From NCBI GenBank assembly GCA_914767715.1, contig OU612075.1:16680001-16744000 (forward strand): a stretch of 64,000 nt of DNA, given 5' to 3'. The number at the start of each line of letters is the position of its first letter. The stretch's first letter is position 1. This DNA is from Membranipora membranacea (Eukaryota; Bryozoa; Gymnolaemata; Cheilostomatida; Membraniporidae). The notes beneath the pieces were generated by a model that was given only the letters and a program-made list of their open reading frames with translations, searched no databases and was not told the DNA's origin. Positions 1 through 64,000 of this stretch are shown here, one piece after another. A program made the position numbers and the translations under genes.

Positions 1-2256
1 TCATAGACTATATAGCGATCAGAAGACACCACCTAGGAGTAGTGAGGAACTGCAAGGTAGTGCCAGGAGAGTCTATAGCACCACAGCATAGACTTCTCAC
101 AGCGGATCTTACAGTGAAGAGAAAGCGAGAGCGGTGAAGGAAAAGAAAGGCTAGGACTAAGTGGTGGAAGCTAAAGGAAGAAGGGCAAGAGTATATCGAG
201 AAATTAACTGAATACATTGAGAGTAAGGAGACAAGGGAATGGACATGGGGAAATACGTACCAGGAGGCAGTTGAACTAGCAAAAGAGGAACTCGGTGAAA
301 CATCTGGAGGGAAACACATAGAGAAAGAGTCTTGGTTTTGGAATTCAGAGGTACAGGAAGCAGTAGGACAGAAACGTGATGCTTTTAAGGAGTGGCAGAG
401 AGCAAAGGAAAGACTGGAGATGAACCCAGAGGAGGCTGAAGCCAAAGAGAGAGACTATAGAGAAAAGAATTAAACAACAAAGGAGAAAGTGGCAATAGCA
501 AAAGAAAAGGGGTATGAAAAGCTGTATGAAGATCTCAAAGAAAATGGACCAAAGAATATCTATAAGCTTGCCAAAACCAGAAAAAGGAGGTCTCAAGACA
601 TAGACAGGATGATCTTTGTGAAGGATAGAGAGGGCAAAATCTTGTGTGGAGATGATGATATCAAGAAGAGATGGAGAGAATATTTTGACAAGTTGCTCAA
701 CACCAAAAATCAAAGGAAGGACTTGCAGAGGAGTGATGAAATAGAGGGACCGATGAGGCTGATAAGCGAATCCGAAGTCAAAATACAGTTAGAGAAGATG
801 AAAAATGGAAAGGCAACTGGACCAGATGAACTTCCCATAGAGGTAGTGAAGAGTCTTGGGCAGACAGGTTTGACCTGGATGACAGCTGTACTACAAGATG
901 TACAGGAAAATGGGATACCACCAGAATGGAGAAGAAGCAAAATCACACCTTTGTATAAGCAAAAGGGAGATCCTCTAAACTGTTCAAACTATAGAGGGAT
1001 AAAACTCCTCAGTCACTGTCTAAAGCTCTGGGAGCGACTGATAGAGGCGAGGATAAGGGAAATGAGTAAGATCAGTGGCAGGCAGTATGGCTTCCAGAAA
1101 GGAAAGTCAACAACACAGCCCATGTTTTGTTTGAGAGTACTCCAGGAAAAGATGAGGGAACATCAAAAGGACTTACATATGGTTTTTGTCGACCCTGAGA
1201 AGGTGTATGATACAGTACCTAGAGACCTAATCTGGTACTGTCTGAGGAAGCGTGGAGTTCCTGAGACATATGTGAGTGCAATCAAAGACATGTACAAGGA
1301 CTGCAAAACATCAGTTGTGACAAGTTTAGGTGAAACAGATGAGATTGAGATAGAAGTAGGATTACATCAAGGATCTGCACTTAGCCCTTTCCTTTTCATA
1401 TTGATCTTGGATGTCATCACCGAGGAGATTCAGGAGGACACGCCGTGGGCAATGCTGTTTGCTGACGACCTTGTTCCTTGCGATGAAACTAGGGAGAGGA
1501 TGAAAGAGAGACTGGAGAAATGGAGGGGGTGTTTAGAAGATGCAGGATTAAAAGTAAGTAGGCCAAAGACAGAACATCTACCGCCAGCCGGAAGCTTACT
1601 AAGGATAGAAATGAAGAAGTATGATGGAGAAGGTTCAACTGATCTGCCGCAGGTATCAACATTCAAATACCTGGGAACCACAATAGATCAAGAGGGAGGA
1701 TGCGGAATAGAAATTGCAAAGAGGATAGAGAAGGCATGGAATAGATGGAGAGAGCTGACAGGAGTGCTTTGCGATAAGAAAATTCCCACCAAGCTCAAGG
1801 TTCTCTTGTACAAGACGGCAATAAAACCTACACTGATGTATGGAAATGAGATCTGGCCACTGACTCAAAGACAAGAAGACAAGATAAGTGCAACTGAGAT
1901 GAGGATGCTCCGACACATTTATAATATAGACTTGGAAGAGCATAAAACAAATGAGAGTATGAGGGAGGAGGCCAAAATAGAAGCGATTGCAATAGGTATG
2001 AGGAGGAGACGTCTTCAATGGTATGGACATGTACGCAGGAGAGATAGGGAAGATGATATTAGAATGGTGGCTGAGATGAGAATACAGGAAAGAGAAAGAG
2101 AGGGAGGCCAAAGAAAAGATGGATGGATACAGCGAAGGATGACATGCTGAGATGGGGCCTCTCAGTTGAAGATGTTGATGATAGAATCAGATGGCATTCT
2201 CTGATAGAACTTGGTGCCCTGCAGGACCGCCACCCATCCCGGAACACGGCGGACTA
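1..2256 (+). mobile_element. RTE-type non-LTR retrotransposon, 5' cut by window, decayed
   Basis: The reading frame runs from the window edge through the end of an endonuclease-like domain (a DYIAIRR motif near base 10 and a PQHRLL motif near base 85) into a long reverse transcriptase. RT landmarks are visible: a GKATGPDELP block near 810, a VDPEKVYDTVPR block near 1190 and the catalytic FADD near 1460. After these come a thumb and a C-terminal RRRRLQWYGHV block typical of RTE/BovB-like elements. An in-frame TAA at 471-473 separates the endonuclease and RT parts. A second frame change near 2130 moves the last residues, up to a TAG at 2256, into another frame. The copy is therefore probably immobile, although its RT core is open from about 474 to 2150. 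Family placement rests on recognition of the RT blocks. Confidence 0.9.
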
Positions 2257-3351
2257 GGTGAGAAAGGTGAGAATACACACACTGACCTCACATTATAATA
2301 TAAAACATATGAAAATATATTTTGATTCCGTGAAATCTCTTGTTTTGCACTAAATACTAAATGGCAAACATATGGACAATACCAGGCTTGCCGGGTGACA
2401 GGGTTTTGCAGAGAAGGCAACTTCATAATTGGAAAACACCGTCTTCCTGTTCTTGCAAATAGTTGATACAGAGCACAGTAAGGTGGTGAATATTTTAGCT
2501 TGCCAGATCCAGGCTTACTTTTGTTGCTATCTCAAAAAGTCATTAAACCCTGATCAAATATGATGTGGCAATTGGCAAGCTTAGCTGTACTATGATCGAC
2601 TAACTTCAGTACACAAATGACAATGTTTTAAAGGACAGCTTTGGTTTGCCTGGATTTGCCGGATCATATTTCCACTGTGAAAATCTTTTTTGCCAGGTGT
2701 AATATGCAGTAGTATCACAGTAAGTGTTGCTGAACATCAAATTATTTTAATCACTGTGGGTTATTGTTGTTGTCTCTGCATAAGGTTCATGTTTGTATGT
2801 CATATAGATGTTGTAATTTGACGCTCAAAGAAATAAGCCTAAAATCTTGCGAATATTCACCAATTCAGATATTTTTTTGTTTATGTTTCAACAGCATCGG
2901 TCAAATGGTAAATCTATGTTTATTTTATTTTAGGTATTTTAGCAGAGAATATTGGCTACATATACGCTGACCCACAGCTGTGGAGAGATACCGTAAACAT
3001 TTCTGATATGTGTAAGATCAAAAGAATATAAAGATATTATGAAGATATCCTGATTTTGTTTCTTGTCATCAGGGAGGTGTGTTCTCATTGAATTCTGAGA
3101 TTGAAGGCGCAACAACTTATCTATGAGCTAAATAGAAATGAATGACCACACATTTCCTGGACAGGCTTCTCGTCCAGAAATTTGAGCAGTTAGTTCTCAA
3201 TTGGATGGGGCCCCAAGATTGAACCTGACACTTCACTAAGCAGTTATCCAATAAAAGTTTGGTGGAGATCTTGAAAAATCTCAAAAATGCTTGAATAATG
3301 GATCCAACTCTAACGCAGCTTGTGGCGTTGCCATTGAGCTACCTCTCTGCA

Positions 3352-3395
<44 letters not shown>

Positions 3396-3682
3396 CAGCC
3401 TTCCAAGAGCAGGAAGTAAGGAGGAGACATACTGGATGCAATCATGGCAAGCTGATGATGAACGAAGATAGGACAATAATATGGTGTAAGCATGCTGAAC
3501 CTGGTCTCAGAGATACAGCAATGTTAGCTCGTAAGTTAGCCAGAGCTACCCGTCCTAAATTGCTAGGACAGGTCTGTGCAATGCCTATACATGCCATTGT
3601 GGAAACTTATTAATAGCAGATTTTGTACTTGTCAGGGATGGAACGTGATTATGAGTAGCTACATTTTAATGGCATATTTCAG
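2257..3682. other. non-coding stretch with a TA microsatellite
   Basis: No coding exon can be supported here. It holds a run of alternating TA at about 3352-3391. The transmembrane/stalk exons of the TNF-like gene that begins at 3683 should lie in or before this stretch, but none was recognised. Confidence 0.5.
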
Positions 3683-4636
3683 GAGGAAGGCACGTTTTCC
3701 CACTCCTTTCCAGCTCACCATGGATGGACAGGGAGAAGAGCAGTTATATATTAAACAGCAAAGGAAGCGAAATCACAGTGATGCATGATGGGATATACAT
3801 TATAACTGCAAATGTAAGTTGAGACTGGCTGCATTTGTACTCAATAACAAGAGAACCGTTCTTTCATTGAAGTTGGTTCACACAGTCATCCATTTCATTC
3901 ATGCAGTCAGCTAAGGTAGTTGTAACATTCATTCACTGAAGGACAGGGCTGAATTTTGATTCCAAAAATATAATATATTAAAATAATGGAAATTATAATA
4001 TATAAAGTATAATTTTAATAACTCATTACAACTCCGTCGATGCACATAACTGTATACTGCAAACCCTTTTTTTGATGACTATCAATCTAGTTATAAATAA
4101 AAACCACAATATATTCTATCAAATCAACTGACACACATTAACTGTATTTTCAGATGAGGTTTGTAGGAAGCAATAGCGATGCTTCTTATGGGGTTTACAA
4201 AACAAAACATGACAAAGGAGAGCGAAGCTTATTAGGCAGCTGTAGTGTTCCCATAAAGGCAGATCGCGATGGGTATGAGATGTACCCATGTTCTATTTGG
4301 CAGGTAAGGAGAGCATAAGTAGCACACAGAACCTCATTCTATGACATGTTAGAATTTATCCTGGCTCATAACAAACAGTGCCATAACACCCAGATTTTTT
4401 AGATAAAACGTCTAACTCTTTTTGGGATGGTCAGCAGCTCCCAGCCTGGCACAGATGAAAGGTATAGACTAACCCAAGGATGCTAAGATGTGTTATATGT
4501 GTACTCTTCATTGTAGCTCACTCCTCTTCAGGCAGGAGACAGTGTCCAAATACGAATTTCTGATTACTCCTGGTTTGGAATTGACAGAGACTCCTTCCAC
4601 TTGGCTGTTATCAAACTAAGTGATTGGACTGAGTAG
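3683..4636 (+). CDS. TNF-like ligand, C-terminal TNF homology domain (three exons)
   Basis: Three exons fit together in phase: 3683-3813 (131 nt, preceded by TTTCAG, followed by GTAAGT), 4154-4303 (150 nt) and 4517-4636 (120 nt, ending in TAG). They give about 133 residues. The first exon ends in HDGIYIITAN, which matches the GlYyIYa strand of TNF and C1q-like jelly-roll domains. The middle exon has two cysteines about 20 residues apart, in the region where many TNF ligands carry a disulfide. The last exon has an LxxLxAGDSVQIRI strand and closes with SFHLAVIKL, resembling the FFGxxxL end of TNF domains. The upstream exons for the cytoplasmic tail, membrane anchor and stalk were not found, so the gene is incomplete. 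A C1q-domain protein is the main alternative. Family assignment is inference from motif order. Confidence 0.6.
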
Positions 4637-5976
4637 AATCCGCTTGGATGTTCACCGTCAGCTAAAATTAGAAAAAAAGTCATACTGTATGGGCCCTTGT
4701 TTCACCATCGATTCACCAATGAATTAAGGTGTCTGACAAAAATTGTTATATATTGCGTGAGTTAACATTCAAGTTATCTGCATGGATTTATGAGGTTAAT
4801 TTTATCGCTTTGATGCCATGTTATGTGAAGCACTATTTTTAATGTTTTATTGATGAACCTTTTTTTCTGCGATAAAGAAACATTGTAAATTAAGAGAGAT
4901 AAATGTTCAAAAGAGAGTAAATAAAAGCATGGGTCAGCCAGATAATCTGTGACAAGAGTGATGGCCAACCTCCTACTAATTCGAAAACACCATACGAACA
5001 TCATGAAGCGCTTAGACAAAACATACCGACCGTATCTGCTATCCACCACACGTCCAGAGACGCCCTGCTAGCCCAACTGTGAGATCGTACCCTGGCCCTG
5101 TCCAAACTCCCAAAAGGTACTTGTTGAACAAGGCTATGCCATTGCTCAAGGACAAGGACCTCTCTCCTCGCATCTAATTCATTATCTTATCATATAATTT
5201 CTTCTATACTTTCAGCGGCTTTCCTCTAAGTCATAGTTTGAGGTCTAAGGTTTTTTGCAGATACAATTTTTTCATGCTATAATTCTGATTTGAATTCATA
5301 ATGTGACATAATCTTGTAGTAGACGATAGCCACAGGTTAACACACCTAAATCATTTATAATACATTTAGATTCAGCACAGTATATTCTTGGATATCTCAA
5401 TTTTCAGATGGCTCCTAACAATAGGATCACGTGTACTAAACATGAACAGCTTAAAAAGATACATCATCTCCAACAAAACAGAGGATTTCCTGTTGGGCAG
5501 TCACATCGCAATCAATGCTGACAGCGGATGCAATAGCCTGTTGATTTTGATTGTACAAGAAATGACTGCACATAATTAATACTTAATTTAAGTCATTTCC
5601 TGTACTATGTTTACTATGTTACATACTATGACTATCTATACATTTAATAACTGGTGGGCTTGCATAACATCAGGAGTGAGATAAAGAAACTGAGCATGTG
5701 GAATGATATGTGTATCCATCTAGTTGTCTAGTAGTATCCAGCGGATGACTTGCCACATTTTCTTTACGTAACTCAGCTTTCAAATCTGACAATCAGAGTG
5801 AAAACACAGGATCTCTGATCATATCAATTCAATTGATGTGATCGTAAGTGGGTCGCCTTGCAGCTTCCTAAACTTGCACACACACAGGAACCATGACCTC
5901 TTGTTACAACATTCCTTTGTGTTTCTACTCTTTTCATTTTGTATGGTCCGTAACTTGCGGTGGCGATATTTAATAT
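4637..5976. other. intergenic, nothing recognised
   Basis: This AT-rich spacer lies between the TNF-like gene and the promoter of the Cys-rich mucin gene. No exon, RNA gene or clear repeat was recognised in it. Confidence 0.5.
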
Positions 5977-6049
5977 GGCGAGGCCTTCAGGGCATATATA
6001 ATGAATCTGCAACATCGAGAGAGCACATACTGCACATTGGTTTTTCAAC
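5977..6049 (+). promoter_or_regulatory. TATA promoter of the Cys-rich mucin gene
   Basis: A CATATATAA box at about 5993-6001 lies about 50 bp before the ATG at 6050, so transcription probably starts near 6020-6030 with a very short 5' UTR. Immediately upstream, at 5977-5985, is GGCGAGGCC. This is the inverse of a GGCCTCGCC element found upstream of the TATA boxes of the two related genes at 28.6 and 33.3 kb. Confidence 0.55.
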
Positions 6050-9000
6050 ATGGAGTACTTTAAACTAGTTATCTTCGCAACTGCCCTTGTATGTCTCGCA
6101 GGTAAGGCAGACTTGTTTTTTTGTGGGTGAATTAGTTTGTTGTAAGCAGTGTTGATAGAAAATAAATGTTGGCATCGATGATTGCTTAAATGTTTATCGA
6201 CTTGTAACGGTGGCGTAATATGGTTTACATATTGTAACCTGTTTGATTAACAATTGTCAAAATGCTAAAGGCAAAGGAAAAATGTTGAATTTCTTATTTC
6301 GTGACGCTCGAAGTTTATTGTTAGCATTCTGACAAACTGTTTATTAATGCTGTGCACCTTTCAGTAGAAAAAGGCATGGCTTGGTTTGACTTTGTTCAAT
6401 TATCTTGACCTCAAAGGCCTGGTGCTCAATTGCAGCAAAATTGCTGGACTTTGGGTCTTGCAACAGTTCTGCAATTGTGAACCACAAAAGTCTCAGCAGT
6501 CTTAGGAGTCTCAAGACTCTTGCCAGTCTTGCAAGACCAATCTCAGAAGATTTGTTGCAAGACAGTTGCAATGGGGTATTGTACAAAAATTAATTGTGAA
6601 CCACAGGGCTAAGAATTTGGCTGTATTCATGTTATAATTACACTAAGATGTCAATAAAATCTCAATTCTGCAATCAATTGTAACAAACAATCTTTTTAAG
6701 TAAGATTATTGCATTTATTTAAATTATGAACCATAGAATCTCAAGAGTGGTAAAATTCTTGCAAGAGTCATCCAAGGCCTTGCAAGAGTCTTGAGAATCT
6801 TGAGATCATGTTCTGCTATTGATCACCAGGCTTAAGAGTGTGAAACAATATAACATTTATCATGAGATTGCTGAAATGTATTGTTTTAAATCCTTATCAA
6901 ATGTATTGTCGATGACATAACAATGGTTGGTAAAAATCGTTTAGGTCAATAACAGACAATTTATTTATTTTAGCATTAATCTTTGGAACAGTCAAACAAC
7001 TGCTTTAATTGAATCAGTGCAAGAACTGAACGTTTTTGTTTAAGAAAAAAGATCAATATTTGGAACTTACAATGGCAAGCCTTTATTTTCTTTGGATGCA
7101 TGATTTTGTATCATTCTTTTCCTTATATTGCTTGACTCTGCAGGGCATCCATACTTGCCAAGTCTCCCGATTTAGGCGTGACCCTCCAGATTTTTACACC
7201 CACCTCCCACTTTTTGTAAATCTCACTATTTCCTCCAGATTTTAGAGAAAACAGCCCAATCGCAATTTTTTGATAGTAATCCAAGCACATGTTGTTGTTG
7301 TTGACTAGTTACTGTTAAGGCATTCTGCGCATGCTCAGCTCTGGGCATGAGCTGATCTCTGCAAAATTGAGCCTCGGAATTCCGAAGCCATCTGATTGGC
7401 TACCTGCTCTGGTGGTATGCTCTTCAATGCGTGCGGAATTGATATTGATAGTTATTCTCTCTTGTCACTATTAGCTGATTTTGATTGGGAGTTCATGCAG
7501 GGGCTATCCCATTCTCCCTGACCGAATTTTCTCTCAGAACCTAGACTAAACTCATTGTTCTTGCACATGCGCAATTTAAAGTCACGCATGATTTATACTT
7601 AGCCTTACGACATCTACTTTGTGGTAACTACAGCCTAGTTTATCAGTGATCTACATGCCCAGTCAGATCACGAGAGTCAGTATGCTGTTAAGGTCTTTGC
7701 ACACAAAATTGAAAGGAATTATCAAATTAAAAACTCCTAACAAATTTACCTGTTTGGTTAAGATTCAGCCTATTATTATAAATGACCAATAGCATCCTCT
7801 CATAACTCACAACACTGACTGTCATTGGTCACAATATAAAGTAGCTAGTCAAGTGCATACATTTAGTTTTCATTTCCTTTCAGATCACACATTTTTTAGT
7901 ATTAATTTTGTACTGCCTACTCTAGTTAAATTTAAGTAAAGGGAAATAGTAACCTAACAATTCCAAAGGTAGGTCCACTACAATTTAACAAAGCTTGGAC
8001 CAAAGACTTTGAAACATATTTAATGTTAGTCAAACAGGAATATAGTACCTTATCTGGATTCTCACTGTCTGTGACTGAGCACACTTTCAGATCTTGATGA
8101 TGCATGGGCACTTGTAGCCTGTCTTGACAGGCAAGGGTCCCTGGGACTTACATGCCTCTACTTTGCCAATGGGGTGTTTGATACTGGACATTGACAATGT
8201 AAAGGCATGTATGTAAGAGTCCCAGTGGCCCATGGATTGATTGTAATTGTTTAAAGAGTGTATTTCACCTCAGTTTGATATTTTAGTACTAGTACAAACA
8301 TGAAATTATTTGGGGTCAAATATACCTTTTTAGCCCTTCCCAGTGGCTGGAAACGCTCTCAGAGCTTTTTCAGACCCCCCCCAAACCCCCAGGTGGGTGA
8401 CTCGGGTGCTTCGCACCCTCGAAGCACCACGTTGTGGTGCAGTATCGCCGTAAAATGGAATCTCCCTATTTTGAATTTAGATTACTTGGCAAGTATGAGG
8501 GCATCACAGAAGATATGTGATGGATGAAGCAAACTTGTAATCTGGGCAGTAGTGGAAATCCAAATTGGATAACAATGATGTACATCAAGTATCAAAAACA
8601 TGAGACATGTTGGTAGAATACTGCGACAACATTGAGGTGAAAAATTCTGTATTTGATATACAAAGACAGTATCAAGCCATTCCTGGACATTGGACATTGG
8701 ACATTGGTTCTGTTGGATAATCATTATGTTTTATATTTTATTTTAAGGCTTTGTGGCAAGTAATCCTAATTGTGATTGCAAAAGCATGTGCTTGATGGAA
8801 TTTGGAAACACAGCAAAAGGCAGCATATATGATGAAGGACTATGTGTATGCCATTTTCTGCAAAAAGTCGGCAAAATAACCAAGAAGAAAGAAAACTGGG
8901 GCTGTCCATCCTTCCAGACTTGTCAAAACAGATGCAGGGCAAAGATAACAGACTTTGGGGCGGACATTGTGAGAGCTAAATGCACAGGACCTAATAACAT

Positions 9001-9772
9001 GAGGTGCAAATGCAGGTTTTTTATATATGTTCCTGTTATTTTGTATTGCCCAACAACAACCACCATACCAACAACTACAACCACCATACCGACAACTACA
9101 ACCACTATACCGACGACAACAACCACCATACCAACAACTACAACCACAATACCAACAACTACAACCACCATACCAACAACAACAACCACCATACCAACAA
9201 CAACAACCACCATACCAACAACTACAACCACCATTCCAACAACTACAACCACCATTCCAACAACTCCAACCACCATACCAACAACTACAACCACCATACC
9301 AACAACTACAACCACCATACCAACAACTACAACCACCATTCCAACAACTACAACCACCATTCCAACAACTACAACCACCATACCAACAACTACAACCACC
9401 ATACCAACAACTACAACCACTATACCAACAACTACAACCACCATAACGACAACTACAATCAATGAAGCTATCTCCTGTTTTGATGCCTGCATTTCTGAAT
9501 ACAACAGCACACTTTCAGAATGTATTGAAGGGGGTTGCATCTGTCAGGTAAGAGAGTTTGTGAACACCAACAGAGAACAAGGTAGAGGCTGCCCAGATGA
9601 TGAAAACAGATGTGCAGGTGAAGGTCAAAGATGTGATAATCGAATGGATCGGTTCCCTAATGCAACCATGTTTGAAGGAAGGTGTGATGGGGGCGTATGT
9701 GAATGTGACTATTATCAGATGGTTGATCGTGAAGCAATAACAAGCAATGAGTGCTCGATACCAGGGAAATAA
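6050..9772 (+). CDS. secreted mucin-like protein with four Cys-rich (defensin-like) modules
   Basis: Two exons, 6050-6101 and 8748-9772, join in phase to give 358 residues. Exon 1 encodes little more than a signal peptide (MEYFKLVIFATALVCLA). Exon 2 starts with a five-cysteine module, then a full module with spacing C-x5-C-x3-C-x15-C-x7-C-x-C, starting at the GCPSFQTC motif near base 8900. Next come about 19 units of PTTTTTI (probably O-glycosylated), then two more modules: C-x3-C-x10-C-x4-C-x-C, and C-x6-C-x6-C-x16-C-x4-C-x-C. The CxxxC...CxC pattern is that of cysteine-stabilised alpha-beta (CSalpha-beta) peptides such as arthropod and mollusc defensins. That link is inferred from spacing only. 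A role in mucus or epithelial defence is plausible but unproven. A polyadenylation signal AATAAA is at 9852-9857. Related genes lie at 27.3, 28.7 and 33.4 kb. Confidence 0.75.
6415..6833. mobile_element. MITE-like element with terminal inverted repeats, in the intron of the mucin gene
   Basis: The left end (AGGCCTGGTGCTCAATTGCA) and the inverse of the right end (AAGCCTGGTGATCAATAGCA) match closely, enclosing about 420 bp without coding capacity. The interior is rich in variants of a CTTGCAAGAGTCTTGAG motif. This fits a non-autonomous DNA transposon. Target-site duplications were not resolved. Confidence 0.6.
9050..9455 (+). repeat. 21-bp coding minisatellite, about 19 units (PTTTTTI)
   Basis: Units close to ACAACTACAACCACCATACC repeat with few substitutions and no length change. 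In the gene frame they encode PTTTTTI. The other two forward frames (NNYNHHT and QQLQPPY) and at least one reverse frame are also stop-free, simply because of the unit's composition. Confidence 0.95.
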
Positions 9773-9857
9773 GAAACATTGAATCTATAAACATCAGGGT
9801 AGAATCTGTCTATATAACAACCTTCACAACATCGACTACATACAACAAGTCAATAAA

Positions 9858-12241
9858 ACTCAAGAACTGACAATAACTTCAACTCCTCAACTTCACAAGA
9901 AAACAGTTGATCAACAGGCCTATTACAGTAATGTTTTATCAATTAAATCAAACCATTTTGACATTTGAAATTTTTTATCTATTGATTTCATTTACAAATA
10001 AGATAGATTCTTCGAAATTATAAATACTCTAATCACAGAAAAAACAGAAAATCACAATCAGTTAAAATGAATATAATTATTAATACATATACATTTTCTG
10101 AGGTTTACAAAATCCATGAAGTGATAGATCCTACTCAGCAACAGAGATGAGACCTAGTAGTTATTTCATAAATAATTTATAGTAATATTAACTATCTGTT
10201 TTATCAGTAAAATTAACTTTCATTATAATAATAAAATGATTTGTTTTGGTGTTTTGAACCGCAGTTCTCCATATCATTGTATTATAAGATCTACCGTAAA
10301 TTTCTATTCATGCCCAATACTACATGTATGTGATTTCTTTGTCTAGGAAGGCCCCCTGTAGTTTGAATAATGGAGTTATATTATTTTCTGCAGCATCCTT
10401 GTTAATTTTCGAAATAAAAATAGTTGTAAGACTATATATTGGTTTGGTCTTTTGGTAGGTCTTTCTTACTCAAAACACCAAAAACGGCGAAATATGTGAT
10501 CCAAACATCACAGGGTACACTTCCTGATGCAGATTAAGTTAAATGACAACACCGATTTTAAATCAGATATATTATTGTCAAATATAACTATAGGTGGTCA
10601 AGGGAGGCCAATTGATTGAAAGTTTCTCTTTAATCCATAGTTTTACTACTCCCTCATAACATTTGGGCTCCCTGCATACAAAGCTGTCTTTAATTTCTTA
10701 GGAGAAAAATAGGGCCTTCTTCAATTCTAAGACCGTCATCCTCAGAATAAATTGTTCAAAACCGAACCTAAATGTGAAGAACTGAGCCGAGTCAGCATTG
10801 GGCAAAGTTTAATAGTGAATGAAGGTGAACTTTTCTTCAATTTTGCCTCGCAATGGGGAAATCTTCTCCACATGATTCATTCAAACTGAACAAATTTAAA
10901 AATAATTAATAACACAAAATTTTCAATCTTCAGTGAATAAGCAGGGAGTCCCGGTAATTTATAAATCAGAGTGGTGATCACCTCTGATGGCCAAATATGA
11001 CAAGCCATGTAAAAAATAAAATCATATTTCTTTCTGATCCAGAATATTTTCATTATACTTTTTGCAATTTCAGTAGCTGACTCCAAATGTTTTGGCAGTG
11101 TGAGCTTTTTTCCAATAGATTTAAGCATCGTAATGCATGGATAAAATAACAGTCTGTTGGAAGAGATTATTTATACACACCAAATGGATAACTATACTGA
11201 CATTCTATATGGTCAGTTCTGTATGATTCAGGAAAGTATACCAACTGTTCACCATATCATATCCTTTCTCACTTCACACAGGATGGGCGATACGAGTCAA
11301 TTTTCTAACATCAAGGTATTCATTCTTCAGGTGGTAGGTTATTCCCAGACTGAAAGATTCTCCAACACCAGTAGAGTAGTATTGGTTCGGCTTGTCACAA
11401 AAAGATGAAGCTGTCATCGCGTTCCCATTTAGGGTTGAAAGCTTTTTCTGTTGCGATTGTAATAGTTTGGCTGGATATCTACTACCATAGAAAAGCTCAT
11501 CTGTGCTGGAGATGGGGCAGGCATAGAAACATCCGTAAACCGTTGAATTTAATGCAAGCATAAGTGTAGAATTGTTTCAGGGGCAGTAGGAGAGTGTGTA
11601 TATTGGGAATAAACTGAACTCTAATCATGTTGGTGTTGAAATCACAAATCAGTTTATTTGCTATGTGTTTTTTGCCAATCTTTTTTTATGAATGTTTTTA
11701 TTTTTTCTTTCGTTCTTATAATCCAAATGATTACAGGTAAAATATATGGAAGCGCTTTACGCATTTCAAATCGTAAGTATCGTTATTTCCATTAACTTGT
11801 AATGCATGCTTTATATGATCCGTATCACATGTTAGAAAAATTTTTACAGGGAAGAAGATAAATAAATCAATCAAATTTGCATCCACTCATCCAATTCTGG
11901 GTGCCTGAATAAGTGAACTATTAATTGTAGTTTTTCTTAATAAATGGTTTTTATTTTTTTACAGCTCTCTCCTTTACTGAACCTAAATCCAAATAATGGT
12001 AATTTTAAATACTCTGTTTAAAACACCCTGGTCGAAATGAAGCTACATACATACATACATTACTGCAGTAACAAATGTATTCCTGGATTTACATATGTTT
12101 CTAAATGCTTATATCTGGCAGGGTGATGAGCTCTTTCATGTAAAGCTGATATTGTTTTTTAGTAAAACCTATACTGGTAATATTGAACAAATAATAAAAC
12201 ATTTTCACCGAGCGCGGTAAAAGAATAACAATGACTTAGAC
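9858..12241. other. 3' flank of mucin gene, then spacer
   Basis: Bases 9781-10480 are the 3' UTR and flank of the mucin gene, and they are duplicated at 16.85-17.72 kb. From about 10.5 to 12.2 kb no gene, RNA or clear transposon was recognised. Confidence 0.6.
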
Positions 12242-15200
12242 TTGGATAGTACTTCATCTTCCTCTGAACCTATACTGGTTTTCACAATGAAACCTGAATC
12301 AACTGAGGAACATATCACCCAAGTGCCATATTATCTGGATAAGATAAATGCCATTCAGAAGAAGCTGGATAGTACCTTTAACCAAACATCTACTATAGAG
12401 GTTAAGGGCACTACCAAAAACCCGCAAATAGTGATTGTATGTAACACCGCTGCATTTGAGTGGATCAAAACATCACTACCGAACTTTCTCAAAACTAAAG
12501 ACATTCAAGGTGTGTGTTCTAAGTTAACTGTTGATAAAAGTGGAGCATGTGTTAGTGTTTCGAAAAAGCTAAAGAAAAAAGGAAAAAAAAGTTTATACTA
12601 TCAACTTTTATAATACGACATCCACTATTTTGGTGAATGGAAATTCAGATATTAACTATTTCATGGCTCACTATGAGGAACTCATGTCTAAGATGCCTCA
12701 CCACGATGTTGACGATGCCAACCAGGATGATCAATCAATCTGCCACACAGTTCTGGCATGTGTGAAAAACTATGAAAGAGATAACTTCTCAGACGAAAGT
12801 AATATGGATACATCGATCAATAGTCCATCTTTCACACATAACAAAGATGATGCTGCTGAGCCATCCCTCCCAACTCACCCTGTCCCATCAACTTCATCAA
12901 ACGTTGAAAGTGAGTCATCAAAGGGTTTGCCTTCCCATCCTACCACCCCTTCCCAACAGAGCCCAGTCAAGCACCAGAGCCCAATCAACAATACCGCCAG
13001 TCCTAGATCACCCATCCCCAAAACCTCATCTCCTATTATCCAGTCTGACATAGATATCACTCATGTTCGAACTGCTCTCATAAATTCCTCTCCCATCCAC
13101 CAACAGCTTAAATCTGCAACCTTTAACAGTAGACAAGCTGAGACAGGAATACATGACCAACTCACTCCACCAAACAAATCAAGAGAAAAATCAAGATCTC
13201 CTCTCAATAAATCGATCCCTCCACCGATCTCTGACTTAAGTTCTTACCCGCCAATTTCTTCAACACCTAACAAAATTCTAGACTGCAGTCTAGATATGTG
13301 GAAGGCTTTGAACAAGTCACTGCAGTCAAGAATTCAAGAATTGGAAGAGGTTGTCAATAACCAGGCCCAGATCATCCAACAAATGCAAGAGAGCAGAAAC
13401 AGCGAACCATTAACCAATAACACATTACGTGCACACCTTAACCATTTCTCAGAAACTATGGAGCAGAAAATTAACCATCAACAGTTCTGTGTAAAACAAC
13501 AACTGGAATCTTCTATCAACCAGAAATTTTGAACGTATGCACAGGTTGCTGGAAAAACACAAAGTCACGACACTGGTGCTCATGTTTCCCCCTCCATACC
13601 AACACTACACACTTCCACTCAACAAAACCAGGCAAAACCTTTATCCCGACCATTATTCTTCCAATCCCACGGCAGGCCTTCCCATTTACCACACCATAGT
13701 GGATCACCAAACAATAATACCCTTCACAGCAGAAAGTTAAAACTCAAATCATCCAGTAAGGACCAACACAGCTCAGACCATCCACAGCCAACGCATAGAG
13801 AACCATTTGCACCTGAAAGAAACATTATCGTTAATATCGAGAAAGACTCACCTTTCCATTTAAACTACAACCAAGATATTACTCGACAAGAGATCTGTAA
13901 ACATTATGGTCTAGTGATTGTAGAAAAAATAACGCCATCTAAGTTTAAGTCAGATCATCCAAAACTGGCCATTTAATTTAGAGATACTGCTGCATCTATA
14001 AATATTGTATCGGAATGGAATTGTCTCCTCTTTGGTGGATCGACTGCAAGGAGACCACAAGACCCCAAGACTCAGAATTTAAACTGTGCCATGATGTACA
14101 ATGTCCCTAAAGAAGGCAGTAGCAATGATATAGAGCAAGATTTCAAAGCAGTTTATCCGGAGGCCACTATTGAAAGACTCTCAAAAGGTGGTAAGACCTT
14201 GCGCACTGTGAAGGTAACACGCTATACACAACGGTATACCACCAACATCTTTATTCATATATTGTCACCTATCAGAAAATTCAACTCCAAATGTCTAGTA
14301 ATTTTACTCAAGGCATGAAAGTAGCTCATCTAAATATTAGAGGGCTTACAAGCAAAATCGATGAAGTTAAAAAGATCTTACATGAAAATTATCTTGATAT
14401 TTTTTGTTTATCTGAGACTTTTCTAAATGAGTCCAAATCAAGTTGTTTTTTTCATATATCGAACTATAATATTGTAAGACAGGATAGGAATACTGGTCAA
14501 GGAGGGGGTTTGCTATGCTACATACGTGTTGGTATTTCATTTGAAGAGGTCAATGTTGCGAACCATTCAATGCCTGAGTCAATTACTTTGAAAATCTCCC
14601 AAACCCACTCACAATCTTTTTTAACATGCTTCGTTTATCGCCCACCTAGCGCACTTGTTGATTGGAACCATGTCTTCACTCATTACATCGAGAACAATGT
14701 ATCAATTTGCAGGGAAGTAATCATTTTGGGTGATCTTAATGTTGACCTCAGTCATAACAGCACATTGGTCAGGTGTTTTAGAAATGTCATAAATCCACTT
14801 GGACTTACACAACTAATAAAGGATTTTACAAGAATTGCAGAAAATTCTGAATCTATCATTGATCACATATACACCAACCAACCAGCCAATGTTCGTTCTA
14901 GCTTAGTTCTGAAATACTCTTTAAGTGATCATTTTTTGGTTATGGCAATACAAAAAAGGGTGTTGTGAAATCAGAGCAAAGAATTAAGATAAATTTCAAC
15001 GATTATAGCAAATTTACCGATGAAAATATACACCAATATTTCAGCAATGTTGACTTGCACCAATCTCTATGTTACAGCAACATTAACCATGTCATAGAGA
15101 ATTTCAATGACACTTTCTTAAATTTAACATCAAAACTTATAATACGGAGGACTCGCTATGTCAAATCTGAGGTCCTTCCTATGTGGATTGATGATGAAGT

Positions 15201-16800
15201 GCGTGATCATATGAGACTAAGAGACCAGTATAAATCTCAAAAGTTATGGGATTTTTATAAAACTGAAAGAAACTTAGTCACTCACATGATAAAAAGAAAA
15301 AGTATATGACAAAACTGGTTGAAAATTCCAAAGGCCATAATACCAAATCATGGTGGAATGCGCTAAATATCAGAAACAAAACTAAAACTTACATTGACAA
15401 TGCTGCTATATTTCTAGCATTTTACATCTATCGCTGCGAAGCTATCAAAAGATTTTTCTTTGATTTCTGATTTTTCTAGTACTTTACCAAATTACCACTA
15501 CAAAGGTTTGAAACAATTTCCAAAATTGACAACAGTCTCATTGCATAAGCTTCTAAAATCAATACCCATAGGCAAAAGCACTGGTCCTGACCAGATTTCA
15601 GTTCGGATGTTAAACAAAACATTTGTGGGGTAATGATGGTTAAAATCGCAAGTGTTGTCTCCGTCCGAGGACTGAAAAATATTAGTGCCTTAAGGGCGCG
15701 GCCGCCGTATTCGGCGCCAAGTTGCTCTCAGTTTGCAGGCAGGTCAAAGCACACCTGGGGCGTCATATGAGCCCAGTAGTCAGTAGACCGCAGCGGGATT
15801 CAAACCTACGTAGTTCCAGTGCTCACAGATATTTTCAATAGTATTTTAGATGAAGGAGTATTTCCAAAAGTCTGGAAAATTGCTCGCGTAACCCCTATTT
15901 TTAAGTCAGGGTCAAAAGATGACCCAGGAAATTATAGATCTATATCAGTTTTACCCATTCTTTCTAAGATATTTGAAAAGCATTTGAATATTAATATTCA
16001 GATATTTTACTTGACATCAATATTGGGGTTCCGCAAGGTTCAATACTGGCACCAACTTTATTTCAGATTTATATAAATGACCTACTAAATCTACCTCTCT
16101 CCTCGAACTCTTATGCATATGATACTGTTTTTGTAGCAAGCCATTCTGTTCCCTCTACTTTAGTTCAAATGTGTAATCGAGATTTGTTTTCAATCAACAA
16201 GTGGTGTAAAAATAATCACATGACAATAAATTATAAAAAATTCTTTTGGGGAGGATTCATCATTAAATTTGAAAATTGACAATAACCAAATATTTCAAAG
16301 ACATGAAACTGAACTTCTTGACTCGTTTTCATTGAATGGTCATTGTGAGACTGTTTTGGATAAGGTGTCAAAAAATACAAACTTACTCAAGCTATGCAGA
16401 CCCTACTTGACCACACATTCTGCTAAACAATTTTATTTTCAATTTATTCACTGTTATCTAATTTATGGTATCCATATGTATTACAACTTATGTGCATCAA
16501 ATATCACAAACCCGATTTTCACTCAGCAAAAAAGAGCCTTGAGGATTGTGGCCAATGTTCAACATATACCTTTTTATTTGTCACCTACTAATGACCTATG
16601 TACATCACTTAAAATTTTACCCCTTCCAATACTGAGCAATTATTTTACTTGCATTAAGGGATTTAAGGCCCTGAATAATAGAATATTGACATAGTCTTTT
16701 TTTTTGTTGAATCTTTGTTTGTATCATTTTTCTTTTTTGCCATTTATGTCACATCATGAAAAACATTAGTAATAATGAATTGTTGCTGACAATAAAAGAA
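12242..16800 (+). mobile_element. decayed CR1/Jockey-like LINE, internally deleted and interrupted by a SINE
   Basis: ORF1 remains at about 12242-13532, split by a frame change in an A-rich run near 12590. It is followed by a Ser/Pro-rich stretch and a short coiled-coil-like end. An apurinic endonuclease domain starts with VAHLNIRGL near 14320 and runs to about 14968, then shifts frame. RT pieces follow: a FKSGSKDDPGNYRSIS block near 15900 and a GVPQGSILAP block near 16025. The RT between those blocks is partly missing. The catalytic motif, normally ADD, reads YAYD near 16110, so the first catalytic aspartate is lost. The C-terminal part (LLKLCRPYLTTHSAKQF near 16390) and a 3' tail ending in AATAAAAG near 16790 remain. 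Outer ends are approximate. Confidence 0.85.
15640..15830 (-). mobile_element. tRNA-derived SINE (5'-truncated), inside the LINE
   Basis: This insert interrupts the LINE reading frame between VRMLNKTFVG and LTDIFNSILDEG. It shares AATATTAGTGCCTTAAGGGCG, the TTGCTCTC-GTTTGCAG block and a B-box-like GGTTTGAATCCC (minus strand, 15795-15806) with the fuller SINE at 25.6-25.8 kb. The A-box end is missing here. Limits are approximate. Confidence 0.7.
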
Positions 16801-16849
16801 TATCCATGGTGGCCTGCCCCTTCTATGTTATGGGTATCGGGAAAATGTC

Positions 16850-17720
16850 TACCAGGAGCTTATCTGCTATATCAGACCAAATATCAGACTATTGAAGACA
16901 TCGCCTACTTACAATAAGTCAACAAAACTCAAGAACTGACAACAACTTCAACTCCTCATTACTTAAATCACAGAGGCACACCTTCACAAGAAAACAGATG
17001 ATCAACATGCCAACTGTTTAATCCACCAAAGAGTAGTAAAAACTGCTGAGAACTTTTTAAATGATCAGAATCTTTTATCAGTGCCAAAACAAGAACAGCT
17101 CGATACCATGATAGTTTTATACCAACAAGTATTCGATTTTTAAATGAGCCACCATCAGTCACTTAATTTTGCTCCATCCTTGATGAAAACAACCAATAAA
17201 AATATCATCCTATCTATCTTATCTGTTACAGTAATATTTAATAAATTAAATCAAAACATTTCAACATGTTTTCTATTAATTTAATTTAAAAATAAGACAT
17301 ATTACGATATTTTAAATCAAAAGAGAGAAATAACAGAAAAAAACAATCAGTTACAATAAATACTATTATTAATACGTAATATATTTTCTTGAAGAGATAG
17401 ATTCAACTCAGCAATAGTGACGAGACCTGGTAGTTATTTTATCATGTATACTCACTATCTGTTTTATAAGTCTGATCATTGGGAATAAACTTGTCAAAAT
17501 GTCAAATGTCAAATGATTTGTTTTGGTGTTTTGAACCGTAGTTCTGTATATCATTATATTATCAAATCAAATCTAATACCTCGTGATTTCTTTGTCAAAG
17601 AGGGCCCCCAATAGTTTGAATGAATGAATGAATTTCTGCAGAATCCTTGTTATGTTTCACAACGAACTAGTTGCCAGACTATATATATTGGTTTGGGTAC
17701 TTCAAATTGGAGCCCAGATG
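16850..17720 (+). repeat. orphan duplicate of the 3' flank of the 6-9.8 kb mucin gene
   Basis: Long stretches match 9781-10480 in the same order: an AAAACTCAAGAACTGACAA block, a TTCACAAGAAAACAG block, the TTTTGGTGTTTTGAACCG block and the TATATATTGGTTTGG end. A short insertion lies at about 16990-17220. No coding part of a second mucin gene remains upstream, where the LINE now ends. It is best read as the relic of a tandem gene duplicate whose body was lost or replaced. Confidence 0.8.
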
Positions 17721-18501
17721 AGTATCACTGCTGGAACATTGATCCCAATTCCATTATTCTTAAAATATAACAGATCTCAGGTGCTAAGCAATCCACAGAC
17801 AGGACTGTAAACTAGCTCTGCTTGAGGGAGTTGTTTATTTTGAGGTCTATACACCGCCCCTTGTTATCGCAGGAGCTAAAACATGCTCCTTCAACAGCCG
17901 ATTGGACAAGTTCATCCTTGCCCATGATCATACGTAACTGCCTGTCTATATCAAGTATTAATGTATAAATCATTCCGATTGTGAAACTCAACAGTGAAGT
18001 CACACTCAGCTTAGGAAGTTACCTCCTTACTTTATTTGTCCGTCCAAGAACTATGATAGATTTTTAAACAGGATTTATGCTGAATCTACTCATGTCAGTA
18101 ATTCAGAAGTAAAAACAAATCTTCATTTTGGTCGACCCATTTTATTAATATATTATGATATATAATGTACATTCAATAAGCAGCAGACAAAAAGTTCTAA
18201 AATAAATACCCATCACCGTCGATTACGGAGGCATTAACAACTACTTTCAAAAAACACACACACCATGACACCCTCAGAATAGTGGTAAGATATGATATCT
18301 AACATCAAAACATCAATGATCATATTATGAATAAAGAAATGACTTGAAATGGAGTTCATACCAAATCCTTAAATTTCCCGCAGACATACTTCCTCTTGAG
18401 TACTACGGACGGACAAAACGGACAGATGTTCCTAAGATATCATGTAGGAAAATAGGTTGCCAACTTTCCATATCACAGATAGTTGCTATCCTTTCTTACT
18501 T

Positions 18502-21500
18502 TTACCAGAAATCATCATCTTCCCCTCCTCTACAATGATAAAAGGCCATAAATTAAATTAATGTTGAGTAGATAGAAAAAAGAGCTGGCTCGAAGTACAA
18601 AAAGTAAAGAAATAATAATGTTTGAATAGCAGATAGCCATACACTGTGTCAATGGTTCAAGCATTACTCTAGTATTTATGTAATTGGATTAATTAGAGGA
18701 TATCTTTCTCATGCGCTATGTGCATTCCCAGAGTAGAGTACCGGGGCAGGGGATGACAGATTCTTGGGTTGAAATCTGTTCTGGGATCAGTTAACTGCCT
18801 TGCCCTTGTCAGTGAACTCTTGGAATTCTCCAAACATCTCCATGCCGATTTGCCCCCTTTTAACAGTCAGTCACTCACTACTCAGGCAAAGGTGGTTGGG
18901 GTATGGTTACCAAAAATTAGGTGTATACTTTTGTCCCCCGGCCTATAGTTAAGCTAGAGACAACTGTCCGATTCATATGGTAAATAAGGGATTAGATGAT
19001 ACTCTAGTTATCAGCTGGACCAGAGGCAGTCAAATATCTGCTACAGGGGCAGATCTCAGTAATGATTGTGTTACCAGGTCTGTATTGTTTCAACTCAACT
19101 CTTGTCTGAGTCTCAACTTATTAACAGAATTTGATAATGGAAAAATTCAATCGTTTAGGTTAAGCAAACCCTACATGACCATAAATTCTGCTGTCCAATG
19201 TCACCTATCGATTTATTCACTGATTTTTATTCTCTCCGCGCCAACAAGCACATACCAAGTTATTCCCAGTGTTCAACAAATTTGTTTTCAGTTATCACCT
19301 ACTACAGACTTTGTGCAGAACTTTCTTACAAGAAGTTGGGCCTCGCCACTATCACGCTGGTATTCAACACGTATCACAAAAAGGCTCCAGATAACTTGTC
19401 ACCTTATATCTCCAGCCTTATATGTGAGCTCACATTGAAGTGACCAAATGTGTGTTGACTCTGATAGGATCTCCCATTCAAAGGCAAATCATAACCAACA
19501 CATTTGTATCTAAAGGAGACTCTCATTCGCTCAAACATTTGCTCCAGTCTTTTACATTTTGAAAGAAGGACTATTGCCAAATTCATATGTGCAATGAGCA
19601 TTAATATGATTTTAATCACAACATTTCTTGTTTGCACGTTTTGTCACGGATGATGTTGATGGCAATAAAAGTGTATCTAAGCTGATCTACTGATGATGTT
19701 TTGATGATAAGGGATTTTAGACAGTAAACGAGACCTTATAATAATAACAGAAGGTGTGCTGGTACGGGGTCCCACCTATGAGATAGGAATTTGAGGCCCT
19801 TAGGCAATGTCAGATTGTTACAAAAAGTTTGAGGCTTTTGACCCTTTGGGTTGGTGACCTTGCACTGTGTGGTGCACATTTCACACACGCCGCTTACTTA
19901 CCCATTGGAAGATTTATCAGCCAAAGACAGTTGATCCTCAATGCTTTCACTATTCAGAGGATCATCAAGCTGGTCTGTATGTGCATCTACAGCTGACTTT
20001 GATGGAATCGAGGCAGGCTGTGAAACAAAATCAAATGTGAAAAATTACCAAAATTTTGAAGAAAAAAAGATTTGGTAAATGAGCCAGTGCCATGTCAGGG
20101 TATACTTATAATTCATGCCTGTAAATAAATGTCTATTTGAAAAATTAAAAAAGATAGTTGAATAATAATGAGGGACAGAGGGAACCAGCAAAAGCCAAGG
20201 GTGAGACTCTGCAGATAAAGACAGTATATCTCATCATTGCTTTCTTACCATAATCATCAGTTATGCTTTGTTCTCATAAGACATAATACCTACCTTAGGG
20301 GTTGTGGGCTGTTCCTGTTTCTGTTGTTTTATCATCAGCATATACTTCTGCATGACTGGATCTATTCCACTCATCTCATCCTAAAATAAACATACCATAT
20401 CAATATATGTGTACAGGTGGTAGTTTTACTACAAGTTGTGGAGAGTTTTCTCCTCTTTGACAGGACAAAACACCGAAACGCATAGCCAAGTTAGGCCCGC
20501 ATATGTTTGTTATGGGTATACGGTGGTCCATCCATCAAATGTCACCCTAGTTTTTGTAATACTGCTTTTACTGAAGGCAGGCTTAGGGAGGTGGCATTTG
20601 ACTTAAAAGAACCTGTCACACGTTACACAAAAAGCAAGTAACAATATCTTTAGAATATATTAGCACTGTTGATGAACCGTTTTCCTGTATAGCACCATTT
20701 TTGATGCAAAGCATACCAGTGTCCTACCTTAGGAGGTGATTGAGGTGGAGTTGTCTGTTTCTGGGGCTCCTGTGAGGTAACCTGAGGTTTAGTCTTCCAC
20801 TGATCATCCAGAGATGAAGCTGCAGCAGGTGCCACAGGTGCGGCAGGTGATTTCTGCCACTGTGAATCTAACGACGCTGCAGGCTGATCTGTAGGTTTCT
20901 CTTTGGTTATTGCTGAGGTAGTAGTGGGAGTTTGCCTCCACTGAGTGTCCAGTGATACAGCTGGTGTAGCGGTAGGCTGCTTCCATTGACTATCCAGTGA
21001 CGCTGAAGGCTTGTTACTCCACTGATTATCTAATGATTCCACTGGCTGACTCTCTGTAGCAGGTGGCCGTGAAGCTGTCCCATCATTATCGGCGCTGTGC
21101 TGGGGTAGTGATTCAGCACGTTGAGATTGAGGATCTGTAGCAGCCGAGTGGTGTAGACTGGCGGAGTCAGGTCTGTACGAGGCAGAGGAAGGTTTGTCTG
21201 GTGTAGCTTTACTAAACTGATCAGCCTGACTAAGAGTTTGTTGAGAGATGATGTCCTAAATAAGAGAAAATCTGTGTCTCAGAACAATCACATGAAAATC
21301 TGATCTGTATTGTGAGTCACAAGGTCACCTTTTGGGTACATGATTAACTTCTGTACTTAATTATGGTTGTTGATCTGACAGTCGCAGTGGTCCAGTGTGA
21401 GAAGCTTGAAAGCTGCTTTAATGCAAACAGTAAAAGCTAACGAAGCAACCTTGTTATGCTGATAGAAAAGGAAATGAAATTTGAATCAATCATGAGTTTA

Positions 21501-24500
21501 CCGTCACACCACTAACTGTTTTGTGTGAGGGAGTCAGTCCAGACTCAGTGCTTGTGATTCCGGTGGCAAATCTATCTGTCCTTTTCTCTTCTGGTAGACC
21601 TGTGAACGATAAATCTTACAGATAAGTGACAATTAATAGCATCTGGCATCTAGGTGCAGTTAGATGATGGGAATAGCATAGTAGAAAGTGTAATTTCTTA
21701 TCTGGGGAAAAGTTTGGCGGTCTATATAATGGTTGTCACTTTAACAAACACCAACATAAATCTTATATTAAGATTGAAGAAGGGGGTGAGTCGGTTAGTT
21801 GGTCACAAGCCAAAAAATAGTAAATATCTTCATCAATGCAATTGTTTGACGGCTGTTTGAGAGTCATAAATACGTTATTCATGGCTTGTTGGTTGGGCTA
21901 TTTAACATACAAATACTCTAGACTGGTAACTATTGGCTATTTGATCAAGCCAGGAGTCTTTCCTAATTCAGTGAATTTCCAAAATGCAACATCATTGTGG
22001 TATACACCAGTTCATTTAATTGTATAAAATTTTTGTATGGAAAAACGGAACCTCGCTTATCACAAACTTTTTGTAGTGCCCAGAATTTGACTTTTTTTAA
22101 ACTTTTTTGGATGAGTGGATGTGGGTTCAAAGCTTTTTAATGCTTGCTGCGACCTGTCAGGAAGAAAGTTGTCCTCTCTATGACAAGTTTTCGCAGAATC
22201 GGACACTAGCAGGTAAGAGAAAGAAGATGTAAACAATCTAACCTGTAGCTATGTGTGACTGTTGTGACAAGCTGTACAGAGGCTGTGTATGGTCAGCCCT
22301 AACGCTGTCGTACACAGGAGCGGATGTATATACAGATGGAGGGGTAGCCTCCACATTAAATGCAGGGCTATGTTCTGTCAGCGGTGAGTAAGTGACAGCG
22401 TCTCTGATGGTTACTTTGAGTGGAGATTTAGACACTCTACCACTATGAGCTTGAGCTAACAAAACAAAAATACAATACAGCTGATTGGAATAGGCTTATC
22501 AGTAGAGGTGAGGGGAGGGTTTAAACTGAGTAAGATATACCCATAGACTTAATATACTGAGTATATAAAGACTATGGATATGCATCTGTAAACCTACCCT
22601 CCCTCACATTCTCCAATAATTTAGTATCAAGACTATATAAGACCTTGATGAAGACCACCTTGAGACCAATGCATGTTATAGTCAACAGTTACTTACAATA
22701 AAGTTGTGTCAGATTTGCATGGAAAATAATTCTGACACAATTTTATCATATGTAACTGCCCAACTAAAACATGCATTTGTCTTGGGGTAGTCTTTAAATG
22801 GAAAAATAATATACTATTTTATAAATTTATACACGGTTCATGTACCATTTGATATGTGACATCAGGCCTGAATTCTGACTTACACTGTGTCATAGCACTG
22901 CTTCTAGGTCTGGCTGGTGGAGAGCTTCTAGTCAATGACTTGAAGGCTGAGTGCAGATTCTCTGCCTCATCTGTGAGGTGCTGTAGCCTTTTTCTCGTCT
23001 CTGTAACGATACTCTCCTCGGTGGCTGTTGATATCTCAGCAGAGACATCACCAGCAGAAGCCGACCAATCACCATCCAGTGCTATCTCAGGCGGCAGCAT
23101 AGAATGACGGAATGAGGTATCATAGAACAACTGAGACTGGGGGCGCTTCTGTGGAGATCCGCCCTTTCTCGAGACATGCCCAGTGTCTCCTGTAAATGTA
23201 TATATGATATGTCAGTAAGATAATGAGTTATGCTTAAAGACTTCCCGAAGGCATGTTATAGGCGGGCATATACTTACGATTGAGTTGTGTCAGATTTGCG
23301 TGGTAACAAAATTCAATTCAATAATTCATGTCAAGTAGAGCATTGAGTTCATTCACCATGCAAATCTGACACATCTTTATCATAAGTAACTGCCTGACTA
23401 AACCATGCCTTGGTTTTTGGGTAGAGTTTAAAGGGCAACCAAGGTTTCGCAGCAATGCATTAATGGGTAGCAAATAATGTGCTGGGCAGCATCAGCTTTG
23501 TGCATTACGCGATGCAAAACTCAAAGTAGTTGCTGACTCTAAGCTGGGTAACACTTCAGTTTAGGGGAGGTTCCAAGACTTTGCTGTAATAATTATAGAG
23601 CACAGGCTAAATAATAACAGGAACAGGAAACTGCTATGTGGTATTCTCTTTTAGCTGAGTTTGAGTGCCTGATGGAAGAAATGTTTCACAAGAATTCTGG
23701 CTGAATAATCATCCGAATTATATTTTGTCTTTTTCCCCATGCAGAAGGTGCAATCTGCTATTAATCAATGGCCATCAATGAGAAGTTGTTTGAAACCTTG
23801 GTTGCACTTTAAGTAGAAAAGAAGTATCATAAATACCCGCTGATTATATTTATTAACAGCATTAGATGTCAACTGCTTGAAAAAAATTCAGAAGAACTAA
23901 GTTTGAAGTTGCATTGTCAGAAGGTCGACTAAAACATATAAATTCAGGGCGGCTATTTCCCTGAAGGCCATTAATGCTTTATAAAAATGATCAATGTGTA
24001 CATCAAAGATATAAATATTATGAGCTGTGATTTACGTAAGTGTTTGAAGGGTTTTAATCTTAGTTTATACCAGTTTTACAAACTCAATTTTTACATGTAT
24101 TCCACAATAACCAACATCTGGTAGCCCCCAAAATGACGTATATTACTAGTTTGATTTGTTAGTGCCTCGATTTTCCCATTGCATGCAGAATCTATAAACA
24201 GCCTAAGCTATTAGTGAATTCCTAAAACCCTTTATCACTTGAGAGTTGTTGACATTAAAGTTTTATGTCAGTTTCGTGATGGATGGAAATACCGAGTGTC
24301 AAAATTTCTGTCATTTGACTGCTGAAGACATGTGCTAAGATCTGAGATTTAATTTAGAGTTGTTTTTGTCATTTTGTGCTGGTTCACAGGCTTACTCATA
24401 AGGTCGGAAGGGTTTGTGAGTGTGCCTGTTATGGTGGCACACATAGACTGACTGGCTTCTAACGTCCACACTGATAACGTAATATACTATTGCATGTATA

Positions 24501-27500
24501 TCTCTTATCGATAGAGAGTGAACTAATTAATTTAGCATGAGTACCATCACAAGGAATTTGGTGAGACGACCCAAATTCAATTTAACCAAATAAGGGCGGG
24601 TACATGTTAAGTACTTGACTATAACGATCAGAGATACACATGATAATAGTGTAGTCTTGATGTAAGTGTGTCTAAGGCTCAGGCTCAGGAGGAGATACTA
24701 ACCCATTTGTGTTCTGAGGTCAGCGTATTCTTTATTCATATATCGCTGCCGATCTGTCTGTAGTTCATACTCTTTCATCAGTACCTGATTTCTGTTCACC
24801 TGCTCCATAAACTTTACTTCTATCTCCTTCATTCTGTGCTCCAGTAAGACCTTCACAGAAAATAATACAATAAGTAGATATCGTGATGAGAAGAGGTGGT
24901 GGAACTCTGTATATGATTGGGAGTAAAATGGGAGCAGCAACAACATCAAAGTAAGCAAGTAAAACTAAACATGATTACCGTATAATGAGGAAAAAAACAG
25001 TAGAGGAAACACAGTAAAAAATTTACAGATCACTTAAAAAGTTGGTCGTCATTTGTGTAGAGATTGAGATAACTTGAAAATACTATGATATAAGACTGCC
25101 AAATATATTATCGCATATATTTATACTTTGGATATTGGAGAGTACTCGCCCTGGGTAATAGACTGTGTTTGTCCAGGAGTATATATATATATATATATAT
25201 ATATATGATAACATATAATATATTATATATATATATCAATATATATATGTTCAATTTAATGAATATATGATACGATCTATATATATATATATTAATATTT
25301 ACAAATATATATAATATATATTATGGTTCACCTTATCATCGAGAGCCTTATCTCTCTCTTTCTGCATCTGAGTTTTAATCATCATCATTTCCTCAACTCC
25401 TGACTTCTCCTTAGTAGCTATCATTAGGTGCTCATACTTCTCCTATCAAATAAAACAGCAAACAACATGGCAGAGAAGTCACAGAATCTGGCGTATTGGT
25501 TTTCTTGTCGTTACAGTATTATTTAAAAATGGATGACAAAAATCAAGCTGTCATATCACACGCCACATCTCGAAGCATGGGCGGCAAAATATTAATTGCC
25601 TTAGGGGCGAGACTGCAAAATCTGTGTCAGGTTGCTCTCTGTTTGCAGTCAGGTTGGAGCACACCTGAGGGCCAACCGACCCCAGTAGTCGATGGACTGC
25701 AGTGGGATTCAATCCCTTGACCTTCAACATTTGCATTTTTAAAGGAACGGTGCTCTAACCAACTGAGCCACCTCCTACCCGATGATAGTTCTAGCGCTCT
25801 GTTGCAATAACCCAACCAAGATCTGTGTCCGAGGGACCAAAATAAATCATCATTGAAGGGTCAGCAGCCACTCTGATCACGTCTATCTCTGATCGATAGA
25901 GAGTGAATTAATTCACTTAGTAAGAGTACCATCACAAGGAATTTGGTGTGACGACCGGAGTTCAATTTTATTAATTAGGGGCGGGTACATGTTAGGTGCT
26001 GCTACTCACGATCAGAGATACATATGTTAATAGTATAATCTCCATGTCAACGTGGTCAGCAGCTGCAGGAGCTGTCAGTTTTATGCTTAGCTGACAGGTA
26101 GCTGACAGGTAACCTAACCTACCTGATTTGTTCTGTTGAGTTTCATGAGTTCATTGAGTCTCTCTTTGGTCATCTCTAAATCTTTCTTCAGCGAAATATT
26201 ACTCTCCTTCAGTATATCATAATCATACATCTACAACAAAGGAGGTCAGGGGACAACAGGGTCAACAATGTCAGGATAATAAGAATAAGTACAGGTTACC
26301 TCACATCTCAGTGCGACAGCTTGTCAATGGCTACTGCAATTTACACCTTTAAAGGTCACTTTGTGAATGATACATGTGGTATCATATGAAAAGGATGATC
26401 GTACCATTAGGTGAGCAGCTCCACAATGATGCAGCATGCCTATACATGCCCTTGTGTATCTGGAGATGTCTTACACAATATTGGCAAATCAGTTGATCAG
26501 TAAGAATATGGTAACATTATCATGTAGGCCTAAACCTAAGGTTTGTTGATTTTTCGTAGTTATAGAGCTTATAACCACAAACGTGAGTTCGCAGTACACT
26601 ATTAAATCCCATAAACATACATTATATTTCACATTCAAAATATTCATTTAAATCCTGCAAGTTTCCAACACATCCATCATTGCAGTAATGATCCTCATCA
26701 GTTAAGCCAATAACACCAAAATAATGGTGAGCGTAAGCTGGTGAACCATAGACTTAATATTAAGCTCATGTGGTGGGTCTATGAGCCATCCCTAATGTAG
26801 TATAGTGGTATGAAATGAAGAGCACACTTGTTTGATCCTCACAACGGGCCACAGCATCTGCCAGTATAACTTGGAAAGCAGCACTCATTCTGATCGTGAC
26901 TCTGGTTTTTACAGAGGGTAAGCATTTTTCATTGCATTGTTGAATTTCAATTCAGCTCCAACTCTACCCCACAGATCTATGAGGGGGGGGGGGTGGAGCT
27001 TGTTTAATTTAAAACTGTTGAGTTTTTATCTTGTATTTTTTCTTGATGTAAGAACAAGACCTAGGAGGTCTCACTCACTCTGAAATCACTCAACGCTATA
27101 TATTGCCTTTTCTTATTGAAGTGAACGATTTAGGAGCAAAATGATTTGGTCACAAGACTAATAATTAGTTATTGAATTGAGCAAAGCAATGGGCCTAGTT
27201 AGGTTTGAGCGCATAGCTCTTGCTCATTTAATCTCTTTGGAGAACAGACGAAAGTTCTCTGACCTGATTTTTCTAGTTTTTCCTTCATCATATCATACTA
27301 CAACCTAATTGGTTTGTATTCTCCTGTCACAGTTCTAGCGAAGCAAAAAACGGCATGCAAAAACTACTGCACATCAATAGGCTTTAAAACAGGAGACTGC
27401 AGAGGAGAGAACGCTGACTGCAGATGCTGTTATAAAACTGACGTCAAGATCAAGAGCCTTGAGTGGGGTTGTCCAGCCGTGGAGGCATGTAACGCAACAT

Positions 27501-30500
27501 GCAAATCTAATGTGGATAAGTATGGAGCTACATGGGCTTACGGAGAATGTGTAGGTAACAAGGGTCTAATGTGTAAATGTAAATACATCCTGAAGAAGTG
27601 TATACCAGCACCAGTAACACCTCCGACAGTAAACGACTTTTGTAGCCTGCCTGTAGATGAGCTACTCTAAACAACTAAACATTGGAAAATGGACTCTCTA
27701 ATATGAACAATGTGTTTTAATTAGAGTGCAAATAAAACCATGATTATGTAGCAGAGAGTTTTTGACTAGTTTCCAAGTAACTTGTTGCAGCAATATGTCA
27801 TTACAACTGAGCTGACAATTCAATATTCTTTGTCATAAATAAATGCAACAAAACATGACTGATATATTGCAAGTGTAGAATATTTTTGAGGGCATACTTA
27901 GCTAGTTTTTATATTATGAGCGCATTACAATCCAGTCTCATACACTTTCACATCACTAATATAACCAATAAAGAGGGATATATAGGATTCATACTGCTCT
28001 TGTGGTTTTAAACGGCAAAAATATTGTGACATTGTGCCTCCCCCCCCCCCCTCCTTCATGATGATGTGACAAGAGGAATTTGCCATTTAACGACATAGCA
28101 ACAACCCTGGCATTATTGCCCCACGAACACAGCGAAGCTGATGAGATAGATGATTGAAATTGGGGTACCTCCCCATTGTATTTTAGATCTATTACCTAGG
28201 GTATAACTTTAAGGATAAGTATACTTTTGTGCCTACAGACATACTGAGAAAGTGTTGCAGAATCTACCTCTTTTTTTATTAATCAATAATAGAAAACCTT
28301 GTACAATCAAGTCAAGGAGTTAACTCATTGATCTAGGCCTACATGTCTCTAAATTTGTCTACCATGAGTCACCAAATCATTTCCTTATACCATAATTATG
28401 TCTACCCAATGCATGGGTGGACTTCACATTGATGTGTGGAGTATCAAACATGACCAGGTACACAAGGGCGGGGAAGAAACAGATACAGCAAAACTGCCAA
28501 TGAAATTAAGATTCTGCAAAGTTTTCCTCAACCTCAACTCAACCAAAACAATCCAACGCCCAAAATAGATATTTCTTATCGATTCTGTTCATGAGCATCA
28601 CATTTCTATTCTTGTGAACTAGTGGCCTCGCCCCTTCCTCGTCATACTCTTGATTTTTATAAATCTCAATTTGTGTATAAAAAAGGTAAAAAACGATATT
28701 CACCATCAGTACACACCAACAGTCTACAATCAGCACCATGGCTCAGCTACATATATTTCTGCTTCTGGGACTAGCATCAGCAAGTCTCATAGGTAAGTAT
28801 CTCATTGATTTACTGATTTGTGCTATCATAAAACCAAATAATTGATGCAGTACTTGGAATGGAATATCTTGATCAGATTCAAATGTTTGATGATAACAAT
28901 AACATAATAAGGCATATACTCTTTCGATACAATTTTCTGACATGAATATTCTCTTTTCTTTCATCAGCGTTCACTTCAGCTGCATCTGGGGGATGTCCTG
29001 ACAGTTATAAATGTCAAGCAGTATGTGAAGGCTTATTTCCTAATATGGTCAACTCCTCATATTGTGATCAGTATGAATTATGTGTGTGTAAGCATTCAAG
29101 CATACACATGCACATCATACCTCATGAGACAACAACCTCACCACCATCAACAACCTCACCACCATCAACAACCTCACCACCATCAACAACCTCACCACCA
29201 TCAATAACCTCACCACCATCAACAACAGCTGAACCAATGACCTCAACAACAGCTGGACCAATGACCTCAATAACAGCTGAACCAATGACCTCAACAACAA
29301 CTGATGTCCTACCACCCTCAAATACCTCTTCAACAACAACTGGTGTGAATGGAACAACGACTATCGTGACAACTGCTCATGTAACTTCTCCTCCTGTAAC
29401 TCCTGCTCAAATGATATGGGAATTATTACCAGGTAATAGTAACACTATAACTTTTATCCTGATCAACAATTCAAAAGCAGTAACTTCATTTTTTTTGGTT
29501 TCTAAGAATATTGAGATACTCTTCACTCATACTGAGTTCAATCTGTATCATAGAAGTGGATGCCCTCAAAGGTGCTAGAGGAAGGAACAATAAATCTAAA
29601 AATGCTCTTCAAATGGCTAAAAATAGCAATCGAGCTAAAAGATCGTGCAATCTCTCTTCAATAGGAAGGATTGATGGCGTTAGCAAGACAAAATTCAGTA
29701 CTTTGAGTTATTTGCCATTCCGTCATTGCCACCCTGTTCAATACAGTGAATGCTGTGTATTACGGTTGTTAACTGTGAGACCTTATCCTGTTTGTTTTCA
29801 GTTGATGCATGTCCTGACTTGGCGAAGTGCGCTAAGGAGTGTGTTGATGAGCACGGAGAAGCTAAAACGAGCGGCGCAAAATGCCATGGTCCGGGTAGAG
29901 AATTCTGCTCCTGCAGCACCTCACAAACTTAGAACTGCCTTCAATTTGTTGATAAATCCAACTGTTTGCTATGAAGGAAATTTGTAGCATAAATCACTTC
30001 CTCAATTCTTGTGCTTAGAATATTAATATATATGCCTTTCCATTTTCACTGCAATTTATTTTAGTATATTTTACTAGCAATGCCATTACAAATTTCAATA
30101 ATTCAACACAGCTCCATGACACATCAACTTTTAACATTTGAGAAACCAATATCAGGGAAACCAGGTCTTTTACTTGGTACCCCTACCTTACGGTCCCCGA
30201 CATGCACATTTAATTGTCCAACACACCTCCCTTAGACTTGCTCATGGTTGGGTCTAGCAAATAGGAAAATGTTGAATCCCCTCCTGAGTTTTTTTTTAAA
30301 TCAACTCTTTCTGACATCCAACATGCTCCTTTCCTGTTTTCTAATCTTAGATTCTATCAAATAAAATCTTCATCTTTCTTCGCATACAAGCGTTTTGATT
30401 TTGCTCAACAGGTTTGTGTTCACCATAGGGAAAAGATTAAAATGCTTATATGCAAAAAAAAGGAAATTCAGCTGTTGAAAAACCATAAATTGGTGTAAAT

Positions 30501-33500
30501 GCTCATACTGTCAACAACTAGCAAGGTAATATTATGAGGATTTTACATCCAACATTTAAAGTTTTTACATATGCCAACAAAATATACCAATATCTGAACT
30601 ATCTATCAGATTCCAAGATTATGAGATACAAACATCAGGGTCAATAGTTATTGGTGTCAATGATTTTCATGATTTCGGAACTATGACTAGATGAATTATC
30701 AGGTAAAAGTAAAGCAGTCCATCAAGGTAAAACCAATCAACCTCGACTAGGACCAATCCATTAGACCTAGGTATACCTGGACATAGGCCTAAGCAATATA
30801 AACCAGATCAAACAGAGACTAGCAGCTGAAACCAGGAACGCAATCCTTACTGTTGGGCTACAGATATCTTATGGAATTCTTCCATGCTAATGTGACTTAA
30901 TTAAAGCGGTTGACTTTAATCCATGCTAGAGCTAGAATTCAAAATCATCACTTGGCTGTACCTGGTGGAAAGAAACCTCGACAAACACACATGAACCCCC
31001 ACAGTAACCACACCATCCAAGAATATGTCCACCGACAGCGCACCAGCATCCAGTTATCTCAAAAACCAGCAGCAGTCACACTACTTTCATTCACATGGAA
31101 ACCAAAAGTCACCCCAAATCCATACACCAATAACAGTAACAGCAAATGCTGCCAGTTACAATCAACATCATACAGGCCAAATAAATAAATGACATCAATC
31201 CCCTAACTAAGCAGTGACCTGGTAGCCACTTCATATAGGACATACGGATCCTTACAAAAACAAGTGTTCAATTCTAAACCATAAACATATATAATGTAAT
31301 TTATGTTAATATTCCTATCAAAGATCTAATCATTCCAAATATCTCATTTGTGTAAGCTGTGCCAGCAATGCCATGCCACTCTTGCATATGTAGTAATATA
31401 TTTCCTATCTGAAATAATTTTTGATCAACATTATTCAATGAGGTGGTAATGTTGTCAATTATTCGACCTATCTTTTGATGTTTTTTACATTGAACAAAAC
31501 AGTAGAATTTGACATTGCCACCAACCATGATGCTCAAAGCTTGTAATTGTACAGATCATATTGGTGTCATGCGCTATTGACTATCAATAAGACAGGAGAG
31601 GTATCACTGTTCAAATAAATAGGAGTAATGTTTCAGGAAATTTCTGCAATTTGGGCTAAATCAAACTTGCATAATAAATGGTCAACAACTCATGAATGTA
31701 TTATATGGTGATAGGCCTTTACCTAATAGTCCCAGCAAGCCATGGGAGGCACAGGAGTTACAAGTTGTATTCTTTATTATTAGAACATGCCTAGTTTTAC
31801 AAATTCACCTAAATGGTAAGTTTGGTAACATAGATTAGTGTTGTATGAATAGATTTGTTAGTTGAATTATGGTAGAAGTGCTTTTCTGAACTGCAGACTG
31901 TAAGGGTGATCAAACAGATGCTGTTATAAAACTGCCGTCAAGAAAATCAACAGCCTTAAGTGGGGCTGCCCAGACGTGGATGAATGTGAAGCAAATTGCA
32001 AAGCAAATGTGGAAAAGTTTAGTAACAGTCCTACTAGGCCATGTTTGGTATGGTTTTAAAGATCTCAGGCTGAGAAGTTATAAGGGCATATGAAATCAAA
32101 CAGCCTGTGAACCTAATTGCAGTAAAACTGCTGCAAAGTCTGAAAATTGGGATCATAGTGGATCATAGTGATTTATTGCCTCCCCCTGACCACTATGATC
32201 CACTATGATCATTGCTAGAATAATTGAAAAAAAAAACAAAAACATTTTTGCCGTATGAACTCACAATAATTGACTTACTAGGGTAATATTTCCACTTTTC
32301 TAATAGGACTGGCCCTTTAAAGCTACATGGGTGACTCCTGGAGAATGTGTATGTAACAAGGGTCTAAGGTGTAAATGTTCATACATCCTGAAGGAGTGTA
32401 TACCGGCACCAGTAACACCTCCGACAGAAAACGACTTTTGTAGCCTGCCTGTAGATGAGCTACTCTAAGCAAGAAAATGGACCCTATAATATGAACAACA
32501 GCTAGTTTTTATATGAGCACATTACAATCCAGTATCATACACTTTCACATCCCTAATATAACCGATAAAGAGGGATATATAGGATCCATACTGCTCCTTG
32601 TGATTTAAAACTGCAAAAATATTGTGATATTTTGCAACCCCCCCCCCCCCCCACTCCCTCTTTCATGATGATGTGACAAGAGGAATTTGCCATTTAACAA
32701 CATAGCAACAACATTGGCATAATTGCCTTAAAACCCACAAACACAGCCCTAGCTGATGAGATGGTTGAAATTGGGGTACCTCCCGATCATATTTTAGATC
32801 AATAGACATCTATTAGCTAGAGTATAACTTTAAGCATAAGTATCTTATTGCCCACAGATATACTGTGTGAGTGTTGCATCAACAGCCGTCTCAATTCACT
32901 TTACCATGTGGCCTCTGCTGAAAAATAATTTATAATCCATCCCTTCATCTCTCTCAATAATAGTAAATCTTTTAAGATCAAGGCAAAGAGTAAACTCCTT
33001 GATCTAGGCGTACATCTCTCAAAATTTGTTTACCATGAGTCACCAAATCATTTCCTTATAAGACAATGATGTTTACCCATGATGGGGTGACATCATTGGT
33101 GTGTGGAGTATCAGACACGACCAGGGACACAAGGGCGTGGAAGGAACTGATATATTGCAGTAACATGATCACTACTAAGATGCAACCAATAGAATTAAGA
33201 TTCTGCATAGCTTTCCTCATCCTCAACTTAACCAAAACAATCCAACGCCCAAAATAGATAATATTTCTTTTCCATTCTGTTCACGTAGATTAAATTTCTA
33301 TTCTTGAAAACATGCGGCCTCGCCCCTTCCTCATTGTTTTGAAATGTCAAATTATGTATAAAAGCGGTAACATATTATATTCATCACCAGAACACCAGAA
33401 TAACCATCTACAATCGGCGCCATAGCTCAGCTACATATATGTCTGCTTCTGGGACTAGCATCAGCAAGTCTCATAGGTATGTCATCAAATCATTTGTAAT

Positions 33501-36500
33501 CTACTATTAAAACAAGGAGACAGCACAAACAAATAGTTGTAGTACTTCGCAGTAAATGTGTTGCTCAACTTTAACTGTTTGATGACTCCAACAAGATCAG
33601 GCGTATAGTGAAAAAGTGTTCTGACATGAATATTTTCTCTTTCGCTTCAGCGCTCACTTCAGCTGCATCTGGGGGATGTCCTGACAGTTATAAATGTCAA
33701 GCAGTATGTGAAGGCTTATTTCCTAATATGGTCAACTCCTCATATTGTGATCAGTATGAATTATGTGTGTGTAAGCATTCAAGCATACACATGCACATCA
33801 TACCTCATGAGACAACAACCTCACCACCATCAACAACCTCACCACCATCAACAACCTCACCACCATCAACAACCTCACCACCATCAACAACCTCACCACC
33901 ATCAACAACCTCACCACCATCAATAACCTCATCACCATCAACAACCTCATCACCATCAACAACCTCACCACCATCAACAACCTCACCACCATCAACAACC
34001 TCACCACCATCAACAACCTCACCACCATCAATAACCTAACCAACAACCTCAACAACAACTGAACCAACAACCTCACCCACAACCTCAACAACAACTGAAC
34101 CAACAACCTCAACAACCTCAACAACCTCAACAACAGCTCAACAAGCAAATTTGTCAACAACAACTACTGTCCCACCACCCTCAAATACGTCTTCAACAAC
34201 AACTGAACAGACAACAGAATCAATGAATAATACCACTCTACCTCTAGCAACAGAGAAATCATGTGTTAGACTGGCTGAGGCAGAAAAAGAAAGAGATGGT
34301 ACTTTGAAAGGTAAGTTAGAGGCATTAATTTATTGACAAATTTTCTTTCCACTGATCCATAATTGCTCTTATCGCCTTCAATGTTCAACCACTGCCTTTC
34401 TATTCAACCCAGCCTTCATTTATGAGGGTTGATGGAGCTTACTTTGTCCATCGTCCAGCTGACACTATCATGCAAATTTACATCGTATTACTGTGTTGTG
34501 ATTTTCAGAAACTGGAGGATGTCCAAGCGTGGTCGAGTGTGCTAAAGCCTGTGTCAAAGAGCATAGAGAAGATGCAAGGGGCGCAGAATGTGATGTTCAA
34601 GAACAATGCTGGTGCTGTCTTCAGAAATTAGTTAAAGATGATTAACTTCCCTACAGCAACAGGAACACAAACAAACCCTCACTCATGACCGTACTACCCA
34701 TGACAAGAACTTAAAACTATCATCTATTTAGGATTAAAATTCTTTCTTTCATTTATTTATTTAATATTGAAGATTTTGGTCCAGCGAGGTATCGCTCATG
34801 ACACCAACCATGCTAGGCCATTTTACAACAATTACTCCTTTCTATTATTTCATTTGATCTAAATTCATGAAATTTCTGCTATGTCAAGAGCAGTTACAAA
34901 TTCATTTTCCTTGATATACACCCTACCTTATCGCTTTGAACTTCTTAGCTACTAATTTGATCGAAAGCAGCCTTTCCAGTTGGCCATTTCAATAGTTCAT
35001 AAAAAACTATTCAAGAATTCCACCAAGAACGTATAACTATTATTTTGGCCTATTGTATTAAATAATGTTGTTGAGTCATCTCCCTTTGAGATTTCAGTGA
35101 CATCTATCGCATCATCTTTTCCTGACATGCAATATGTTTTTTCCACTCTTTCATTTTTGCATTCGGTAAAATAAAATACTTCATCTTTCTTTGCCAACAT
35201 GTGTCTCAAACTTGGTTCTCATAGGCCATAGGAGATACCACCGTGAGAATTCATTTCTTGAAAATGAATTGATTTTGATCTAGATTATATAAACAAAAGG
35301 CATTATGGATCGCACTGATTTCAGTTCGGAATCTCAAAAGTACATACTGTCTCTGATATCTCTATTGAAAAAAAATAGTACTATGAATATACTGTTTTAA
35401 TATATATAGGGTAACATGGATCAGCAGGGTTATACTCAGCATGGCTGTTCATGAAGGTACCCTCTCTTTTTTCGAGATTAAAATTACAAAACACTCAGCT
35501 CATGTGCCTAGCCTGTGTCAAAGTTCTTCACCGCAATCCAGTCGACTCCGCATAAATACAAAAAGGTAATTACCCATAGTTGGTTGTTTTCCTTGTCTCT
35601 AATGTAAGATTACAACTCATTCAGGAAAAAAAAAGATGATAAGAATGCTAAAAAATGTTCATGTTGTCCTGGATATTGCTATGCAGCTTGGGATAACGAC
35701 AAGGATGCCAGACCAAGGAGTTAAAGACTTGGTCTGACATCCTTGTCTGACTAAGCATGTTTAAAAAATTCAAATGCAATCTATATCACTGCACGCTGCA
35801 CACACCAGTTGTTATGGAGGTGATCAGGGTAATTGGATATAACCAAGTCATAGGGAAGGCGTGTTTTAAGAAACATGTCTGAGGCTCAAACCACTTGACT
35901 AGGAGGTATAAAAGGTCCAGTCAACATAACGCATACCAGGTGCAGCAGAATTGTGGGATACATAACCCTAACCAAGTTATACTCCGAAATTCCACTCAGA
36001 AAGAAGAGACGACACATACTGTTTGCACTGAGATATGTATCAGTTGTAATGTTTTCAACGTATCCGCTGCAACTGACATGGGCTCTTATTGATTCTGACT
36101 TTAGATAACGCATAGATTTATTGCCAAATGGGAAGTACTAGCTGTAAGACATCTAGCTGAATCTGTAATGCGCTCCATCAAATACTCATAAAATATACAT
36201 GTGTATCTGCCTCTATCTTTAATGATGAAGGTATATTTAATCAGCTGACATTGATGACTTTCCACTTTTTTGATGATTCACCCAAATCTGGAGTCTACTG
36301 TCAAATCAACTACATTTACTACAACCAATTATTAGAAAATTATTCACTAATTGTTCACTGTTAGCCACTTGTGCATCATCATTTGACTGAGAACGTCATG
36401 TTGGCTAGTTAGGTGAGCAGTGACAGCGAGGCTTCACTATTTGGCCCACTAGAATGTAGTACATTCATAGTCCACAGAATTCATGTTCATGTCAATATAC

Positions 36501-39500
36501 GGAAATAATGCATAAAATGTGAATGAAGCATTACGCGCTGACATCATCAGCCACCTTGTACTAGTGCATCGGGCTGCTAAGTCCCGATCATTTTATATGT
36601 TATGTACATTGTCAATAAGACAAGGAACGGTGTTACTTTTTGCCAACAAGTAGTCATGTTTCAGGAAATGTCTGATATTCAGGATAAATCAAACTTGGAC
36701 TGTTGTGGTTATCAGCTTGTGTGCACCTGCGTCTGTTACATCCGGACACTGTGAATAGCCTTAACCATTGTAGTGCAGTGAGCCATGATACCCTACTCAT
36801 TGAAACTGCCTCACTTAAAAATGCAGAGATTATTGTCATGGGCATTTCAACCATTATAATCATACCTGAGTGAGTTTTTGTTGTAGTGATGTTAGATTCA
36901 TCTCTAGGTTGGATACTTGTGATGTATAAGTGGAGACCTGCCTCGTCTTGTCACTGTTAGCTTGCCGTAACTCATTCAGCTCCGTCCTCTCATTCTCAAC
37001 TAACAAGTTCTTCTTTTCTCTCTCCAGGCTCATAGCCTTGTCTGGTGTCAAAATAAGAAATACATGTCATTGCTTGCATTTTACTACTGAAAACTTTTGC
37101 AAACAACCCAACAGAATACAATTGGCAATGATTGCCCTGTCATAATTTAAATCCTATCTGTACCACAAATTCCCATTATTCTTATTTCAGCAGAAATAAG
37201 CGCTAAGTAGAATCTAAACAGCCCAATGCATTACCATCATCCGTTTTGAGGACGAAAATGGCTGCAGTGATATAAGACCGAGAAATAATGTATGCCAATG
37301 GAATGCAACAAATCCCATTTGCAGTCAATGTGAATACACCACAATCCAATAAACCTATAATTTATTGTTGCCACTTTGCAGGCTACAACTTGACCGTCAT
37401 CCACCATAAAATTGAATAAACCGAGTTTCAAAATTGGTTATCTTGATTTCAATTTTAAGCAGTGCAGTATTTCTGGTTCTTGGCAACTAAATTCTTGAAC
37501 AAAACACTGTAATTCAATTGGTGTTCTGTGATATGAGAACATCAGCTATGGTAAACGGTACATGACAGGAAGCAAATCTTAGTTATGCTGTGACCAGCAT
37601 GCAATGTTCACAGTAATGTGGTAAGATTTTACCCTTCATCTGATTTTCCAGAGCTTTAAGTTCTCTGTATTTTGTATCATAAGCCATCTTTTCATCAAGT
37701 TTACATCTGTATACATAAAAAAGCATTCCAGTAATACTGTCAAACTGAAAATAAAGCTAGAAATCAACTTAAATGAGATGATATGCACTATGCAGTCATT
37801 CATATGAAATATCAATTGCATGTCTGGATCAAGGTAATTGTGAAATTAAAAATTTGGTATTAATCTGATCTTGGAGTTACCCCATCTTGTAATCCAGAAA
37901 CAACTAATTAGACAACTCTTAATTGTAGCCGTTTTGCATCAAAAGTATGAGTAGGGAGTTTGGTTAATGCACCGAACTCCCTGATAATGAGTCTGGGTAA
38001 CAATGCCTGAGGGTTTTATAATCACACATGTCTATACTGGTATCAGATCAATGCCAGTTGAGGTTTTCAATTACACAATGAAAGGAGGCTATTTATGTTA
38101 ATTTTGAAAATACCATGTCCATACTCTATTGCACGAAATGGACGGCTTCGTGCAATAGAGTATGAACATGGTATTTGACAAACAATGCAAAAATCTGGAC
38201 AAGGAATGAAGAACTGTTTGAATATTCGAAGATCGGTGCTGACACATGTCTCAACTATGCTTTGTGCAGCTAACCTTTCACGCTGTGCTCTGAGTGTAGC
38301 CTCTATAGATAACTCCTTATTGTGTACATCATTCTCTCTCTTCCTTAACATTCTCTCCATCTCTCCAACCTTCTCCTCGTTAACTCTCTGCATCCTAACA
38401 TCACATAACATGATATCATATCAGTGTTATCTATTCAATTATCTAAAGTTTGTACAGACAACACAGTGAGCCTTGATGGATATAATAAGGGAATATCTAA
38501 TCCCATTCTAATCACATTTGGCTGCTACAATGAGCACTCTGTGATAAAAACACGACATAGTGATTAACAGCCCCCCTTACCTTGCCGTATTCTCCCTCTC
38601 CTCCCTAAGCTCGCTCTCTCTAAGTCTGAGTTGTTCTGTCTGATTAAGCAGCTGTTGTCTCTGATTGTATGTCTCTCTCTGTACACATTCATATTCAGAC
38701 TTCATAGACTCTGTCACAGATCGCTCTCTCTCATTCACTGCTGATATCTTACGTCCGTACTCCTCTTCTAACTGAAGTCACACAGAATACAGGTGAGTGT
38801 TGAGTTAACATGAATATGCATAGTGTTATACCAGCATTATTTGCATTTTCGAGCCGTGAGTGGACAAATCGTACAGACTTGGGATCTGGTAATCCTGATT
38901 TGGGTGCTGTTAGACTCTCTATACAAGCCACTTCCTTGGAAACAGGATTTCAAATAAGACAGTTGAGTACAATTGCCTCAGCACCTATATGAGGTCACTG
39001 ATGATGGAATGTCATAATCATAAATCTTGACAAATGCTCCGCACTTGTGCATGAGTATAATGTGTGCCAGCATACTTTATAGGGGGTATTTCTGCCCTCA
39101 TTCAGGGCATTACTTGAATATGACCAAACAAGTCCTTGCCACTTAAACACTCACGTGGAAGTTGTATAGCCCTGAATTCAGTCACAGGAACGCTAACCTG
39201 CAGTTTTCGTTGTTGTAGTTCTTTGTCTTGTTTTTCTCTCTCAGCTAACCTGATCATCTCCATCTCCAGTTTCTTCCACCTCTCGAAGTCGTCTCTGTAC
39301 TTCTTACTCGTCTCGGTCTCTATCTTCCTCTGATAGGAGAGCAGTCTCTCCTCTACGTTACCTGAGTTAGTCGGCGGCTGCTTCTTAGCAAACTGCTCAT
39401 CTATAGAGGAGAGCCTGTCAGCTGGGATAGAGTAAATCGATAGTTATAACATGTAGGTACATGATAGATGTTATCCCTTGGGTTCTTAGGGCATACATGA

Positions 39501-41344
39501 AATAGCATAACTGACATAAGCGTGAGCTAAATAGTATATCAAGGTAGAAGTCTCCCTTAGTGTGTGACTCACAATGCATTTACACATCGTAACTGCACTG
39601 TACTTTATGAGTAATAAAGAATTGAGTTCAATCTAGATGCTACGAAGCTGCAATAGATTGAGCCTTGGCTATAAACACAGGAGCCATAACAACAAAACGT
39701 GGGTTGGCTGAGTAATGATTTAGCAATTATGATCAGGCCATTTGAGTTTGACATAGAAGTTGGGCAGAATATTGCGACATTGCATTCCCCAATATATCTG
39801 AAGATAAATTATGCTAGTATGGTTAGAAATCACCCCTGCATCTGAGAGCTTAATTGACAGAACTATATATAATATTCACTCACATAACATGCCCATAGCC
39901 TCTATGTCTGTTTGTGTACTCTCCTCACGTAAATCATCGCGATCTTGCTTCATCAGTTTGGTTATTGCGGAAGCTAGAATAGCGAAATTTTGGGGTTGAT
40001 CAGCCATACCAAGAAACTGAGAGAGTTCACTGTCACTCAATACCTATAAATTATAGTGAAATATCATTGAAATTGAATACATGTACCTATGGGTAGCTCC
40101 TACACAGGGAAAAAGCAGTGTGCAGTGAAACACTGCTCTTGTGTGTTAAAAAGGAGTTTTTAAGCATGTGAATGGGAGTTGCTTTCTCCTGATTTCCCAG
40201 ACTACTCGCACATATACTGTAAACTGTGTCAGCATAATATGTGGACCAAACAATCATGTGCTAAAGAAATGTTGTTTATGTACATAGGCTGTTGATGAAT
40301 TTAAGGAAATAAAGACAATTCTGGTATAGGACAAATTACATCACAAAACAAGTCGGACGCCCGCAATCACAGAGAGTTTTAGGAGCAGCGATATTGAGCC
40401 ACTCACCTCAGATTTTGTGAGGTTGACCTCAGGTAGGAATACACTGACTGTATAATCACAGCCCTTCTCTAGTAAGTATCTATACACCAGACTATCTACT
40501 ACTTTCTTCTGTAGTCCGCTCATCTCAGGCCAGTGTTTACTTCTATCACCACGGCGACCATGACGACTTTCACCACCGAGCTCGGATATCATGTGATTTC
40601 TCAACTGACTCTGTAGAATAAGTAGGTAGCCTCAATCAGAACCATACAGAATTCCGACAACAATGTTTGAGTTTTTTAAAACATAAAACCTCTCAAATTA
40701 GAGATAATATGCAATAATGCAAGGAAACACATGAAATTAGAAATATAAGGCACCACCTCAAAAATGCAACACTACATGAACTATATATGTTTGGTCAGAT
40801 ATACTCTCAACCAAATTCTGTGACTGTGCCCTGGTCAAGCAGATAACAGTACCTGCCTAACCAGCCACTAATTAAGTGAATGAACAGCTACTACAGAAAA
40901 GGTTCAGTTCTTTATGGGTTGAGGCAGTTTTATGAAATAATCATAGTAGAGGGTTGATGCAGCCCATGTTGCGTGCTAAGACATAGTTCAGTTACTCAGT
41001 CCAATCCAACACTTGTGTTGTAAAATGTATGGTAGGTGCTGTATGTGACATGTTCTACAGCACCCATGCCGCCCCTAAAGCACAAACAACAATGCTTTAT
41101 AGGCATTGAGTGCTGTAAGACATGTCTCATACAGCACCTGGCATATGTCTTACAGCACCCGTCGCCAGCGACGGTTTTTAGTGCCCATTCATAACCGGAT
41201 AAATTTTTGTGATGGGAGACGTTGAGACCCATCCACTACTATTAGCTCAATGACACACTTTACCTTGAGCAGATCCAGTAATCCTTTATTATGTAACCTC
41301 TCATAAAGAGCATTCCTCATTTCTTCTGCACTCATTCCATCCAT
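18502..41344 (-). CDS. OFD1: OFD1, centriole and centriolar-satellite protein (18 exons, 990 aa)
   Basis: In transcript order the coding exons are 41264-41344, 40407-40610, 39884-40043, 39198-39421, 38581-38771, 38275-38394, 37633-37706, 36866-37041, 26123-26230, 25332-25442, 24703-24850, 22884-23189, 22243-22455, 21502-21599, 20728-21255, 20294-20380, 19902-20017 and 18502-18529. All phases agree and sum to 990 codons plus stop (human OFD1 is 1012 aa). Matches to remembered OFD1 include the N-terminal ALYERLHNKGLLDLLK block, a LisH motif with CDYTVSVFLPE (about 55-90), coiled coils (about 150-530), the LTDEAENLHSAFKSL block, the VMQKYMLMIKQ block and an acidic EDDDFW end. OFD1 acts at distal centrioles and in ciliogenesis. 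Exon 15 carries five SLDxQW repeats not known to me from vertebrates. Intron 8 hosts other genes. A candidate AATAAA is at 18141-18146 (minus). Confidence 0.93.
19020..19670 (+). mobile_element. LINE 3' fragment in the last OFD1 intron
   Basis: A broken frame contains KPYMTINSAVQ and QICFQLSPTTDF, which line up with RPYLTTHSAKQ and YLSPTNDL in the C-terminal part of the 12-16.8 kb LINE. A 3' end with GGCAATAAAAGTG near 19660 also matches. It is a 5'-truncated, degenerate copy of a related family, antisense to OFD1. Confidence 0.65.
22665..22800. mobile_element. palindromic MITE copy 1
   Basis: The core 22687-22757 folds on itself: AGTTACTTACAATAAAG and GTTGTGTCAGA on the left pair with TCTGACACAA and TATGTAACT on the right. 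Flanking sequence (GCATGTTATAG on the left, ACTAAAACATGC on the right) is shared with the copy at 23.25-23.43 kb. Confidence 0.65.
23250..23432. mobile_element. palindromic MITE copy 2
   Basis: This is the same family as 22.67-22.80 kb, with a longer centre. GAGTTGTGTCAGATTTGCGTGG is mirrored by CCATGCAAATCTGACACATC, ending with ATAAGTAACTGCC. It lies in an OFD1 intron. Confidence 0.65.
24499..24637. mobile_element. MITE with TATCTCTnATCG terminal inverted repeats, copy 1
   Basis: It begins TATCTCTTATCGATAGAG and ends CGATCAGAGATAC, with ACCATCACAAGGAATTTGGT and GGGCGGGTACATGTTA inside. About 140 bp, non-coding, in an OFD1 intron. The copy at 25,883 is clearly the same family. Confidence 0.75.
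25180..25325. repeat. TA-rich microsatellite
   Basis: Runs of (TA)n with short interruptions end within about 10 bp of the 5' splice site of OFD1 exon 10 (exon 25332-25442, minus strand). Confidence 0.9.
25575..25790 (-). mobile_element. tRNA-derived SINE
   Basis: On the minus strand an A box TGGCTCAGTTGG (25759-25770) matches the pol III consensus exactly. It is followed 43 bases later by a B-box-like GGATTGAATCC (25705-25715). The tRNA-unrelated body carries the TTTGCAG and CCTTAGGGGCG blocks shared with the truncated copy at 15.6 kb. It lies in the OFD1 intron between exons 9 and 10. Confidence 0.8.
25883..26020. mobile_element. MITE with TATCTCTnATCG terminal inverted repeats, copy 2
   Basis: TATCTCTGATCGATAGAG at the left end and CGATCAGAGATA at the right end are exact inverses over 12 bp. 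The interior matches the copy at 24.5 kb. Confidence 0.75.
27333..27670 (+). CDS. secreted bidomain Cys-rich (defensin-like) protein, last exon
   Basis: The exon follows a strong acceptor (CTCCTGTCACAG, ending 27332) and continues a codon in phase 1, as in the related genes, then runs to a TAA at 27668-27670 (112 codons). Module 1 is C-x3-C-x9-C-x6-C-x-C plus an adjacent Cys. Module 2, from the WGCPAVEAC motif, is C-x5-C-x3-C-x15-C-x7-C-x-C, the same spacing as module 2 of the 6-9.8 kb gene. A short tail with two more cysteines and a PVTPP stretch follows, with no mucin repeat. The exon for the signal peptide was not found; by analogy it is short and upstream. The gene lies within OFD1 intron 8 on the opposite strand. 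AATAAA is at 27731-27736. The CSalpha-beta fold is inferred from spacing. Confidence 0.7.
28624..28737 (+). promoter_or_regulatory. TATA promoter of the nested mucin-type gene
   Basis: A TATAAAAAA box at 28676-28684 lies about 55 bp before the ATG. GGCCTCGCC at 28624-28632 is conserved in the copy at 33.3 kb and, inverted, in front of the 6.05 kb gene. Confidence 0.6.
28738..29932 (+). CDS. secreted protein: defensin-like module, mucin linker, defensin-like module
   Basis: Three exons in phase, 28738-28792, 28968-29432 and 29802-29932, give 216 residues. Exon 1 is a signal peptide (MAQLHIFLLLGLASA). Exon 2 opens with GGCPDSYKC and a module C-x5-C-x3-C-x12-C-x5-C-x-C (about residues 28-59). 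It continues into a Thr/Ser/Pro linker with five 18-bp TSPPST units and further Thr-rich sequence. Exon 3 encodes the second module, C-x5-C-x3-C-x13-C-x7-C-x-C, and stops nine bases after a CSCSTSQT end. The N-module contains an NSS glycosylation site. Both modules have the CSalpha-beta cysteine pattern, and one phase-1 intron separates the linker from the last module. The gene is nested in OFD1 intron 8 on the opposite strand. Function is unknown; secretion and heavy O-glycosylation are likely. Confidence 0.75.
31890..32468 (+). pseudogene. decayed copy of the bidomain Cys-rich gene, split by a MITE
   Basis: From about 31,900 the sequence follows the 27.3 kb exon (the GATGCTGTTATAAAACTG block, then a KWGCPDV motif) but lacks most of module 1. 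It is cut at 32,020 within module 2 by about 290 bp. It resumes near 32,315 with GCTACATGGGTGA and continues to the homologous TAA at 32466-32468. The second part still reads cleanly (KGLRCKCSYI, then PVTPP). The loss of the first module and the insertion argue for a pseudogene, unless the insert is spliced out. Confidence 0.75.
32026..32311. mobile_element. 286-bp MITE inserted in the pseudogene
   Basis: The ends CAGTCCTACTAG (32026-32037) and CTAATAGGACTG (32300-32311) are inverse over 12 bp with one mismatch. TTTA occurs just outside on both sides and may be the target duplication. The centre carries a further inverted repeat, ATCATAGTGGATCATAGTG against CACTATGATCCACTATGAT. Confidence 0.75.
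33422..34645 (+). pseudogene. duplicate of the defensin-like/mucin gene, start lost and premature stop
   Basis: The three-exon structure of the 28.7 kb gene is kept: 33422-33476, 33651-34310 and 34509-34645, all with intact splice sites and phases. The first codon is ATA where the paralogue has ATG, and no in-frame ATG follows in that exon. A TAA at 34037-34039 interrupts the linker repeat, in a TCA-type codon context. The N-terminal module is identical in pattern (GGCPDSYKC onward). The linker is longer, about 12 TSPPST-like units against 5. The last module (GGCPSVVEC, C-x5-C-x3-C-x12-C-x5-C-x-C-C) stays open to its own stop. A TATAAAAG box (33357-33364) and GGCCTCGCC (33316-33324) are preserved. 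Most likely a young pseudogene; a null allele in one haplotype is possible. Confidence 0.75.
35698..35747. repeat. short hairpin, 20-bp arms
   Basis: GACAAGGATGCCAGACCAAG (35698-35717) and its inverse (35728-35747) differ at one position, with a 10-base loop. It lies in OFD1 intron 8 beyond the pseudogene. Confidence 0.8.
38108..38176. repeat. hairpin, 30-bp arms, OFD1 intron 6
   Basis: Arms 38108-38137 and 38147-38176 are inverse repeats with one mismatch around a 9-base centre. Probably a small foldback element. Confidence 0.8.
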
Positions 41345-42976
41345 AACTGTCACAGTTAGTTCTAAAAATTTAGTCTAGAAATCTAAGAAGATCATACCTG
41401 ACAAGTCTCCCTTTTTGGTAGGGAGCCTCCCAGTTTATAGGGGTATTTTCCACCTCCTCCCTATCTCCCTTTTTCCTCCCTTTTTTCAGCTTCCTTCACC
41501 CAGAAGAATTTTTAAGCTTCTCGTTGCAAGAAAACTATGTTTTCCTACCCCCACAGTACATATACATATATATAATTGCCTATTAACATACTATCTCTCC
41601 TCGTTCGTATAAAGTGCAATAATATAATTTGTAAAATCAGGTAAAATTATGCATTGCATAATATGAACGCTCTAGTTTTAGCTTAAAATAAATGACAACA
41701 AGGGCCAAATTACACCCTCGCTGCGGGACGCGCAGAGTGGTACTCCGGGTCGGGAGTTCGTCCGCAGAGACCTCCTGATTTTTGGGTCTACCAACTTGTC
41801 ATGTATGAAGAAGATAATGATGAACGTAAATATAAATGAATCATACCGCATGCATTGGCAAGTTACCTATTGAAAACCAGCCACTTTTGTAAAGTAAAAA
41901 AAAATTTCATCTACGCACTACAATTTGTAACCACAATTTAGCCGTAAAAAGGAGGTTTCACAATTTTGAGGTAACCGTATTTATACACAGCCAAGTGCAT
42001 TCTAACTATCCGTTGCCAAGCTTTTCACAAAACAAAGAACAACCACAGTAAAAACATCTGAAAGACGAAGGTATAACCTAGCTCTAACTCCTCGGTATAA
42101 TACTGCAGACTTTGACATGCTACTCAGCCCCTCCTATGAGCGGACTTTGCAGGCATCCAAGAAAACATTATGATATGATGTCACTCATCTTAGATAGGTA
42201 GCAAAGAAGGCATAGCAGCCCCCTGGTAAGATTTGACTCATAATTAGCAATTAATGAAACTTGAGTCTGCCAAAAAAATATATAATAAATACTGAAGTAG
42301 GCAGGTCTTCAACAAAACAAGCATGGGCCTCATGCACATTCTTGGAGCCAGCTAGCCCCATCCATGATAATGTTCATAAGGTAATGGGACAGTATTTTAT
42401 TGATTTACAAGAGGAATCTGGGTGACATAATGTTCATACAGCTCCTTGACTATAACAAGGTGTAAAATGGGGACTCTCTTTTCTTCTAACAAAGGCAAGA
42501 GAAGAGGAGTCCTTGGTTTGAAAATAATGATGGTGGCATTTACATTTAATAATATCAAACTTTGATTCAAAGAGTACTCCTTGATAATATCACCATACAT
42601 ATCACCATACATATCACAATGATAAACAACCATAGTGAATTTTTGTTTGTAATCCTTTTTGCTGAAGGTCTTCAATTGATGCCTTCTGATCTTTTCAACT
42701 GGGACTTATGCAAACTCACCAGAAAAACAACTGAATATTGTAAAACATGAATATTTTAGCAACAGTCTGTCCTTTTAAATTTCCTCTCTTTTTCAAGTAC
42801 ACTAGACGTCAAACCTTATATTGTGATTGTTAATATTGTTAGGTTTTCTTATACATGTCTATTAAGGCATTAACTGTTCCGCAGTGAATAAAAAGCAAAA
42901 TTCTATTAGACACATAATCAGCTAATAGAAATTCAGCTAACAAGTCTGCCCAATGATATGTTGCATAAGAACCCCA

Positions 42977-42989
42977 GCAACCTAGCAAC
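42977..42989 (+). promoter_or_regulatory. candidate X-box (RFX site) upstream of DRC4
   Basis: GCAACC-T-AGCAAC fits the X-box consensus GTNRCC-N(0-3)-RGYAAC in 11 of 12 fixed positions, 109 bp before the DRC4 ATG. RFX factors control ciliary genes across animals. The site also lies between the divergent OFD1 and DRC4 genes. Confidence 0.55.
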
Positions 42990-43097
42990 AGCTAAACAAG
43001 TCAGAAGAAGAACAGCCATTTGCAGTGAAATAATACTAAAAGGCAGAAGAAAAAACTTTTAATTTTTTTTTAGTTTCTTGCCTAAAGAGCCGCCACC

Positions 43098-46000
43098 ATG
43101 CCTCCTAAAAAGAAAGGGGGAGGTAAGAAGAAAAAGTCTGCAAAGGCTAAAACACCCACTGTAATAGATGGGATATCTACAGAAGAAATGAGTAAAGAAC
43201 AGTTGGAGGAGCACATTACTAGGCTCAGAGAAGAATTAGATAGGGAGAGGGAGGAAAGAAATTACTTTCAGCTGGAAAGAGATAAAGTCAATACATTCTG
43301 GGAAATTACCAAGAGGCAACTGGAAGAGAAGAAAGCAGATTTGCGTAACAAAGACCGCGAAATGGAAGATGCTGAGGAGAGGCATCAGATAGAGATTAAA
43401 GTTTACAAGCAAAAAGTCAAACATTTATTGTATGAGCACCAAAATAACATTTCTGAGCTCAAGGCTCAAAACACAGTGTCTTTGAAGATGACACAGGATG
43501 AAAATAGATCAGAGGAATCGACACTCAGGAAAGATAAACGCTCGCTGAAGGTTGAACTCAAAGAACAGGAGCTCGCTCACGAAGATATCATCAAAAATCT
43601 CAAGAAGGTTTGTACATTGAAATTCCCAAACATCCAACACGTATATCCACTTCACATCTTGTCGCTTGCTAGTGATGTAGCGTATTTATGCATCTGTACC
43701 ATGGCGGCAATTTGTTTCAGACGAAATTAATTTTATCCTTCAAGGTTGCCCGGATTATCACGTTTTGATTTTATTTTTAGACTCATGATGCTATGATCAC
43801 AGACTTGAGAGCCGATTTCGAGAGGCAGGCCAAGGAGATCGAGTCCAAGTATGAGAAGAAAATGCGTGCACTGAGAGATGAGCTAGATCTCAGGAGAAAG
43901 ACTGAGATCCATGAGATCGAGGTTTGTGCAGCTCATTTAGCTTGGGAATTGAAACTTGTCATTAAAGAACATCCTTGTAACAGAACAGACAAAATACTAT
44001 CATATGTATTAAGATCATGCATCCTAGCATAATATCATTTAATCATAATGATATTTATTTATTACAGGAGAGAAAGAATGGTCAAATCAACACTCTTATG
44101 AAGAACCATGAGAAGGCATTCAGTGATATCAAGAATTACTATAATGACATCACACTGAATAACCTCGCTCTCATCAACACTCTCAAGGACCAGGTGGGTG
44201 TAGTGGTGAAACTGTTCATTTATTTTACATTAGGTCCGAAGCTTTGCCCTGTGAATACTGAAGGATAACCCTGATTTCATAAATATGAAACAAATAATGG
44301 CCGATGTTTATACTGCAGATTGAGAAATTTTATGATGTTCAGTATGAAGGTTGAGATGTTCTGAATATTTGATTCTTTTTGTGTGGTAACCCCATAAGTC
44401 ATCTCCATTTGACGGTTAAAATTTAAGTTAAAATTGATGACTTACAGCTGGACTCTGTTCATAAAACATTGGAGCATTTAAAGCTTTAAAAGAACGGAAA
44501 AAAGTCTTTCTTAGCAATGATCTTCATTGTCCTGAAAGATAACTATTGACAGATGTTGTTACTACTCAAACCTAGTCAATGTGCGCAGAAGCTTTAATTT
44601 CAAAACTGTTTGTCTAATCAGGTTGAAGAGATGAAGAAGAAGGAGGAGAGAATGGAGAAGCAGATGAATGAGGTGATGGCTGAGAACAGACGACTCGTTG
44701 AGCCTCTCAACAAAGCCAGAGAGGAGGTGGAGGATCTAAAGAAAAAACTCGCCAACTATGACAAGGATAAACAGGCGCTCATCAACTGTAAAGCCAGGCT
44801 CAAAGTATGTTAATACACTGGATCCGGCATATTTGACTCAATCCAATTACTTTTTACTTTGTGAAAACAATAATAATGTTTGGTACAATCCGACAACTAA
44901 TTTTGGGAATCCAACATGAATTTTGTTGCATTCCATTGGTAAACATAGGAGTAAGTGTTTTATGCCAAATTATCTAAACTGGAGCTGTGTGAGCAAAAAC
45001 CTATCATGCCTCATATATCGAAAATGTATCAAGATAACAAGATTCTTTACATCATTTATACTCCAAGTATTTCTTACGAAATTCACATTGTTGAAAGATT
45101 TCAAGATATTAGCACACGATCAGCGTTTGTTGTTATAGCTACTCCTAACCTCTAATTTTGTATGATCACAGGTGATGGAGGATGACCTGAGAGCTCTACA
45201 ATGGGAGCATGAAGTTCTCGAGCAGAGATTCGAGAAAATACAGTCTGAGAGAGATGAGTTGTATACCAAATTTGTCAAGGTAAGCTCTATGAACTTCTCA
45301 TTCAGTTTAGTTTAATTTGAGTGAAGACCATTGAACAAAGTGTTTTTGTCATGTGAAAACAACATAGGAATGAGAGCTGATATGGCGCTACTGCTATTTG
45401 CAGCATAACAATGGATTTTAATTTTTCCAGAGCCAATGTCTTCATGCTTCAAACTAAGAACCAAACTTTGTCGGTGTTCAAAATAATCAAGATGAAGCTG
45501 AAAACAGGTGATTTCAAACACTGTCTTCAAAATTCACTGTCTATTCCCTTACCTAGGCCATTCATGAAGTACAGCAAAAGTCTAACTTCAAGAACTTGCT
45601 GTTGGAGAAGAAGTTATCGGCCCTCGCCGACAGTCTTGAAAAGAAGGAGGCACAGTTGAATGAGGTGTTATCTGCCTCTAATCTCGACCCAACAGCCCTG
45701 ACTGTAGTAACCAGAAAACTAGAAGATGTACTTGACAGCAAGAACTCTGCCATCAAGGTAGGTTATTCAATCCCAATAATTTATGCCAATAAAGTTAAAA
45801 AGCAATTCACAACATTATACAATACACAACGGCTAAAGACACTTTTCAGTAGTAACACAAGCATAGATGTAGTCTGAACCCCCAGACTCTTGCCCCCCCC
45901 CGGCCGACACACACCCCTCCTCCCCCACCCCGGCCAGGGAGGGGGGCATATAAAGTGACAAAACAAGCATACATTACATAAGGGATGATACATTCTTCTT

Positions 46001-46230
46001 TTTACAGATGAAGCATGTATGTATGTATGCTATTTTTTCACTTACAGGATCTGCAGTATGAGTTGGCTCGAGTATGTAAGGCTCACAATGACCTCATGAG
46101 GACATATGAGGCTAAACTGAACATGTTTGGAGTTCCGACTGAGGAGTTAGGATTCAAACCTCTGGAGAGCACTGTGGGAGGTCAACAACTAGGTCACGGC
46201 CCCGCTGGACTGGTCAGCGCGCCAATGTGA
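43098..46230 (+). CDS. GAS8: DRC4 (GAS8), nexin-dynein regulatory complex subunit
   Basis: Seven coding exons in phase: 43098-43607, 43781-43921, 44068-44193, 44622-44804, 45172-45279, 45557-45757 and 46048-46230. They give 483 residues (human protein 478). Conservation is very high along the length: a basic Lys-rich start ([13 protein letters not shown]), the [20 protein letters not shown] coiled coil, [16 protein letters not shown], the [12 protein letters not shown] block and the [20 protein letters not shown] block. The start follows GCCGCCACC, an ideal Kozak context. DRC4 is a coiled-coil structural subunit of the nexin link on motile axonemes, so the organism has motile cilia or flagella. 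AATAAA is at 46509-46514. It is divergent from OFD1 and convergent with the membrane-protein gene at 46.9 kb. Confidence 0.97.
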
Positions 46231-46941
46231 AACTATTAGCCGCATATTTATCGATTTTTCAGTGAAGGCACGTGGACTTTGATGGAAAGTTTAGGTAGCA
46301 GATCAATTGATTGAGTTTGTGAGGTAACTCATTCCAGCTGCGAAATCGGTTATGAAATCTGTCTCAAATAATATGTGTCAATAGCATTTGACACTATCAC
46401 CAACAGATAATCAATCCTCACCTATATGTTGACAGTATTTTTCCATGCTATTAACCCTGATTAATCTGCAGATATCATAGTGGTGTTATTTTCTTAATCA
46501 TGTTTATCAATAAATGACTATCAATGTATAGTTTTTCAACTCTACAATCGCATAGATCTGGCTGTCTCTTTGGGGTCCATATTTAATGTTATTTAAATCT
46601 ACAGTATTATAGTTGTATGAAAGGTTAGACATACTCCAATAGTTGCTGTTTAAAAAAGACCTCCAATTATTGTATCACAGCAGTATTTTATTGATCATTA
46701 AATGTTAAAAGATAGACCAAAGTTTAATTTCATACCCTGTTTGACAAATCATATTGTGGAAAAAAAACTTTGAAAAAACTTTGATTATTGCTAGAGTACT
46801 TTTTCTTTGGCTATAATCAATAATAATGAGGTGGTGGGTTTGAAAAGTTGAACTGCAAATTGACAGGTTGAATTCCAGCTGTTATGAAATGCTCCAATGA
46901 ACCTCCATGTTTTAATTAAATTTTTAACTTAAATTCTATAA

Positions 46942-49900
46942 TCAAACTTCTGAAGTTGCTAAATCAACTTTTTTTAAGCTCTGGACTGGTGAGGGCACCT
47001 GCTTTTTTATGTGTTGATTGTGACTGACGGGACTGACAGCTGGTGATTTGTGGTGGTTGATTTCTGCTAGTGTCACTGAGGTAGGGCTGTGCAGTTCTTG
47101 TGATTGATAAGCAGCAGGGTTACTAAGTTCATAGTTTACAGTATTCACCCATTGAGCTGTTCTAAGAACCTGGTTAGCAGGAGGAGGCAACTGCTGATAC
47201 AGCTGATCTGATTTTGATGACAGTCTATCTGCGTTCGGCTTGTTAGGGGAACTTCCTCCTGACTTGTTATGCATTTTTCCACTTTGTTTACTGACTGATA
47301 ATTTGGAGGTGATTTTTTGAACTTGATTAGGATTTAACACCATAGTGAAGCTTTCCAGTCGTTCTCGCTGCTGAGATGACTCAGTGCCAGGTGTTAGTAT
47401 TCGATGTACTGCCTCACTGGGAGTGTGTATAGTTGGTAGATTAGTGTTACCCTCCTCTGTCTCCATACGTGTTGAGCCATAAACACTATTTTGAGCTTGG
47501 CACCCATTTTCATCTTGTACTATGATAGGTATACCTGCAAAACATTTAATGCCTGAATTAGTGAGTTGCTGATTGTGTGCTGTTTTTATGGCAACAAAAG
47601 CTTTGTCTCAGCGCCACAATTGTTTCAACATGCTCCTCAAGTCAATCATATAGTTGGAGCTCATACTTTGATGACTAGATTGTCGAAGGTGTAAATAAAA
47701 ATTCAATGAACTTTTATACGGAGTTGTTCTCTTTTTAAATAGGACAGGAAAATTCTCACAATACGTACAAAATTTTAATAAAATTATAAGCAGCGGGTAG
47801 GGGTCTATTACACAACTAGCCAGAAACCATAAAAGATAGGGTTTGATCTGAAAACATGACGCAATATACCATTCAACCTCTAGCAGTAAACAGCAATCTT
47901 GATACATTTGATAAAATTTATATTTTAATTGCTGTACGATTGCAATTCATCTTGTTACCATATCTGTTTAAGTTTGTGAAAGACACAATTTGTTTTTTAT
48001 TTCTCTATGACTCAGAGAACGATTTGAGGGCGTAGTAAGAAAATGTATGGAAAGTTTCGCCATTAAAGCCTCATTGTGTAATGGATTTTTTATTCTCGTC
48101 GTTTTAAAAATCAAATGTCGAGTTGTGTGTCCACTGGTCAGGTAGAACTCGTTAAGCCATTCACGTTTAACACTGGAAATCATTTGCATTCCAATTTTGT
48201 ATTAAGCTCTTGAGGCTATGACCTTGTGTATTAAGACTCCCAAGCTTGTTCCATAATTCCTTCAAGGCAGCTTACTCAATTTATTGAATATGGCTCTCAA
48301 GGCTTTGGGCCTTGATACTGTGAGCAATCAGAGTTATTGTCAAAAGAAAACTAAAAATACTTTCACTTAATTGAAAACAAAGTTACAAATCATGCCAGGT
48401 TCACTAATTTAGTCCAATTGCAAATGCATCTCAGCCATAAAACAAAAATCACTCCAGGCCTGCTAAGTTTCAAAGAAAGAAATTAATGTGTGTCTGCAAC
48501 TTTGATTAAACCACAGGTATAAAGTTTGAACCTAGTTTTCCACGTCACATGATGAATTTGTTTATTTGCCCTTGCTAATAGACAGTTTTCTGAGCTCCAA
48601 TTTGAACCTCTATCCGGAGTTGTCCTCCCTCCAGTTAGGTACCAACAAGAATTTGCGAAAAACTGCCCTCATGAGTTACAAAAGAATCCTATGTGAATCT
48701 TGATAAGCTGATGTAGCTGATTAGAACGATATTCCTGATATTATGGTTATTCTTTAGCCTATTTTGTGTCACATGATCATCACATGACCACACCTGTATG
48801 GTGAGCATAGCGTACCAGCACCTGGTGTCCGACACAAATATTTGCGAAAGTCAGTTCTTGCTAAAATTACCCTGACCTCTGCTACCGATTTACGGAGTGG
48901 GTCTGGTAAAAGGTGTGAGAATCATGGAAAAGTGTAAATAATAATACAGACATTGGAGAATTACAAGTGTCAGTCTACAGACCCTAGCCAGCGGATACAA
49001 TGGACACAACGGGACACCGGGTGGCAACAAGACAGCGTTCAAATTCTGAATGATTTAAATTATAATCACTGAACATGGATATTATTTAGATCTAGTTTGT
49101 TCTCTCTGTGGATGCAGGGTGTTTCAAGGAGCCACACCGCAACCACAGAGGGAACAAACTTGTACTAGCGTATATACTTACTGCCAATGAAATGATGTAC
49201 ACGATGACAAAAATAATTGTTATAAGAAATAAGCTAGACCAACCTCCCTGTTATGTATGGTAACAAATGAACCTTAATCAAGTATGATCCAAATTGTCTA
49301 CATTTGGAGTTACCCCTCTATGAGCCACCGGCAACTCACTAGTAGATTAGGAGAACCTGAAATGCCGGCAAATTGGATCAAACTTGATCTAGTATGCTCC
49401 CAAAGAACTTATATTAGGAATAAATAAATTGTTCAAACATTGCAAGCCCAGTTGGATTCCTATTTACATGCCCGTTGTGGGTAGGAATCCAAACAGTCCT
49501 TCCATTACTAGTGTCAGAATCCAAACAGTCCTTGCATTACTAGGGTCAGGCTATCATAAGAGGCGTTAGACCTTTAATTATAGTACAAACAACTGATAAA
49601 AATCCTCCTGATTTTGGTGCCAATTTTATCTTTGGGTACTAGCTGTTCTGGATTAGCTAACCAGTCTATAGATTTGCAAATCAAAAGGGGTTGGATCTTT
49701 ATCTATCATGCAAGGTAATCACTGTTGCAACAGGAGGGTTGGTTTGCAGAATAAGAATTACCAAGTTCTTTGCTCAGCAAATATGCTTTTGTGAGCTGGC
49801 GTCTCCATCTAGGGTCTGATACTGGTAATCATAGCAAATTAAAATTGTAGAAAATACCATCAATACCAGGTAACCTGCATTCTAGTTCTCAGCCACGTGA

Positions 49901-52448
49901 ATGTATGAACTAGTATAGGGGCCGTCATCACTTGAAAGCTCTCATGGCAAAAATGCCTTTGCCTTTATGAGCTAGGCATTAGTAATTGCTTTGGCATGTT
50001 GAGCAAGAATAACTCCATTACTACGTACCCTAGATGCTTATAACACGCTCATACGAAATGACACTCTTGACCACTAGCCTTGTCACGCAGACGCAGCTAC
50101 TTTTTTGGTAAGAAAAAAGCCGTGTGACAAGGCTACTTGACCACTATGATAAATATTGGTGTCATTTCTGTTGCGTAGTTTTAGAGCGTACTTACATTGC
50201 TGTTGCGTAGTTTTAGAGCGTACTTACATTGCTGTTGGATATTGAGGGAAGGCAGCATCTGCTCTAGGTCATAAGGCGTTTGACTGTCTGCTCTTCCTTG
50301 TTTGTAACACAATCGTTTTTGTACCTTCCTCCAGCCCATTTTAAATGCGATATATGTGATTATCAATAACAGCGCAGAACCTGTTGAAATACAAGTTATT
50401 GAAATAGATTGAAAATAGATTTTTTAATCATTGGATAAGAAAGCAGGAAGACTAAACATGTAGGTGGCACATAGTTAGATCAAGTTTGATCCAGTTTGCC
50501 TGCTTTCCAGTTGCTCCCCTTCCGCAGGTCACACCGCGGCGGTGTCACCAGTGGAGGGGAAGCAACTCCGAATGTCTTGGTCAGGCAAGGAGTTGGTCTA
50601 GGTTATATCTAGCTTGTCCTAGCAATTGACAAGCTTAATTGTTATACCCAATGTCGGTTGTATACAAACTGTGTTTGATCAAGTAAAATATCCACTTTTG
50701 TTCGATCACGGATCTCAGTGTTTCTTACCATCACTTCATCCATTGCCTTGTAACATTGTTGGTAGTTATTGAAGCGACAGTTGGTATGATTCAATGACTG
50801 AGTTATAGGTTGTTTTGCAATTACCACTACCAGACCTTAGACGTACATTGTCGTGACACCTATTTTGCGTATGTAGACGGGTTCAATGAATAAGACTAGC
50901 CCCGTTGTTAGTCATATTTAGTTCAACGCAGGTTATTCAATTTTTTTTTCCAATACAATATAATAAAATTCACATAAAGATAGAAACACACAATTATCAT
51001 AGGCTGAGATGAGGTTAGTAATGTTCTTATTTTATTCAAGAGCTGAATTTTCTTAGTTCTTAGCGTCTCAAAGTCGCTGGATTAACTCATCATAAGAGTT
51101 GAAGAATTCAAATTAGAGTGTCTTGCAAAACTCCCTATTCTTGTCATGTGATACCAGTAGGCCGTCTGACATGACTATCCATTACCATAGAAAAGTGTTT
51201 ACTTCAACTTCTCAGCGTAGACCTATGCATAGCACAATATTCACACAGGTATGCAAAGGGTTGTTTGCAATAGGAAATAACATCGTACCAAGCTCATGTT
51301 TCAGGTCCAATCAGGTGAGTTCTGAGGAGACGGTGTGATCTTAAATGGATAATTTATTATGGAATCCAAACATTTTGTCGGTGTGAGCTATTGTCTTTCT
51401 TGGTTCAGGGTCGAACTTTATTAGAACAAGTTAAGATTTTTGGAGTTGTCTTAATGCTCACGATCATGCACAGACCAGCTCAGCTTCACACCTAACTGGT
51501 CATTCGAGACAAAGCTAGTGCTTGTGCCTTGAGAGATCAAACAAATGGACAGACTCTGCCTCACCGATTCGACACCTCCTTTCTCAATATTAGGATGTCT
51601 CAGTTGGTCTGGCAGCCTTTCACGCTCGCCTACTTGATAATATATGGTTGCATGTATAATAATGACGTAACGACCTGGTATTTAATCCCTAATAAAAGTA
51701 TAAGCAAAGGTCAGCGTACCTTTACCTGTTGTATGGATATATGACAGTCATATTAATATAAGTAAGACTTTGTGAAAATCTTAAATATTATTACTCAGCC
51801 TAGAAATAACCTGCAGTAAATCTATTTTAGTCGTGTGGCTTCAAAGTGGACAGCAGACAGCTAGAAAGAATTTTCAGAAGGATTCAGAAAAGGTAAGGGC
51901 GTATACTATCATTCATCGCATATTATGACATTCCAATCAAATAGATTATTTCTAAACTTTCATAGAATCGAGCTAGTGCCAACCTAACCATGAATCAGCT
52001 CCCACCAGTAAAAACGTAACAACTGTACGCAATACTTTATCAACAAAAACATCTAGAATGCTGAATGTTATAACTAGCCTTGTCACCGGGCTACTTTTGT
52101 GTCCCGAATGAAAAGTGTGAGAAGTCTACATGTGAACGCGTAAAGCGTTGTTGTTGGAGTTGTCTACTTTGTGATGCCTTGCAGAGGCCACGGATCATGA
52201 CAAAAGCACAGTGATATTATAAGTAATATATGCAGTTATCCGAGAATGCACTCACCTAGTATGATGGCGGTAGTTATACCCTCCTGAGGATCATAGTTTG
52301 CATAGGGATCATATTTACTTGTGGTGGCGTTGCCGTACTTGTTCTGTTTAAACCTGATTAGCTGATGCTCCAGGTGTGTCTTTGTCATTTCTGCAAACGT
52401 CACTACAAGAAGGCAATGCCTTGTTATCTGAAGCGCAATCCTATTCAT
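46942..52448 (-). CDS. single-pass membrane protein, unrecognised (three exons)
   Basis: Exons 52256-52448, 50228-50380 and 46942-47534 join in phase for 312 residues from the ATG at 52448. An ATG 20 codons later, just after a possible acceptor (GTTTGCAG), could instead be the true start. A membrane segment near residues 58-78 (ITTAIILGSALLLIITYIAF) is followed by a basic stretch (KMGWRKVQKR), which predicts an N-out topology. The short ectodomain has an NAT glycosylation site. The tail is about 230 residues, Ser/Pro/Gln-rich and without a domain I recognise. A 32-bp tandem duplication repeats the 5' splice site of the middle exon. An ATTAAA-type signal lies at 46911-46916. The three-exon join is inference from phase and splice sites. 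No function is proposed. Confidence 0.5.
49094..49160. repeat. foldback element, 18-bp arms
   Basis: AGTTTGTTCTCTCTGTGG (49094-49111) and CCACAGAGGGAACAAACT (49143-49160) are inverse with one mismatch. It lies in an intron of the membrane-protein gene. Confidence 0.7.
50171..50234. repeat. 32-bp perfect tandem duplication over a 5' splice site
   Basis: A 32-base unit occupies 50171-50202 and again 50203-50234 without a mismatch. Each copy carries ACTTACATTG, which on the minus strand is the exon-end/GTAAGT donor of the membrane-protein gene. Confidence 0.9.
50510..50566. repeat. GC-rich foldback, about 28-bp arms
   Basis: GTTGCTCCCCTTCCGCAGGT is mirrored with a few mismatches by a segment ending AGTGGAGGGGAAGCAAC, around a GACACCGC/GCGGTGTC-like centre. 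It stands out in AT-rich surroundings. Confidence 0.7.
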
Positions 52449-55400
52449 AATGATAACGCGAGGAAGGATCGAGAAATCGAAGGTTGCGAAGGCAACAAGA
52501 AATTAAACGCTTCCCAGTTTGGTTGTAGGCTGCGATCGGATGGGTAGATAGATAAGTAATTTGCACGTAGATATGACCATCCGCCTATTCTCTGTCCCAC
52601 GTAGATATAGATGTGACACTTTAATGCAGGAAATTCGTTTAAAAAATGATTTCAAAGATCAATAGTTTGAAGTTGATTTATACAATCCTTATGATATTTA
52701 GATAGGAAGTTGAACTGTAGCGACTGCGGAGTCAAGTCGATATAAGAGCAGGTTTAGCTTATGCTCTCTTGCGTAACATCCTCAGGCTTCTCTGTCTGTT
52801 ATATCAGAGGGATTCCCCAGAGATCTGAACAGATGACACCCATACGCTGGAGCAGCTAATATGTCAATTACTGCTTTAAAATCCAGTATAATCCACTATT
52901 GTTCGCTGAAGGTCAGATTAGAAGCCTGCTGCCGGTTTGCTGCTCTATTTGCTGTTTTCCTCCTTAGCAAATCTTTCGGGGATGATAGCGTAGGTCAGAA
53001 TATTACTTGATCTATATGCAGACAGCAATCAATTCTTCTTCTCCAAGAACCAAATATATACTGTCAGTCATTTGCTTGATGGACAGAAATGAATGTCGAA
53101 CGCACTGGGCAGTACCAGCATAAATTATCGAAGTAAGGTGATATTGATTTGTCCATAGAGTGATATGACAAAGTAATTGCAAAGGTAAACGCATGTACCT
53201 ATACCCTTTCATGTCAGAAATTCCGATCATAAATAATCTTGTTACAAAAATCCATAAAATGTATCTGTTAATGGTTGAGAAAGTGTATGCAAAAGAGGCT
53301 AAGAGCAAAGACTGAAGTTATGGGCAGATGATAAATACACTGAGCTTGTGCTGAAAGGATGCTGTAATATATAATTGCACTGATTTAGCAGCGACAATCC
53401 ATTTAACACATGTATACATCAGCAGCAGCGGATAGACATTAACAAGGCCTTCAAACAAGGCTAAATTAATTAGAATCTTTCACAAAATAAATACCTTACC
53501 AACAAGCAAAGACAAAAATTTATGTGCACTTAATAAATACATTCTAAATTTATAAATACTCTCCTTGCGGCATGGTAAAGCCGGCAAGAATTTGCCAAAA
53601 ACACAGGTTGTTAATTTTTAACAGAGCCAAATATGATCTGAAAAGTCGATATCTCATTTTATCATGATTGTGTACATGCTATTGGGATGGAAGCTTCTAT
53701 ACAAATTCTGCAAAAGTTACGAACGTAAAGCATTCAAACAGCAGGTCGCTTGCCAAAAACAGCGTATACACGGACAGGACAAGACAAAAGTTAGCATGAC
53801 TGACATATTTCCCTCTGATGTTTTCTGTGAATGCGAGCATCCCCTGAGTAACGTCATGACCCGGCTGTGTTTTATAGTAGGTTATTTTTGTGTGCTGACA
53901 GCAGTGTTTTTATCTTTTCTTAACGGCAGCAGGGTAACATTTAAATACACATTATTATTAGGACAGCAAAAGTCGTCACACCAAGATTATCATTTGGCAT
54001 GTTCATGAGAGCTTTCTCAGCATAAATAAATCAATAAAACGTCCAATGTTCTTTTCTTAGTAGGCTACCATAATAACAAAACATAACGTCTATTTATGAA
54101 CATTTGCAAGGAGCTTCACTAGTCATAAATAATAGATGTGGCTTACTTTTATAAGACTTTTTTTACTCTCTCAACAAGCGAGATTATCAAGGCAGTGAAT
54201 GATGTTAGTTTGTTAGCTTCACTGACCGCAGTCCTGACCCGGAAAGTCATTGGCAGCTGTATATTACGCCATGTGAAGTGGACAGATGTAAATCTCATTG
54301 GATATTGTTTCTCAACATGGTATTTCTAAAGGCTCTTGTGGAAAAAGTAAATAATGGAAATGTATACTAATGGTATTATAATACTTACCCTAATTAGACT
54401 AGTCTTGTAGTCAGAATATCCAAATCCCAGGGCAGAGAAGGAGAGACTAAAACAAACTACAATTCCCTCACACGCCAAGCTTCTGTGGAAAAGTGACTCA
54501 GTCTTCAGAGATACGGACCAAAAATAAGTCCATCATCATATTAAGCTGTTGATTGCGTAAAAGAAAACAATATTTACTTTTTTATAAAAACTTTCTTTGC
54601 TTACTGATATCCTATTACCAATATCGAATCAAGCTATACTCCCCAGAAATTGAAATCTCAAATTCACAGAAAAGTAAACAATTATTCAAGTTATGTCTGA
54701 ACAGGTCAAACCGGGCCGAATCTTCTCCAGGCGGAAAGGGGACATCAAACTTCATGATGAAGGCATATCAGTATTCTTCGTAAAATCTGCACAGCAGTAG
54801 AGTGAAAACATATATACACGGGAGTTGCCTGCTTTATTAAGCATGACAAGACAACTCTTCAATGTATGCAACACACTTGCCTGGCAGCAGGGAGGGTGTC
54901 AATAAATTAAAGAGCTGATAGTAATACCCCAACCAGTTCTGTATGGTGAAAGGCAGATTCACATGTAAGTTATCTGGTGATGAAATATAATGAATGCGAT
55001 GTCAAAAATTATACATGAATTTAACAATGTGGCAGGAAATATCCTACCATGTTCACCTTCTAATTATTCATAGCCCAGAACTAATTGGCCAATACAAGTT
55101 AGGCAGCATTGATACCAAGAACTCTTTTCTTTACATGTAGCATCAGTTGCTAGCTACCCATAGTTATGTACTTGGGACGAATTGCGGTTCCTGCCAAGGA
55201 GATGTCACAGATTTGATATGGTCAAAGCCCCAATTGGTAATAAATAATAATTCATAACATTATTAGTATTGCAATATAGCAGTCACTGCACAGAGCCATT
55301 GGCGGTCAACTTGCAGACAAAAGATGGAATGTAAGAAAAAAGCGGTGTGGTACGCTAGGGAGTGATGCTGCATGTGGGACATCATTGGGTCCAACTGATT

Positions 55401-55822
55401 TTGTGATCCTGTGCTAATGCTAGATTACAAACCATTCTACAGGCTGTACAGGGAGGTTGCGGTAACCACCCGAGTGTTCCACTAGAGGTGGGCCTATTTC
55501 GCAGATATACTCAAGGTAAGTGGTCACGTGCTATATATGAAGACCTACCGAAGGTGATTTGCATTGATAATAACACAGAGAGGGGAGAAAACTCTCAAAT
55601 TAATTTCATGTTGAGGATATCGGCAGATATCCTTCCATCCTTGTTATTCATCCCTTCTAAACAACTTGATAAATAGTTATGTATTCCAACTCAAATCATC
55701 TTGTTTATTCACCAACAGCCATATCGCAGTGCAGACCCAGCCAATGGCACTTTCAGGTCAACTGTATGAGAACAGCTTCAGACCATCTACATCATGAGGG
55801 TCATTTATGAGTTTTTGGGTCT
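52449..55822. other. intergenic, nothing supported
   Basis: This stretch lies between the membrane-protein gene and the 3' end of RPL8. One 114-codon frame at 53664-54008 (+) has two hydrophobic stretches but no recognisable homology, promoter or splice support. No transposon was recognised. Confidence 0.5.
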
Positions 55823-55897
55823 TTTATTTTGCAATACATAAAGATGGTACACTGATATTGCAAAAGAAAAGTATAGAAAAAATAATCATCACAGCAT

Positions 55898-58845
55898 TTA
55901 TTCGTCCTTGACGACTCTTGTTCCTCTGAGACGACCAGTTCTTCTGGCAGCGATGAGACCGACCTTTCGTCCGTGAGATTTATATCGGCTGACTGTGGAA
56001 GCTTTACCAATATGCTGATGGTTACCACCACCATGGGGATGCTCTACTGGGTTCATGCACACACCTCTAACCTTAGGCCAGCTGTTACGCTTAACTTTGT
56101 ATTTGTGGTAAGCTCTACCAGCCTTGAGCAGAGGCTTGTCAATACGTCCACCACCGGCTACGATACCTATAAAATAAGATAAACAGCATTTATTGATAAG
56201 AGTTGTCGTGAATCAGATAAACAATAAGTTTTGATTAGGCAACCACTGGTATATCTTTCTATTTCAAATCTTAAGGCACACATGAGGATTGGCCTCACAT
56301 AACACTATGTTTGTTGGGCATATTTGTAAGCAGCAATCGTGCCCGAGTTGTCGAGGTTATAACAAAGAGGCATAGCGTGCTGATATATTGGTCTTGCACA
56401 TATATTTACCAACAATACTGTAACAGATATCATTGGTATTTCCATGTGCATGAATGGATACTCAGGTAAAAAAAATGTTTTGGCGTATCGCTTGTGGGAA
56501 CAGAAACTCATCAGCCTAGAATGTAACAAACCATCAAGTCACATAATCAAAAGTGATGGCAGAAGTGTACTTACCGACCATAGCTCTGTTAGCACTAGGA
56601 ATGAGTTTCTTGCTGCCACTGGGGAGCTTTACTCTGCTCTTGCCTGTGTCTGGGTTGTGAGAGACGATGATAGCGTAGTTACCGCTTGTTCTGGCTAGCG
56701 CTCCTCTATCACCAGTCTTCTCCTCAAGGTTACAGACCATGGTACCCTCGGGCATCTGTCCGATTGGGATAACATTACCAATCTGCAGGTTAGCTAGAAA
56801 AGAGATATGAACATAACAAGTTAAATCAACAAAACATTTGTGTTTTCTCTAACTTATCACCAAAGTACCTCATGAAGATATATATCCTCATACACATTTC
56901 ATAAGTGTTGGGGACAGGAAACCACAGCTTGATGACAGCAATGTTCATGACAGAATTTAAAGTATCACTAAGACATAGCTACAGTTACTTCTATGCTCTA
57001 GCTCCAATTGAGCTGAAGACAGCAGTGGAACACAATAAGGATCGATGTTAAAATCTGACACTGGACAGGGCATACTTAGTTAATAGGTAGGATCTACATC
57101 TCGTGTGACTTGTTCTTGAGTTAACATACCTTTCTTTCCGCAGTAGAGGAACTGTCCGGTGTACATGCCCTCAGCAGCGATGAAGAGCTCACTCCTCTTC
57201 TTGTACTTGTATGGGTCACGGAATACGACCTTTGCAAGAGGTGCGCCTCTTCCGGGGTCGTGGATGATATCCTGAAGAAAAAGAGACAAATTAAACATAC
57301 TTTATTAGTAGCCATAGGATCTGTTGGTGCCATTAGTTACAAGCAGGCATGCGTCTAACCTTATATTAAGTGAATGATCCCAAAAGGCTTTCATAGCTAA
57401 GCTAGTCTTCGTACTGCTTTTGGTTGGAGTCTTAATTAATATCCCACAATGATTTGATCACTGGATATGTTCAGAGCAATCGTGCCAGAATGAAGAATGA
57501 TTCAAACAGGCATAGCGTGCTGCCATTTCTATCTAGCACATTTGTTTACCCATGATACACTTAATTGTGCGCTACAGGTATTTTCCATGTGCGTGACCAA
57601 ACGAGATAATAAACTGGCTGAGCTGTAGCCACTGAGTCATGGCTGTTTTGTCAGGGAGGAGCCCAAGACAAACAATAGCCCCACGTACCGAGTTAGCTTA
57701 CACCCGCAATATTATAAACAGCATACTTCATGCACCTTTTTGCCTACAGTTTCTATTTGCACAGCTTGTTGGTGTAGTTATTGTTATATGACATAACACA
57801 GAATTTTGAACACATACCTTGACGATTCCTTTCAAGTAACCATGACGTTCAGCATAGTCGACAGCTCTAAGTTTAGCTGCTCCCTTTCTTGTTCTAGTGT
57901 GGGACTTGAAGATTCCACCAGCTCCCTTACGCTGGGCTCTGATAACACGACCCATGATGCCTTAGCTATCTACAAAGAACAACAAACAAACATTATTGTA
58001 ACTAGTTTCCATCATTTTGACGACCCATCACAATGAAAGCTGGTTTCTTTTGTGTTCAGAGCAATCGTGCCAGAGTGTTTAATATCACAAACAGGCATAG
58101 CGTGCTGCCATTTTTATCTAGCACATTTATTTACCCACGATTCACGAAGTGTGAACCATGCGTATTTCCATGTGCATTTATTGGTTGACGTATTGCATAA
58201 ACACATGTCTATTTAGGTAGGCATACTAGCCATCCATACATGTGTCCAAGGTAAGATTCAATAAATTTTAAATATCATGGATGTTAAGTTTTTTTCTTTT
58301 CTCACTAACCATCCATTCAATCAATGATTTTTATATATTGCATAGACTCTAGCCTCAGCATATAAAACTTCCAAAGAGTAGGCTAACGTTTGAGCCAAGG
58401 ACAGACAGAGAATAGATCAGATATATTGAAATTACCAAGTGATTATTATAAATTGAATTCATAACAACACTCACTCCCCCTCCAGCCCTCAAAAACATAT
58501 TCAAGTATCTGGGAATAATTGAAGAATATGTATATCCCATACACAACCTGGTGGCATTACGTATACCACCTAATATTTTACTTCTGGGTCTGCCAAAAAT
58601 GACCATCTTGGCATGCCAGATCACAAGAATTTATAGTGGATGCACTCAACTTTCACCTTTGAATTTAACTCTTTTTCGAAGAAGAAATGGGCTTTACCTG
58701 CATCCTTGTGGTTAAAAAGGGTGTAAAGAATCCTCCAAGTGCCATAATAAGTGTAGATGGGCATTTGATGCATAAAAAAAAGTCAGATATATCCAGTGTA
58801 AATTCTAAAATCAAACTACTTACCAATATGGTCGAGAGAGAAAAG
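55898..58845 (-). CDS. RPL8: ribosomal protein L8 (uL2), snoRNA host gene
   Basis: Coding exons 57818-57955, 57130-57271, 56575-56793 and 55898-56166 (transcript order) give 255 residues; human is 257. The sequence is unmistakable: [54 protein letters not shown], and [11 protein letters not shown] with the conserved histidine region of uL2 that supports the peptidyl-transferase centre. Upstream, a non-coding leader exon at about 58824-58845 begins CTTTTCTCTCTC, a 5'TOP-like pyrimidine tract, and ends at a GTAAGTAG donor. The acceptor before the ATG is near 57970. Three of the four introns each hold an H/ACA snoRNA in the sense orientation. AATAAA lies at 55823-55828 (minus). The leader exon is inferred; the coding exons are secure. 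Confidence 0.97.
56322..56451 (-). ncRNA. H/ACA snoRNA, copy 1 (RPL8 intron 4, before last exon)
   Basis: On the minus strand a first hairpin closes with TGCACAT/ATGTGCA and contains a pocket GGAAA...AAUAU under a UACC/GGUA stem. It is followed by an H box AGACCA. The second hairpin pairs AGCA/UGCU, with an upper UGCC/GGGCA stem and pocket elements CGCUAU and ACGAU. An ACA box stands three bases from the 3' end. Length is about 130 nt. Two paralogues in neighbouring introns keep stems and pockets while loops vary. Confidence 0.88.
57465..57594 (-). ncRNA. H/ACA snoRNA, copy 2 (RPL8 intron 2)
   Basis: Same fold as copy 1: a GCACAT/ATGTGC lower stem, pocket GGAAA...AACAA, H box ATAGAA. The second hairpin has GCA/TGC and TGCC/GGCA stems and the invariant ACGCTATGCC, then CTGAACATA with ACA three bases from the end. 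About 130 nt, in the intron between the first and second coding exons. Confidence 0.88.
58050..58177 (-). ncRNA. H/ACA snoRNA, copy 3 (RPL8 intron 1)
   Basis: GCACAT/ATGTGC lower stem, pocket GGAAA...AAUAA, H box AGATAA, then the same second hairpin with CAGCACGCTATGCC and GGCACGATTGC, and an ACA box in TGAACACA. It lies between the non-coding leader exon and the first coding exon. Confidence 0.87.
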
Positions 58846-59159
58846 ACCAAAAACTGGTAATGTTGTCACAAATACAAAAGGGATTCTATAGTTTTCTCTT
58901 TTGTGAAGGGAACACAACTCTCCATAAAAACTAATAGGACGTTATTATTAGGCATCAGAAGTATCATGAGACAACTAAAGGGTTTTTCTAGTGTGAGTTC
59001 CAATTTCTAGTTATAGAATATAATCGGAACAATGAGTACAGTTATGAAATTAATTGATATTAACTTACTATCAGTTTGATGCCCGACTGCAACAATGCAG
59101 CAGGAATTTGAAGGATTTTCCAAGCTTCAAACATGCAATGCAATAACTAAGTTTAGTTT

Positions 59160-59284
59160 AGTTAACTGTAGTCTAAGTGCTCAGACTCCAAGGCGCAGGG
59201 AGTTACTTGCGCAAGCTATCAAACTCCTTGCGCAAGTAACTCCCTGCGCCTTGGAGTCTGAGCACTTAGACTAAGTTAACTGTA
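59160..59284. mobile_element. 101-bp perfect palindrome with 11-bp direct flanking repeats
   Basis: Arms 59171-59215 and 59227-59271 are perfect 45-bp inverse repeats around an 11-base loop. AGTTAACTGTA stands directly outside on the left (59160-59170) and again at 59274-59284. The direct repeats look like a target-site duplication. No coding content. Confidence 0.85.
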
Positions 59285-59851
59285 ACAATGTTGTTGATAG
59301 AACTTGGTTACCTGCTCCGATTATTGAACTCACAAAAGTCCATTTAATCACAACCCCAGTAGATCAATTTAAGGATAGCATAAGCTAATTTTGAAACGAT
59401 TTTATTTTTGTCATATAGCAGCATTTAGTGACCAAGTCAGATGGTTTGAGGCATTTTATGCAGGTCAAAAAACTTACTGTTTGGTTTCTGTTTCTCTATT
59501 GCTTATTACTTTACTTCCCAATTGATCCTATTCGCCGGAATAGCTGGCATAAAGGATATAATAATCAGTCTATTAGTGCGTAATCAGGGTTTTGGAGTTT
59601 CTGTGGGCGCTGCTCGGTAGTGTGACCCGCGAAAAAGAGAGTTAACATTTAGAAAATAAAAAAGTGCAGCGTCATAGGCTGTCAAAAAGAGTGACATCTG
59701 TAATTGTGGTCCCCATTTTTTCATCTCTGATCAAATTTTCAAGTCATCCGTTCAGATGATGGTCTGACGGGCACGAAAGTCCCAGTGATAGCTATATGAA
59801 CATAAATAATACAGTTCAATTTACAAATAGGTTAGAGATATTTATAGGCGG

Positions 59852-60220
59852 TTATGGGGATGGAGGAAATATAACCTTGATGTCATGGCGTATGCGGTTG
59901 AAGTAACTGAAACGCCATGCATTTGTCCTGTGTGTCCAGCTGATGGTCTTACCTCTGGTGTTATGATCTGTAGAAAATCTAATGTAACAGTTAAGGTTCA
60001 AATCGAATAATCCGGCTTCAGTCTTTCTTAGGAAGAGTATATCTAGATCCTTGCGCCTGTCGGACAAAGAAACAATGCTATGACGGTTCATACACTCAGT
60101 CACACTATCACGCTTACGTATCCAATAGATCCATCTCATAGCTTTACGTTGAACCATATCAATTGGTTCCATATTTTCCAACAGAAAGTAGGCAGACCAA
60201 CAAAAACCAAAGATAATCAT
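59852..60220 (-). mobile_element. LINE reverse transcriptase C-terminal fragment
   Basis: An open frame of 122 codons contains IDMVQRKAMRWIYWIRKRDS and SLSDRRKDLDILFLRK, which match the end of non-LTR reverse transcriptases (the xIQRRATRxI region). It is 5'-truncated and isolated between RPL8 and FPGT. Confidence 0.7.
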
Positions 60221-62983
60221 AGAAAATTGAAGTAATATGATCAGTGTAGTGAAGTATGCTGATCTGATAATTGCAATGTTTTGTTCAAATATTATGTTTA
60301 GAAATGTGATAGATGTTGTAGAAAGTAAATTAAATGCCAGCTCAATCAGAGCAAGTGGTTAGCAGCCACTCTGTTAGACTTTGTACCCCTTATGTGCACT
60401 CAGCATTTCCAGTTATAAGGTAGAAGTCAGGAGATAAGGATCATATAGAATATAATGATGATAATATAGCAGACACCCGCTACCCAAAGCGGAGATAGGT
60501 GAGGAATATCAGATTTAGACTTACATACTGCTTTGTAGACTCAGGAAATCATAGAAACAGTTTCATGTGAGGCACTTACTCCAGATTCCTGTTTTAGTGT
60601 TGCTATTATTAGGGTTATTATGAAGCCGTTCAGTAACAAGGATTAAGTTAATAAGCAGCTACAAAGTTTACTGAAACCTGAACTGAACACATGATATAAC
60701 TGAATAGCGTTATTGCATCAATTTTTGAAATCTGCATTCATGTTGTCGAGTATTATATTGTAGTTATTTTTCCATCAATATTTGAAATGTGCATTTAGTT
60801 GTCAAAAACTATAACTAGATATTAGATTTACTGTTTAGCAGTATGGTTTTAAAGGAGCTTAGCTTAGCTAGTTAGGGTGATATGCATCTACTATGTAAAA
60901 ATAAATAATACAAAATCATAACATAAAAAGTCATATCATCATATCCATCTACATCATTGATTATTGACAAGAGTTCAATAGAGCAATAATTGTATTACAC
61001 CATTAAAATATTATATAGTAATGATTACATCAATACTTTAGATTTGTCCTCTCCTGGTGATTTTCACACAGAAAATGATTTGTAAGTAAGAGTCGCAGGC
61101 ACGCTGCTGAAATGGTGGTTTGCAGGATCTTGAATAAATTTGTTTGGATTTGATGAACACGACAACATTACTATGCAATGCATTAGCAGCACTGGCAATT
61201 GACTTATTGGCACACCCAAACAAAATACCCTGCAGCAGGAGTATGCCAGAAAAACTTTACTGGCTGCCCTGCCACAGCTTTCTCTCTTATAAAAGGCGGA
61301 ACAAAAAAACATATCCATAAATGACTTATCACTATATACGCCATATTGACAAGTTGTCTCCAAACTACCCGCAGACCAACAGTGGTTGGCCAATGAACAT
61401 CCCTGTCACACATTGTCCTTGGAGATGATAAATCTTATTATAATTTACCTCTTTTGCCAGGTTGGCAATCACTGAGGTATTCCATAGTATCGTACCAATG
61501 GTTGTAATGAAAATGAATATGATTTTAAATATATGTTAGTTTTCAGTAGCAAAGCTAGTTGAGCTTATAATCCAATGTATTAGAAATTATTTAAAGAATA
61601 CATTTATGATCTATACTGGCCGAGATCCAATACATATCAGCTGTTGGAGACTGATATTTATAACTCCATTCTTGTAGTTAGAGGCCTGAGCCCCCCAGAG
61701 TTTTGCCCCTCCCGCCCCCGCCCGACGGCAAAACGGCATTCATGAAGCCTTGTCACACAGCTAATTTCTTACTACAAAAAAGAAGCTGCATAACAGGGGT
61801 AGCATTCATCATGCTATGAATCGTGTGCTTGAAAACATTGATAAAATATATGCTGAAGTGAAGTTGATTCATGTCAATGGCCACATTAATCATGTCTGTC
61901 AGATTTATGGTATTTTCTTATTATTTATCATCAGCCACAGTTTTTTTCTATATTCTCTCATCAAGCCTATTTATTTTTTGCCACTGGCATGAACTGGCTT
62001 TTTCAGCAAACTATTTTGGAAAAACAATCACGCCCCTGATGGTTATGGATCAACCAATTAGATTACACATACGACAAACAATCAACTTACGAAAACTCAA
62101 CATTGAAATAATAATAACGTGTACGTGTTTTTTTATTAAAAAAAGAGGAAAATCATTAATTGATACCATGAAGCGAATAAATACATACATTACATAGATG
62201 GTTGTACAACACATAAATATTAGAGAAAAATAAAACTTTTCATTTGCAGCCAAAAGACCTTCATTTTTGAGTAATTTCTTACAGAAAAAGAGTGACATGT
62301 CCTAGGAAAAAAGTGGTTACGACTGATTGATAAGATGGTCGGATAGTTGCATTGACAAGAGAAAAAAAAGACATCTATATGAGTGTGTAACCATTATTAT
62401 ATAACATATATCACTTTGCATTACAATGTAAACGATCAGTCAGACAGAGCCAGCAAAGAGACACTCATTTCGCAAATATACAGAAAAACTCAGGTTAAAA
62501 CATGGGCCCAGCCTGAGAACAGAGATATATATAATTCCTATAATGAACACAATAGCGGCACAACTCAAAATAAATCAATTAGATCGATCTGAAACTGCTG
62601 AAACTAAGGAGTAAACTCCCCGCTGAAACCCGTCCCATTGAAGAGGTAGGACAGAATAAACTAAGCAAGTTCAAAATACAAGCTATGATAACCACCTAGT
62701 AACATGAGGCAGAGGTGAAGTGAGCTTGGTCTTTGTTATCCGGGAGGGTGGGATAAATCCCTCCCATCCTCCATGGTGTTATCCAGTAAAACCTGATATA
62801 GACGGACAATATTAGAGAAGCTCAAAATAAATAGAGAAAGACAATGACTGCTTTTAATGTAGTCAATTAGAGAAAATTTGATTGAGTGAACCTCTCAACA
62901 GCAAATAGTACTTGAGAATTATATCATGTTCTGCCATCTCATCGCGGTGTGAAACCGGTGTTTTGAAATCCAGGGCAGCAAAT
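60221..62983. other. intergenic, nothing supported
   Basis: AT-rich spacer between the LINE fragment and the end of FPGT. Frames at 61064-61413 (-) and 61871-62197 (+) are of low complexity or show no homology I recognise. Confidence 0.5.
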
Positions 62984-64000
62984 TTAGGCTGACATTGCAT
63001 GCTTGATGAGGGAAGATAGACAATTTCTTTCCTCAATCATCCGCTTTGCATCTTTAAACTTGATGATATCAGCGAATGAATAAAGCGATGAGTGCTTATT
63101 CAGCTCCTTGCAGCGTGCATCAGACTCATTACTATTCTTATCTACATGGTTATTGGAGTGGACATCAGCCTGGGAACTAGAACTCCCCTCGCCATTGATA
63201 AACTTATGGGAATCACCATTCACTGCACAGTTACCATTCATGTGCTGTGAGCTTACGTGACCGTTACTCATGCAGCCATTAGAGTCGAGAGCTGCTACAT
63301 CACAAGCTTGTTCAGGAATGATAGGACGCTTCTTAGTACTGATAAAGCTATTGACATAAGATAGGGCGAGCAAAAAGGATGACCGAGGAGTGTTAGATAG
63401 AGGAAACAGCTTGGCATTCCATAGAGTGAAGGGGTTGCCCTCTCCAAATAACTCATCACTAGTAACACCAGGGCGAATGGACATGAGACTTCTCTGAAAG
63501 TATGATAGATTGGTGGCCTCGCTAAACGAGCTCACTTTGGCTTTCAGATCATCCTTGACACTATAAAGTAGTGTGACATACATAGGCTGCCCTTTGGGAT
63601 CAAACACTGGGACTGTTTGCATGAATGTGTTTTGAGGTATTGTAAGTTGAGAGCTACCCTCATACACACAATTGCTGATGATACAGTTTTCCTGTACCGT
63701 GACACCACCAGCATCAAACTTACAATACTCCACAACTGATCTATCATCAAAACAACAACCATCCGTTACTATTGAGTGAATGCAACAACCTCCAACCGAG
63801 CCGCCATGTTTATTTGACTTGTCACGGCCAACAGAGGCGGAGAATGAGAATTTAGACAGGCCCAGTTCAGATTGAAGATCAGTGCTCTCACAGAAGCTAT
63901 CTATATACTCAGACAGCGTACCAATATGGTAAAACTTTGATCTCTTCAGTGCAAGGACATTGAGCTCCGAACCTTTCAACAGGTCATATACTTTCCTGCG
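62984..64000 (-). CDS. FPGT: fucose-1-phosphate guanylyltransferase, C-terminal part, runs off window
   Basis: One open exon of 338 codons plus stop, continuing past base 64000. KGSELNVLALKRSKFYHIGT matches the corresponding block of human FPGT (LLKGTSLNVVVLNNSKFYHIGT). QSELGLSKFSFS, RSVVEYCKFDAGGVTVQENC, LWNAKLFPLS and a final IKFKDAKRMIEER also align in order. FPGT makes GDP-L-fucose from L-fucose-1-phosphate and GTP in the cytosolic fucose-salvage pathway. The N-terminal nucleotide-binding half is outside the window. An insertion rich in Ser, Asn and His (about 63130-63300) is longer than in the human protein. There is no ATG in this segment, so the start lies upstream. Confidence 0.93.
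   Translation of the reverse strand, partial: RRKVYDLLKGSELNVLALKRSKFYHIGTLSEYIDSFCESTDLQSELGLSKFSFSASVGRDKSNKHGGSVGGCCIHSIVTDGCCFDDRSVVEYCKFDAGGVTVQENCIISNCVYEGSSQLTIPQNTFMQTVPVFDPKGQPMYVTLLYSVKDDLKAKVSSFSEATNLSYFQRSLMSIRPGVTSDELFGEGNPFTLWNAKLFPLSNTPRSSFLLALSYVNSFISTKKRPIIPEQACDVAALDSNGCMSNGHVSSQHMNGNCAVNGDSHKFINGEGSSSSQADVHSNNHVDKNSNESDARCKELNKHSSLYSFADIIKFKDAKRMIEERNCLSSLIKHAMSA

What the first reader, a model, noticed from the sequence alone, without database searches (positions are those of the whole stretch)
6050..34645. A family of secreted proteins joining defensin-like (CSalpha-beta) modules with mucin repeats
Three intact or near-intact genes (6.05, 27.3, 28.7 kb) and two decayed ones (31.9, 33.4 kb) share cysteine spacing C-x5-6-C-x3-C-x12-15-C-x5-7-C-x-C. 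This is the CSalpha-beta defensin pattern with a longer third loop (arthropod defensins usually have about 9-10). Three architectures occur: two modules alone, module-mucin-module, and two modules-mucin-two modules. I know of no named family with this arrangement. The spacing is seen; the fold and a defence or mucus role are inference.
Basis: partly seen in the sequence, partly recalled or inferred. Interest (0 to 1): 0.88.

Follow-up and report, generated by a model that had tools for sequence, protein, structure and literature searches.

The report
Bryozoan defensin-like modules with mucin spacers
A sea-mat genome carries a small family of secreted-looking proteins built from defensin-like modules, in some genes joined by a threonine-rich mucin-like spacer, an arrangement that looks new although the modules resemble a very old and widespread fold.

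Summary
The observation largely holds. The window lies on chromosome 11 of the bryozoan Membranipora membranacea, judged by assembly sizes. The reported cysteine pattern occurs six times, each in frame in a gene model, and in 0 of 60 shuffles. Profiles, a steric signature and one AlphaFold model support a CSalpha-beta fold.

Corrections. There are two module kinds: a 5-cysteine A type with a classical loop, and a 6-cysteine 'GCP' B type with the longer loop. The 27.3-kb gene shows no ATG, so two genes here look intact (6.05, 28.7 kb). The genome holds an intact four-module paralogue without mucin 3 Mb away and a relic. At its middle linker the 6.05-kb gene carries a 135-residue Thr-Pro tract, a 21-bp tandem repeat.

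Best reading: secreted double-headed CSalpha-beta proteins whose probably glycosylated spacer holds two disulfide-rich heads apart at mucus or cuticle surfaces, likely for defence. The fold is supported by computation, strongly for A, modestly for B; defence is inferred, and three of four sequences are not cationic. New variant of a known kind.

The parts
6050..6101 (+). g1 exon 1, ATG and signal-like peptide, phase-1 intron follows
   Evidence: splice signals, frame; signal peptide judged by eye
8748..9772 (+). g1 exon 2: modules A, B, Thr-Pro tract, C, D, stop; whole protein 358 aa, 25 Cys of which 1 in the signal stretch
8771..8851 (+). g1 module A (5 Cys; Cys4 position holds Ile, one extra Cys upstream)
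8903..9013 (+). g1 module B (6 Cys, GCP type)
9053..9457 (+). g1 mucin-like tract, 135 aa with 97 Thr and 19 Pro, about 19 copies of a 21-bp unit
9476..9544 (+). g1 module C (A type, 5 Cys)
9590..9706 (+). g1 module D (B type, C-x6-C-x6-C-x16-C-x4-C-x-C)
26866..26917 (+). g2 signal-like exon without ATG (in-frame TGA upstream)
27333..27670 (+). g2 exon 2: modules A (27356-27427) and B (27470-27580), 14 Cys
28738..28792 (+). g3 exon 1, ATG and signal-like peptide
28968..29432 (+). g3 exon 2: B-type module 1 (28994-29089) and Thr/Ser/Pro tract (about 29126-29420)
29802..29932 (+). g3 exon 3: B-type module 2 (29810-29914), stop
31889..32468 (+). g4 relic of a g2-like exon, frame broken
32026..32311 (+). 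inserted element with terminal inverted repeats inside g4
33422..33476 (+). g5 exon 1, g3-like signal exon without ATG at the g3 start position
33651..34310 (+). g5 exon 2: module 1 (33677-33772), tract with an in-frame stop
34509..34645 (+). g5 exon 3: B-type module 2 (34520-34615)

Best explanation
A small bryozoan family of secreted CSalpha-beta (cis-defensin fold) proteins. The basic unit is an A-B module pair. A duplicated pair (A-B-C-D) without mucin exists in an intact-looking paralogue on the same chromosome; in g1 a 21-bp tandem repeat at the B-C linker encodes a 135-residue Thr-Pro tract, probably O-glycosylated, that would hold two disulfide-rich heads far apart. g3 has single B-type heads on either side of another such tract. 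Proposed working: secretion onto an outer surface, where the stiff glycosylated spacer hydrates and anchors the protein in mucus or cuticle and the two heads bind microbial surfaces with avidity. Supported by computation: reading frames, homology of the pairs, fold. Inferred: secretion, glycosylation, tissue, ligand, defence.
Confidence: 0.55

Rival explanations
1. Structural or adhesive protein of mucus, cuticle or settlement glue: the CSalpha-beta heads are cross-linking knots and the Thr-Pro tract a spacer, with no antimicrobial work.
For: Near-neutral to acidic sequences in 3 of 4; long Thr-Pro tract; PMC5234102 (passages) reports many CSalpha-beta peptides of negative or neutral charge and one tested typical member without inhibitory activity on its strains.
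Against: Tandem genes that duplicate, decay and exchange sequence look more like defence genes than a conserved structural gene; only suggestive.
Confidence: 0.25
2. Ion-channel-directed or other toxin-like secreted peptides, used against predators or competitors.
For: A-type profile hits are all scorpion potassium-channel peptides (12 of 12).
Against: The match covers the shared Cys framework only, and such peptides are well represented among short CSalpha-beta entries of the PDB (recalled). Multi-module proteins with mucin spacers are not a usual venom layout (recalled).
Confidence: 0.07
3. The modules are another Cys-rich fold that resembles CSalpha-beta by cysteine spacing alone.
For: Only weak single-sequence matches; shuffled controls with the same spacing also found CSalpha-beta chains (0.29 and 0.33, 1.8); the B profile is hardly better than its controls.
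Against: Real A profile is over a thousandfold better than its best control (1.6e-4); small residue at -2 of Cys4 in 13 of 13; predicted helix-strand-strand.
Confidence: 0.08
4. A dying gene cluster without present function.
For: g4 is interrupted by a repeat element, g5 has no ATG at the g3 start position and a stop, g2 shows no ATG.
Against: g1 and L006 have open frames and look constrained; g3 has an open frame.
Confidence: 0.05

Closest known systems
Invertebrate/fungal CSalpha-beta defensins (BmKDfsin3, micasin, MGD-1, arthropod defensin)
   Same: GCP start seen in the BmKDfsin3 alignment, then C-x3-C ... C-x-C; top three and fifth of the 7 B-profile hits
   Different: Single module, cationic as a rule; loop between Cys3 and Cys4 is 12-15 here in the regular B modules
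Scorpion potassium-channel (KTx) peptides
   Same: A-type C-x3-C ... GxC ... C-x-C core
   Different: A type lacks the first Cys and sits in a larger secreted-looking protein
Plant defensins (gamma-thionins), with bi-domain MtDef5
   Same: Fold of B in the model; MtDef5 shows two fused CSalpha-beta modules (start of abstract in the listing, PMC5700942)
   Different: MtDef5 has a 7-residue linker and is highly cationic; no mucin spacer mentioned there
Bizyarsin two-domain fungal defensins
   Same: Two defensin modules in one chain (passage, PMC5234102)
   Different: Fungal; no Thr-Pro tract mentioned in the passage
Big defensins
   Same: Reported from the transcriptome of a bryozoan, Flustra foliacea (passage, PMC7203481)
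   Different: Trans-defensin disulfide class (recalled for big defensins); no Pfam match to them here

Membership tests
CSalpha-beta (cis-defensin) superfamily | Framework C1...C2-x3-C3...C4...C5-x-C6 | tested here: inconclusive
   B type: 7 of 9 modules of g1, g2, g3, g5 and L006 have all six with C-x3-C; the two D modules have C-x6-C. A type: C-x3-C and C-x-C in 5 of 5, but the first Cys is missing in 5 of 5 and Cys4 in 1 of 5
CSalpha-beta (cis-defensin) superfamily | Small residue at -2 of Cys4 | tested here: met
   13 of 13 modules scored, g1 A counted at its aligned Ile
CSalpha-beta (cis-defensin) superfamily | Helix packed on a two/three-stranded sheet | tested here: met
CSalpha-beta (cis-defensin) superfamily | Disulfides C1-C4, C2-C5, C3-C6 | not testable with these tools
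CSalpha-beta (cis-defensin) superfamily | Sequence-profile match | tested here: inconclusive
   A profile 1.6e-4, 12 of 12 hits CSalpha-beta; B profile best 0.071 against 0.23 for its best control; no Pfam curated cut-off passed
Antimicrobial defensin | Cationic mature peptide | tested here: not met
   g1 -2, g3 -9, L006 -13; only g2 exon 2 is positive, +5 (whole sequences)
Antimicrobial defensin | Kills or inhibits microbes | not testable with these tools
   needs assay
Mucin-like protein | Tandem Thr/Ser/Pro-rich repeats in a secreted protein | tested here: met
   repeats; 97 Thr of 135 residues; secretion inferred from the signal-like exon
Mucin-like protein | O-glycosylation | not testable with these tools
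   needs glycoproteomics
Gel-forming mucin | VWD/C8/TIL domains | tested here: not met
   no such Pfam match up to E 10 in the g1 exon 2 or g3 exon 2 and 3 products

The most novel reading that the evidence does not exclude
The A-B pair is one composite, interlocked 12-cysteine fold: module A has lost its own first cysteine, and the extra seventh cysteine behind module B takes its place, tying the two CSalpha-beta modules into a ring-like unit. All four pairs in g1 and L006 hold exactly 12 cysteines (5+6+1, counted on the sequences), also g1 A-B, where the Cys4 position is lost and another Cys has appeared nearby; g2 holds 14. Two such units on a mucin rod would be a new kind of double-headed defensin.
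Probability: 0.3. Interest if true: 0.65.

Novelty: new variant of a known kind. Interest (0 to 1): 0.5.

Why it matters
It would document CSalpha-beta proteins in Bryozoa. In the listings of searches (15 of 20 shown; 7 of 7; 8 of 8) I saw no title or abstract start about such proteins of bryozoans, but I opened only a few of these papers; [quoted passage not shown] The surprise is the layout: a multi-module defensin fold set on a mucin-like rod, with a paralogue without the tract that shows the very linker at which the tandem repeat sits. It makes testable whether tethering and double valency replace positive charge in surface immunity.

Tried and rejected
Database homologues: three searches of the 5.8-billion-protein set (g2 exon, pair alignment A2, L006 protein) found nothing at E up to 1, 10 and 10; how far that set covers bryozoans is unknown, so this does not show lineage restriction. 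NCBIfam: 1 of 6 proteins hit, actinodefensin at 0.15. Defensin_2 over the whole genome: nothing, but all controls were silent too. Gamma-thionin over the whole genome: 7 hits up to E 10, none over the cut-off, best 0.72, g2 only fifth at 3.95, and 4 of 14 control genomes rang as well; of the other six hits I looked at two (L016, L019) and saw no clear family member. The single-sequence PDB search of g2 had a non-defensin first at 0.3 and plant defensins second and third (0.94, 7.5). A place on C5 matching g3 module 2 at E 3.6 has a stop and was not counted as family. Other bryozoan genomes could not be searched here. A second AlphaFold job (g1 C-D) and a full Foldseek search were never accepted because of the queue. 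The control shuffles come from two modules only (g1 C, g2 A); the shuffled profile rows were realigned by the tool.

Considered and dropped: skeletal protein (no evidence either way); a ShK, Kazal or WAP type (spacing does not fit, from recall; not tested apart from Pfam).

Full report
Origin. The window is G000:C11:16680001-16744000 of a 339,339,785-base genome in 18 contigs. C11 is 23,367,560 and C5 is 29,963,023 bases. The Membranipora membranacea assembly is 339.4 Mb with chromosome 11 at 23.37 Mb and chromosome 5 at 29.96 Mb (PMC10290214, abstract start and passages). I take the organism as this bryozoan; it is identified by sizes, not by name.

Observation. The quoted cysteine pattern occurs six times in the window's six frames, all on the + strand and each in frame in a gene model, and 0 times in 60 dinucleotide-preserving shuffles. 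The A-type pattern occurs twice (g1 C, g2 A) and 0 times in the same shuffles. Gene models by splice signals and frame (composition): g1 6050-6101 and 8748-9772; g2 exon 2 at 27333-27670 behind a signal-like exon that shows no ATG; g3 28738-28792, 28968-29432, 29802-29932; g5 33422-33476, 33651-34310, 34509-34645, without an ATG at the g3 start position and with a stop in the tract; g4 a broken relic. No transcript data were available, so the models are predictions.

Two module kinds. Aligned pairs show an A type of mostly five cysteines without the first Cys of the defensin framework, and a B type that begins GCP or ACP and has six. Between Cys3 and Cys4 the A type has 9-11 residues, the regular B type 12-15. 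The D modules of g1 and L006 are B-type but with C-x6-C-x6-C. Profiles of the two kinds align with each other (hhalign probability 68, E 4.9e-5).

Family in the genome. Six protein searches of the genome gave the five window loci, a relic on C5 (L003) and an intact-looking paralogue L006 on C11, about 3 Mb away; the tool calls such counts lower bounds. L006 encodes 233 residues: a signal-like exon, then A-B-C-D with 24 cysteines outside the signal stretch and no Thr-Pro tract. In g1 the tract lies between B and C, behind Tyr-Cys-Pro-Thr; L006 has Thr-Cys-Pro-Thr-Cys there. The tract is about 19 copies of a 21-bp unit whose CCA ACA codons also stand at the L006 linker, so a tandem expansion from that spot is likely; the direction (gain rather than loss) is inferred. 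g1 and L006 are identical at 36 of 98 and 38 of 103 aligned residues of the two pairs, with saturated synonymous sites (pS 0.78 and 0.77) and pN 0.44 and 0.46, both frames open, which points to selection on the protein.

Disulfides. The four pairs in g1 and L006 have 12 cysteines each, five in A/C, six in B/D and one behind; g2 has 14 (counted). This is the basis of the novel case; bonds could not be tested.

Function. Three of four sequences are not cationic. I therefore prefer a tethered, double-valent surface-binding role over a free lytic peptide. This is inference from anatomy. Pairs of defensin modules are known (MtDef5, abstract start in the listing; Bizyarsin, passage). A defensin fold joined to a mucin-like tract was not seen in the listing of one search (15 of 16 shown, none opened); one search returned no paper; one mussel CSalpha-beta paper held none of four such terms (PMC7168163).

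Local history. g2-g3 and g4-g5 are a segmental duplication (27900-29226 against 32500-33909, 78% over 1444 columns). g3 and g5 differ by 1 of 158 bases over the exon-2 start with module 1, while intron 1 is 66% and the tract 69% alike, with no synonymous difference in 49 codons: recent gene conversion is the likely cause. g4 is split by an element with inverted ends; 39 further copies were scored, of 745 candidates.

Verdict. Novelty is in the architecture, not in the fold.

Noticed in passing
28968-29217 and 33651-33900: g3 and g5 exon 2 are 157 of 158 identical over 28968-29125 while the neighbouring intron is 66% alike: probable gene conversion tract.
   Followed up: partly
32026-32311: About 286-bp element with inverted ends inside g4; 39 other copies scored of 745 candidates.
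   Followed up: partly
20650-40631, - strand: Exons that look like an OFD1-type gene (LisH_2 match 3e-6, 26.6 bits against a cut-off of 27, at 40344-40631; coiled-coil exons by eye; OFD1 is recalled) seem to run on the opposite strand across the g2-g5 cluster, which would then lie inside its introns.
   Followed up: partly
474-2147, +: Open reverse-transcriptase frame (RVT_1 2.9e-31), a retroelement.
   Followed up: no
12200-16700, +: Non-LTR retroelement remains between g1 and the cluster (by eye), endonuclease domain at 14195-14965.
   Followed up: no
55901-56212, -: Ribosomal protein uL2 exon (Ribosomal_L2_C 1.3e-19).
   Followed up: no
43086-43727, +: Start of a Lys-rich coiled-coil protein resembling GAS8/DRC4 (recalled; no Pfam hit).
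   Followed up: no
9920-10447 and 17223-17696: Dispersed repeat, 69% alike over 545 columns, on either side of the retroelement region.
   Followed up: no
L003 1495-1617: Relic on C5 of a g2-like B module with a similar C-terminal tail.
   Followed up: partly
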